Shown: piece by piece, positions 1-64,000 of the stretch
Position numbering within the stretch: position 1 is the first letter of the stretch
Layout of the letters: each line of letters starts with the position of its first letter
From: Saccoglossus kowalevskii
Lineage: Eukaryota > Hemichordata > Enteropneusta > Harrimaniidae
Assembly (NCBI RefSeq): GCF_000003605.2
Contig: NW_003142756.1
Location: forward strand, 54,479-118,478
Length of the DNA: 64,000 nucleotides
Direction of reading: 5' to 3'
Program-made: the position numbers and the translations under genes
The notes under the pieces: generated by a model
Told to the model about the DNA's origin: nothing
Database searches by the model: none
Seen by the model: only the letters and a program-made list of their open reading frames with translations

Positions 1-358
1 AAGTAGATTATCACAACAGCCAACCGAAAAATCGACAACAAACTGCTTACAAAGTTGTGAAAAGCGATTGCAAAGTAGGTAGTTTCATTCCGGATTGTTA
101 CCTGTGATATCATATTAACAAGTCCCATAGTTAAAAGTTCGTTAATGTGAATAAAAATGTCCTAAATGTCCGTTAAATAACCGTAGTGTTACTCCGAGTA
201 TGTAGAGGTCATAGGTCAATTCTAGAAGATATTTGTGCCAGCGATATCGATTTAAAACATCTGAAAACATAAAATAGCCGCCAATTCGGCTTAGTTTCAA
301 ATAATTTATGCAGCTGTGTGGTTGGGTAACAGACAAATGTTTGAAGTAAAGCACAATC
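1..358 (+). repeat. Partial satellite unit (3' part) at the left edge
   Basis: The window opens inside a unit, in the stretch before TCGACAACAAACTGC. It carries the GATATC region, the AGCCG/CGGCT hairpin (276-291) and the TGTGTGGTTGGGTAACAG variant that leads into unit 1. The 5S-like segment of unit 1 begins at about 344. Confidence 0.95.
276..291. repeat. Short GC hairpin (representative)
   Basis: AGCCG-CCAATT-CGGCT gives a 5-bp stem with a 6-base loop, the most GC-rich inverted repeat of the unit, about 70 bp before the 5S-like segment. Variants include AGCGG/CGGCT in unit 60 and loss of the right arm in unit 56. Confidence 0.6.
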
Positions 359-1272
359 GGGCGTGGTTAGTACTTGCATGGGAGACTCCCGTAGTAAACA
401 AAGCGTTGAATTGTCTTTTCATCACACACAAGGACAATATATAAAGCAACGTTCCTGCTAACTTTCTCAATGTGATATAAATTATTTATAGTGCAATTTT
501 AGTAACTATTTTAATTAATGGAAAGTTTTCAAATTCATTCTAATTTTCAAGAACAAGTTATCGATGCTGTTGACACGTAGTGGGTTTTAAGCTGTTAAAA
601 CACCGTTGAAAGTGATTGCAAAGTTGTGCAAAGTTAGGGCAAAGTTGATAGATGTATTTGTATATATGAGCTAAGTTGTTGGTATATAAAAACGCGCAGT
701 TGTAAAGTCGACAAATTCAATAAAAGCCAGGTGAACGCAGCCTATAAATGTTCACATGAGCTGACTGTAATATGTTAGAAAACAACGTGCAAAGTTTGAA
801 AATCGAAGGAAATGTTGGTGGAGTTGCTTGTATATTTAACCTAAGTCTTTGTCATGACAACCCAGCAGTTGAATTTCGAAAACATTAAGTAATTGTATCG
901 AGAATGCCTCATATATGAGTAGATTATCACAACAGCCAACCGAAAAATCGACAACAAACTGCTTACAAAGTTGTGAAAAGCGATTGCAAAGTAGGTAGTT
1001 TCATTCCGGATTGTTATCTGTGATATCATATTAACAAGTCCCATAGTTAAAAGTTCGTAAATGTGAATAAAAATGTCCTAAATGACCGTTAAAAAACCGT
1101 AGTGTTACTCCGAGTATGTAGAGGTCAAAGTCAATTCTAGAAGTATTTGTGCCAGCGATATCGATTTAAAACATCTGAAAACATGAAATAGCCGCCAATT
1201 CGTCTTAGTTTCAAATAATTTATGCAGCTGTGTTGTTGGGTGACCGACAAATGTTTGAAGTAAAGCACAATC
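359..1272 (+). repeat. Satellite unit 1, class C-like, 914 bp
   Basis: The CAAAG region reads CACCGTTGAAAGTG and then the long A-type spacer with TATATAAAAACG, so it is mosaic. It lacks 10 bp where GTGCAA is normally repeated (near 490-496), a slippage-type loss. Its T-run is broken (TTGTCTTTTC), so the terminator-like sequence is weak. Confidence 0.95.
849..860. repeat. 12-bp perfect palindrome (representative)
   Basis: TTGTCATGACAA is its own reverse complement. It lies about 490 bp after the phase point of unit 1 and recurs in most units; unit 54 breaks it (GTCATAACAA) and unit 59 lacks it. It could be a dimeric protein site, but no family match is claimed. Confidence 0.75.
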
Positions 1273-2197
1273 GGGCGTGGTTAGTACTTGCATGGGAGAC
1301 TCCCGTAGTAAACAAGGTGTTGAATTTTGTTTGTCATCGCATACATGGACAATATATAAAGCAACGTTCCTACTATCTTTCTTACTGTGATATCAATTAT
1401 TTATGGTGCAAAATCGTGCAATTTTTGTAACAATTTTAATTAATGGAAAGTTATCAAATTCCTTCTAATTTTCAAGAACATGTTATCAATGCTGTCGGCA
1501 CGTAGTGGGTTTTAAGCTGTCAAAACACCGTTCAAAGTGATTGCAAAATTGTGCAAAGTTATGGCAATTTGATAGATGTATTTGTGTATATGATCTAAGT
1601 TGGTATTATATAAAATCGCGCAGTTTTAAAGTCGACAAATTTAATAAAAGCCAGGTGAACGCAGTCTATAAATGTTCACAACAGCTGACTGTAATATGTT
1701 AGAAAACAACGTGCAAAGTTTGAAAAATCGAAGGAAATGTTGGTGGAGTTGCTTGTATATTTAACCACAGTCATTGTCATGACAATCCCGCAGTTCAGTT
1801 TGGAAAACATTAAGTAATTGTATCGAGAAAGCCTCATATATAAGCAGATAATCACAACAGCCAACCGAAAAATCGACAACAAACTGCTTACAAAGTTGTG
1901 AAAAGCGATTGCAAAGTAGGTAGTTTCATTCCGGATTGTTACCTGTGATATCATATTACAAGTCCCATAGTTAAAAGTTCGTAAATGTGAATAAAAATGT
2001 CTAAATGACCGTTAAATAACCGTAGTGTTACTCCGAGTATGTAGAGGTCATAGGTCACTTCTAGAAGATATTTGTGCCAGTGATATCGATTTAAAACATC
2101 TGAAAACATGAAATGGCCGCCAATTCGGCTTAGTTTCAAATAATCTATGCAGCTGTGTTGTTGGGTGACCGACAAATGTTTGAAGTAAACCACAATC
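1273..2197 (+). repeat. Satellite unit 2, class B, 925 bp
   Basis: CACCGTTCAAAG with CAATTTG and TTATATAAAATCG marks class B. It has CACAACAGCTG in place of CACATGAGCTG, and the variant patch CAGTCATTGTC...AATCCCGCAG (about 1765-1800) shared with units 29, 30, 36, 39 and 66. Confidence 0.95.
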
Positions 2198-2259
2198 GGG
2201 CGTGGTTAGTACTTGCATGGGAGACTCTTATAGTAAACAAGGGGTTGAATTTTGTTTTT
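2183..2259 (+). pseudogene. 5S rRNA-like segment (representative, unit 3)
   Basis: A truncated relative of the animal 5S rRNA gene, covering roughly 5S positions 50 to 120. Visible matches, in order: AGTAAACCAC near box A (5S AGCTAAGCAG); TCGGGCGTGGTTAGTACTT (5S TCGGGCCTGGTTAGTACTT, one difference); GCATGGGAGAC at the start of box C (5S GGATGGGAGAC); then a diverged 3' end GGGTTGAATTTTG, ending in TTTTT at 2255-2259 where 5S genes have their terminator. In real 5S genes box A, the intermediate element and box C bind TFIIIA and recruit RNA polymerase III. The 5' third of 5S, which pairs with the 3' end in the mature RNA, is not recognisable, so this cannot make a normal 5S rRNA. Whether it is transcribed cannot be judged. 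One such segment occurs in every unit. Confidence 0.85.
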
Positions 2260-3123
2260 CATCACACACATGGACAATATATAAAGCAACGTTCCTGCTG
2301 TCTTTCTTACTGTGATATCAATTATTTATAGTGCAAATTCGTGCAATTTTTGTAACTATTTTAATTAATGGAAAGTTTTCAAATTCCTTCTAATTTTCAA
2401 GAACAAGTTATCGATGCTGTCGGCACGTAGTGGGTTTTAAGCTGTCAAAACACCGTTCAAATTGATTGCAAAGTTGTGCAAAGTTATGGCAATTTGATAG
2501 ATGTATTTGTCTATATGACCTAGTTGGTATTATATAAAATCGCGCAGTTGTAAAGTCGACAAATTTAATAAAAGCCAGGTGAACGCCGTCTATAAATGTT
2601 CACATGAGCTGACTGTATTATGTTAGAAAACAACGTGCAAAGTTTGAAATATCGAAGGAAATGTTGGTGGAGTTACTTGTATATTTAACCTAAGTTTTTG
2701 TCATGACAACCCAGCAGTTAAATTTCGTAAACATCAAGTAATTGTATCGAAAATGCCTCATATATAAGTAGATTATCACAACAGCCAACCGAAAAATCGA
2801 CAACAAACTGCTTACAAAGTCGTGAAAAGCGATTGCAAAGTAGGTAGTTTCATTCCGGATTGTTACCTGTGATATCATATTAACAAGTCCCATAGTTAAA
2901 AGTTCGTAAATGTGAATAAAAATGTCCTAAATGACCGTTAAATAACCGTAGTGTTACTCCGAGTATGTAGAGGTCATAGGTCACTTCTAGAAGATATTTG
3001 TGCCAGCGATATCGATTTAAAACATCTGAAAACATGAAATGGCCGCCAATTCGGCTTAGTTTCAAATAATCTATGCAGCTGTGTTGTTGGGTGACCGACA
3101 AATGTTTGAAGTAAAGCACAATC
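2198..3123 (+). repeat. Satellite unit 3, class B, 926 bp
   Basis: The 5S-like part reads TTAGTACTTGC and GGGAGACTCTTATAG. The private change CAAATTGATTGC (about 2458) is shared with units 26 and 27, with which this region appears to share a recent ancestor. Confidence 0.95.
2250..2259 (+). terminator. T-run at the end of the 5S-like segment (representative)
   Basis: TTTTGTTTTT ends the 5S-like segment of unit 3 and nearly every other unit. RNA polymerase III stops at runs of four or more T, and 5S genes end in such a run, so this is the expected place. Function is inferred. Units 1 and 2 have a weakened version. Confidence 0.45.
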
Positions 3124-4050
3124 GGGCGTGGTTAGTACTTGCATGGGAGACTCTTATAGTAAACAAGAGGTTGAATTTTGTTTTTCATCACACACATGGA
3201 CAATATATAAAGCAACGTTCCTGCTGTCTTTCTTACTGTGATATCAATTATTTATAGTGCAAATTCGTGCAATTTTTGTAACTATTTTAATTAATGGAAA
3301 GTTTTCAAATTCCTTCTAATTTTCAAGAACAAGTTATCGATGCTGTCGGCACGTAGTGGGTTTTAAGCTGTCAAAACACCGTTCAAAGTGATTGCAAAGT
3401 TGTTCAAAGTTATGGCAATTTGATAGATGTATTTGTCTATATGACCTAAGTTGGTATTATATAAAATCGCGCAGTTGTAAAGTCGACAAATTTAATAAAA
3501 GCCAGGTGAACGCCGTCTATAAATGTCCACATGAGCTGACTGTAATATGTTAGAAAACAACGTGCAAAGTTTGAAAAATCGAAGGAAATGTTGGTGGAAT
3601 TGCTTGTATATTTAACCTAAGTTTTTGTCATGACAACCCAGCAGTTAAATTTCGTAAACATTAAGTAATTGTATCGATAATGCCTCACATATAAGTAGAT
3701 TATCACAACAGCCAACCGAAAAATCGACATCAAACTGCTTACAAAGTCGTGAAAAGCGATTGCAAAGTAGGTAGTTTCATTCCGGATTGTTACCTGTGAT
3801 ATTATATTAACAAGTCCCATAGTTAAAAGTTCGTAAATGTGAATAAAAATGTCCTAAATGACCGTTAAATAACCGTAGTGTTACTCCGAGTATGTAGAGG
3901 TCATAGGTCAATTATATAAGGTATTTGTTCCAGCGATATCGATTTAAAACATCTGAAAACATGAAATAGCCGCCAATTTGGCTTAATTTCAAATAATCTA
4001 TGCAGCTGTGTTGTTGGGTGACCGACAAATGTTTAAAGTAAAGCGCAATC
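3124..4050 (+). repeat. Satellite unit 4, class B, 927 bp
   Basis: Same GACTCTTATAG 5S-like variant as unit 3. The usual GATATCATATT has mutated to GATATTATATT near 3798, so the EcoRV-type site is lost there. Confidence 0.95.
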
Positions 4051-4975
4051 GGGCGTGGTTAGCACTTGCATGGGAGACTTCCGTAGTAAACAAGCGTTGA
4101 ATTTTGTTTTTCATCGCATACATGGACAATATATAAAGCAACGTTCCTGCTATCTTTCTTACTGTGATATCAATTATTTATAGTGCAAAATCGTGCAATT
4201 TTTGTAACTATATTAATTAATGGAAAGTTTTCAAATTCCTTCTAATTTTCAAGAACAAGTTATCGATGCTGTCGGCACGTAGTGGGTTTTAAGCTGTTAA
4301 ACCACCGTGCAAAGTTGTTCAAAGTTGTGAAAAGTTATGGCAAAGTTGATAGATGTATTTGTATATATGAGCTAAGTTCTTGGTATATAAAAACGGGCAG
4401 TTGTAAAGTCGACAAATTTAATAAAAGCCAGGTGAACGCAGCCTATAAATGTTCACATGAGCTGACTGTAATATGTTAGAAAACAACGTGCAAAGTTTGA
4501 AAAATCGAAGGAAATGTTGGTGGAGTTGCTTGTATATTTAACCTAAGTCCTTGTCATGACAACCCAGCAGTTAAATTTCGAAAACATTAAGTAATTGTAT
4601 CGAAAATGCCTCATATATAAGTAGATTATCACAACAGCCAACCGAAAAATCGACAACAAACTGCTTACAAAGTCGTGAAAAACGATTGCAAAGTAGTAGT
4701 TACATTCCGGATTGTTACCTGTGATATCATATTAACAAATCCCATAGTTAAAAGTTCGTAAATGTGAATAAAAATGTCCTAAATGACCGTTAAATAACCG
4801 TAGTGTTACTCCGAGTATGTAGAGGTCATAGGTCAATTCTAGAAGATATTTGTGCCAGCGATATCGATTTAAAACATCTGAAAACATAAAATAGCCGCCA
4901 ATTCGGCTTAGTTTCAAATAATTTATGCAGCTGTGTGGTTGGGTAACAGACAAATGTTTGAAGTAAAGCACAATC
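4051..4975 (+). repeat. Satellite unit 5, class A', 925 bp
   Basis: TTAGCACTTGC with GACTTCCG in the 5S-like part. The CAAAG region has AAACCACCG and the spacer has AACGGGCAG, the A' signature shared with units 7, 16, 57, 58 and 59. Confidence 0.95.
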
Positions 4976-5902
4976 GGGCGTGGTTAGTACTTGCATGGGA
5001 GACTCATGTAGTAAAAAAGGGGTTGAATTTTGTTTTTCATCACACACATGGACAATATATAAAGCAACGTTCCTGCTGTCTTTCTTACTGTGATATCAAT
5101 TATTTATAGTGCAAATTCGTGCAATTTTTGTAACAATTTTAATTAATGGAAAGTTTTCAAATTCCTTCTAATTTTCAAGAACAAGTTATCGATGCTGTCG
5201 GCACGTAGTGGGTTTTAAGCTGTCAAAACACCGTTCAAAGTGATTGCAAAGTTGTGCAAAGTTATGGCAATTTGATAGATGTATTTGTCTATATTACCTA
5301 AGTTGGTATTATATAAAATCGCGCAGTTGTAAAGTCGACAAATTTAATAAAAGCCAGGTGAACGCCGTCTATAAATGTTCACATGAGCTGACTGTAATAT
5401 GTTAGAAAACAACGTGCAAAGTTTGAAAAATCGAAGGAAATGTTGGTGGAGTTGCTTGTATATTTAACCTAAGTTTTTGTCATGACAACCCAGCAGTTAA
5501 ATTTCGTAAACATTAAGTAATTGTATCGAGAATGCCTCATATATAAGTAGATTATCACAACAGCCAACCGAAAAATCGACAACAAACTGCTTACAAAGTT
5601 GTGAAAATCGATTGCAAAGTAGGTAGTTTCATTCCGGATTGTTACCTGTGATATCATATTAACAAGTGCCAAAGTTAAAAGTTCGTAAATGTGAATAAAA
5701 ATGTCCTAAATGACCGTTAAATAACCGTAGTGTTACTCCGAGTATGTAGAGGTCATAGGTCAATTCTATAAGGTATTTGTTCCAGCGATATCGATTTAAA
5801 ACATCTGAAAACATGAAATAGCCGCCAATTCGGCTTAATTTCAAATAATTTATGCAGCTGTGTTGTTGGGTGACCGACAAATGTTTAAAGTAAAGCGCAA
5901 TC
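4976..5902 (+). repeat. Satellite unit 6, class B, 927 bp
   Basis: The 5S-like end reads GACTCATGTAGTAAAAAAGG, a private change that replaces AAACAAGG. The CAAAG and TATA-like region is class B. Confidence 0.95.
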
Positions 5903-6828
5903 GGGCGTGGTTAGCACTTGCATGGGAGACTTCCGTAGTAAACAAGCGTTGAATTTTGTTTTTCATCGCATACATGGACAATATATAAAGCAACGTTCCT
6001 GCTATCTTTCTTACTGTGATATCAATTATTTATAGTGCAAAATCGTGCAATTTTTGTAACTATTTTAATTAATGGAAAGTTTTCAAATTCCTTCTAATTT
6101 TCAAGAACAAGTTATCGATGCTGTCGGCACGTAGTGGGTTTTAAGCTGTTAAACCACCGTGCAAAGTTGTTCAAAGTTGTGAAAAGTTATGGCAAAGTTG
6201 ATAGATGTATTTGTATATATGAGCTAAGTTGTTGGTATATAAAAACGGGCAGTTGTAAAGTCGACAAATTTAATAAAAGCCAGGTGAACGCAGCCTATAA
6301 ATGTTCACATGAGCTGACTGTAATATGTTAGAAAACAACGTGCAAAGTTTGAAGAATCGAAGGAAATGTTGGTGGAGTTGCTTGTATATTTAACCTAAGT
6401 CCTTGTCATGACAACCCAGCAGTTAAATTTCGAAAACATTAAGTAATTGTATCGAAAATGCCTCATATATAAGTAGATTATCACAACAGCCAACCGAAAA
6501 ATCGACAACAAACTGCTTACAAAGTCGTGAAAAGCGATTGCAAAGTAGGTAGTTTCATTCCGGATTGTTACCTGTGATATCATATGAACAAGTCCCATAG
6601 TTAAAAGTTCGTAAATGTGAATAAAAATGTCCTAAATGACCGTTAAATAACCGTAGTGTTACTCCGAGTATGTTGAGGTCATAGGTCAATTCTAGAAGGT
6701 ATTTGTGCCAGCGATATCGATTTAAAACATCTGAAAACATGAAATAGCCGCCAATTCGGCTTAATTTCAAATAATGTATGCAGCTGTGTAGTTGGGTGGC
6801 AGACAAATGTTTGAAGTAAATCACAATC
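5903..6828 (+). repeat. Satellite unit 7, class A', 926 bp
   Basis: TTAGCACTTGC and GACTTCCG, then AAACCACCG and AACGGGCAG. It is followed by the GTTGAGGTC variant (about 6671) that also precedes unit 43. Confidence 0.95.
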
Positions 6829-6889
6829 GGGCGTGGTTAGCACTTGGATGGGAGACTTCCGTAGTAAACAAGCGTTGACTTTTGTTTTT
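6814..6889 (+). pseudogene. 5S rRNA-like segment with canonical box C start (unit 8)
   Basis: Here the sequence is CTTGGATGGGAGAC (6843-6856), with no difference from the usual animal 5S sequence over this stretch; most units have one change (CTTGCATGG). The T-run TTTTT lies at 6885-6889. Box A is weak (AGTAAATCAC). Confidence 0.85.
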
Positions 6890-7754
6890 CATCGCATACA
6901 TGGACAATATATAAAGCAACGTTCCTGTTATCTTTTTTACTGTGATATCAATTATTTATAGTGCAAAATTTTGCAATTTTTGTAACTATTTTAATTAATG
7001 GAAAGTTTTCAAATTCCTTCTAATTTTCAAGAACAAGTTATCGATGCTGTCGGCACGTAGTGGGTTTTAAGCTGTCAAAACACCGTTCAAAGTGATTGCA
7101 AAATTGTGCAATGTTATGGCAATTTGATAGATGTATTTGTATATATGACCTAAGTTGGTATTATATAAAATCGCGCAGTTTTAAAGTCGACAAATTTAAT
7201 AAAAGCCAGGTGAACGCAGTCTATAAATGTTCACAACAGCTGACTGTAATATGTTAGAAAACAACGTGCAAAGTTGGAAAAATCGAAGGAAATGTTGGTG
7301 GAGTTGCTTGTATATTTAACCTAAGTTTTTGTCATGACAACCCAGCAGTTAAATTTCGAAAACATTAAGTAATTGTATCGAGAATGCCTCATATATAAGT
7401 AGATTATCACAACAGCCAACCGAAAAATCGACAACAAACTGCTTACAAAGTTGTGAAAAGCGATTGCAAAGTAGGTAGTTTCATTCCGGATTGTTACCTG
7501 TGATATCATATTAACAAGTTCCATAGTTAAAAGTTCGTAAATGTGAATAAAAATGTCCTAAATGACCGTTAAATAACCGTAGTGTTACTCCGAGTATGTA
7601 GAGGTCATAGGTCAATTCTAGAAGGTATGTGTTCCAGCGATATCGATTTAAAACATCTGAAAACATGAAATAGCCGCCAATTCGGCTTAATTTCAAATAA
7701 TTTGTGTAGCTGTGTTGTTGGGTGACCGACAAATGTTTAAAGTAAAGCGCAATC
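6829..7754 (+). repeat. Satellite unit 8, class B, 926 bp, canonical 5S box C start
   Basis: The 5S-like part has CTTGGATGGGAGAC, which equals the usual animal 5S sequence at this point, where most units have CTTGCATGG. CACAACAGCTG variant. Units 8 and 43 are close copies, 32478 bp apart. Confidence 0.95.
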
Positions 7755-8680
7755 GGGCGTGGTTAGCACTTGCATGGGAGACTTCCGTAGTAAACAAGCG
7801 TTGAATTTTGTTTTTCATCGCATACATGGACAATATATAAAGCAACGTTCCTGCTGTCTTTCTTATTGTGATATCAATTATTTATAGTGCAAAATCGTGC
7901 AATTTTTGTAACTATTTTAATTAATGGAAAGTTTTCAAATTCCTTCTAATTTTCAAGAACAAGTTATCGATGCTATCGGCACGTAGTGGGTTTTAAGCTG
8001 TCAAAACACCGTTCAAAGTGATTGCAAAATTGTGCATAGTTATGGCAATTTGATAGATGTATTTGTATATATGACCTAAGTTGGTATTATATAAAATCGC
8101 GCAGTTTTAAAGTCGACAAATTTAATAAAAGCCAGGTGAACGCAGTCTATAAATGTTCACAACAGCTGACTGTAATATGTTAGAAAACAACGTGCAAAGT
8201 TGGAAAAATCGAAGGAAATGTTGGTGGAGTTGCTTGTATATTTAACCTAAGTTTTTGTCATGACAACCCAGCAGTTAAATTTCGAAAACATTAAGTAATT
8301 GTATCGAGAATGCCTCATATATAAGTAGATTATCACAACAGCCAACCGAAAAATCGACAACAAACTGCTTACAAAGTTGTGAAAAGCGATTGCAAAGTAG
8401 GTAGTTTCATTCCGGATTGTTACCTGTGATATCATATTAACAAGTCCCATAGTTAAAAGTTCGTAAATGTGAATAAAAATGTCCTAAATGACCGTTAAAT
8501 AACCGTAGTGTTACTTCGAGTATGTAGAGGTCATAGGTCAATTCTAGAAGGTATTTGTTCCAGCGATATCGATTTAAAACATCTGAAAACATGAAATAGC
8601 CGCCAATTCGGCTTAATTTCAAATAATTTGTGTAGCTGTGTTGTTGGGTGACCGACAAATGTTTAAAGTAAAGCGCAATC
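7755..8680 (+). repeat. Satellite unit 9, class B, 926 bp
   Basis: TTAGCACTTGC and GACTTCCG. Class B, with CACAACAGCTG and with GCAGTTTTAAAG in place of GCAGTTGTAAAG. Confidence 0.95.
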
Positions 8681-9606
8681 GGGCGTGGTTAGCACTTGCA
8701 TGGGAGACTTCCGTAGTAAACAAGCGTTGAATTTTGTTTTTCATCGCATACATGGACAATATATAAAGCAACGTTCCTGCTGTCTTTCTTATTGTGATAT
8801 AAATTATTTATAGTGCAAAATCGTGCAATTTTTGTAACTATTTTAATTAATGGAAAGTTTTCAAATTCCTTCTAATTTTCAAGAACAAGTTATCGATGCT
8901 GTCGGCACGTAGTTGGTTTTAAGCTGTTAAAACACCGTGCAAAGTTGTTCAAAGTTGTGCAAAGTTATGGCAAAGTTAATAGATGTATTTGTATATATGA
9001 GCTAAGTTGTTGGTATATAAAAACGCGCAGTTGTAAAGTCGACAAATTTAATAAAAGCCAGGTGAACGCAGCCTATAAATGTTCACATGAGCTGACTGTA
9101 ATATGTTAGAAAACAACGTGCAAAGTTTGAAAAATCGAAGGAAATGTTGGTGGAGTTGCTTGTATATTTAACCTAAGTCTTTGTCATGACAACCCAGCAG
9201 TTAAATTTCGAAAACATTAAGTAATTGTATCAAGAATGCCTCATATATAAGTAGATTATCACAACAGCCAACCGAAAAATCGACAACAAACTGCTTACAA
9301 AGTTGTGAAAAGCGATTGCAAAGTAGGTAGTTTCATTCCGGATTGTTACCTGTGATATCATATTAACAAGTCCCATAGTTAAAAGTTCGTAAATGTGAAT
9401 AAAAATGTCCTAAATGACCGTTAAATAACCGTAGTGTTACTCCGAGTATGTAGAGGTCATAGGTCAATTGTAGAAGGTATTTGTGCCAGCGATATCGATT
9501 TAAAACATCTGAAAACATGAAACAGCCGCCAATTCGGCTTAATTTCAAATAATGTATGCAGCTGTGTAGTTGGGTGACAGACAAATGTTTGAAGTAAAGC
9601 GCAATC
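8681..9606 (+). repeat. Satellite unit 10, class A, 926 bp
   Basis: CACCGTGCAAAG class A region. It has GTAGTTGGTTTT where most units have GTAGTGGGTTTT, a change shared with units 60 and 69. Confidence 0.95.
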
Positions 9607-9865
9607 GGGCGTGGTTAGCACTTGCATGGGATACTTCCGTAGTAAACAAGCGTTGAATTTTGTTTTTCATCGCATACATGGACAACATATAAAGCAACGT
9701 TCCTGCTGTCTTTCTTACTGTGATATCAATTATTTATAGTGCAAATTCGTGCAATTTTTGTAACTATTTTAATTAATGGAAAGTTTTTAAATTCCTTCTC
9801 ATTTTCAAGAACAAGTTATCGATGCTGTCGGCACGTAGTGGGTTTTAAGCTGTTAAAACACAGTG

Positions 9866-9901
9866 CAAAGTTGTTCAAAGTTGTGCAAAGTTATGGCAAA
9901 G
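9866..9901 (+). repeat. Phased CAAAG cluster (class A representative)
   Basis: CAAAG begins at 9866, 9876, 9886 and 9897, so four copies are spaced 10, 10 and 11 bp, about one helical turn. Class B units keep three of the four (spacing 11 and 10) and end in CAATTTG. It may be a relic of a short internal tandem repeat. Confidence 0.8.
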
Positions 9902-9939
9902 TTGATAGATGTATTTGTATATATGAGCTAAGTTGTTGG

Positions 9940-9948
9940 TATATAAAA
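9940..9948 (+). promoter_or_regulatory. TATA-like box (class A representative)
   Basis: TATATAAAA followed by ACGCGCAG, about 333 bp after the unit phase point. Class B units have TTATATAAAATCG at the same place. A second TATAAAT follows at 10000-10006. In AT-rich DNA such matches arise easily, so a promoter role is only a possibility. Confidence 0.25.
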
Positions 9949-10532
9949 ACGCGCAGTTGTAAAGTCGACAAATTTAATAAAAGCCAGGTGAACGCAGCCT
10001 ATAAATGTTCACATGAGCTGACTGTAATATGTTAGAAAACAACGTGCAAAGTTTGAAAAATCGAAGGAAATGTTGGTGGAGTTGCTTGTATATTTAACCT
10101 AAGTCTTTGTCATGACAACCCAGCAGTTAAATTTCGAAAACATTAAGTAATTGTATCGAGAATGCCTCATATATAAGTAGATTATCACAACAGCCAACCG
10201 AAAAATCGACAACAAACTGCTTACAAAGTTGTGAAAAGCGATTGCAAAGTAGGTAGTTTCATTCCGGATTGTTACCTGTGATATCATATTAACAAGTCCC
10301 ATAGTTAAAAGTTCGTAAATGTGAATAAAAATGTCCTAAATGACCGTTAAATAACCGTAGTGTTACTCCGAGTATGTAGAGGTCATAGGTCAATTCTAGA
10401 AGGTATTTGTGCCAGCGATATCGATTTAAAACATCTGAAAACATGAAATAGCCGCCAATTCGGCTTAGTTTCAAATAATTTATGCAGCTGTGTTGTTGGG
10501 TGACCGACAAATGTTTGAAGTAAAGCACAATC

Positions 10533-11531
10533 GGGCGTGGTTAGTACTTGCATGGGAGACTCCCGAAGTAAACAAGGTGTTGAATTTTGTTTTTCATCAC
10601 ACACATGGACAACATATAAAGCAACGTTCCTGCTGTCTTTCTTACTGTGATATCAATTATTTATAGTGCAAATTCGTGCAATTTTTGTAACTATTTTAAT
10701 TAATGGAAAGTTTTCAAATTCCTTCTCATTTTCAAGAACAAGTTATCGATGCTGTCGGCACGTAGTGGGTTTTAAGCTGTTAAAACACCGTGCAAAGTTG
10801 TTCAAAGTTGTGCAAAGTTATGGCAAAGTTGATAGATGTATTTGTATATATGAGCTTAGTTGTTGGTATATAAAAACGCGCAGTTGTAATGTCGACAAAT
10901 TTAATAAAAGCCAGGTGAACGCAGCCTATAAATGTTCACATGAGCTGACTGTAATATGTTAGAAAACAACGTGCAAAGTTTGAAAAATCGAAGGAAATGT
11001 TGGTGGAGTTGCTTGTATATTTAACCTAAGTCTTTGTCATGACAACCCAGCAGTTAAATTTCGAAAACATTAAGTAATTTTATCGAGAATGCCTCATATA
11101 TAAGTAGATTATCACAACAGCCAACCGAAAAATCGACAACAAACTGCTTACAAAGTTGTGAAAAGCGATTGCAAAGTAGGTAGTTTCATTCCAGATTGTT
11201 ACCTGTGATATCATATAAACAAGTCACATAGTTAAAAGTTCGTAAATGTGAATAAAAATGTCCTAAATAACCGTTAAATAACCGTAGTGTTACTCCGAGT
11301 ATGTAGAGGTCATAGGTCAATTCTAGAAGGTAGTTGTTCCAGCGATATCGATTTAAAACATCTGAAAACATGAAATAGCCGCCAATTCGGCTTAGTTTCA
11401 AATAATTTATGCAGCTGTATCGATTTAAAACATCTGAAAACATGAAATAGCCACCAATTCGGCTTAATTTCAAATAATGTATGCAGCTGTGTAGTTGGGT
11501 GACAGACAAATGTTTGAAGTAAAGCGCAATC
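10533..11531 (+). repeat. Satellite unit 12, class A, 999 bp with 72-bp duplication
   Basis: The longest unit. A segment from TATCGATTT to GCAGCTG is present twice (11346-11417 and 11418-11489). The two copies carry different variant states, so this is a chimera of two units. TTAGTACTTGC and GACTCCCGAAG. Confidence 0.95.
11346..11489 (+). repeat. 72-bp internal tandem duplication in unit 12
   Basis: TATCGATTT recurs at 11346 and 11418, exactly 72 bp apart. The first copy has GCCGCCAATT, GGCTTAGTTTC and TAATTTATGC; the second has GCCACCAATT, GGCTTAATTTC and TAATGTATGC. Each set is found in separate units elsewhere, so the duplication joined two different unit types at GCAGCTG/TATCG. Confidence 0.9.
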
Positions 11532-12458
11532 GGGCGTGGTTAGTACTTGCATGGGAGACTCCCGTAGTAAACAAGGTCTTGAATTTTGTTTTTCATCACA
11601 CACATGGACAACATATAAAGCAACGTTCCTGCTATCTTTCTTACTGTGATATCAATTATTTATAGTGCAAATTCGTGCAATTTTTGTAACTATTTTAATT
11701 AATGGAAAGTTTTCAAATTCCTTCTCATTTTCAAGAACAAGTTATCGATGCTGTCGGCACGTAGTGGGTTTTAAGCTCTTAAAACACCGTGCAAAGTTGT
11801 TCAAACTTGTGCAAAGTTATGGCAAAGTTGATAGATGTATTTGTATATATGAGCTAAGTTGTTGGTATATAAAAACGCGCAGTTGTAAAGTCGACAAATT
11901 TAATAAAAGCCAGGTGAACGCAGCCTATAAATGTTCACATGAGCTGACTGTAATATGTTAGAAAACAACGTGCAAAGTTTGAAAAATCGAAGGAAATGTT
12001 GGTGGAGTTGCTTGTATATTTAACCTAAGTTTTTGTCATGACAACCCAGCAGCTAATTTTCGAAAACATTAAGTAATTGTATCGAGAATGCCTCATATAT
12101 AAGTAGATTATCACAACAGCCAACCGAAAAATCGACAACAAACTGCTTACAAAGTTGTGAAAAGCGATTGCAAAGTAGGTAGTTTCATTCCGGATTGTTA
12201 CCTGTGATATCATATTAACAAGTCCCATAGTTAAAAGTTCGTAAATGTGAATAAAAATGTCCTAAATGACCGTTAAATAACCGTAGTGTTACTCCGAGTA
12301 TGTAGAGGTCATAGGTCAATTCTAGAAGGTATTTGTGCCAGCGATATCGATTTAAAATATCTGAAAACATGAAATAGCCGCCAATTCGGCTTAATTTCAA
12401 ATAATGTATGCAGCTGTGTAGTTGGGTGACAGACAAATGTTTGAAGTAAAGCGCAATA
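11532..12458 (+). repeat. Satellite unit 13, class A, 927 bp
   Basis: It has AAGCTCTTAAAACACC and TCAAACTTGTG, private changes shared only with unit 32, which lies 17602 bp downstream. Confidence 0.95.
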
Positions 12459-13383
12459 GGGCGTGGTTAGCACTTGCATGGGAGACTTCGGTAGTAAACA
12501 AGCGTTGAATTTTGTTTTTCATCGCATACATGGACAACATATAAAGCAACGTTCCTGCTGTCTTTCTTACTGTGATATCAATTATTTATAGTGCAAATTC
12601 GTGCAATTTTTGTAACTATTTTAATTAATGGAAAGTTTTCAAATTCCTTCTAATTTTCAAGAACAAGTTATCGATGCTGTCGGCACGTAGTGGGTTTTAA
12701 GCTGTTAAAACACCGTGCAAAGTTGTTCAAAGTTGTGCAAAGTTATGGCAAAGTTGATAGATGTATTTGTATATATGAGCTAAGTTGTTGGTATATAAAA
12801 ACGCGGAGTTGTAAAGTCGACAAATTTAATAAAAGCCAGGTGAACGCAGCCTATAAATGTTCACATGAGCTGACTGTAATATGTTAGAAAACAACGTGCA
12901 AAGTTTGAAAAATCGAAGGAAATGTTGGTGGAGTTGCTTGTATATTTAACCTAAGTCTTTGTCATGACAACCCAGCAGTTAAATTTCGAAAACATTAAGT
13001 AATTGTATCGAGAATGCCTCATATATAAGTAGATTATCACAACAGCCAACCGAAAAATCGACAACAAACTGCTTACAAAGTTGTGAAAAGCGATTGCAAA
13101 GTAGGTAGTTTCATTCCGGATTGTTACCTGTGATATCATATTAACAAGTCCCATAGTTAAAAGTTCGTAAATGTGAATAAAAATGTCCTAAATGACCGTT
13201 AAATAACCGTAGTGTAACTCCGAGTATGTAGAGGTCATAGGTCAATTGTAGAAGGTATTTGTGCCAGCGATATCGATTTAAAACATCTGAAAACATGAAA
13301 TAGCCGCCAATTCGGCTTAGTTTCAAATAATTTATGCAGCTGTGTTGTTGGGTGACCGACAAATGTTTGAATAAAGCTCAATC
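12459..13383 (+). repeat. Satellite unit 14, class A, 925 bp
   Basis: AATAGGGCGTGG at the phase point, GACTTCGGTAG, and ACGCGGAGTTG. The same set recurs in unit 54, 37036 bp downstream. Confidence 0.95.
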
Positions 13384-14309
13384 GGGCGTGGTTAGCACTT
13401 ACATGGGAGACTTCCGTAGTAAACAAGCGTTGAATTTTGTTTTTCATCGCATACATGGACAATATATAAAGCAACGTTCCTGCTATCTTTCTTACTGTGA
13501 TATCAATTATTTATAGTGCAAAATCTTGCAATTTTTGTAACTATTTTAATTAATGGAAAGTTTTCAAATTCCTTCTAATTTTCAAGAACAAGTTATCGAT
13601 GCTGTCGGCACGTAGTGGGTTTTAAGCTGTTAAAACACCGTGCAAAGTTGTTCAAAGTTGTGCAAAGTTATGGCAAAGTTGATAGATGTATTTGTATATA
13701 TGAGCTTAGTTGTTGGTATATAAAAACGCGCAGTTGTAAAGTCGACAAATTTAATAAAAGCCAGGTGAACGCAGCCTATAAATGTTCACATGAGCTGACT
13801 GTAATATGTTAGAAAACAACGTGCAAAGTTTGAAAAATCGAAGGAAACCTTGGTGGAGTTGCTTGTATATTTAACCTAAGTCTTTGTCATGACAACCCAG
13901 CTGTTAAATTTCGAAAACATTAAGTAATTTTATCGAGAATGCCTCATACATAAGTAGATTATCACAACAACCAACCGAAAAATCGACAACAAACTGCTTA
14001 CAAATTTGTGAAAAGCGATTGCAAAGTAGGTAGTTTCATTCCAGATTGTTACCTGTGATATCATATAAACAAGTCACATAGTTAAAAGTTCGTAAATGTG
14101 AATAAAAATGTCCTAAATGACCGTTAAATAACCGTAGTGTTACTCCGAGTATGTAGAGGTCATAGGTCAATTCTAGAAGGTATTTGTGCCCGCGATATCG
14201 ATTTAAAACATCTGAAAACATGAAACAGCCGCCAATTCGGCTTAATTTCAAATAATGTATGCAGCTGTGTAGTTGGGTGACAGACAAATGTTTGAAGTAA
14301 AGCGCAATC
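13384..14309 (+). repeat. Satellite unit 15, class A, 926 bp
   Basis: TTAGCACTTACATGGGAGAC in the 5S-like part, with TTTGAATAAAGCTC before it. GAAACCTTGG near 13845 is private. The left part matches unit 55. Confidence 0.95.
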
Positions 14310-15234
14310 GGGCGTGGTTAGCACTTGCATGGGAGACTTCCGTAGTAAACAAGCGTTGAATTTTGTTTTTCATCGCATACATGGACAACATATAAAGCAA
14401 CGTTCCTGCTGTCTTTCTTACTGTGATATCAATTATTTATAGTGCAAATTCGTGCAATTTTTGTAACTATTTTAATTAATGGAAAGTTTTCAAATTCCTT
14501 CTAATTTTCAAGAACAAGTTATCAATGCTGTCGGCACGTAGTGGGTTTTAAGCTGTTAAACCACCGTGCAAAGTTGTTCAAAGTTGTGAAAAGTTATGGC
14601 AAAGTTGATAGATGTATTTGTATATATGAGCTAAGTTGTTGGTATATAAAAACGGGCAGTTGTAAAGTCGACAAATTTAATAAAAGCCAGGTGAACGCAG
14701 CCTATAAATGTTCACATGAGCTGACTGTAATATGTTAGAAAACAACGTGCAAAGTTTGAAAAATCGAAGGAAATGTTGGTGGAGTTGCTTGTATATTTAA
14801 CCTAAGTCCTTGTCATGACAACCCAGCAGTTAAATTTCGAAAACATTAAGTAATTGTATCGAAAATGCCTCATATATAAGTAGATCATCACAACAGCCAA
14901 CCGAAAAATCGACAACAAACTGCTTACAAAGTTGTGAAAAGCGATTGCAAAGTAGGTAGTTTCATTCGGGATTGTTACCTGTGATATCATATTAACAAGT
15001 CCCATAGTTAAAAGTTCGTAAATGTGAATACAAATGTCTAAATGACCGTTAAATAACCGTAGTGTAACTCCGAGTATGTAGAGGTCATAGGTCAATTGTA
15101 GAAGGTATTTGTGCCAGCGATATCGATTTAAAACATCTGAAAACATGAAATAGCCGCCAATTCGGCTTAATTTCAAATAATGTATGCAGCTGTGTAGTTG
15201 GGTGACAGACAAATGTTTGAAGTAAAGTGCAATC
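14310..15234 (+). repeat. Satellite unit 16, class A', 925 bp
   Basis: AAACCACCG and AACGGGCAG. Further on it has TTCATTCGGG in place of TTCATTCCGG, GAATACAAATG and GTGTAACTCC, so the right half belongs to another lineage. Confidence 0.95.
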
Positions 15235-16160
15235 GGGCGTGGTTAGCACTTGCATGGGAGACTTCGGTAGTAAACAAGCGTTGAATTTTGTTTTTCATCG
15301 CATACATGGACAACATATAAAGCAACGTTCCTGCTGTCTTTCTTACTGTGATATCAATTATTTATAGTGCAAATTCGTGCAATTTTTGTAACTATTTTAA
15401 TTAATGGAAAGTTTTCAAATTCCTTCTCATTTTCAAGAACAAGTTATCGATGCTGTCGGCACGTAGTGGGTTTTAAGCTGTTAAAACACCGTGCAAAGTT
15501 GTTCAAAGTTGTGCAAAGTTATGGCAAAGTTGATAGATGTATTTGTATATATGAGCTAAGAAGTTGGTATATAAAAACGCGCAGTTGTAAAGTCGACAAA
15601 TTTAATAAAAGCCAGGTGAACGCAGCCTATAAATGTTCACATGAGCTGACTGTAATATGTTAGAAAACAACGTGCAAAGTTTGAAAAATCGAAGGAAATG
15701 TTGGTGGAGTTGCTTGTATATTTAACCTAAGTCTTTGTCATGACAACCCAGCAGTTAAATTTCGAAAACATTAAGTAATTGTATCGAGAATGCCTCATAT
15801 ATAAGTAGATTATCACAACAGCCAACCGAAAAATCGACAACAAACTGCTTACAAAGTTGTGAAAAGCGATTGCAAAGTAGGTAGTTTCATTCCGGATTGT
15901 TACCTGTGATATCATATTAACAAGTCCCATAGTTAAAAGTTCGTAAATGTGAATAAAAATGTCATAAATGACCGTTAAATAACCGTAGTGTTACTCCGAG
16001 TATGTAGAGGTCATAGGTCAATTCTAGAAGGTATTTGTGCCAGCGATATCGATTTAAAACATCTGAAAACATGAAATAGCCGCCAATTCGGCTTAATTTC
16101 AAATAATGTATGAAGCTGTGTAGTTGGGTGACAGACAAATGTTTGAAGTAAAGCGCAATC
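15235..16160 (+). repeat. Satellite unit 17, class A, 926 bp
   Basis: GAGCTAAGAAGTTGG replaces GAGCTAAGTTGTTGG (about 15553), a change shared with units 32 and 33. GACTTCGGTAG in the 5S-like part. Confidence 0.95.
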
Positions 16161-17086
16161 GGGCGTGGTTAGCACTTGCATGGGAGACTTCCGTAGTAAA
16201 CAATCGTTGAATTGTGTTTTTCATCGCATACATGGACAACATATAAAGCAACGTTCCTGCTGTCTTTCTTACTGTGATATCAATTATTTATAGTGCAAAT
16301 TCGTGCAATTTTTGTAACTATTTTAATTAATGGAAAGTTTTCAAATTCCTTCTCATTTTCAAGAACAAGTTATCGATGCTGTCGGCACGTAGTGGGTTTT
16401 AAGCTGTTAAAACACCGTGCAAAGTTGTTCAAAGTTGTGAAAAGTTATGGCAAAGTTGATAGATGTATTTGTATATATGAGCTAAGTTGTTGGTATATAA
16501 AAACGCGCAGTTGTAAAGTCGACAAATTTAATAAAAGCCAGGTGAACGCAGCCTATAAATGTTCACATGAGCTGACTGTAATATGTTAGAAAACAACGTG
16601 CAAAGTTTGAAAAATCGAAGGAAATGTTGGTGGGGTTGCTTGTATATTTACCTAAGTCTTTTGTCATGACAACCCAGCAGTTAAATTTCGAAAACATTAA
16701 GTAATTGTATCGCGAATGCCTCATATATAAGTAGTTTATCACAACAGCCAACCGAAAAATCGACAACAAACTGCTTACAAAGTTTTGAAAAGCGATTGCA
16801 AAGTAGGTAGTTTCATTCGGGAATGTTACCTGTGATATCATATTAACAAGTCCCATAGTTAAATGTTCGTAAACGTGAATAAAAATGTCCTAAATGACCG
16901 TTAAATAACCGTAGTGCTACTCCGAGTATGTAGAGGTCATTGGTCAATTCTAGAAGGTATTTGTGCTAGCGATATCGATTTAAAACATCTGCAAACATGA
17001 AATAGCCGCCAATTCGGCTTAATTTCAAATAATGTATGCATATGTGTGGTTGGGTGACCGACAAATGTTTGAAGTAAAGCACAATC
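16161..17086 (+). repeat. Satellite unit 18, class A, 926 bp
   Basis: AACAATCGTTGAATTGTG after the 5S-like part is shared with unit 34, exactly 14816 bp downstream. Later it has TTCATTCGGGAATG, CTGCAAACATG and GTGCTACTCC. Confidence 0.95.
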
Positions 17087-18011
17087 AGGCGTGGTTAGCA
17101 CTTGCATGGGAGACTTCCGTAGTAAACAAGGTGTTGAATTTTGTTTTTCATCGCATACATGGACAATATATAAAGCAACGTTCCTGCTATCTTTCTTACT
17201 GTGATATCAATTATTTATAGTGCAAAATCGTGCAATTTTTGTAACTATTTTAATTAATGGAAAGTTTTCAAATTCCTTCTAATTTTCAAGAAAAAGATAT
17301 CGATGCTGTCGGCACGTAGTGGGTTTTAAGCTGTTAAAACACCGTGTAAAGTTGTTCAAAGTTGTGTAAAGTTATGGCAAAGTTGATAGATGTATTTGTA
17401 TATATGAGCTAAGTTGTTGGTATATAAAAATGCGCAGTTGTAAAGTCGACAAAGTTAATAAAAGCCAGGTGAACGCAGTCTATAAATGTTCACATGAGCT
17501 GACTGTAATATGTTAGAAAACAACGTGCAAAGTTGGAAAAATCGAAGGAAATGTTGGTGGAGTAGCTTGTATATTTAACCTAAGTCTTTGTCATGACAAC
17601 CCAGCAGTTAAATTTCGAAAACATTAAGTAATTGTATCGAGAATGCCATATATATAAGTAGATTATCACAACAGCCAACCGACAAATCGACAACAAACTG
17701 CTTACAAAGTCGTGAAAAGCGATTGCAAAGTAGGTAGTTACATTCCGGATTGTTACCTGTGATATCATATTAACAAGTCCCATAGTTAAAAGTTCGTAAA
17801 TGTGAATAAAAATGTCCTAAATGACCGTTAAATAACCGTAATGTTACTCCGAGTATGTAAAGGTCATAGGTCAATTCTAGAAGGTATTTGTGCCAGCGAT
17901 ATCGATTTAAAACACTGAAAATATGAAATGGCCGCCAATTCGGCTTAGTTTCAAATAATTTATGCAGCTGTGTTGCTAGGTGACCGACAAATGTTTGAAT
18001 AAAACACAATC
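17087..18011 (+). repeat. Satellite unit 19, class A, 925 bp
   Basis: Phase motif is CAGGCGTGG. GTGTAAAG replaces GTGCAAAG twice in the CAAAG cluster, and AAAAAGATATCGATG adds an extra GATATC. GACAAAGTTAATAAAAG variant. Confidence 0.95.
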
Positions 18012-18073
18012 GGGCGTGGTTAGCACTTACATGTGAGACTTCGGTGGTAAACAAGCATTGAATTTTGTTTTTT
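17997..18073 (+). pseudogene. Most diverged 5S-like segment version (unit 20)
   Basis: Box C start reads CTTACATGTGAGACTTCGG, two further changes (TTAC and GTG) from the common satellite form, and the box A region has lost bases (GAATAAAACAC). T-run of six at 18068-18073. Units 40, 45, 47 and 62 carry the same box C version. Confidence 0.8.
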
Positions 18074-18937
18074 CATCACACACATGGACAATATATAAAG
18101 CAACGTTCCTGCTATCTTTCTTACTGTGATATCAATTATTTATAGTGCAAAATCGTGCAATTTTTGTAACTATTTTAATTAATGGAATTTTTTCAAATTC
18201 ATTCTAATTTTCAAGAACAAGTTATCGATGCTGTTGCCACGTAGTGGGTTTTAAGCTGTTAAAATACCGTTCAAGGTGATTGCAAAGTTGTGCAAAGTTA
18301 TGGCAAAGTTGATAGATGTATTTGTCTATATGAGCTAAGTTGTTGGTATATAAAATCGCGCAGTTGTAAAGTCGACAAATTTAATAAAAGCCAGGTGAAC
18401 GCCGTCTATAAATGTTCACATGAGCTGACTGTAATATGTTAGAAAACAACGTGCAAAGTTTGAAAAATCGAAGGAAATGTTGGTGGAATTGCTTGTATAT
18501 TTAACCTAAGTTTTTGTCATGACTACCCAGCAGTTAAATTTCGAAAACATTAAGTAATTGTATCGAGAATGCCTCATATATAAGTAGATTATCACAACAG
18601 CCAACCGAAAAATCGACAACAAACTGCTTACAATGTTGTGAAAAGCGATTGCAAATAGTAGTTTCATTCCCGGATTGTTACCTGTGATATCATATTAACA
18701 AGTCCCATAGTTAAAAGTTTGTAAATGTGAATAAAAATGTCTTAAATGACCGTTAAATACCGTAGTGTTACTCCGAGTATGTAGAGGTCATAGGTCAATT
18801 CTAGAAGATATTTGTGCCAGCGATATCGATTTAAAACATCTGAAAACATAAAATAGCCGCCAATTCGGCTTAGTTTCAAATAATTTATGCAGCTGTGTGT
18901 TTGGGTAACAGACAAATGTTTGAAGTAAAGCACAATT
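18012..18937 (+). repeat. Satellite unit 20, class C, 926 bp, degenerate 5S-like part
   Basis: CTTACATGTGAGACTTCGG in the 5S-like part, the most diverged box C version, shared with units 40, 45, 47 and 62. TTAAAATACCG class C region, and GGAATTTTTTC after TTAATTAAT. Confidence 0.95.
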
Positions 18938-19864
18938 GGGCGTGGTTAGCACTTGCATGGGAGTCTCGCGTAGTAAACAAGGTGTTGAATTGTGTTTTTC
19001 ATCACACACAAGGACAATATATAAAGCAACGTTCCTGCTATCTTTCTCACTGTGATATCAATTATTTATAGTACAAAATCGTGCAATTTTTGAAACTCTT
19101 TTAATTAATGGAAAGTTTTCAAATTCATTCTAATTTTCAAGAACAAGTTATCGATGCTGTTGGCACGTAGTGGGTTTTAAGCTGTTAAAATACCGTTCAA
19201 AGTGATTGCAAAGTTGTGCAAAGTTATGGCAAAGTTGATAGATGTATTTGTATATATGAGCTAAGTTGTTGGTATATAAAAACGCGCAGTTGTAAAGTCG
19301 ACAAATTTAATAAAAGCCAGGTGAACGCAGCCTATAAATGTTCACATGAGCTGACTGTAATATGTTAGAAAACAACGTGCAAAGTTTGAAAATCGAAGGA
19401 AATGTTGGTGGGGTTGCTTGTATATTTAACCTGAGTCTTTGTCATGACAACCCAGCAGTTAAATTTCGAAAATATTAAGTAATTGTATCGAGAATGCCTC
19501 ATATATAAGCAGATATTCACAACAGCCAACCGAAAAATCGACAACAAACTGCTTACAAAGTCGTGAAAAGCGATTGCAAAGTAGGTAGTTTCATTCCGGA
19601 TTGTTACCTGTGATATCATATTAACAAGTCCCATAGTTAAAAGTTCGTAAATGTGAATAAAAATGTCCTAAATGACCGTTAAATAACCGTAGTGTTACTC
19701 CGAGTATGTAGAGGTCATAGGTCAATTCTAGAAGATATTTGTGCCAGCGATATCGATTTAAAACATCTGAAAACATAAAATAGCCGCCAATTCGGCTTAG
19801 TTTCAAATAATTTATGCAGCTGTGTGTTTGGGTAACAGACAAATGTTTGAAGTAAAGCACAATT
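18938..19864 (+). repeat. Satellite unit 21, class C, 927 bp
   Basis: Phase motif TTGGGCGTGG, then GGGAGTCTCGCG. TTAAAATACCG with the A-type long spacer and TATATAAAAACG. Confidence 0.95.
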
Positions 19865-20786
19865 GGGCGTGGTTAGCACTTGCATGGGAGTCTCCCGTAG
19901 TAAACAAAGTGTTGAATTGAGTTTTTCATCACACACAAGACAATATATAAAGCAACGTTCCTGCTATCTTTCTCACTGTGATATCATTATTTATAGTGCA
20001 AATCGTGCAATTTTTGTAACTATTTTAATTAATGGAAAGTTTTCAAATTCATTCTAATTTTCAAGAACAAGTTATCGATGCTGTCGGCACGTAGTGGGTT
20101 TTAAGCTGTCAAAACACTTTCAAAGTGATTGCAAAGTTGTGCAAAGTTATGGCAATTTGATAGATGTATTTGTCTATATGACCTAAGTTGGTATTATATA
20201 AAATCGCGCAGTTGTAAAGTCGACAAATTTAATAAAAGCCAGGTGAACGCCGTCTATAAATGTTCACATGAGCTGACTGTAATATGTTAGAAAACAACGT
20301 GCAAAGTTGGAAAAATCGAAGGAAATGTTGGTGGAGTTGCTTGTATATTTAACCTAAGTTTTGTCATGACAACCCAGCAGTTAAATTTCGAAAACATTAA
20401 GTAATTGTATCGAGAATGCCTCATATATAAGTAGATTATCACAACAGCCAACCGAAAAATCGACAACAAACTGCTTACAAAGTTGTGAAAAGCGATTGCA
20501 AAGTAGGTAGTTTCATTCCGGATTGTTACCTGTGATATCATATTAACAAGTCCCATAGTTAAAAGTTCGTAAATGTGAATAAAAATGTCCTAAATGACCG
20601 TTAAATAACCGTAGTGTTACTCCGAGAATGTAGAGGTCATAGGTCAATTCTAGAAGGTATTTGTTCCAGCGATATCGATTTAAAACATCTGAAAACATGA
20701 AATAGCCGCCAATTCGGCTTAATTTCAAATAATTTATGTAGCTGTGTTGTTGGGTGATCGACAAATGTTTAAAGTAAAGCGCAATC
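19865..20786 (+). repeat. Satellite unit 22, class B, 922 bp
   Basis: TTGGGCGTGG and GGGAGTCTCCCG on the left, class B (AAAACACTTTCAAAG) on the right. Several one-base losses (CAAGACAATAT, GATATCATTATT, GCAAATCG, AAGTTTTGTC) explain the shorter length. Confidence 0.95.
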
Positions 20787-21711
20787 GGGCGTGGTTAGCA
20801 CTTGCATGGGAGACTTCCGTAGTAAAGAAGCGTTGAATTTTGTTTTTCATCGCATACATGGACAATATATAAAGCAACGTTCCTGCTATCTTTCTTACTG
20901 TGATATCAATTATTTATAGTGCAAAATCGTGCAATTTTTGTAACTATTTTAATTAATGGAAAGTTTTCAAATTCCTTCTAATTTTCAAGAACAAGTTATC
21001 GATGCTGTCGGCACGTAGTGGGTTTTAAGCTGTCAAAACACCTTTCAAAGTGATTGCAAAGTTGTGCAAAGTTATGGCAATTTGATAGATGTATTTGTCT
21101 ATATGACCTCAATTGGTATTATATAAAATCGCGCAGTTGTAAAGTCGACAAATTTAATAAAAGCCAGGTGAACGCCGTCTATAAATGTTCACATGAGCTG
21201 ACTGTAATATGTTAGAAAACAACGTGCAAAGTTTGAAAAATCGAAGGAAATGTTGGTGGAGTTGCTTGTATATTTAACCTAAGTTTTGTCATGACAACCC
21301 AGCAGTTAAATTTCGAAAACATTAAGTAATTGTATCGAGAATGCCTCATATATAAGTAGATTATCACAACAGCCAACCGAAAAATCGACAACAAACTGCT
21401 TACAAAGTCGTGAAAAGCGATTGCAAAGTAGGTAGTTACATTCCGGATTGTTACCTGTGATATCATATTAACAAATCCCATAGTTAAAAGTTCGTAAATG
21501 TGAATAAAAATGGCCTAAATGACCGTTAAATAACCGTAGTGTTACTCCGAGTATGTAGAGGTCATAGGTCAATTCTAGAAGATATTTGTGCCAGCGATAT
21601 CGATTTAAAACATCTGAAAACATAAAATAGCCGCCAATTCGGCTTAGTTTCAAATAATTTATGCAGCTGTGTGTTTGGGTAACAGACAAATGTTTGAAGT
21701 AAAGCACAATT
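20787..21711 (+). repeat. Satellite unit 23, class B, 925 bp
   Basis: GTAAAGAAGCG replaces GTAAACAAGCG. AAAACACCTTTCAAAG class B variant. TTACATTCCGG replaces TTTCATTCCGG. Confidence 0.95.
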
Positions 21712-22639
21712 GGGCGTGGTTAGCACTTGCATGGGAGTCTCCCGTAGTAAACAAGGTGTTGAATTGTGTTTTTCATCACACACAAGGACAATATATAAAG
21801 CAACGTTCCTGCTATCTTTCTCACTGTGATATCAATTATTTATAGTACAAAATCGTGCAATTTTTGTAACTATTTTAATTAATGGAAAGTTTTCAAATTC
21901 ATTCTAATTTTCAAGAACAAGTTATCGATGCTGTTGGCACGTAGTGGGTTTTAAGCTGTTAAAATACCGTTCAAAGTGATTGCAAAGTTGTGCAAAGTTA
22001 TGGTAAAGTTGATAGATGTATTTGTATATATGAGCTAAGTTGTTGGTATATAAAAACGCGCAGTTGTAAAGTCGACAAATTTAATAAAAGCCAGGTGAAC
22101 GCAGTCTATAAATGTTCACATGAGCTGACTGTAATATGTTAGAAAACAACGTGCAAAGTTTGAAAAATCGAAGGAAATGTTGGTGGAGTTGCTTGTATAT
22201 TTAACCTAAGTTTTTGTCATGACAACCCAGCAGTTAAATTTCGAAAACATTAAGTAATTGTATCGAGAATGCCTCATATATAAGTAGATTATCACAACAG
22301 CCAACCGAAAAATCGACAACAAACTGCTTACAAAGTCGTGAAAAGCGATTGCAAAGTAGGTAGTTACATTCCGGATTGTTACCTGTGATATCATATTAAC
22401 AAGTCCCATAGTTAAAAGTTCGTAAATGTGAATAAATATGTCCTAAATGACCGTTAAATAACCGTAGTGTTACTCCGAGTATGTAGAGGTCATAGGTCAA
22501 TTCTAGAAGGTATTTGTGCCAGCGATATCGATTTAAAACATCTGAAAACATAAAATAGCCGCCAATTCGACTTAGTTTCAAATAATTTATGCAGCTGTGT
22601 GTTTGGGTAACAGACAAATGATTGAAGTAAAGAACAATC
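21712..22639 (+). repeat. Satellite unit 24, class C, 928 bp
   Basis: TTGGGCGTGG, GGGAGTCTCCCG, TTAAAATACCG. The left part matches units 21 and 37. Confidence 0.95.
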
Positions 22640-23567
22640 AGGCGTGGTTAGTACTTGCATGGGAGACTCTTGTAGTAAACAATGGGTTGAATTTTGTTTT
22701 TCATCACACACATGGACAATATATAAAGCAACGTTCCTGCTGTCTTTCTTACTGTGATATCAATTATTTATAGTGCAAATTCGTGCAATTTTTGTAACTA
22801 TTTTAATTAATGGAAAGTTTTCAAATTCCTTCTAATTATCAAGAACAAGTTATCGATGCTGTCGGCACATAGTGGGTTTTAAGCTGTCAAAACACCGTTC
22901 AAAGTGATTGCAAAGATGTGCAAACTTATGGCAATTTGATAGATGTATTTGTCTATATGACCTAAGTTGGTATTATATAAAATCGCGCAGTTGTAAAGTC
23001 GACAAATTTAATAAAAGCCAGGTGAACGCCGTCTATAAATGTTCACATGAGCTGACTGTAATATGTTAGAAAACAACGTGCAAAGTTTGAAAAATCGAAG
23101 AAAATGTTGGTGGAGTTGCTTGTATATTTAACCTAAGTTTTTGTCATGACAATCCCGCAGTTAAGTTTGGAAAACATTAAGTAATTGTATCGAAAATGCC
23201 TCATATATAAGTAGATTATCACAACAGCCAACCGAAAAATCGACAACAAACTGCTTACAAAGTCGTGAAAAGCGATTGCAAAGTAGGTAGTTTCATTCCG
23301 GATTGTTACCTGTGATATCATATTAACAAGTCCCATAGTTAAAAGTTCGTAAATGTGAATAAAAATGTCCTAAATGACCGTTAAATAACCGTAGTGTTAC
23401 TCCGAGTATGTAGAGGTCATAGGTCACTTCTAGAAGATATTTGTGCCAGCGATATCGATTTAAAACATCTGAAAACATGAAATGGCCCGCCAATTCGGCT
23501 TAGTTTCAAATAAGTTATGCAGCTGTGTTGTTGGGTGACCGACAAATGTTTGAAGTAAACCACAATC
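22640..23567 (+). repeat. Satellite unit 25, class B, 928 bp
   Basis: CAGGCGTGGTTAGTACTTG and GACTCTTG. It has GCACATAGTGGG, and half of the AATCCCGCAG patch (about 23151-23170) without the CAGTCATTG half, so the conversion patch ends inside. Confidence 0.95.
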
Positions 23568-24494
23568 GGGCGTGGTTAGTACTTGCATGGGAGACTCTTA
23601 TAGTAAACAAGGGGTTGAATTTTGTTTTTCATCACACACATGGACAATATATAAAGCAACGTTCCTGCTGTCTTTCTTACTGTGATATCAATTATTTATA
23701 GTGCAAATTCGTGCAATTTTTGTAACTATTTTAATTAATGGAAAGTTTTCAAATTCCTTCTAATTTTCAAGAACAAGTTATCGATGCTGTCGGCACGTAG
23801 TGGGTTTTAAGCTGTCAAAACACCGTTCAAATTGATTGCAAAGTTGTGCAAAGTTATGGCAATTTGATAGATGTATTTGTCTATATGACCTAAGTTGGTA
23901 TTATATATAATCGCGCAGTTGTAAAGTCGACAAATTTAATAAAAGCCAGGTGAACGCCGTCTATAAATGTTCACATGAGCTGACTGTAATATGTTAGAAA
24001 ACAACGTGCAAAGTTTGAAAAATCGAAGGAAATGTTGGTGGAGTTGCTTGTATATTTAACCTAAGTTTTTGTCATGACAACCCAGCAGTTAAATTTCGTA
24101 AACATTAAGTAATTGTATCGAAAATGCCTCATATATAAGTAGATTATCACAACAGCCAACCGAAAAATCGACAACAAACTGCTTACAAAGTCGTGAAAAG
24201 CGATTGCAAAGTAGGTAGTTTCATTCCGGATTGTTACCTGTGATATCATATTAACAAGTCCCATAGTTAAAAGTTCGTAAATGTGAATAAAAATGTCCTA
24301 AATGACCGTTAAATAACCGTAGTGTTACTCCGAGTATGTAGAGGTCATAGGTCACTTCTAGAAGATATTTGTGCCAGCGATATCGATTTAAAACATCTGA
24401 AAACATGAAATGGCCGCCAATTCGGCTTAGTTTCAAATAATCTATGCAGCTGTGTTGTTGGGTGACCGACAAATGTTTGAAGTAAACCACAATC
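23568..24494 (+). repeat. Satellite unit 26, class B, 927 bp
   Basis: GACTCTTATAG and CAAATTGATTGC, as in unit 3. The TATA-like stretch reads TTATATATAATCG, a private change. Confidence 0.95.
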
Positions 24495-25421
24495 GGGCGT
24501 GGTTAGTACTTGCATGGGAGGCTCTTATAGTAAACAAGGGGTTGAATTTTGTTTTTCATCACACACATGGACAATATATAAAGCAACGTTCCTGCTGTCT
24601 TTCTTACTGTGATATCAATTATTTATAGTGCAAATTCGTGCAATTTTTGTAACTATTTTAATTAATGGAAAGTTTTCAAATTCCTTCTATTTTTTCAAGA
24701 ACAAGTTATCGATGCTGTCGGCACGTAGTGGGTTTTAAGCTGTCAAAACACCGTTCAAATTGATTGCAAAGTTGTGCAAAGTTATGGCAATTTGATAGAT
24801 GTATTTGTCTATATGACCTAAGTTGGTATTATATAAAATCGCGCAGTTGTAAAGTCGACAAATTTAATAAAAGCCAGGTGAACGCCGTCTATAAATGTTC
24901 ACATGAGCTGACTGTAATATGTTAGAAAACAACGTGCAAAGTTTGAAAAATCGAAGGAAATGTTGGTGGAGTTGCTTGTATATTTAACCTAAGTTTTTGT
25001 CATGACAACCCAGCAGTTAAATTTCGTAACATTAATTAATTGTATCGAGAATGCCTCATATATAAGTAGATTATCAAAACAGCCAACCGAAAAATCGACA
25101 ACAAACTGCTTACAAAGTTGTGAAAAGCGATTGCAAAGTAGGTAGTTTCATTCCGGATTGTTACCTGTTGTATCATATTAACAAGTCCCATAGTTAAAAG
25201 TTCGTAAATGTGAATAAAAATGTCCTAAATGACCGTTAAATAACCGTAGTGTTACTCCGAGTATGTAGAGGTCATAGGTCAATTCTATAAGGTATTTGTT
25301 CCAGCGATATCGATTTAAAACATCTGAAAACATGAAATAGCCGCCAATTCGGCTTAATTTCAAATAATGTATGCAGCTGTGTTGTTGGGTGACCGACAAA
25401 TGTTTAAAGTAAAGCGCAATC
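24495..25421 (+). repeat. Satellite unit 27, class B, 927 bp
   Basis: GGGAGGCTCTTATAG in the 5S-like part; CAAATTGATTGC again. ACCTGTTGTATC (about 25164) removes the GATATC site. Confidence 0.95.
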
Positions 25422-26353
25422 GGGCGTGGTTAGCACTTGCATGGGAGACTTCCGTAGTAAACAAGCGTTGAATTTTGTTTTTCATCACACACATGGACAA
25501 TATATAAAGCAACGTTCCTGTTGTCTTTCTTACTGTGATATCAATTATTTATAGTGCAAATTCGTGCAATTTTTGTAACTATTTTAATTAATGGAAAGTT
25601 TTCAAATTCCTTCTAATTTTCAAGAACAAGTTATCGATGCTGTCGGCACGTAGTGGGTTTTAAGCTGTCAAAACACCGTTCAAAGTGATTGCAAAGTTGT
25701 GCAAAGTTATGGCAGTTTGATAGATGTATTTGTCTATATGACCTAAGTTGGTATTATATAAAATCGCGCAGTTGTAAAGTCGACAAATTTAATAAAAGCC
25801 AGGTGAACGCCGTCTATAAATGTTCACATGAGCTGACTGTAATATGTTAGAAAACAACGTGCAAAGTTTGAAAAATCGAAGGAAATGTTGGTGGAGTTGC
25901 TTGTATATTTAACCTAAGTTTTTGTCATGACAACTCAGCAGTTAAATTTCGTAAACATTAAGTAATTGTATCGAGAATGCCTCATATATAAGTAGATTAT
26001 CACAACAGCCAACCGAAAAATCGACAACAAACTGCTTACAAAGTTGTGAAAAGCGATTGCAAAGTAGGTAGTTTCATTCCGGATTGTTACCTGTGATATC
26101 ATATTAACAAGTCCCATAGTTAAAAGTTAGTAAATGTGAATAAAAATGTCCTAAATGACCGTTAAATAACCGTAGTGTTACTCCGAGTATGTAGAGGTCA
26201 TAGGTCAATTCTATAAGGTATTTGTGCCAGCGATATCGATTTAAAACATCTGAAAACATGAAATAGCCGCCAATTCGGCTTAGTCTCAAATAATTTAAAA
26301 TTATGCAGCTGTGTTGTTGGGTGACCGACAAATGTTTGAAGTAAAGCACAATC
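25422..26353 (+). repeat. Satellite unit 28, class B, 932 bp
   Basis: A 6-bp local duplication gives AATTTAAAATTATGCAG near 26291-26307, which accounts for the extra length. Confidence 0.95.
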
Positions 26354-27280
26354 GGGCGTGGTTAGTACTTGCATGGGAGACTCCCGTAGTAAACAAGGTG
26401 TTGAATTTTGTTTTTCATCACACACATGGACAACATATAAAGCAACGTTCCTGCTATCTTTCTTACTGTGATATCAATTATTTATAGTGCAAATTCGTGC
26501 AATTTTTGTAACTATTTTAATTAATGGAAAGTTTTCAAATTCCTTCTCATTTTCAAGAACAAGTTATCGATGCTGTCGGCACGTAGTGGGTTTTAAGCTG
26601 TTAAAACACCGTGCAAAATTGTTCAAATTTGTGCAAAGTTATGGCAAAGTTGATAGATGAATTTGTATATATGAGCTAAGTTGTTGGTATATAAAAACGC
26701 GCAGTTGTAAAGTCGACAAATTTAATAAAATCCAGGTGAACGCAGCCTATAAATGTTCACATGAGCTGACTGTAATATGTTAGAAAACAACGTGCAAAGT
26801 TTGAAAAATCGAAGGAAATGTTGGTGGAGTTGCTTGTATATTTAACCTCAGTCATTGTCATGACAATCCCGCAGTTAAGTTTGGAAAACATTAAGTAATT
26901 GTATCGAGAAAGTCTCATATATAAGCAGATAATCACAACAGCCAACCGAAAAATCGACAACAAACTGCTTACAAAGTTGTGAAAAGCGATTGCAAAGTAG
27001 GTAGTTTCATTAGGGATTGTTACCTGTGATATCATATTAACAAGTCCCATAGTTAAAAGTTCGTAAATGTGAATAAAAATGTCCTAAATGACCGTTAAAT
27101 AACCGTACTGTTACTACGAGTATGTAGAGGTCATAGGTCAATTCTAGAAGGTATTTGTGCCAGCGATATCGATTTAAAACATCTGAAAACATGAAATAGC
27201 CGCCAATTCGGCTTAATTTCAAATAATGTATGCAGCTGTGTGGTTGGGTGACAGACAAATGTTTGAAGTAAATCACAATC
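26354..27280 (+). repeat. Satellite unit 29, class A, 927 bp
   Basis: TTAGTACTTGC and GACTCCCG. Class A with GTGCAAAATTGTTC. The CAGTCATTGTC...AATCCCGCAG patch is present (about 26849-26875). Confidence 0.95.
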
Positions 27281-28206
27281 GGGCGTGGTTATGTACTTGC
27301 ATGGGAGACTTCCGTAGTAAACAAGCGTTGAATTTTGTTTTTCATCGTATACATGGACAATATATAAAGCAACGTTCTTGCTATCTTTCTTACTGTGATA
27401 TAAATATTTATAGTGCAAAATCGTGCAATTTTTGTAACTATTTTAATTAATGGAAAGTTTTCAAATTCCTTCTAATTTTTAAGAACAAGTTATCGATGCT
27501 GTCGGCACGTAGTGGGTTTTAAGCTTTCAAAACACCGTTCAAAGTGATTGCAAAATTGTGCAAAGTTATGGCAATTTGATAGATATATTTGTATATATGA
27601 GCTAAGTTGTTGGTATATAAAAACGCGCAGTTGTAAAGTCGACAAATTTAATAAAAGCCAGGTGAACGCAGCCTATAAATGTTCACAACAGCTGACTGTA
27701 GTATGTTAGAAAACAACGTGCAAAGTTGGAAAAATCGAAGGAAATGTTGGGAGAGCTGCTTGTATATTTAACCTCAGTCATTGTCATGACAATCCCGCAG
27801 TTAAGTTTGGAAAACATTAAGTAATTGTATCGAGAAAGCCTCATATATAAGCAGATAATCACAACAGCCAACCGAAAAATCGACAACAAACTGCTTACAA
27901 AGTTGTGAAAAGCGATTGCAAAGTAGGTAGTTTCATTCGGGATTGTTACCTGTGATATCATATTAACAAGTCCCATAGTTAAAAGTTCGTAAATGTGAAT
28001 AAAAATGTCCTAAATGACCGATAAATAACCGTAGTGTTACTCCGAGTATGTAGAGGTCATAGGTCAATTGTAGAAGGTATTTGTGCCAGCGATATCGAGT
28101 TAAAACATCTGAAAACATGAAATAGCCGCCAATTCGGCTTAGTTTCAAATAATTTATTCAGCTGTGTTGTTGGGTGACCGACAAATGTTTGAAGTAAAGC
28201 ACAATC
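27281..28206 (+). repeat. Satellite unit 30, B/A mosaic, 926 bp
   Basis: One extra base in the 5S-like part (GGTTATGTACTT). The CAAAG region is class B up to CAATTTG, then switches to the A-type spacer with TATATAAAAACG near 27595-27630. CAGTCATTG patch and CACAACAGCTG present. Confidence 0.95.
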
Positions 28207-29133
28207 GGGCGTGGTTAGCACTTACATGGGAGACTCCCGTAGTAAACAAGGTGTTGAATTTTGTTTGTCATCACACACATGGACAACATATAAAGCAACG
28301 TTCCTGCTATCTTTCTTACTGTGATATCAATTATTTATAGTGCAAAATCTTGCAATTTTTGTAACTATTTTAATTAATGGAAAGTTTTCAAATTCCTTCT
28401 AATTTTCAAGAACAAGTTATCGATGCTGTCGGCACGTAGTGGGTTTTAAGCTGTTAAAACACCGTGCAAAGTTGTTCAAAGTTGTGCAAAGTTATGGCAA
28501 AGTTGATAGATGTATTTGTATATATGAGCTTAGTTGTTGGTATATAAAAACGCGCAGTTGTAAAGTCGACAAATTTAATAAAAGCCAGGTGAACGCAGCC
28601 TATAAATGTTCACATGAGCTGACTGTAATATGTTAGAAAACAACGTGCAAAGTTTGAAAAATCGAAGGAAATGTTGGTGGAGTTGCTTGTATATTTAACC
28701 TAAGTCTTTGTCATGACAACCCAGCAGTTAAATTTCGAAAACATTAAGTAATTTTATCGAGAATGCCTCATATATAAGTAGATTATCACAACAGCCAACC
28801 GAAAAATCGACAACAAACTGCTTACAAAGTTGTGAAAAGCGATTGCAAAGTAGGTAGTTTCATTCCAGATTGTTACCTGTGATATCATATAAACAAGTCA
28901 CATAGTTAAAAGTTCGTAAATGTGAATAAAAATGTCCTAAATAACCGTTAAATAACCGTAGTGTTACTCCGAGTATGTAGAGGTCATAGGTCAATTCTAG
29001 AAGGTAGTTGTTCCAGCGATATCGATTTAAAACATCTGAAAACATGAAATAGCCACCAATTCGGCTTAATTTCAAATAATGTATGCAGCTGTGTAGTTGG
29101 GTGACAGACAAATGTTTGAAGTAAAGCGCAATC
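28207..29133 (+). repeat. Satellite unit 31, class A, 927 bp
   Basis: CTTACATGGGAGACTCCCG. The right part resembles unit 12 with its AGTCACATAG and CCTAAATAACC changes, but without the 72-bp duplication. Confidence 0.95.
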
Positions 29134-30060
29134 GGGCGTGGTTAGTACTTGCATGGGAGACTCCCGTAGTAAACAAGGTCTTGAATTTTGTTTTTCATCA
29201 CACACATGGACAACATATAAAGCAACGTTCCTGCTATCTTTCTTACTGTGATATCAATTATTTATAGTGCAAATTCGTGCAATTTTTGTAACTATTTTAA
29301 TTAATGGAAAGTTTTCAAATTCCTTCTCATTTTCAAGAACAAGTTATCGATGCTGTCGGCACGTAGTGGGTTTTAAGCTCTTAAAACACCGTGCAAAGTT
29401 GTTCAAACTTGTGCAAAGTTATGGCAAAGTTGATAGATGTATTTGTATATATGAGCTAAGAAGTTGGTATATAAAAACGCGCAGTTGTAAAGTCGACAAA
29501 TTTAATAAAAGCCAGGTGAACGCAGCCTATAAATGTTCACATGAGCTGACTGTAATATGTTAGAAAACAACGTGCAAAGTTTGAAAAATCGAAGGAAATG
29601 TTGGTGGAGTTGCTTGTATATTTAACCTAAGTCTTTGTCATGACAACCCAGCAGTTAAATTTCGAAAACATTAAGTAATTGTATCGAGAATGCCTCATAT
29701 ATAAGTAGATTATCACAACAGCCAACCGAAAAATCGACAACAAACTGCTTACAAAGTTGTGAAAAGCGATTGCAAAGTAGGTAGTTTCATTCCGGATTGT
29801 TACCTGTGATATCATATTAACAAGTCCCATAGTTAAAAGTTCGTAAATGTGAATACAAATGTCCTAAATGACCGTTAAATAACCGTAGTGTAACTCCGAG
29901 TATGTAGAGGTCATAGGTCAATTGTAGAAGGTATTTGTGCCAGCGATATCGATTTAAAACATCTGAAAACATGAAATAGCCGACAATTCGGCTTAATTTC
30001 AAATAATGTATGCAGCTGTGTAGTTGGGTGACAGACAAATGTTTGAAGTAAAGCGCAATC
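29134..30060 (+). repeat. Satellite unit 32, class A, mosaic of units 13 and 17, 927 bp
   Basis: The left part has the unit 13 signature AAGCTCTTAAAACACC and TCAAACTTGTG; from about 29455 it has GAGCTAAGAAGTTGG, the unit 17 signature. Confidence 0.95.
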
Positions 30061-30976
30061 GGGCGTGGTTAGCACTTGCATGGGAGACTTCCGTAGTAAA
30101 CAAGCGTTGAATTTTGTTTTTCATCGCATACATGGACAACATATAAAGCAACGTTCCTGCTGTCTTTCTTACTGTGATATCAATTATTTATAGTGCAATT
30201 TTTGTAACTATTTTAATTAATGGAAAGTTTTCAAATTCCTTCTCATTTTCAAGAACAAGTTATCGATGCTGTCGGCACGTAGTGGGTTTTAAGCTGTTAA
30301 AACACCGTGCAAAGTTGTTCAAAGTTGTGCAAAGTTATGGCAAAGTTGATAGATGTATTTGTATATATGAGCTAAGAAGTTGGTATATAAAAACGCGCAG
30401 TTGTAAAGTCGACAAATTTAATAAAAGCCAGGTGAACGCAGCCTATAAATGTTCACATGAGCTGACTGTAATATGTTAGAAAACAACGTGCAAAGTTTGA
30501 AAAATCGAAGGAAATGTTGGTGGAGTTGCTTGTATATTTAACCTAAGTCTTTGTCATGACAACCCAGCAGTTAAATTTCGAAAACATTAAGTAATTGTAT
30601 CGAGAATGCCTCATATATAAGTAGATTATCACAACAGCCAACCGAAAAATCGACAACAAACTGCTTACAAAGTTGTGAAAAGCGATTGCAAAGTAGGTAG
30701 TTTCATTCCGGATTGTTACCTGTGATATCATATTAACAAGTCCCATAGTTAAAAGTTCGTAAATGTGAATACAAATGTCCTAAATGACCGTTAAATAACC
30801 GTAGTGTAACTCCGAGTATGTAGAGGTCATAGGTCAATTCTAGAAGGTATTTGTGCCAGCGATATCGATTTAAAACATCTGAAAACATGAAATAGCCGCC
30901 AATTCGGCTTAATTTCAAATAATGTATGAAGCTGTGTAGTTGGGTGACAGACAAATGTTTGAAGTAAAGCGCAATC
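30061..30976 (+). repeat. Satellite unit 33, class A, 916 bp
   Basis: Ten bases are missing between the two GTGCAA words (30192-30197), the same slippage event type as unit 1. GAGCTAAGAAGTTGG as in unit 17. Confidence 0.95.
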
Positions 30977-31901
30977 GGGCGTGGTTGGCACTTGCATGGG
31001 AGACTTCCGTAGTAAACAATCGTTGAATTGTGTTTTTCATCGCATACATGGACAACATATAAAGCAACGTTCCTGCTGTCTTTCTTACTGTGATATCAAT
31101 TATTTATAGTGCAAATTCGTGCAATTTTTGTAACTATTTTAATTAATGGAAAGTTTTCAAATTCCTTCTCATTTTCAAGAACAAGTTATCGATGCTGTCG
31201 GCACGTAGTGGGTTTTAAGCTGTTAAAACACCGTGCAAAGTTGTTCAAAGTTGTGCAAAGTTATGGCAAAGTTGATAGATGTATTTGTATATATGAGCTT
31301 AGTTGTTGGTATATAAAAACGCGCAGTTGTAAAGTCGACAAATTTAATAAAAGCCAGGTGAACGCAGCCTATAAATGTTCACATGAGCTGACTGTAATAT
31401 GTTAGAAAACAACGTGCAAAGTTTGAAAAATCGAAGGAAATGTTGGTGGAGTTGCTTGTATATTTAACCTAAGTTTTTGTCATGACAACCCAGCAGTTAA
31501 ATTTCGAAAACATTAAGTAATTGTATCGAGAATGCCTCATATATAAGTAGATTATCACAACAGCCAACCGAAAAATCGACATCAAACTGCTTACAAAGTT
31601 GTGAAAAGCGATTGCAAAGTAGGTAGTTTCATTCCGGATTGTTACCTGTGATATCATATTAACAAGTCCCATAGTTAAAAGTTCGTAAATGTGAATAAAA
31701 ATGTCCTAAATGACCGTTAAATAACCGTAGTGTTACTCCGAGTATGTAGAGGTCATAGGTCAATTCTAGAAGGTATTTGTTCCAGCGATATCGATTTAAA
31801 ATATCTGAAAACATGAAATAGCCGCCAATTCGGCTTAATTTCAAATAATTTGTGTAGCTGTGTTGTTGGGTGACCGCAAATGTTTAAAGTAAAGCGCAAT
31901 C
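30977..31901 (+). repeat. Satellite unit 34, class A, 925 bp
   Basis: GGTTGGCACTTGC in the 5S-like part (TTAG changed to TTGG). AACAATCGTTGAATTGTG shared with unit 18. Confidence 0.95.
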
Positions 31902-32827
31902 GGGCGTGGTTAGCACTTGCATGGGAGACTTCCGTAGTAAATAAGCGTTGAATTTTGTTTTTCATCGCATACATGGACAATATATAAAGCAACGTTCCTT
32001 CTGTCTTTCTTATTGTGATATCAATTATTTATAGTGCAAAATCGTGCAATTTTTGTAACTATTTTAATTAATGGAAAGTTTTCAAATTCCTTCTAATTTT
32101 CAAGAACAAGTTATCGATGCTGTCGGCACGTAGTGGGTTTTAAGCTGTCAAAACACCGTTCAAAGTGATTGCAAAATTGTGCAAAGTTATGGCAATTTGA
32201 TAGATGTATTTGTATATATGACCTAAGTTGGTATTATATAAAATCGCGCAGTTTTAAAGTCGACAAATTTAATAAAAGCCAGGTGAACGCAGTCTATAAA
32301 TGTTCACAACAGCTGACTGTAATATGTTAGAAAACAACGTGCAAAGTTGGAAAAATCGAAGGAAATGTTGGTGGAGTTGCTTGTATATTTAACCTACGTT
32401 TTTGTCATGACAACCCAGCAGTTAAATTTCGAAAACATTAAGTAATTGTATCAAGAATGCCTCATATATAAGTAGATTATCACAACAGCCAACCGAAAAA
32501 TCGACAACAAACTGCTTACAAAGTTGTGAAAAGCGATTGCAAAGTAGGTAGTTTCATTCCGGATTGTTACCTGTGATATCATATTAACAAGTCCCATAGT
32601 TAAAAGTTCGTAAATGTGAATAAAAATGTCCTAAATGACCGTTAAATAACCGTAGTGTTACTCCGAGTATGTAGAGGTCATAGGTCAATTCTAGAAGGTA
32701 TTTGTTCCAGCGATATCGATTTAAAACATCTGAAAACATGAAATAGCCGCCAATTCGGCTTAATTTCAAATATTTTGTGTAGCTGTGTTGTTGGGTGACC
32801 GACAAATGTTTAAAGTAAAGCGCAATC
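31902..32827 (+). repeat. Satellite unit 35, class B, 926 bp
   Basis: GTAAATAAGCG and GTTCCTTCTG are private. Class B with CACAACAGCTG and GCAGTTTTAAAG, near units 8, 9 and 43. Confidence 0.95.
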
Positions 32828-33752
32828 GGGCGTGGTTAGCACTTGCATGGGAGACTTCCGTAGTAAACAAGCGTTGAATTTTGTTTTTCATCGCATACAT
32901 GGACAATATATAAAGCAACGTTCCTGCTGTCTTTCTTATTGTGATATCAATTATTTATAGTGCAAAATCGTGCAATTTTTGTAACTATTTTAATTAATGG
33001 AAAGTTTTCAAATTCCTTCTAATTTTCAAGAACAAGTTATCGATGCTGTCGGCACGTAGTGGGTTTTAAGCTGTCAAAACACCGTTCAAAGTGATTGCAA
33101 AATTGTGCAAAGTTATGGCAATTTGATAGATGTATTTGTATATATGACCTAAGTTGGTATTATATAAAATCGCGCAGTTGTAAAGTCAACAAATTTAATA
33201 AAAGCCATGTGAACGCAGCCTATAAATGTTCACAACAGCTGACTGTAATATGTTAGAAAACAACGTGCAAAGTTGGAAAAATCGAAGGAAATGTTGGTGG
33301 AGTTGCTTGTATATTTAACCTCAGTCATTGTCATGACAATCCCGCAGTTACGTTTGGAAAACATTAAGTAATTGTATCGAGAATGCCTCATATATAAGCA
33401 GATAATTACAACAGCCAACCGAAAAATCGACAACAAACTGCTAACAAAGTTTTGAAAAGCAATTGCAAAGTAGGTAGTTTCATTCGGGATTGTTACCTGT
33501 GATATCATATTAACAAGACCCATAGTTAAAAGTTCGTAAATGTGAATAAAAATGTCCTAAATGACCGTTAAATAATCGTAGTGTTACTCCGAGTATGTAG
33601 AGGTCATAGGTCAATTCTAGAAGATATTTGTGCCAGCGATATCGATTTAAAACATCTGAAAACATAAATAGCCGCCAATTCGGCTTAGTTTCAAATAATT
33701 TATGCAGCTGTGTGTTTGGGTAACAGACAAATGTTTGAAGTAAAGCACAATT
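32828..33752 (+). repeat. Satellite unit 36, class B, 925 bp
   Basis: AAGTCAACAAATTT, GCCATGTGAACG, the CAGTCATTG patch and CAGTTACGTTTGG form a set also present in units 39 and 66. Confidence 0.95.
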
Positions 33753-34682
33753 GGGCGTGGTTAGCACTTGCATGGGAGTCTCCCGTAGTAAACAAGGTGT
33801 TGAATTGTGTTTTTCATCACACACAAGGACAATATATAAAGCAACGTTCCTGCTATCTTTCTCACTGTGATATCAATTATTTATAGTACAAAATCGTGCA
33901 ATTTTTGTAACTATTTTAATTAATGGAAAGTTTTCAAATTCATTCTAATTTTCAAGAACAAGTTATCGATGCTGTTGGCACGTAGTGGGTTTTAAGCTGT
34001 TAAAATACCGTTCAAAGTGATTGCAAAGTTGTGCAAAGTTATGGCAAAGTTGATAGATGTATTTGTATATATGAGCTAAGTTGTTGGTATATAAAAACGC
34101 GCAGTTGTAAAGTCGACAAATTTAATAAAAGCCAGGTGAACGCAGTCTATAAATGTTCACATGAGCTGACTGTAATATGTTAGAAAACAACGTGCAAAGT
34201 TGGAAAAATCGAAGGAAATTTGTTGGAGTTGCTTGTATATTTAACCTAAGTTTTTGTCATGACAACCCAGCAGTTGAATTTCGAAAACATTTAGTAATTG
34301 TATCGAGAATGCCTCATATATAAGTAGATTATCATAACAACAGCCAACCGAAAAATCGACAACAAACTGCTTACAAAGTTTTGAAAAGCGATTGCAAAGT
34401 AGGTAGTTTCATTCCGGATTGTTACCTGTGATATCATATTAACAAGTCCCATAGTTAAATGTTCGTAAATGTGAATAAAAATGTCCTAAATGACCGTTAA
34501 ATAACCGTAGTGCTACTCCGAGTATGTAGAGGTCATAGGTCAATTCTAGAAGGTATTTGTGCCAGCGATATCGATTTAAAACATCTGCAAACATGAAATA
34601 GCCGCCAATTCGGCTTAATTTCAAATAATGTATGCAGATGTGTGGTTGGGTGACCGACAAATGTTTGAAGTAAAGCACAATC
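33753..34682 (+). repeat. Satellite unit 37, class C, 930 bp
   Basis: TTGGGCGTGG and GGGAGTCTCCCG; TTAAAATACCG. It carries the 3-bp insertion giving CATAACAACAGCC (about 34333). Confidence 0.95.
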
Positions 34683-35609
34683 AGGCGTGGTTAGCACTTG
34701 CATGGGAGACTTCCGTAGTAAACAAGGTGTTGAATTTTGTTTTTCATCGCATACATGGACAATATATAAAGCAACGTTCCTGCTATCTTTCTTACTGTGA
34801 TATCAATTATTTATAGTGCAAAATCGTGCAATTTTTGTAACTATTTTAATTAATGGAAAGTTTTCAAATTCCTTCTAATTTCAAGAAAAAGATATCGATG
34901 CTGTCGGCACGTAGTGGGTTTTAAGCTGTTAAAACACCGTTCAAAGTATTGCAAAGTTGTGCAAAGTTATGGCAATTTGATAGATGTATTAGCATATATG
35001 ACCTAAGTTGGTATTATATAAAATCGCGCAGTTGTAAAGTCGACAAATTTAATAAAAGCCAGGTGAACGCAGTCTATAAATGTTCACATGAGCTGACTGT
35101 AATATGTTAGAAAACAACGTGCAAAGTTGGAAAAATCGAAGGAAATTTGGTGGAGTTGCTTGTATATTTAACCTAAGTTTTTGTCATGACAACAAAGCAG
35201 TTAAATTTCGAAAACATTAAGTAATTGTATCGAGAATGCCTCATATATAAGTAGATTATCATAACAACAGCCAACCGAAAAATCGACAACAAACTGCTTA
35301 CAAAGTTTTGAAAAGCGATTGCAAAGTAGGTAGTTTCATTCCGGATTGTTACCTGTGATATCATATTAACAAGTCCCATAGTTAAATGTTCGTAAATGTG
35401 AATCAAAATGTCCTAAATGACCGTTAAATAACCGTAGTGCTACTCCGAGTATGTAGAGGTCATAGGTCAATTCTAGAAGGTATTTGTTCCAGCGATATCG
35501 ATTTAAAACATCTGCAAACATGAAATAGCCGCCAATTCGGCTTAATTTCAAATAATGTATGCAGATGTGTGGTTGGGTGACCGACAAATGTTTGAAGTAA
35601 AGCACAATC
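34683..35609 (+). repeat. Satellite unit 38, class B-like, 927 bp
   Basis: CAGGCGTGG. GTATTAGCATATATG and GACAACAAAGCAG are shared with unit 68. CATAACAACAGCC insertion. TTAAAACACCGTTC joins an A-type start to a B-type body. Confidence 0.95.
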
Positions 35610-36534
35610 AGGCGTGGTTAGCACTTGCATGGGAGACTTCCGTAGTAAACAAGGTGTTGAATTTTGTTTTTCATCGCATACATGGACAATATATAAAGCA
35701 ACGTTCCTGCTATCTTTCTTACTGTGATATCAATTATTTATAGTACAAAATCGTGCAATTTTTGTAACTATTTTAATTAATGGAAAGTTTTCAAATTCCT
35801 TCTAATTTTCAAGAACAAGTTATCGATGCTGTCGGCACGTAGTGGGTTTTAAGCTGTCAAAACACCGTTCAAAGTGATTGCAAAGTTGTGCAAAGTTATG
35901 GCAATTTGATAGATGTATTTGTATATATGACCTAAGTTGGTATTATATAAAATCGCGCAGTTGTAAAGTCAACAAATTTAATAAAAGCCATGTGAACGCA
36001 GCCTATAAATGTTCACAACAGCTGACTGTAATATGTTAGAAAACAACGTGCAAAGTTGGAAAAATCGAAGGAAATGTTGGTGGAGTTGCTTGTATATTTA
36101 ACCTCAGTCATTGTCATGACAATCCCGCAGTTACGTTTGGAAAACATTAAGTAATTGTATCGAGAATGCCTCATATATAAGCAGATAATTACAACAGCCA
36201 ACCGAAAAATCGACAACAAACTGCTAACAAAGTTTTGAAAAGCAATTGCAAAGTAGGTAGTTTCATTCGGGATTGTTACCTGTGATATCATATTAACAAG
36301 TCCCATAGTTAAAAGTTCGTAAATGTGAATAAAAATGTCCTAAATGACCGTTAAATAACCGTAATGTTACTCCGAGTATGTAAAGGTCATAGGTCAATTC
36401 TAGAAGGTATTTGTGCCAGCGATATCGATTTAAAACACTGAAAATATGAAATGGCCGCCAATTCGGCTTAGTTTCAAATAATTTATGCAGCTGTGTTGCT
36501 AGGTGACCGACAAATGTTTGAATAAAACACAATC
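35610..36534 (+). repeat. Satellite unit 39, class B, 925 bp
   Basis: CAGGCGTGG, AAGTCAACAAATTT and CAGTTACGTTTGG, as in units 36 and 66. The right end matches the end of unit 19 (18523 bp upstream), with ACACTGAAAATATG. Confidence 0.95.
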
Positions 36535-37460
36535 GGGCGTGGTTAGCACTTACATGTGAGACTTCGGTGGTAAACAAGCATTGAATTTTGTTTTTTCATC
36601 ACACACATGGACAATATATAAAGCAACGTTCCTGCTGTCTTTCTTACTGTGATATCAATTATTTATAGTGCAAATTCGTGCAATTTTTGTAACTATTTTA
36701 ATTAATGGAAAGTTTTCAAATTCCTTCTAATTTTCAAGAACAAGTTATCGATGCTGTCGGCACGTAGTGGGTTTTAAGCTGTCAAAACACCTTTCAAAGT
36801 GATTGCAAAGTTGTGCAAACTTATGGCAATTTGATAGATGTATTTGTCTATATGACCTAAGTTGGTATTATATAAAATCGCGCAGTTGTAAAGTCGACAA
36901 ATTTAATAAAAGCCAGGTGAACGCCGTCTATAAATGTTCACATGAGCTGACTGTAATATGTTAGAAAACAACGTGCAAAGTTTGAAAAATCGAAGGAAAT
37001 ATTGGTGGAATTGCTTGTATATTTAACCTAAGTTTTTGTCATGACAACCCAGCAGTTAAATTTCGAAAACATTAAGTAATTGTATCGAGAATGCCTCATA
37101 TATAAGTAGATTATCACAACAGCCAACCGAAAAATCGACAACAAACTGCTTACAATGTTGTGAAAAGCGATTGCAAATAGGTAGTTTCATTCGGGATTGT
37201 TACCTGTGATATCATATTAACAAGTCCCATAGTTAAAAGTTCGTAAATGTGAATAAAAATATCCTAAATGACCGTTAAATAACCGTAGTGTTACTCCGAG
37301 TATGTAGAGGTCATAGGTCAATTCTAGAAGATATTTGTGCCAGCGATATCGATTTAAAACATCTGAAAACATGAAATGGCCGCCAATTCGGCTTAGTTTC
37401 GAATCATTTATGCAGCTGTGTTGTTGGGTGACCGACAAATGTTTGAAGTAAAGCACAATC
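36535..37460 (+). repeat. Satellite unit 40, class B, 926 bp, degenerate 5S-like part
   Basis: CTTACATGTGAGACTTCGG, as in unit 20. Class B with AAAACACCTTTC. CAAATAGGTAG lacks one base. Confidence 0.95.
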
Positions 37461-38387
37461 GGGCGTGGTTAGTACTTGCATGGGAGACTCTTGTAGTAAA
37501 CAAGGGGTTGAATTTTTTTTTTCATCACACACATGGACAATATATAAAGCAACGTTCCTGCTATCTTTCTTACTGTGATATCAATTATTTATAGTGCAAA
37601 ATCGTGCAATTTTTGTAACTATTTTAATTAATGGAATTTTTTCAAATTCATTCTAATTTTCAAGAACAAGTTATCGATGCTGTTGCCACGTAGTGGGTTT
37701 TAAGCTGTTAAAATACCGTTCAAGGTGATTGCAAAGTTGTGCAAAGTTATGGCAAAGTTGATAGATGTATTTGTCTATATGAGCTAAGTTGTTGGTATAT
37801 AAAATCGCGCAGTTGTAAAGTCGACAAATTTAATAAAAGCCAGGTGAACGCCGTCTATAAATGTTCACATGAGCTGACTGTAATATGTTAGAAAACAACG
37901 TGCAAAGTTTGAACATCGAAGGAAATGTTGGTGGAGTTGTTTGTATATTTAACCTAAGTTTTTGTCATGACTACCCAGCAGTTAAATTTCGAAAACATTA
38001 AGTAATTGTTTCGAGAATGCCTCATATATAAGTAGATTATCACAACAGCCAACCGAGAAATCGACAACAAACTGCTTACAAAGTTGTGAAAAGCGATTGC
38101 AAAGTAGGTAGTTTCATTCCGGATTGTAACCTGTGATATCATATTAACAAGTCCCATAGTTAAAAGTTCGTAAATGTGAATAAAAATGTCCTAAATGACC
38201 GTTAAATAACCGTAGTGTTACTCCGAGTATGTAGAGGTCATAGGTCAATTCTAGAAGGTATTTGTTCCAGCGATATCGATTTAAAACATCTGAAAACATG
38301 AAATAGCCGCCAATTCGGCTTAATTTCAAATAATTTGTATAGCTGTGTTGTTGGGTGACCGACAAATGTTTAAAGTAAAACGCAATC
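37461..38387 (+). repeat. Satellite unit 41, class C, 927 bp
   Basis: TTAGTACTTGC and GACTCTTG. GGAATTTTTTC and TTCAAGGTGATTG match unit 20 from the class C region onward. Confidence 0.95.
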
Positions 38388-39306
38388 GGGCGTGGTTAGC
38401 ACTTGCATGGGAGACTTCCGTAGTAAACAAGCGTTGAATTTTGTTTTTCATCGCATACATGGACAATATATAAAGCAACGTTCCTGCTGTCTTTCTTACT
38501 GTGATATCAATTATTTATAGTGCAAAATCTTGCAATTTTTGTAACTATTTTAATTAATGGAAAGTTTTCAAATTCCTTCTAATTTTCAAGAACAAGTTAT
38601 CGATGCTGTCGGCACGTAGTGGGTTTTAAGCTGTTAAAACACCGTGCAAAGTTGTTCAAAGTTGTGCAAAGTTATGGCAAAGTTGATAGATGTATTTGTA
38701 TATATGAGCTTAGTTGTTGGTATATAAAAACGCGCAGTTGTAAAGTCGACAAATTTAATAAAAGCCAGGTGAACGCAGCCTATAAATGTTCACATGAGCT
38801 GACTGTAATATGTTAGAAAACAACGTGCAAAATTTGAAAAATCGAAGAATGTTGGTGGAGTTGCTTGTATATTTAACCTAAGTCTTTGTCATACACCCAG
38901 CAGTTAAATTTCGAAACATTAAGTAATTTTATCGAGAATGCTCATATATAAGTAGATTATCACACAACCAACCGAAAAATCGACAACAAACTGCTTACAA
39001 AGTTGTGAAAAGCGATTGCAAAGTAGGTAGTTTCATTCCGGATTGTTACCTGTGATATCATATTAACAAGTCCCATAGTTAAAAGTTCGTAAATGTGAAT
39101 AAAAATGTCCTAAATGACCGTTAAATAACCGTAGTGTTACTCCGAGTATGTTGAGGTCATAGGTCAATTCTAGAAGGTATTTGTGCCAGCGATATCGATT
39201 TAAAACATCTGAAAACATGAAATAGCCGCCAATTCGGCTTAATTTCAAATAATGTATGCAGCTGTGTAGTTGGGTGGCAGACAAATGTTTGAAGTAAATC
39301 ACAATC
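38388..39306 (+). repeat. Satellite unit 42, class A, 919 bp, error-like deletions
   Basis: Seven net bases are missing, all between about 38841 and 38970 (CGAAGAATG, GTCATACACCC, CGAAACATT, AATGCTCAT). The rest is an ordinary class A unit. Confidence 0.95.
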
Positions 39307-39367
39307 GGGCGTGGTTAGCACTTGGATGGGAGACTTCCGTAGTAAACAAGCGTTGAATTTTGTTTTT
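39292..39367 (+). pseudogene. 5S rRNA-like segment with canonical box C start (unit 43)
   Basis: CTTGGATGGGAGAC at 39321-39334 and TTTTT at 39363-39367. It sits in a unit that is a close copy of unit 8, so the two cases probably share one ancestor. Confidence 0.85.
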
Positions 39368-40232
39368 CATCGCATACATGGACAATATATAAAGCAACGT
39401 TCCTGTTATCTTTTTTACTGTGATATCAATTATTTATAGTGCAAAATTTTGCAATTTTTGTAACTATTTTAATTAATGGAAAGTTTTCAAATTCCTTCTA
39501 ATTTTCAAGAACAAGTTATCGATGCTGTCGGCACGTAGTGGGTTTTAAGCTGTCAAAACACCGTTCAAAGTGATTGCAAAATTGTGCAAAGTTATGGCAA
39601 TTTGATAGATGTATTTGTATATATGACCTAAGTTGGTATTATATAAAATCGCGCAGTTTTAAAGTCGACAAATTTAATAAAAGCCAGGTGAACGCAGTCT
39701 ATAAATGTTCACAACAGCTGACTGTAATATGTTAGAAAACAACGTGTAAAGTTGGAAAAATCGAAGGAAATGTTGGTGGAGTTGCTTGTATATTTAACCT
39801 AAGTTTTTGTCATGACAACCCAGCAGTTAAATTTCGAAAACATTAAGTAATTGTATCGAGAATGCCTCATATATAAGTAGATTATCACAACAGCCAACCG
39901 AAAAATCGACAACAAACTGCTTACAAAGTTGTGAAAAGCGATTGCAAAGTAGGTAGTTTCATTCCGGATTGTTACCTGTGATATCATATTAACAAGTTCC
40001 ATAGTTAAAAGTTCGTAAATGTGAATAAAAATGTCCTAAATGACCGTTAAATAACCGTAGTGTTACTCCGAGTATGTAGAGGTCATAGGTCAATTCTAGA
40101 AGGTATTTGTTCCAGCGATATCGATTTAAAACATCTGAAAACATGAAATAGCCGCCAATTCGGCTTAATTTCAAATAATTTGTATAGCTGTGTTGTTGGG
40201 TGACCGACAAATGTTTAAAGTAAAGCGCAATC
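39307..40232 (+). repeat. Satellite unit 43, class B, 926 bp, canonical 5S box C start
   Basis: CTTGGATGGGAGAC at 39321-39334. CACAACAGCTG. Close copy of unit 8. Confidence 0.95.
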
Positions 40233-41156
40233 GGGCGTGGTTAGCACTTGCATGGGAGACTTCCGTAGTAAACAAGCGTTGAATTTTGTTTTTCATCGCA
40301 TACATGGACAATATATAAAGCAACGTTCCTGCTGTCTTTCTTACTGTGATATCAATTATTTATAGTGCAAAATCTTGCAATTTTTGTAACTATTTTAATT
40401 AATGTAAAGTTTTCAAATTCCTTCTAATTTTCAAGAACAAGTTATCGATGCTGTCGGCACGTAGTGGGTTTTAAGCTGTTAAAACACCGTGCAAAGTTGT
40501 TCAAAGTTGTGCAAAGTTATGGCAAAGTTGATAGATGTATTTGTATATATGAGCTTAGTTGTTGGTATATAAAAACGCGCAGTTGTAAAGTCGACAAATT
40601 TAATAAAAGCCAGGTGAACGCAGCCTATAAATGTTCACATGAGCTGACTGTAATATGTTAGAAAACAACGTGCAAAGTTTAAAAATCGAAGGAAATGTTG
40701 GTGGAGTTGCTTGTATATTTAACCTAAGTTTTTGTCATGACAACCCAGCAGTTAAATTTCGAAAACATTAAGTAATTGTATCGAGAATGCCTCATATATA
40801 AGTAGATTATCACAACAGCCAACCGAAAAATCGACAACAAACTGCTTACAAAGTCGTGAAAAGCGATTGCAAAGTAGGTAGTTTCATTCCGGATTGTTAC
40901 CTGTGATATCATATTAACAAGTCCCATAGTTAAAAGTTCGTAAATGTGAATAAAAATGTCCTAAATGACCGTTAAATAACCGTAGTGTTACTCCGAGTAT
41001 GTAGAGGTCATAGGTCAATTCTAGAAGGTATATGTGCCAGCAATATCGATTTAAAACATCTGAAAACATGAAATGGCCGCCAATTCGGCTTAGTTTCAAA
41101 TAATGTATGCAGCTGTGTTGCTGGGTGACCGACAAATGTTTGAATAAAGCACAATC
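40233..41156 (+). repeat. Satellite unit 44, class A, 924 bp
   Basis: TTAATTAATGTAAAG is private. GTTTAAAAATCG lacks one base. The right end has GGTATATGTG and CAGCAATATCG. Confidence 0.95.
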
Positions 41157-42083
41157 GGGCGTGGTTAGCACTTACATGTGAGACTTCGGTGGTAAACAAG
41201 CATTGAATTTTGTTTTTCATCACACACATGGACAATATATAAAGCAACGTTCCTGCTGTCTTTCTTACTGTGATATCAATTATTTATAGTGCAAATTCGT
41301 GCAATTTTTGTAACTATTTTAATTAATGGAAAGTTTTCAAATTCCTTCTAATTTTCAAGAACAAGTTATCGATGCTGTCGGCACGTAGTGGGTTTTAAGC
41401 TGTCAAAACACCGTTCAAAGTGATTGCAAAGTTGTGCAAAGTTATGGCAATTTGATAGATGTATTTGTCTATATGACCTAAGTTGGTATTATATAAAATC
41501 GCGCAGTTGTAAAGTCGACAAATTTAATAAAAGCCAGGTGAACGCCGTCTATAAATGTTCACATGAGCTGACTGTAATATGTTAGAAAACAACGTGCAAA
41601 GTTTGAAAAATCGAAGGAAATGTTGGTGGAGTTGCTTGTATATTTAACTTAAGTTTTGTCATGACAACCCAGCAGTTAAATTTCGAAAAAACATTAAGTA
41701 ATTGTATCGAGAATGCCTCATATATAAGTAGATTATCACAACAGCCAACCGAAAAATCGACAACAAACTGCTTACAAAGTTGTGAAAAGCGATTGCAAAG
41801 TAGGTAGTTTCATTCCGGATTGTTACCTGTGATATCATATTAACAAGTCCCATAGTTAAAAGTTCGTAAATGTGAATAAAAATGTCCTAAATGACCGTTA
41901 AATAACAGTAGTGTTACTCCGAGTATGTAGAGGTCATAGGTCAATTCTAGAAGGTATTTGTTCCAGCGATATCGATTTAAAACATCTGAAAACATGAAAT
42001 AGCCGCCAATTCGGCTTAATTTCAAATAATTTATGTAGCTGTGTTGTTGCGTGATCGACAAATGTTTAAAGTAAAGCGCAATC
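41157..42083 (+). repeat. Satellite unit 45, class B, 927 bp; first half of a duplicated dimer
   Basis: CTTACATGTGAGACTTCGG. TTTAACTTAAGTTTTG and CGAAAAAACATT are private to this unit and unit 47. Confidence 0.95.
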
Positions 42084-43008
42084 GGGCGTGGTTAGCACTA
42101 GCATGGGAGACTTCCGTAGTAAACAAGCGTTGAACTTTGTTTTTCATCGCATACATGGACAATATATAAAGCAACGTTCCTGCTATCTCTCTTACTGTGA
42201 TATCAATTATTTATAGTGCAAAATCGTGCAATTTTTGTAACTATTTTAATTAATGGAAAGTTTTCAAATTCCTTCTAATTTTTAAGAACAAGTTATCGAT
42301 GCTGTCGGCACGTAGTGGGTTTTAAGCTTTCAAAACACCGTTCAAAGTGATTGCAAAATTGTGCAAAGTTATGGCAATTTGATAGATGTATTTGTCTATA
42401 TGACCTAAGTTGGTATTATATAAAATCGCGCAGTTGTAATGTCGACAAATTTAATAAAAGCCAGGTGAACGCCGTCTATAAATGTTCACATGAGCTGACT
42501 GTAATATGTTAGAAAACAACGTGCAAAGTTTGAAAAATCGAAGGAAATGTTGGTGGAGTTGCTTGTATATTTAACCTAAGTTTTGTCATGACAACCCAGC
42601 AGTTAAATTTCGAAAACATTAAGTAATTGTATCGAGAATGCCTCATATATAAGTAGATTATCACAACAGCCAACCGAAAAATCGACAACAAACTGCTTAC
42701 AAAGTTGTGAAAAGCGATTGCAAAGTAGGTAGTTACATTCCGGATTGTTACCTGTGATATCATATTAACAAGTCCCATAGTTAAAAGTTCGTAAATGTGA
42801 ATAAAAATGTCCTAAATGACCGTTAAATAACCGTAGTGTTACTCCGAGTATGTAGAGTTCATAGGTCAATTCTAGAAGATATTTGTGCCAGCGATATCGA
42901 TTTAAAAACGTCTGAAAACATAAAATAGCCGCCAATTCGGCTTAGTTTCAAATAATTTATGCAGCTGTGTTGCTGGGTGACCGACAAATGTTTGAATAAA
43001 GCACAATC
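42084..43008 (+). repeat. Satellite unit 46, class B, 925 bp; second half of a duplicated dimer
   Basis: GCACTAGCATGGG in the 5S-like part and GTTGCGTGATCG before it. AAGCTTTCAAAACACC class B variant. Later AGAGTTCATAG and AAAAACGTCTG, which recur in unit 55. Confidence 0.95.
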
Positions 43009-43935
43009 GGGCGTGGTTAGCACTTACATGTGAGACTTCGGTGGTAAACAAGCATTGAATTTGGTTTTTCATCACACACATGGACAATATATAAAGCAAC
43101 GTTCCTGCTGTCTTTCTTACTGTGATATCAATTATTTATAGTGCAAATTCGTGCAATTTTTGTAACTATTTTAATTAATGGAAAGTTTTCAAATTCCTTC
43201 TAATTTTCAAGAACAAGTTATCGATGCTGTCGGCACGTAGTGGGTTTTAAGCTGTCAAAACACCGTTCAAAGTGATTGCAAAGTTGTGCAAAGTTATGGC
43301 AATTTGATAGATGTATTTGTCTATATGACCTAAGTTGGTATTATATAAAATCGCGCAGTTGTAAAGTCGACAAATTTAATAAAAGCCAGGTGAACGCCGT
43401 CTATAAATGTTCACATGAGCTGACTGTAATATGTTAGAAAACAACGTGCAAAGTTTGAAAAATCGAAGGAAATGTTGGTGGAGTTGCTTGTATATTTAAC
43501 TTAAGTTTTGTCATGACAACCCAGCAGTTAAATTTCGAAAAAACATTAAGTAATTGTATCGAGAATGCCTCATATATAAGTAGATTATCACAACAGCCAA
43601 CCGAAAAATCGACAACAAACTGCTTACAAAGTTGTGAAAAGCGATTGCAAAGTAGGTAGTTTCATTCCGGATTGTTACCTGTGATATCATATTAACAAGT
43701 CCCATAGTTAAAAGTTCGTAAATGTGAATAAAAATGTCCTAAATGACCGTTAAATAACAGTAGTGTTACTCCGAGTATGTAGAGGTCATAGGTCAATTCT
43801 AGAAGGTATTTGTTCCAGCGATATCGATTTAAAACATCTGAAAACATGAAATAGCCGCCAATTCGGCTTAATTTCAAATAATTTATGTAGCTGTGTTGTT
43901 GCGTGATCGACAAATGTTTAAAGTAAAGCGCAATC
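43009..43935 (+). repeat. Satellite unit 47, class B, 927 bp; copy of unit 45
   Basis: Same private set as unit 45, exactly 1852 bp further on. GAATTTGGTTTTTC differs by one base from GAATTTTGTTTTTC. Confidence 0.95.
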
Positions 43936-44860
43936 GGGCGTGGTTAGCACTAGCATGGGAGACTTCCGTAGTAAACAAGCGTTGAACTTTGTTTTTCATC
44001 GCATACATGGACAATATATAAAGCAACGTTCCTGCTATCTTTCTTACTGTGATATCAATTATTTATAGTGCAAAATCGTGCAATTTTTGTAACTATTTTA
44101 ATTAATGGAAAGTTTTCAAATTCCTTCTAATTTTTAAGAACAAGTTATCGATGCTGTCGGCACGTAGTGGGTTTTAAGCTTTCAAAACACCGTTCAAAGT
44201 GATTGCAAAATTGTGCAAAGTTATGGCAATTTGATAGATGTATTTGTCTATATGACCTAAGTTGGTATTATATAAAATCGCGCAGTTGTAATGTCGACAA
44301 ATTTAATAAAAGCCAGGTGAACGCCGTCTATAAATGTTCACATGAGCTGACTGTAATATGTTAGAAAACAACGTGCAAAGTTTGAAAAATCGAAGGAAAT
44401 GTTGGTGGAGTTGCTTGTATATTTAACCTAAGTTTTGTCATGACAACCCAGCAGTTAAATTTCGAAAACATTAAGTAATTGTATCGAGAATGCCTCATAT
44501 ATAAGTAGATTATCACAACAGCCAACCGAAAAATCGACAACAAACTGCTTACAAAGTTGTGAAAAGCGATTGCAAAGTAGGTAGTTTCATTCCGGATTGT
44601 TACCTGTGATATCATATTAACAAGTCCCATAGTTAAAAGTTCGTAAATGTGAATAAAAAAGTCCTAAATGACAGTTAAATAACCGTAGTGTTACTCCGAG
44701 TATGTAGAGGTCATAGGTCAATTCTAGAAGGTATTTGTGCCAGCGATATCGATTTAAAACATCTGAAAACATGAAATAGCCGCCAATTCGTCTTAGTTTC
44801 AAATAATTTATGCAGCTGCGTTGTTGGGCGACCGACAAATGTTTGAAGTAAAGCACAATC
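43936..44860 (+). repeat. Satellite unit 48, class B, 925 bp; copy of unit 46
   Basis: GCACTAGCATGGG and AAGCTTTCAAAAC as in unit 46. The copies part company by about 44588, where this unit has TTTCATTCCGG instead of TTACATTCCGG. Confidence 0.95.
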
Positions 44861-45788
44861 GGGCGTGGTTAGTACTTGCATGGGAGACTCCCGTAGTAAA
44901 CAAGGTGTTGAATTTTGTTTTTCATCACACACATGGACAATATATAAAGCAACGTTCCTGCTGTCTTTCTTACTGTGATATAAATTATTTATAGTGCAAA
45001 ATCATGCAATTTTTGTAACTATTTTAATTAATGGAAAGTTTTCAAATTCCTTCTCATTTTCAAGAACAAGTTATCGATGCTGTCGGCACGTAGTGGATAT
45101 TAAGCTGTTAAAACACCGTGCAAAGTTGTTCAAAGTGATTGCAAAGTAATGGCAAAGTTGATAGATGTATTTGTATATATGAGCTAAGTTGTTGGTATAT
45201 AAAAACGCGCAGTTGTAAAGTCGACAAATTTAATAAAAGCCAGGTGAACGCAGCCTATAAATGTTCACATGAGCTGACTGTAATATGTTAGAAAACAACG
45301 TGCAAAGTTTGAAAAATCGAAGGAAATTTTGGTGGAGTTGCTTGTATATTTAACCTAAGTTTTTGTCATGACAACCCAGCAGTTAAATTTCGAAAACATT
45401 AAGTAATTGTATCGAGAATGCCTCATACATAAGTAGGTTATCACAACAGCCAACCGAAAAATCGACAACAAACTGCTTACAAAGTTGTGAAAAGCAATTG
45501 CAAAGTAGGTAGTTTCATTCCGGATTGTTACCTGTGATATCATATTAACAAGTCCCATAGTTAAAAGTTCGTAAATGTGAATAAAAATGTCCTAAATTAC
45601 CGTTAAATAACCGTAGTGTTACTCCGAGTATGTAGAGGTCATAGGTCAATTCTAGAAGGTATTTGTGCCAGCGATATCGATTTAAAACATCTGAAAACAT
45701 GAAATAGCCGCCAATTCGTCTTAGTTTCAAATAATTTATGTAGCTGTGTTGTTGGGTGACCGACAAATGTTTGAAGTAAATCACAATC
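44861..45788 (+). repeat. Satellite unit 49, class A, 928 bp
   Basis: TTAGTACTTGC and GACTCCCG. GTAGTGGATATTAAGC replaces GTAGTGGGTTTTAAGC. The CAAAG cluster starts as class A and ends as TTCAAAGTGATTGC. Confidence 0.95.
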
Positions 45789-46715
45789 GGGCGTGGTTAG
45801 CACTTGCATGGGAGACTTCCATAGTAAACAAGCGTTGAATTTTGTTTTTCATCGTATACATGGACAATAGATAAAGCATCGTTCCTGCTATCTTCCTTAC
45901 TGTGATATAACTTATTTATAGTGCAAAATCGTGCAATTTTTGTAACTATTTTAATTAATGGAAAGTTTTCAAATTCCTTCTAATTTTCAAGAACAAGTTA
46001 TCGATGCTGTCGGCACGTAGTGGGTTTTAAGCTGTTAAAACACTGTGCAAAGTTGTTCAAAGTTGTGCAAAGTTATGGCAAAGTTGATAGATGTATTTGT
46101 ATATATGAGCTAAGTTGTTGGTATATAAAAACGCGCAGTTGTAAAGTCGACAAATTTAATAAAAGCCAGGTGAACGCAGCCTATAAATGTTCACATGAGC
46201 TGACTGTAATATGTTAGAAAACAACGTGCAAAGTTTGAAAAATCGAAGGAAATGTTGGTGGAGTTGCTTGTATATTTAACCTAAGTCTTTGTCATGACAA
46301 CCCAGCAGTTAAATTTCGAAAAACATTAAGTAATTTTATCGAGAATGCCTCATATATAAGTAGATTATCACAACAACCAACCGAAAAATCGACAACAAAC
46401 TGCTTACAAAGTTGTGAAAAGCGATTGCAAAGTAGGTAGTTTCATTCCGGATTGTTACATGTGATATCATATTAACAAGTCCCATAGTTAAAAGTTCGTA
46501 AATGTGAATAAAAATGTCCTAAATGACCGTTAAATAACCGTAGTGTTACTCCGAGTATGTAGAGGTCATAGGTCAATTCTAGAAGGTATTTGTGCCAGCG
46601 ATATCGATTTAAAACATCTGAAAACATGAAATAGCCGCCAATTCGGCTTAATTTCAAATAATGTATGCAGCTGTGTAGTTGGGTAGCAGACAAATGTTTG
46701 AAGTAAATCACAATC
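45789..46715 (+). repeat. Satellite unit 50, class A, 927 bp
   Basis: GACTTCCATAG, AATAGATAAAGCATCG and TCTTCCTTAC are private. ACACTGTGCAAAG class A variant. Confidence 0.95.
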
Positions 46716-46776
46716 GGGCGTGGTTAGCACTTGGATGGGAGACTTCCGTAGTAAACAAGCGTTGAATTTTGTTTTT
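46701..46776 (+). pseudogene. 5S rRNA-like segment with canonical box C start (unit 51)
   Basis: CTTGGATGGGAGAC at 46730-46743, TTTTT at 46772-46776. Third and last unit with this state in the window. Confidence 0.85.
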
Positions 46777-47641
46777 CATCGCATACATGGACAATATAAA
46801 AAGCAACGTTCCTGTTATCTTTTTTACTGTGATATCAATTATTTATAGTGCAAAATCTTGTATTTTTTGTAACTATTTTAATTAATGGAAAGTTTTCAAA
46901 TTCCTTCTAATTTTCAAGAACAAGTTATCGATGCTGTCGGCACGTAGTGGGTTTTAAGCTGTCAAAACACCGTTCAAAGTGATTGCAAAATTGTGAAAAC
47001 TTATGGCAATTTGATAGATGTATTTGTATATATGACCTAAGTTGGTATTATATAAAATCGCGCAGTTTTAAAGTCGACAAATTTAATAAAAGCCAGGTGA
47101 ACGCAGTCTATAAATGTTCACAACAGCTGACTGTAATATGTTAGAAAACAACGTGCAAAGTTGGAAAAATCGAAGGAAATGTTGGTGGAGTTGCTTGTAT
47201 ATTTAACCTAAGTTTTTGTCATGACAACCCAGCAGTTAAATTTCGAAAACATTAAGTAATTGTATCGAGAATGCCTCATATATAAGTAGATTATCACAAC
47301 AGCCAACCGAAAAATCGACATCAAACTGCTTACAAAGTTGTGAAAAGCGATTGCAAAGTAGGTAGTTTCATTCCGGATTGTTACCTGTGATATCATATTA
47401 ACAAGTCCCATAGTTAAAAGTTCGTAAATGTGAATAAAAATGTCCTAAATGACCGTTAAATAACCGTAGTGTTACTCCGAGTATGTAGAGGTCATAGGTC
47501 AATTCTAGAAGGTATTTGTGCCAGCGATATCGATTTAAAACATCTGAAAACATGAAATAGCCGCCAATTCGGCTTAATTTCAAATAATTTATGCAGCTGT
47601 GTTGTTGGGTGACCGACAAATGTTTAAAGTAAAGCGCAATC
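46716..47641 (+). repeat. Satellite unit 51, class B, 926 bp, canonical 5S box C start
   Basis: CTTGGATGGGAGAC at 46730-46743. AATATAAAAAGC and CTTGTATTTTTTG are private. CACAACAGCTG. Confidence 0.95.
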
Positions 47642-48568
47642 GGGCGTGGTTAGCACTTGCATGGGAGACTTCCGTAGTAAACAAGCGTTGAATTTTGTTT
47701 TTCATCGCATACATGGACAATATATAAAGCAACGTTCCTGCTATCTTTCTTACTGTGATATCAATTATTTATAGTGCAAAATCGTGCAATTTTTGTAACT
47801 ATTTTAATTAATAGAAAGTTTTCAAATTCATTCTAATTTTCAAGAACAAGTTATCGATGGTGTTGCCACGTAGTGGGTTTTAAGCTGTTAAAATACCGTT
47901 CAAAGTGATTGCAAAGTTGTGCAAAGTTATGGCAAAGTTGATAGATGTATTTGTATATATGAGCTAAGTTGTTGGTATATAAAAATGCGCAGTTGTGAAG
48001 TCGACAAAGTTAATAAAAGCCAGGTGAACGCAGTCTATAAATGTTCACATGAGCTGACTGTAATATGTTAGAAAACAACGTGCAAAGTTGGAAAAATCGA
48101 AGGAAATGTTGGTGGAGTAGCTTGTACATTTAACCTAAGTCTTTGTCATGACAACCCAGCAGTTAAATTTCGAAAACATTAAGTAATTGTATCGAGAATG
48201 CCTCATATATAAGTAGATTATCACAACAGCCAACCGAAAAATCGACAACAAACTGCTTACAAAGTCGTGAAAAGCGATTGCAAAGTAGGTAGTTTCATTC
48301 CGGATTGTTACCTGTGATATCATATTAACAAGTCCCATAGTTAAAAGTTCGTTAATGTGAATAAAAATGTCCTTAATGACAGTTAAATAACCGTAGTGTT
48401 ACTCCGAGTATGTAGAGGTCATAGGTCAATTCTAGAAGGTATTTGTTCCAGCGATATCGATTTAAAACATCTGAAAACATGAAATAGCCGCCAATTCGGC
48501 TTAATTTCAAATAATTTATGCAGCTGTGTTGTTGGGTGACCGACAAATGTTTAAAGTAAAGCGCAATC
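47642..48568 (+). repeat. Satellite unit 52, class C, 927 bp
   Basis: TTAAAATACCG with AAAATGCGCAGTTGTGAAG and GACAAAGTTAATAAAAG, so its right half resembles units 19, 61, 65 and 67. Confidence 0.95.
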
Positions 48569-49494
48569 GGGCGTGGTTAGCACTTGCATGGGAGACTTCC
48601 GTAGTAAACAAGCGTTGACTTTTGTTTTTCATCGCATACATGGACAATATATAAAGCAACGTTCCTGCTATCTTTCTTACTGTGATATTAATTATTTATA
48701 GTGCAAAATCGTGCAATTTTTGTAACTATTTTAATTAATGGAAAGTTTTCAAATTCCTTCTAATTTTCAAGAACAAGTTATCGATGCTGTCGTCACGTAG
48801 TGGGTTTTAAGCTGTTAAAACACCGTGCAAAGTTGTTCAAAGTTGTGAAAAGTTAGGGCAAAGTTGATAGATGTATTTGTATATATGAGCTAAGTTGTTG
48901 GTATATAAAAACGCGCAATTGTAAAGTCGACAAATTTAATAAAAGCCAGGTGAACGCAGCCTATAAATGGTCACATGAGCTGACTGTAACATGTTAGAAA
49001 ACAACGTGCAAAGTTTGAAAAATCGAAGGAAATGTTGGTGGAGTTGCTTGTATATTTAACCTAAGTTTTTGTCATGACAACCCAGCAGTTAATTTTCGAA
49101 AACATTAAGTAATTGTATCGAGAATGCCTCATATATAAGTAGATTATCACAACAGCCAACCGAAAAATCGACAACAAACTGCTTACAAAGTTGTGAAAAG
49201 CGATTGCAAAGTAGGTAGTTTCATTCCGGATTGTTACCTGTGATATCATATTAACAAGTCCCATAGTTAAAAGTTCGTAAATGTGAATAAAAATGTCCTA
49301 AATGACCGTTAAATAACCGTAGTGTTACTCCGAGTATGTAGAGGTCATAGGTCAATTCTAGAAGGTATTTGTGCCAGCGATATCGATTTAAAATATCTGA
49401 AAACATGAAATAGCCGCCAATTCGGCTTAATTTCAAATAATGTATGCAGCTGTGTAGTTGGGTGACAGACAAATGTTTGAAGTAAAGCGCAATA
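48569..49494 (+). repeat. Satellite unit 53, class A, 926 bp
   Basis: GTCGTCACGTAG, AAGTTAGGGC and CGCGCAATTG are private. The right part matches unit 13's right part. Confidence 0.95.
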
Positions 49495-50419
49495 GGGCGT
49501 GGTTAGCACTTGCATGGGAGACTTCGGTAGTAAACAAGCGTTGAATTTTGTTTTTCATCGCATACATGGACAACATATAAAGCAACGTTCCTGCTGTCTT
49601 TCTTACTGTGATATCAATTATTTATAGTGCAAATTCGTGCAATTTTTGTAACTATTTTAATTAATGGAAAGTTTTCAAATTCCTTCTAATTTTCAAGAAC
49701 AAGTTATCGATGCTGTCGGCACGTAGTGGGTTTTAAGCTGTTAAAACACCGTGCAAAGTTGTTCAAAGTTGTGCAAAGTTATGGCAAAGTTGATAGATGT
49801 ATTTGTATATATGAGCTAAGTTGTTGGTATATAAAAACGCGGAGTTGTAATGTCGACAAATTTAATAAAAGCCAGGTGAACGCAGCCTATAAATGTTCAC
49901 ATGAGCTGACTGTAATATGTTAGAAAACAACGTGCAAAGTTTGAAAAATCGAAGGAAATGTTGGTGGAGTTGCTTGTATATTTAACCTAAGTCTTTGTCA
50001 TAACAACCCAGCAGTTAAATTTCGAAAACATTAAGTAATTGTATCGAGAATGCCTCATATATAAGTAGATTATCACAACAGCCAACCGAAAAATCGACAA
50101 CAAACTGCTTACAAAGTTGTGAAAAGCGATTGCAAAGTAGGTAGTTTCATTCCGGATTGTTACCTGTGATATCATATTAACAAGTCCCATAGTTAAAAGT
50201 TCGTAAATGTGAATAAAAATGTCCTAAATGACCGTTAAATAACCGTAGTGTAACTCCGAGTATGTAGAGGTCATAGGTCAATTGTAGAAGGTATTTGTGC
50301 CAGCGATATCGATTTAAAACATCTGAAAACATGAAATAGCCGCCAATTCGGCTTAGTTTCAAATAATTTATGCAGCTGTGTTGTTGGGTGACCGACAAAT
50401 GTTTGAATAAAGCTCAATC
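49495..50419 (+). repeat. Satellite unit 54, class A, 925 bp; copy of unit 14
   Basis: AATAGGGCGTGG, GACTTCGGTAG and CGCGGAGTTGTAATG. GTCATAACAACC breaks the TTGTCATGACAA palindrome here. Confidence 0.95.
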
Positions 50420-51345
50420 GGGCGTGGTTAGCACTTACATGGGAGACTTCCGTAGTAAACAAGCGTTGAATTTTGTTTTTCATCGCATACATGGACAATA
50501 TATAAAGCAACGTTCCTGCTATCTTTCTTACTGTGATATCAATTATTTATAGTGCAAAATCGTGCAATTTTTGTAACTATTTTAATTAATGGAAAGTTTT
50601 CAAATTCCTTCTAATTTTTAAGAACAAGTTATCGATGCTGTCGGCACGTAGTGGGTTTTAAGCTTTCAAAACACCGTTCAAAGTGATTGCAAAATTGTGC
50701 AAAGTTATGGCAATTTGATAGATGTATTTGTCTATATGACCTAAGTTGGTATTATATAAAATCGCGCAGTTGTAATGTCGACAAATTTAATAAAAGCCAG
50801 GTGAACGCCGTCTATAAATGTTCACATGAGCTGACTGTAATATGTTAGAAAACAACGTGCAAAGTTTGAAAAATCGAAGGAAATGTTGGTGGAGTTGCTT
50901 GTATATTTAACCTAAGTTTTGTCATGACAACCCAGCAGTTAAATTTCGAAAACATTAAGTAATTGTATCGAGAATGCCTCATATATAAGTAGATTATCAC
51001 AACAGCCAACCGAAAAATCGACAACAAACTGCTTACAAAGTTGTGAAAAGCGATTGCAAAGTAGGTAGTTACATTCCGGATTGTTACCTGTGATATCATA
51101 TTAACAAGTCCCATAGTTAAAAGTTCGTAAATGTGAATAAAAATGTCCTAAATGACCGTTAAATAACCGTAGTGTTACTCCGAGTATGTAGAGTTCATAG
51201 GTCAATTCTAGAAGATATTTGTGCCAGCGATATCGATTTAAAAACGTCTGAAAACATAAAATAGCCGCCAATTCGGCTTACTTTCAAATAATTTATGCAG
51301 CTGTGTGTTTGGGTAACAGACAAATGTTTGAAGTAAAGCACAATT
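50420..51345 (+). repeat. Satellite unit 55, mosaic of units 15 and 46, 926 bp
   Basis: The left part matches unit 15 (CTTACATGGGAGAC). From about 50610 it matches unit 46 (AATTTTTAAGAAC, AAGCTTTCAAAAC, AGAGTTCATAG, AAAAACGTCTG). Confidence 0.95.
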
Positions 51346-52272
51346 GGGCGTGGTTAGTACTTGCATGGGAGACTCTCGTAATAAACAAGGGGTTGAATTT
51401 TGTTTTTCATCACACACATGGACAATATATAAAGCAACGTTCCTGCTGTCTTTCTTACTGTGATATCAATTATTTATAGTGCAAATTCGTGCAATTTTTG
51501 TAACTATTTTAATTAATGGAAAGTTTTCAAATTCCTTCTAATTTTCAAGAACAAGTTATCGATGCTGTCGGCACGTAGTGGGTTTTAAGCTGTCAAAACA
51601 CCGTTCAAAGTGATTGCAAAGTTGTGCAAAGTTATGGCAATTTGATAGATGTATTTGTCTATATGACCTAAGTTGGTATTATATAAAATCGCGCAGTTGT
51701 AAAGTCGACAAATTTAATAAAAGCCAGGTGAACGCAGTCTATAAATGTTCACATGAGCTGACTGTAATATGTTAGAAAACAACGTGCAAAGTTTGAAAAA
51801 TCGAAGGAAATGTTGGTGGAGTTGCTTGTATATTTAACCTAAGTTTTTGTCATGACAACCCAGCAGTTAAATTTCGAAAACATTAAGTAATTGTATCGAG
51901 AATGTCTCATATATAAGCAGATTATCACAACAGCCAACCGAAAAATCGACAACAAACTGCTTATAAAGTTGTGAAAAGCGATTGCAAAGTAGGTAGTTTC
52001 ATTCGGGATTGTTACCTGTGATATCATATTAACAAGTCCCATAGTTAAAAGTTCGAAAATGTTAGTAAAAATGTCCTAAATGACCGTTAAATAACCGTAG
52101 TGTTACTCCGAGTATGTAGAGGTCATAGGTCAATTCTATAAGGTATTTGTTCCAGCGATATCGATTTAAAACATCTGAAAACATGAAATAGCCGCCAATT
52201 AAGCTTAATTTCAAATAATTTATGCAGCTGTGTTGTTGGGTGACCGACAAATGTTTAAAGTAAAGCGCAATC
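51346..52272 (+). repeat. Satellite unit 56, class B, 927 bp
   Basis: TTGGGCGTGG and GACTCTCGTAATAAAC. GTTCGAAAATGTTAGTAAA and CCAATTAAGCTTAA are private; the latter destroys the right arm of the GC hairpin near 52200. Confidence 0.95.
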
Positions 52273-53198
52273 GGGCGTGGTTAGCACTTGCATGGGAGAC
52301 TTCCGTAGTAAACAAGCGTTGAATTTTGTTTTTCATCGCATACATGGACAATATATAAAGCAACGTTCCTGCAATCTTTCTTACTGTGATATCAATTATT
52401 TATAGTGCAAAATCGTGCACTTTTTGTAACTATTTTAATTAATGGAAAGTTTTCAAATTCCTTCTAATTTTCAAGAACAAGTTATCGATGCTGTCGGCAC
52501 GTAGTGGGTTTTAAGCTGTTAAACCACCGTGCAAAGTTGTTCAAAGTTGTGAAAAGTTATGGCAAAGTTGATAGATGTATTTGTATATATGAGCTAAGTT
52601 GTTGGTATATAAAAACGGGCAGTTGTAAAGTCGACAAATTTAATAAAAGCCAGGTGAACGCAGCCTATAAATGTTTACATGAGCTGACTGTAATATGTTA
52701 GAAAACAACGTGCAAAGTTTGAAAAATCGAAGGAAATGTTGGTGGAGTTGCTTGTATATTTAACCTAAGTCCTTGTCATGACAACCCAGCAGTTAAATTT
52801 CGAAAACATTAAGTAATTGTATCGAAAATGCCTCATATATAAGTAGATTATCACAACAGCCAACCGAAAAATCAACAACAAACAGCTTACAAAGTCGTGA
52901 AAAGCGATTGCAAAGTAGGTAGTTACATTCCGGATTGTTACCTGTGATATCATATTAACAAGTCCCATAGTTAAAAGTTCGTAAATGTGAATAAAAATGT
53001 CCTAAATGACCGTTAAATAACCGTAGTGTTACACCGAGTATGTAGAGGTCATAGGTCAATTCTAGAAGATATTTGTGCCAGCGATATCGATTTAAAACAT
53101 CTGAAAACATAAAATAGCCGCCAATTCGGCTTAGTTTCAAATAATTTATGCAGCTGTGTGTTTGGGTAACAGACAAATGTTTGAAGTAAAGCACAATT
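52273..53198 (+). repeat. Satellite unit 57, class A', 926 bp
   Basis: AAACCACCG and AACGGGCAG. AATGTTTACATGAGC and GTTCCTGCAATC mark the local family of units 57 to 59. Confidence 0.95.
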
Positions 53199-54124
53199 GG
53201 GCGTGGTTAGCACTTGCATGGGAGACTTCCGTAGTAAACAAGCGTTGAATTTTGTTTTTCATTGCATACATAGACAATATATAAAGCAACGTTCCTGCAA
53301 TCTTTCTTACTGTGATATCAATTATTTATAGTGCAAAATCGTGCAATTTTTGTAACTATTTTAATTAATGGAAAGTTTTCAAATTCCTTCTAATTTTCAA
53401 GAACAAGTATTCGATGCTGTCGGCACGTAGTGGGTTTTAAGCTGTTAAACCACCGTGCAAAGTTGTTCAAAGTTGTGAAAAGTTATGGCAAAGTTGATAG
53501 GTGTATTTGTATATATGAGCTAAGTTGTTGGTATATAAAAACGGGCAGTTGTAAAGTCGATAAATTTAATAAAAGCCAGGTGAACGCAGCCTATAAATGT
53601 TTACATGAGCTGACTGTAATATGTTAGAAAACAACGTGCAAAGTTTGAAAAATCGAAGGAAATGTTGGTGGAGTTGCTTGTATATTTAACCTAAGTCCTT
53701 GTCATGACAACCCAGTAGTTAAATTTCGAAAACATTAAGTAATTGTATCGAAAATGCCTCATATATAAGTAGATTATCACAACAGCCAACCGAAAAATCG
53801 ACAACAAACTGCTTACAAAGTCGTGAAAAGCGATTGCAAAGTAGGTAGTTACATTCCGGATTGTTACCTGTGATATCATATTAACAAGTCCCATAGTTAA
53901 AAGTTCGTAAATGTGAATAAAAATGTCCTAAATGACCGTTAAATAACCGTAGTGTTACTCCGAGTATGTAGAGGTCATAGGTCAATTCTAGAAGATATTT
54001 GTGCCAGCGATATCGATTTAAAACATCTGAAAACATAAAATAGCCGCCAATTCGGCTTAGTTTCAAATAATTTATGCAGCTGTGTGTTTGGGTAACAGAC
54101 AAATGTTTGAAGTAAAGCACAATT
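53199..54124 (+). repeat. Satellite unit 58, class A', 926 bp
   Basis: TTGGGCGTGG and GACTTCCG, ATTGCATACATAGAC, AAACCACCG. Almost the same sequence as its neighbours, which points to recent local amplification. Confidence 0.95.
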
Positions 54125-54779
54125 GGGCGTGGTTAGCACTTGCATGGGAGACTTCCGTAGTAAACAAGCGTTGAATTTTGTTTTTCATCGCATACATAGA
54201 CAATATATAAAGCAACGTTCCTGCAATCTTTCTTACTGTGATATCAATTATTTATATTGCAAAATCGTGCAATTTTTGTAACTATTTTAATTAATGGAAA
54301 GTTTTCAAATTCCTTCTAATTTTCAAGAACAAGTTATCGATGCTGTCGGCACGTAGTGGGTTTTAAGCTGTTAAACCACCGTGCAAAGTTGTTCAAAGTT
54401 GTGAAAAGTTATGGCAAAGTTGATAGATGTATTTGTATATAAAACCGAAAAATCGACAACAAACTGCTTACAAAGTCGTGAAAAGCGATTGCAAAGTAGG
54501 TAGTTACATTCCGGATTGTTACCTGTGATATCATATTAACAACTCCCATAGTTAAAAGTTCGTAAATGTGAATAAAAATGTCCTAAATGACCGTTAAATA
54601 ACCGTAGTGTTACTCCGAGTATGTAGAGGTCATAGGTCAATTCTAGAAGATATTTGTGCCAGCGATATCGATTTAAAACATCTGAAAACATAAAATAGCC
54701 GCCAATTCGGCTTAGTTTCAAATAATTTATGCAGCTGTGTGTTTGGGTAACAGACAAATGTTTGAAGTAAAGCACAATT
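54125..54779 (+). repeat. Satellite unit 59, class A', 655 bp, internally deleted
   Basis: A deletion of about 271 bp joins GTATTTGTATATA to AAACCGAAAAATCG near 54437-54446. The palindrome, the CACATGAGCTG region and the body of the spacer are lost; the 5S-like part is kept. Confidence 0.96.
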
Positions 54780-55706
54780 GGGCGTGGTTAGCACTTGCAT
54801 GGGAGACTTCCGTAGTAAACAAGCGTTGAATTTTGTTTTTCATTGCATACATAGACCAATATATAAAGCAACGTTCCTGCAATCTTTCTTACTGTGATAT
54901 CAATTATTTATAGTGCAAAATCGTGCAATTTTTGTAACTATTTTAATTAATGGAAAGTTTTCAAATTCTTTCTAATTTTCAAGAACAAGTTATCGATGCT
55001 GTCGGCACGTAGTTGGTTTTAAGCTGTTAAAACACCGTGCAAAGTTGTTCAAAGTTGTGAAAAGTTATGGCAAAGTTGATAGATGTATTTGTATATATGA
55101 GCTAAGTTGTTGGTATATAAAAACGCGCAGTTGTAAAGTCGACAAATTTAATAAAAGCCAGGTGAACGCAGCCTATAAATGTTCACATGAGCTGACTGTA
55201 AAATGTTAGAAAACAACGTGCAAAGTTTGAAAAATCGAAGGAAATGTTGGTGGAGTTGCTTGTATATTTAACCTAAGTTTTTGTCATGACAACCCAGCAG
55301 TTAAATTTCGAAAACATTAAGTAATTGTATCGAGAATGCCTCATATATAAGTTGATTATCACAACAGCCAACCAAAAAATCGACAACAAACTGCTTACAA
55401 AGTTGTGAAAAGCGATTGCAAAGTAGGTAGTTTCATTCCGGATTGTTACCTGTGATATCATATTAACAAGTCCCATAGTTAAAAGTTCGTAAATGTGAAT
55501 AAAAATGTCCTAAATGACCGTTAAATAACCGTAGTGTTACTCCGAGTATGTGGAGGTCATAGGTCAATTCTAGAAGGTATTTGTGCCAGCGATATCGATT
55601 TAAAACATCTGAAAACATGAAATAGCGGCCAATTCGGCTTAGTTTCAAATAATTTATGCAGCTGTGTTGTTGGGTGACCGACAAATGTTTGAAGTAAAGC
55701 GCAATC
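54780..55706 (+). repeat. Satellite unit 60, class A, 927 bp
   Basis: TTGGGCGTGG, ATTGCATACATAGACC on the left as in unit 58; GTAGTTGGTTTT and ordinary class A on the right. Confidence 0.95.
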
Positions 55707-56632
55707 GGGCGTGGTTAGCACTTGCATGGGAGACTTCCGTAGTAAACAAGCGTTGAATTTTGTTTTTCATCGCATACATGGACAATATATAAAGCAACGT
55801 TCCTGCTATCTTTCTTACTGTGATATCAATTATTTATAGTGCGAAATCGTGCAATTTTTGTAACTATTTTAATTAATGGACAGTTTTCAAATTCCTTCTA
55901 ATTTTCAAGAAAAAGATATCGATGCTGTCGGCACGTAGTGGGTTTTAAGCTGTAAAAACACCGTGCAAAGTTGTTCAAAGTTGTGTAAAGTTATGGCAAA
56001 GTTGATAGATGTATTTGTATATATGAGCTAAGTTGTTGGTATATAAAAATGCGCAGTTGTACAGTCGACAAAGTTAATAAAAGCCAGGTGAACGCAGTCT
56101 GTAAATGTTCACATGAGCTGACTGTAATATGTTAGAAAACAACGTGCAAAGTTGGAAAAATCGAAGGAAATGTTGGTGGAGTAGCTTGTATATTTAACCT
56201 AAGTCTTTGTCATGACAACCCAGCAGTTAAATTTCGAAAACATTAAGTAATTGTATCGAGAATGCCTCATATATAAGTAGATTATCACAACAGCCAACCG
56301 AAAAATCGACAACAAACTGCTTACAAAGTCGTGAAAAGCGATTGCAAAGTAGGTAGTTACATTCCGGATTGTTACCTGTGATATCATATTAAACAAGTCC
56401 CATAGTTAAAAGTTCGTAAATGTGAATAAAAATGTCCTAAATGACCGTTAAATAACCGTAGTGTTACTCCGAGTATGTAAAGGTCATAGGTCAATTCTAG
56501 AAGGTATTTGTGCCAGCGATATCGATTTAAAACATCTGAACATATGAAATGGCCGCCAATTCGGCTTAGTTTCAAATAATTTATGCAGCTGTGTTGCTGG
56601 GTGACCGACAAATGTTTGAATAAAGCACAATC
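55707..56632 (+). repeat. Satellite unit 61, class A, 926 bp
   Basis: GTAAAAACACCGTGC and AAAAAGATATCGATG, as in the unit 19 group. Extra A in ATTAAACAAGTCCC near 56390. Confidence 0.95.
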
Positions 56633-57557
56633 GGGCGTGGTTAGCACTTACATGTGAGACTTCGGTGGTAAACAAGCATTGAATTTTGTTTTTCATCACA
56701 CACATGGACAATATATAAAGCAACGTTCCTGTTGTCTTTCTTACTGTGATGTCAATTATTTATAGTGCAAATTCGTGCAATTTTTGTAACTATTTTATTT
56801 AATGGAAAGTTTTCAAATTCCTTCTAATTTTCAAGAACAAGTTATCAATGCTGTCGGCACGTAGTGGGTTTTAAGCTGTCAAAACACCGTTCAAAGTGAT
56901 TGCAAAGTTGTGCAAAGTTATGGCAATTTGATAGATGTATTTGTCTATATGACCTAAGTTGGTATTATATAAAATCGCGCAGTTGTAACGTCGACAAATT
57001 TAATAAAAGCCAGGTGAACGCCGTCTATAAATGTTCACATGAGCTGACTGTAATATGTTAGAAAACAACGTGCAAAGTTTGAAAAATCGAAGGAAATGTT
57101 GGTGGAGTTGCTTGTATATTTAACCTAAGTTTTTGTCATGACTACCAAGCAGTTAAATTTCGAAAACATTAAGTAATTGTATCGAGAATGCCTCATATAT
57201 AAGTAGATTATCACAACAGCCAACCGAAAAATCGACAACAAACTGCTTACAAAGTTGTGAAAAGCGATTGCAAATAGGTAGTTTCATTCCGGATTGTTAC
57301 CTGTGATATCATATTAACAAGTCCCATAGTTAAAAGTTCGTAAATGTGAATAAAAATGTCCTAAATGACCGTTAAATAACCGTAGTGTTACTCCGAGTAT
57401 GTAGAGGTCATAGGTCAATTCTAGAAGATATTTGTGCCAGCGATATCGATTTAAAACATCTGAAAACATGAAATAGCCGCCAATTCGGCTTAATTTCAAA
57501 TAATTTATGCAGCTGTGTTGTTGGGTGACCGACAAATGTTTGAAGTAAAGCACAATC
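56633..57557 (+). repeat. Satellite unit 62, class B, 925 bp, degenerate 5S-like part
   Basis: CTTACATGTGAGACTTCGG. TTTTATTTAATGG breaks TTAATTAA near 56790. GTGATGTCAATT also loses GATATC. Confidence 0.95.
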
Positions 57558-58475
57558 GGGCGTGGTTAGTACTTGCATGGGAGACTCTTGTAGTAAACAA
57601 GGGGTTGAATTTTGTTTTTCATCACACACATGGACAATATATAAAGCAACGTTCCTGCTATCTTTCTTACTGTGATATCAATTATTTATAGTGCAAAATC
57701 GTGCAATTTTTGTAACTATTTTAATTAATGGAAAGTTTTCAAATTCATTCTAATTTTCAAGAACAAGTTATCGATGCTGTTGCCACGTAGTGGGTTTTAA
57801 GCTGTTAAAATACCGTTCAAAGTGATTGCAAAGTTGTGCAAAGTTATGGCAAAGTTGATAGATGTATTTGTCTATATGAGCTAAGTTGTTGGTATATAAA
57901 ATCGCGCAGTTGTAAAGTCGACAAATTTATAAAAGCCAGGTGAACGCCGTCTATAAATGTTCACATGAGCTGACTGTAATATGTTAGAAACAACGTGCAA
58001 AGTTTGAAAAATCGAAGAATGTTGGTGGAATTGCTTGTATATTTAATCTAGTTTTGTCATGACTACCCAGCAGTTAAATTTCGAAACATTAGTAATGTAT
58101 CGAGATGCCTCATATATAAGTAGATTATCACAACAGCCAACCGAAAAATCGACAAAAAACTGCTTACAAAGTTGTGAAAAGCGATTGCAAAGTAGGTAGT
58201 TTCATTCCGGATTGTTACCTGTGATATCATATTAACAAGTCCCATAGTTAAAAGTTCGTAAATGTGAATAAAAATGTCCTAAATGACCGTTAAATAACCG
58301 TAGTGTTACTCCGAGTATGTAGAGGTCATAGGTCAATTCTATAAGGTATTTGTTCCAGCGATATCGATTTAAAACATCTGAAAACATGAAATAGCCGCCA
58401 ATTCGCCTTAATTTCAAATAATTTATGCAGCTGTGTTGTTGGGTGACCGACAAATGTTTAAAGTAAAGCGCAATC
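57558..58475 (+). repeat. Satellite unit 63, class C, 918 bp, error-like deletions
   Basis: About ten one-base losses lie between 57926 and 58110 (AAATTTATAAAAG, TTAGAAACAACG, CGAAGAATG, CATTAGTAATG, CGAGATGCC). The rest is ordinary class C. Confidence 0.95.
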
Positions 58476-59403
58476 GGGCGTGGTTAGCACTTGCATGGGA
58501 GACTTCCGTAGTAAACATGCGTTGAATTTTGTTTTTCATCGCATACATGGACAATATATAAAGCAACGTTCCTGTTATCTTTCTTACTGTGATATCAATT
58601 ATTTATAGTGCAAAATCGTGCAATTTTTGTAACTATTTTAATTAATGGAAAGTTTTCAAATTCCTTCTAATTTTCAAGAACAAGTTATCGATGCTGTCGG
58701 CACGTAGTGGGTTTTAAGCTGTCAAAACACCGTTCAAAGTAATTGCAAAGTTGTGCAAAGTTATGGCAATTTGATAGATGTATTTGCATATATGACCTAA
58801 GTTGGTATTATATAAAATCGCGCAGTTGTAAAGTCGACAAATTTAATAAAAGCCAGGTGAACGCAGTCTATAAATGTTCACATGAGCTGACTGTAATATG
58901 TTAGAAAACAACGTGCAAAGTTGGAAAAATCGAAGGAAATTTGGTGGAGTTGCTTGTATATTTAACCTAAGTTTTTGTCATGACAACCCAGCAGTTAAAT
59001 TTCGAAAACATTAAGTAATTGTATCGAGAATGCCTCATATATAAGTAGATTATCATAACAACAGCCAACCGTAAAATCGACAACAAACTGCTTGCAAAGT
59101 TTTGAAAAGCGATTGCAAAGTAGGTAGTTTCATTCCGGATTGTTACCTGTGATATCATATTAACAAGTCCCATAGTTAAATGTTCGTAAATGTGAATAAA
59201 AATGTCCTAAATGACCGTTAAATAACCGTAGTGCTACTCCGAGTATGTAGAGGTCATAGGTCAATTCTAGAAGGTATTTGTGCCAGCGATATCGATTTAA
59301 AACATCTGCAAACATGAAATAGCCGCCAATTCGGCTTAATTTCAAATAATGTATGCAGATGTGTGGTTGGGTGACCGACAAATGTTTGAAGTAAAGCACA
59401 ATC
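58476..59403 (+). repeat. Satellite unit 64, class B, 928 bp
   Basis: GTATTTGCATATATG, CATAACAACAGCC insertion, AACCGTAAAATCG. The right part has CTGCAAACATG and GCAGATGTGTGG. Confidence 0.95.
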
Positions 59404-60330
59404 AGGCGTGGTTAGCACTTGCATGGGAGACTTCCGTAGTAAACAAGGTGTTGAATTGTGTTTTTCATCGCATACATGGACAATATATAAAGCAACGTTC
59501 CTGCTATCTTTCTTACTGTGATATCAATTATTTATAGTGCAAAATCGTGCAATTTATGTAACTATTTTAATTAATGGAAAGTTTTCAAATTCCTTCTAAT
59601 TTTCAAGAAAAAGATATCGATGCTGTCGGCACGTAGTGGGTTTTAAGCTGTTAAAACACCGTGCAAAGTTGTTCAAAGTTGTGTAAAGTTATGGCAAAGT
59701 TGATAGATGTATTTTTATATATGAGCTAAGTTGTTGGTATATAAAAATGCGCAGTTGTAAAGTCGACAAAGTTAATAAAAGCCAGGTGAACGCAGTCTAT
59801 AAATGTTCACATGAACTGACTGTAATATGTTAGAAAACAACGTGCAAAGTTGGAAAAATCGAAGGAAATGTTGGTGGAGTAGCTTGTATATTTAACCTAA
59901 GTCTTTGTCATGACAACCCAGCAGTTAAATTTCGAAAACATTAAGTAATTGTATCGAGAATGCCTCATATATAAGTAGATTATCACAACAGCCAACCGAA
60001 AAATCGACAACAAACTGCTTACAAAGTCGTGAAAAGCGATTGCAAAGTAGGTAGTTACATTCCGGATTGTTACCTGTGATATCATATTAACAAGTCCCAT
60101 AGTTAAAAGTTCGTAAATGTGAATAAAAATGTCAGAAATGACCGATAAATAACCGTAGTGTTACTCCGAGAATGTAGAGGTCATAGGTTAATTCTAGAAG
60201 GTATTTGTGCCAGCGATATCGATTTAAAACATCTGAAAACATGAAATAGCCGCCAATTCGGCTTAATTTCAAATAATGTATGTAGCTGTGTGGTTGGGTG
60301 ACAGACAAATGTTTGAAGTAAATCACAATC
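59404..60330 (+). repeat. Satellite unit 65, class A, 927 bp
   Basis: CAGGCGTGG, GAATTGTGTTTTTC, CAATTTATG and GTATTTTTATATATG. AAAAAGATATCGATG group. Confidence 0.95.
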
Positions 60331-61255
60331 GGGCGTGGTTAGCACTTGCATGGGAGACTTCCATAGTAAACAACCGTTGAATTTTGTTTTTCATCGTATA
60401 CATGGACAATATATAAAGCAACGTTCCTGCTATCTTTCTTACTGTGATATCAATTATTTATAGTACAAAATCGTGCAATTTTTGTAACTATTTTAATTAA
60501 TGGAAAGTTTTCAAATTCCTTCTAATTTTCAAGAACAAGTTATCGATGCTGTCGGCACGTAGTGGGTTTTAAGCTGTCAAAACACCGTTCACAGTGATTG
60601 CAAAGTTGTGCAAAGTTATGGCAATTTGATATATGTATTTGTATATATGACCTAAGTTGGTATTATATAAAATCGCGCAGTTGTAAAGTCAACAAATTTA
60701 ATAAAAGCCATGTGAACGCAGCCTATAAATGTTCACAACAGCTGACTGTAATATGTTAGAAAACAACGTGCAAAGTTGGAAAAATCGAAGGAAATGTTGG
60801 TGGAGTTGCTTGTATATTTAACCTCAGTCATTGTCATGACAATCCCGCAGTTACGTTTGGAAAACATTAAGTAATTGTATCGAGAATGCCTCATATATAA
60901 GCAGATAATTACAACAGCCAACCGAAAAATCGACAACAAACTGCTTACAAAGTTTTGAAAAGCAATTGCAAAGTAGGTAGTTTCATTCTGGATTGTTACC
61001 TGTGATATCATATTAACAAGTCCCATAGTTAAAAGTTCGTAAATGTGAATAAAAATGTCCTAAATGACCGTTAAATAATCGTAGTGTTACTCCGAGTATG
61101 TAGAGGTCATAGGTCAATTCTAGAAGATATTTGTGCCAGCGATATCGATTTAAAACATCTGAAAACATAAATAGCCGCCAATTCGGCTTAGTTTCAAATA
61201 ATTTATGCAGCTGTGTGTTTGGGTAACAGACAAATGTTTGAAGTAAAGCACAATT
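60331..61255 (+). repeat. Satellite unit 66, class B, 925 bp; relative of unit 36
   Basis: AAGTCAACAAATTT, GCCATGTGAACG, CAGTCATTG patch and CAGTTACGTTTGG, as in units 36 and 39. GACTTCCATAG and TTGATATATG are private. Confidence 0.95.
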
Positions 61256-62182
61256 GGGCGTGGTTAGCACTTGCATGGGAGTCTCCCGTAGTAAACAAGG
61301 TGTTGAATTGTGTTTTTCATCACACACAAGGACAATATATAAAGCAACGTTCCTGCTATCTTTCTCACTGTGATATCAATTATTTATAGTACAAAATCGT
61401 GCAATTTTTGTAACTATTTTAATTAATGGAAAGTTTTCAATTTCCTTCTAATTTTCAAGAAAAAGATATCGATGCTGTCGGCACGTAGTGGGTTTTAAGC
61501 TGTTAAAACACCGTGCAAAGTTGTTCAAAGTTGTGTAAAGTTATGGCAAAGTTGATAGATGTATTTGTATATATGAGCTAAGTTGTTGGTATATAAAAAT
61601 GCGCAGTTGTAAAGTCGACAAAGTTAATAAAAGCCAGGTGAACGCAGTCTATAAATGTTCACATGAGCTGACTGTAATATGTTAGAAAACTACGTGCAAA
61701 GTTGGAAAAATCGAAGGAAATGTTGGTGGAGTAGCTTGTATATTTAACCTAAGTCTTTGTCATGACAACCCAGCAGTTAAATTTCGAAAACATTAAGTAA
61801 TTGTATCGAGAATGCCTCATATATAAGTAGATTATCACAACAGCCAACCGAAAAATCGACAACAAACTGCTTACAAAGTTGTGAAAAGCGATTGCAAAGT
61901 AGGTAGTTTCATTCCGGATTGTTACCTGTGATATCATATTAACAAGTCCCATAGTTAAAAGTTCGTAAATGTGAATAAAAATGTCCTAAATGACCGTTAA
62001 ATAACCGTAGTGTTACTCCGAGTATGTAGAGGTCATAGGTCAATTCTAGAAGGTATATGTGCCAGCGATATCGATTTAAAACATCTGAAAACATGAAATG
62101 GCCGCCAATTCGGCTTAGTTTCAAATAATTTATGCAGCTGTGTTGTTGGGTGACCGACAAATGTTTAAAGTAAAGCGCAATC
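61256..62182 (+). repeat. Satellite unit 67, class A, 927 bp
   Basis: The left part matches unit 37 (TTGGGCGTGG, GGGAGTCTCCCG). The match ends about 180 bp in, at TCAATTTCC, and the AAAAAGATATCGATG class A group follows. Confidence 0.95.
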
Positions 62183-63110
62183 GGGCGTGGTTAGCACTTG
62201 CATGGGAGACTTCCGTAGTAAACAAGGTGTTGAATTTTGTTTTTCATCGCATACATGGACAATATATAAAGCAACGTTCCTGCTATCTTTCTCACTGTGA
62301 TATCAATTATTTATAGTACAAAATCGTGCAATTTTTGTAACTATTTTAATTAATGGAAAGTTTTCAAATTCATTCTAATTTTCAAGAACAAGTTATCGAT
62401 GCTGTCGGCACGTAGTGGGTTTTAAGCTGTCAAAACACCGTTCAAAGTAATTGCAAAGTTGTGCAAAGTTATGGCAATTTGATAGATGTATTAGCATATA
62501 TGACCTAAGTTGGTATTATATAAAATCGCGCAGTTGTAAAGTCGACAAATTTAATAAAAGCCAGGTGAACGCAGTCTATAAATGTTCACATGAGCTGACT
62601 GTAATATGTTAGAAAACAACGTGCAAAGTTGGAAAAATCGAAGGAAATTTGGTGGAGTTGCTTGTATATTTAACCTAAGTTTTTGTCATGACAACAAAGC
62701 AGTTAAATTTCGAAAACATTAAGTAATTGTATCGAGAATGCCTCATATATAAGTAGATTATCATAACAACAGCCAACCGAAAAATCGACAACAAACTGCT
62801 TACAAAGTTTTGAAAAGCGATTGCAAAGTAGGTAGTTTCATTCCGGATTGTTACCTGTGATATCATATTAACAAGTCCCATAGTTAAATGTTCGTAAATG
62901 TGAATCAAAATGTCCTAAATGACCGTTAAATAACCGTAGTGCTACTCCGAGTATGTAGAGGTCATAGGTCAATTCTAGAAGGTATTTGTTCCAGCGATAT
63001 CGATTTAAAACATCTGCAAACATGAAATAGCCGCCAATTCGGCTTAATTTCAAATAATGTATGCAGATGTGTGGTTGGGTGACCGACAAATGTTTGAAGT
63101 AAGCACAATC
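62183..63110 (+). repeat. Satellite unit 68, class B, 928 bp; relative of unit 38
   Basis: GTATTAGCATATATG, GACAACAAAGCAG, CATAACAACAGCC and GAATCAAAATG repeat the unit 38 set about 27.5 kb downstream. Confidence 0.95.
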
Positions 63111-64000
63111 AGGCGTGGTTAGCACTTGCATGGGAGACTTCCGTAGTAACAAGCGTGAATTTGTTTTCATCGCATACATGGACACATATAAAGCAACGTC
63201 TGCTGTCTTTCTACTGTGATATCAATTATTTATAGTGCAAATTCGTGCAATTTTTGTAACTATTTTAATTAATGGAAAGTTTTTAAATTCTTTCTCATTT
63301 TCAAGAACAAGTTATCGATGCTGTCGGAACGTAGTTGGTTTTAAGCTGTTAAAACACCGTGCAAAATTGTTCAAAGTTGTGCAAAGTTATGGCAAAGTTG
63401 ATAGAAGTATTTGTATATATGTGGTGAGTTGTTGGTATATAAAAACGCGCAGTTGTAAAGTCGACAAATTTAATAAAAGCCAGGTGAACGCCGTCTATAA
63501 ATGTTCACATGAGCTGACTGTAATATGTTAGAAAACAACGTGCAAAGTTTGAAAAATCGAAGGAAATGTTGGTGGAGTTGCTTGTATATTTAACCTAAGT
63601 TTTTGTCATGACAACCCAGCAGTTAAATTTCGTAAACATTAAGTAATTGTATCGAGAATGCCTCATATATAAGTAGATTATCACAACAGCCAACCGAAAA
63701 ATCGACAACAAACTGCTTACAAAGTTGTGAAAAGCGATTGCAAAGTAGGTAGTTTCATTCCGGATTGTTACCTGTGATATCATATTAACAAGTCCCATAG
63801 TTAAAAGTTCGTAAATGTGAATAAAAATGTCCTAAATGACCGTTAAATAACCGTAGTGTTACTCCGAGTATGTAGAGGTCATAGGTCAATTCTAGAAGGT
63901 ATTTGTGCCAGCGATATCGATTTAAAACATCTGAAAACATGAAACAGCCGCCAATTCGGCTTAGTTTCAAATAATGTATGCAGCTGTGTAGTTGGGTGAC
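63111..64000 (+). repeat. Satellite unit 69, class A, cut by the right edge
   Basis: CAGGCGTGG. Dense one-base losses follow up to about 63215, then an ordinary class A unit with GTAGTTGGTTTT and the private ATATGTGGTGAG. The window ends shortly before the next 5S-like segment. Confidence 0.95.

Follow-up and report, generated by a model that had tools for sequence, protein, structure and literature searches.

A 5S rRNA gene-derived satellite of Saccoglossus kowalevskii with two promoter boxes that are constant between the arrays compared

Satellites derived from 5S rDNA are themselves already known, and the new evidence presented here is the box-specific conservation between arrays. The closest described systems are summarized from excerpts of the papers cited. 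PcP190 of hyloid frogs is a tandem satellite of ~190 bp derived from 5S rDNA, with a conserved 5S-like region of 120 bp that is ~69% similar to frog 5S and with reported transcripts (PMC11675491, PMC4201667). The fish Hoplias malabaricus has a 5S-derived centromeric satellite, the RNA fold of which is unstable and altered (PMC5437419), and a B chromosome of Plantago carries another 5S-derived satellite (as cited in PMC5437419). Parts of 5S are also found in mobile elements. The Cassandra TRIMs of plants keep box A, the intermediate element (IE) and box C of 5S, vary in the short motifs between the boxes and mirror the promoter letters of their hosts (PMC10853983, PMC7215508). Ajax, a nemertean TRIM, is an LTR element of 421-434 bp that keeps nothing of 5S but the promoter, with box A, IE and box C, and has lost the 5S fold, and SINE3 is a dispersed repeat with a 5S-derived internal RNA polymerase III (Pol III) promoter and a LINE-like 3' part (PMC10886601). 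In the 5S gene the internal control region consists of box A (nt 50-64), the IE (nt 67-72) and box C (nt 80-97) (PMC6204057).

The window studied here, i.e., the whole stretch of 64,000 nucleotides that was analysed, extends to the right end of a contig of 118,478 bp (C3350). An earlier note made from the letters alone had described it as 69 units of a 926-bp satellite, and this was borne out: in BLAST with the unit consensus, the satellite filled 63,998 of the 64,000 bases. The same satellite was found in both 10-kb stretches of the contig that were read beyond the window, one directly to its left (L009) and one at the contig start (L010). The unit consensus was 927 bp long, with a mean pairwise identity of 95.4% among 64 aligned intervals of 900-950 bp; three others (999, 1853 and 655 bp) were left out of the alignment. 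Higher-order repeats were rejected, the mean identity being flat (~0.951-0.959) over lags 1-45. The features of the array are as follows.

1..64000, + strand: head-to-tail satellite array, unit of ~926 bp, 69 units with the 5S core
343..386, + strand: unit 1 segment homologous to nt 48-91 of the species' own 5S (start of box A, IE and most of box C), 39/44 identical; recurs in every unit
357..386, + strand: unit 1 core of 30 nt, without mismatch to own 5S nt 62-91
416..419, + strand: unit 1 terminator-like T-run (TTTT)
1257..1300, + strand: unit 2 segment resembling 5S nt 48-91; overlaps a match to RF00001 at 1220-1328 (23.5 bits, below the gathering score)
11346..11490, + strand: 72-bp internal tandem duplication immediately upstream of one core (the 999-bp interval)
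27279..27309, + strand: core with one extra nucleotide between the IE and box C; the sole core missed by the ungapped scan
53767..54441, + strand: shortened unit (unit positions 1-676; 655 bp to the next core), with the core still present
63671-64000, + strand: partial last unit of the array

The 5S core was present in all of the 69 units, 68 of which were found by the ungapped scan. Nucleotides 48-91 of the species' own 5S aligned without gaps to units 1 and 2, with 39 of 44 positions identical in both and nt 62-91 entirely so. The alignment score to own 5S was 58 for the consensus and 63 for these two units, and the maximum among 1000 dinucleotide shuffles of the consensus was 26; the resemblance that the earlier note had seen was significant when compared with the host's own gene. 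In Rfam, no match in the whole window reached the gathering score; the two 5S matches at E<=10 in positions 1-2000 scored 23.5 and 17.2 bits, where the threshold is 38. The note had also put the 5S-like part of each unit at about 75 bp, or the 3' two-thirds of the gene. Strictly, the homology spans 44 bp in the window: past nt 91 the similarity of this family to 5S was not significant (26 of 300 shuffles did equally well), and upstream of nt 48 no 5S homology was present (138/300 and 80/300 shuffles were equally good). In a sister family of ~943 bp, however, the likeness to 5S over nt 92-121 was significant (0/300 shuffles, 1/1864 null placements), and the longer estimate is therefore correct for the ancestor. 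An origin from 5S rDNA is supported for the segment, which matches the host 5S, but not for the whole unit. Derivation of the whole unit from a 5S rDNA repeat was rejected because just the 44 bp and a weak match of 23 bp (E 0.55) were shared with the own 5S arrays, two kinds of which were compared by one locus each (L001 and L003). The unit is 5S-derived satellite DNA, arranged head to tail and partly homologous to the host 5S, and is not a functional 5S gene.

As judged from its letters, the retained stretch, nt 48-91, is most of what would be the 5S internal (type-1 Pol III) promoter. Box A is retained only at nt 50-57, with T53A, its nt 58-61 are replaced, and a 1-nt deletion was found in it in 7 of the 64 aligned window units. 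The IE was intact in all eight array consensuses compared, as was box C over nt 80-91, while nt 92-97 of box C were not 5S-like. In the consensus, the box A start, the IE and box C follow one another in the 5S order and at the 5S distances, free of gaps. The terminal T-run that it had pointed out was also confirmed: TTTT occurs downstream of the segment (consensus 387-425) in 64/64 aligned window units, and the consensus T-runs start at 410 and 415, which is the place of the own 5S terminator if nt 1 is set at consensus 296. No TATA-like motif was evident by eye near -28.

Across the genome the core was found at 7,480 places with no more than two mismatches, a count that includes true 5S genes; the reversed-pattern control gave none. 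It is found in at least two satellites without other detectable similarity, i.e., a 216-bp satellite consisting of a 5S copy of nearly full length and a spacer, and a 926-945-bp superfamily that includes the window array and has array families differing mostly by 10-17%. Copies of the long unit number about 2,667. The 216-bp satellite and PcP190 are built alike. The window unit, on the other hand, is set apart from PcP190, as described, by its length of 926 bp, by having the promoter part only and by the concentration of identity in the IE and box C. The Hoplias and Plantago satellites, compared here by description only, are likewise 5S genes turned satellite, and promoter-box conservation between their arrays is not mentioned in the excerpts of PMC5437419.

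The main evidence comes from the comparison between arrays. Among the eight array consensuses, the IE and box C (to nt 91) were variable at 0/18 sites and the spacers (nt 58-66 and 73-79) at 11/16 (Fisher 1.5e-5, optimistic like all p-values given here, since units and contigs are not independent), with five of the eight arrays obtained via the core-pattern search and some consensuses resting on 1-3 units. Outside the IE and box C, 375 of 909 sites were variable, and a mask shaped like these two boxes and slid along the unit was free of variation at only 2/927 placements, both at the element. The contrast was weaker, although of the same direction, in the window and four contigs found by a flank motif (0/18 versus 6/16, p 0.006; 13/927 placements variation-free). 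In 18 units placed by the distant flank motif, a set that follows a single subfamily pattern, excludes one unit with a deletion and has two units from main-test contigs, mismatches amounted to 0/108 in the IE, 4/216 in box C and 24/216 in the spacers; with ten more such units (28 in all), they were 10/504 in the IE and box C and 39/336 in the spacers. The sites that change in the satellite (nt 58-61 and those between the IE and box C) correspond, in our reading, to the variable motifs of Cassandra (PMC10853983). In a ranking of 898 windows of 30 bp by plain identity between families, the core was just 25th. The constancy of the IE and box C between the arrays compared, as the surrounding DNA drifts, suggests that the satellite may be bound or read by the Pol III machinery. 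It also lends indirect support to the idea of the earlier note that the array could seed Pol III transcription every 926 bp.

Within arrays, no such pattern was found. The boxes were no less variable than the rest of the unit in polymorphism within arrays (mask rank 517/927 in C3350 and 404/927 in C324), and within the window the core was 467th of 898 windows by identity. In C882 all three units fetched carry a change in the IE or box C while the consensus is intact, and in one stretch of C820 a box C change was found in two of four units. Selection within arrays was rejected for lack of signal. Outside the long arrays, the core lies in pieces of the long unit, which are not SINE-like, at the five loci examined (L047, L071, L072, L080 and L081), two of which reach the edge of the DNA fetched. 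In seven dispersed or rearranged fragments, mismatches numbered 11/126 in the IE and box C and 7/83 in the spacers; when these fragments were compared with the 28 array units, the boxes differed (p 0.0008) and the spacers were alike (p 0.56). Three loci that are satellite-free on their visible sides (L047, L080 and L081) gave the same result by themselves (p 0.01 and 0.78, respectively).

On balance, this 5S-derived satellite probably has a Pol III promoter that is kept in arrays because it is bound or transcribed. It is somewhat unlikely that the segment is instead a passive relic, i.e., a 5S fragment that is neither bound nor transcribed and is carried along by homogenisation, with the box pattern due to chance and search bias. 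The lack of constraint on the boxes inside arrays, the changed boxes of C882, the modest rank of the core in identity between families and the partial bias of the main test through core-pattern sampling would all agree with such a relic. However, the pattern recurs in units found via the distant flank motif, occurs nowhere else along the unit in the test of eight arrays and is absent from the dispersed or rearranged fragments. The core could also be held 5S-like by repeated gene conversion, with real 5S genes or the 216-bp satellite as the source; potential donors number thousands, and some cores are exactly own 5S, including 13 of the 68 that the ungapped scan found in the window (over the 30 nt) and 22/37 units of C324. 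Nevertheless, altered spacers lie only 1-7 bp from unaltered boxes, and a return to the 5S state at nt 58-61 or nt 92-119 is seen in none of the array consensuses. Such sites should scarcely have been bypassed by conversion tracts, and this explanation is therefore disfavoured as very unlikely.

Descent from a Pol III-driven retroelement, either a 5S-headed SINE3 or a TRIM like Ajax or Cassandra, would place the constraint on the boxes in a mobile phase. As in Ajax, the 5S promoter has been kept in an animal repeat without the 5S fold (PMC10886601), and Cassandra can form long tandem arrays (PMC7215508). One dispersed copy (L047) has direct terminal repeats of 163 nt with 87% identity, and its left end (unit position 72) is close to that of L080 (76). 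The right ends, however, differ (234 and 201), and the repeated ends do not include the core. Clean element ends were absent from the dispersed copies examined, and no target-site duplication was seen by eye. Cassandra differs by its LTRs, primer-binding site and polypurine tract, whereas no primer-binding site was evident by eye in the ten + strand stretches of the unit that start with TGG. Both Ajax and SINE3 differ from the satellite in that the latter consists of tandem units, of 926-945 bp, and SINE3 also in that the 5S part of the satellite is 5'-truncated. Such a descent is considered unlikely. Mimicry of 5S rRNA by a transcript that binds a ribosomal protein, or TFIIIA as RNA, is extremely improbable. 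TFIIIA does bind 5S RNA too, and the core spans part of it. However, the 5' pairing partners are unrecognisable, the predicted fold is no better than that of shuffles, and the changing sites within nt 73-79 presumably belong to the loop E region needed by real 5S.

The history of a satellite with a promoter kept in its arrays could have been the following. Part of a 5S rRNA gene, from about nt 48 to the terminator, would have been taken up by an ancestor of the long satellite, which then spread into several array families. In the family of the window, the 5S-like sequence would have eroded and left most of the type-1 Pol III internal promoter. TFIIIA might bind box C and the IE and then bring in TFIIIC, TFIIIB and Pol III. 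Each unit would in this way yield a short RNA of ~110-130 nt, unstructured and terminated at the T-run. An array in which the promoter works might be maintained or amplified more readily, be it through open chromatin, as a copying template or through a structural role in chromatin, and we infer that the element in the arrays may still be a working binding site. More tentatively, selection at the level of arrays could possibly maintain TFIIIA/Pol III promoters in thousands of units, their persistence hinging on Pol III or on TFIIIA/TFIIIC binding, and the 216-bp and 926-945-bp satellites together might far outnumber the own 5S genes and compete for TFIIIA; this broader reading is doubtful.

It has long been asked whether satellite DNA can be kept for the sake of a site bound by a sequence-specific protein, and the CENP-B box is the main example. 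In the present case, the units of a satellite contain a known promoter, the contact boxes of which have been mapped. Boxes and spacers are separated by a few bases; their evolution differs in arrays and is similar in the few dispersed fragments seen, which opens the question to a direct test. The finding might also help to explain why satellites of the PcP190 type have a conserved region beside a hypervariable one.

The remainder of the 5S gene and its fold have been lost from the window unit. The predicted fold of the 5S-like RNA had a z score of +0.45, compared with -3.0 for own 5S, and a structured non-coding RNA from this part was rejected on that value. A match to SNORD47 (18.3 bits, gathering score 50) was regarded as chance. 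Elsewhere in the genome, COX1 lies on a 17,037-bp contig and, read with translation table 5, points to an animal in which TGA encodes tryptophan; AAA at a conserved lysine argues against the echinoderm code. Fold z scores below -2 were confined to three 120-nt windows of the + strand, which start at 926, 1 and 26.

The unit consensus of the satellite (927 bp) covered 63,998 of the 64,000 window bases in BLAST (positions 54479-118478 of the 118,478-bp contig C3350; the assembly comprises 572 Mb in 4,830 contigs), and the same satellite was found in two further 10-kb stretches of the contig, at its start and directly left of the window. A 30-nt core, corresponding to nt 62-91 of the 5S rRNA gene of the species, was present in all 69 units; 68 came from an ungapped scan and one carried an insertion:

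27279, core with a 1-nt insertion, missed by the ungapped scan

The unit alignment included 64 core-to-core intervals of 900-950 bp and left out those of 999, 1853 and 655 bp. Pairwise identity averaged 95.4% (range 91.8-99.9%). No higher-order repeat is visible in the window array at lags 1-45 because mean identity between units stays at about 0.951-0.959 throughout. Each unit also has diverged internal repeats (64-76% alike) around GTGCAAAGTT, at consensus 4-80, 39-89, 618-668, 627-730, 755-830 and 798-899.

The species' own 5S genes were located with RF00001 (at least 47 scored, all above the cut-off). They are 119 nt long; the spacing is about 1,126-1,139 bp on C3485, and on C2212 and C3801 it is mostly about 1,579 bp. 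True 5S arrays came in two kinds whose spacers are unlike, with units of about 1,138 bp (stretches L001-L002, L004-L008 and L046; C3485) and of about 1,579 bp (L003; C2212). Aligned to the own 5S, as the earlier note had proposed, the unit matches nt 48-91 without gaps; units 1 and 2 each have 39/44 positions equal and no difference over nt 62-91. The match scores 58-63, whereas none of 1000 dinucleotide shuffles exceeded 26. The 5S-like segment claimed for every unit is thus confirmed by the 69/69 cores and by this alignment. In the proposed comparison with the Rfam 5S model, window units stay below its gathering score because the remainder of the 5S gene has been lost from them. Position 82, within box C, is a C in the own 5S and in the satellite consensuses alike.

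No homology 5' of nt 48 emerged from the shuffle comparison. On the 3' side, nt 92-121 are detectable in a related sister family of about 943 bp (19/30 positions equal to 5S; 0/300 shuffles and 1/1864 null placements as good), whereas in the window family they are not recognisable (26/300 shuffles as good). This difference suggests that in the ancestor the 5S part probably ran from about nt 48 to the terminator and that the window family has since eroded to the promoter. The description of the segment as 75 bp from the 3' two-thirds of 5S would therefore suit the probable ancestor, but not the window family, where nt 48-91 alone are left.

Given the known box coordinates (box A 50-64, intermediate element [IE] 67-72, box C 80-97; PMC6204057), the kept segment takes in the start of box A, the entire IE and two-thirds of box C. 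Across the 64 window units the IE showed no mismatch and box C 3.3%; nt 58-61 were replaced (99% mismatch to the own 5S), nt 76 was C in 50/64 units, and box A had a 1-nt deletion in 7/64. A TTTT lies downstream of the segment in 64/64 aligned units, matching the 5S terminator in position when nt 1 is set to consensus 296, and only 1/64 has TTTT within consensus 296-386; such a terminator-like TTTT alone is weak evidence because T-runs are common in the AT-rich unit.

Conservation was compared among eight arrays (C3350, C324, C124, C525, C389, C482, C882 and C1714, with 82, 37, 1, 2, 2, 2, 3 and 3 units). Array consensuses diverged by 0.4% between C3350 and C820, 4.6% between C124 and C525, and 9.8-16.9% in all other pairs. 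Across the eight, the IE and nt 80-91 of box C had 0/18 variable sites, as against 11/16 in nt 58-66 and 73-79 (Fisher 1.5e-5) and 375/909 outside IE and box C. A mask of the same shape moved along the unit was free of variable sites at 2/927 placements, consensus 362 and 363, which are the element itself. This test is biased to intact cores because five of the eight contigs were met by the core pattern (C324 also by a flank motif), the others being the window itself and two found by flank motif. With the window and four flank-motif contigs (C3350, C820, C882, C1714 and C324), the counts were 0/18 and 6/16 (p 0.006), and 13/927 mask placements had no variable site.

As a replicate, 20 short stretches were chosen by how far they lay from flank-motif matches in a single subfamily, ignoring the core. 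One (L091) had no core, and in L089 a 1-nt deletion puts the ungapped comparison out of register. The 18 usable units came from eight contigs, two of them already in the eight-array test, and their mismatches to the own 5S were 0/108 in the IE, 4/216 in box C and 24/216 in the spacers (nt 62-66 and 73-79); with L089 added, these become 4/114, 4/228 and 27/228. Ten more units from three flank-found stretches gave 2/60, 4/120 and 15/120, with a box change in 3/3 units of C882, 0/3 of C1714 and 2/4 of C820. Pooled, the 28 units had 10/504 mismatches in IE plus box C and 39/336 in the spacers (p 1e-8, the units not being independent).

Seven fragments at five loci in larger contigs, also located by flank motif (L047, L071, three in L072, L080 and L081), had 11/126 in the boxes and 7/83 in the spacers. 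Since they differ from the 28 array units in the boxes (p 0.0008) and not in the spacers (p 0.56), the boxes look protected in arrays while decaying like their surroundings elsewhere. L071 and L072 extend to the limit of the sequence covered and may be parts of short arrays that were rearranged; L047, L080 and L081 alone gave p 0.01 for boxes and p 0.78 for spacers. However, polymorphism inside arrays counters box protection and gives no sign of it, the mask ranking 517/927 in C3350 and 404/927 in C324. Homogenisation and recent amplification could hide protection there.

A constraint at the DNA level, on the promoter, seems the simplest reading, because the predicted RNA of the 5S-like part has no special fold (z +0.45 vs -3.0 for the own 5S). 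TFIIIA would bind the units, and Pol III would probably transcribe a short RNA from each. Because box A is only partly kept and no TATA-like element was apparent by eye near -28, binding may also be weak or limited to TFIIIA. The pattern of boxes and spacers resembles that of Cassandra, in which two short motifs vary between conserved boxes, one of 4 nt separating A-box from IE and one of 5 nt separating IE from C-box (PMC10853983), the match of positions being our own reading. Among the 120-nt windows scanned along the unit, the only ones with fold z below -2 start at the unit junction (consensus 926, 1 and 26; -3.1, -2.7 and -2.0; + strand).

The 5'-truncated 5S fragment could have arrived by retrotransposition, through a SINE3-like element or through a TRIM. 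Of 5S, the nemertean Ajax has only the three boxes, located in its LTR (PMC10886601), and Cassandra has formed long tandem arrays (PMC7215508). One dispersed copy has 163-nt terminal direct repeats, right ends differ among dispersed copies, and neither a primer-binding site nor a target-site duplication was seen by eye in the unit and the dispersed copies examined. Either re-insertion from circles or an element may account for the dispersed fragments. All five loci hold permuted or rearranged long-unit (926-945 bp) fragments, two of which start at almost the same place in the unit (positions 72 and 76).

5S-derived satellites are a known kind, e.g., PcP190 of frogs, which has transcripts (PMC11675491, PMC4201667), and those of Hoplias and Plantago (cited in PMC5437419). 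Since the open-access papers searched gave no description of a satellite showing box-specific conservation in which only the 5S promoter is kept, most subscription papers lying outside this scope, the promoter-only unit would appear to be a new form among them.

Genome-wide, the 28-nt core pattern (≤2 mismatches) has 7,480 matches, 4,612 forward and 2,868 reverse, a count that takes in the true 5S genes (0 and 0 for the reversed pattern). The flank motif, which in the long unit is 460-480 bp distant from the core, occurs at 2,667 places (≤3 mismatches), and its subfamily form at 938, overlapping with these (≤2 mismatches). Contigs among the first 100 core places listed hold two kinds of array, the ~926-945-bp arrays and a 216-bp satellite whose build is PcP190-like. 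The consensus of the latter, from 98 distinct units at loci chosen by exact core, holds a 5S copy about 91.7% identical to the own 5S over 120 positions. It shares with the window consensus only 45 bp, the promoter segment (next best E-value 0.12). The 216-bp unit (L011-L020, L022-L032 and L045; C111, C242 and C404) consists of a near full-length 5S copy and a spacer of about 96 bp, nt 62-111 being unchanged in the consensus of these core-picked loci. Some cores on C404 lie 118 bp apart with the spacer mostly absent, and C554, among the core matches listed, has a spacing similar to the 216-bp satellite.

One further contig, L102 (C4830, 17,037 bp), is mitochondrial. Its ND1-like and COX2-like frames (both named by eye) are on one strand and its COX1 is on the other. 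The COX1 frame has no AGA or AGG codon and needs TGA as tryptophan, and by this COX1 the host is an animal.
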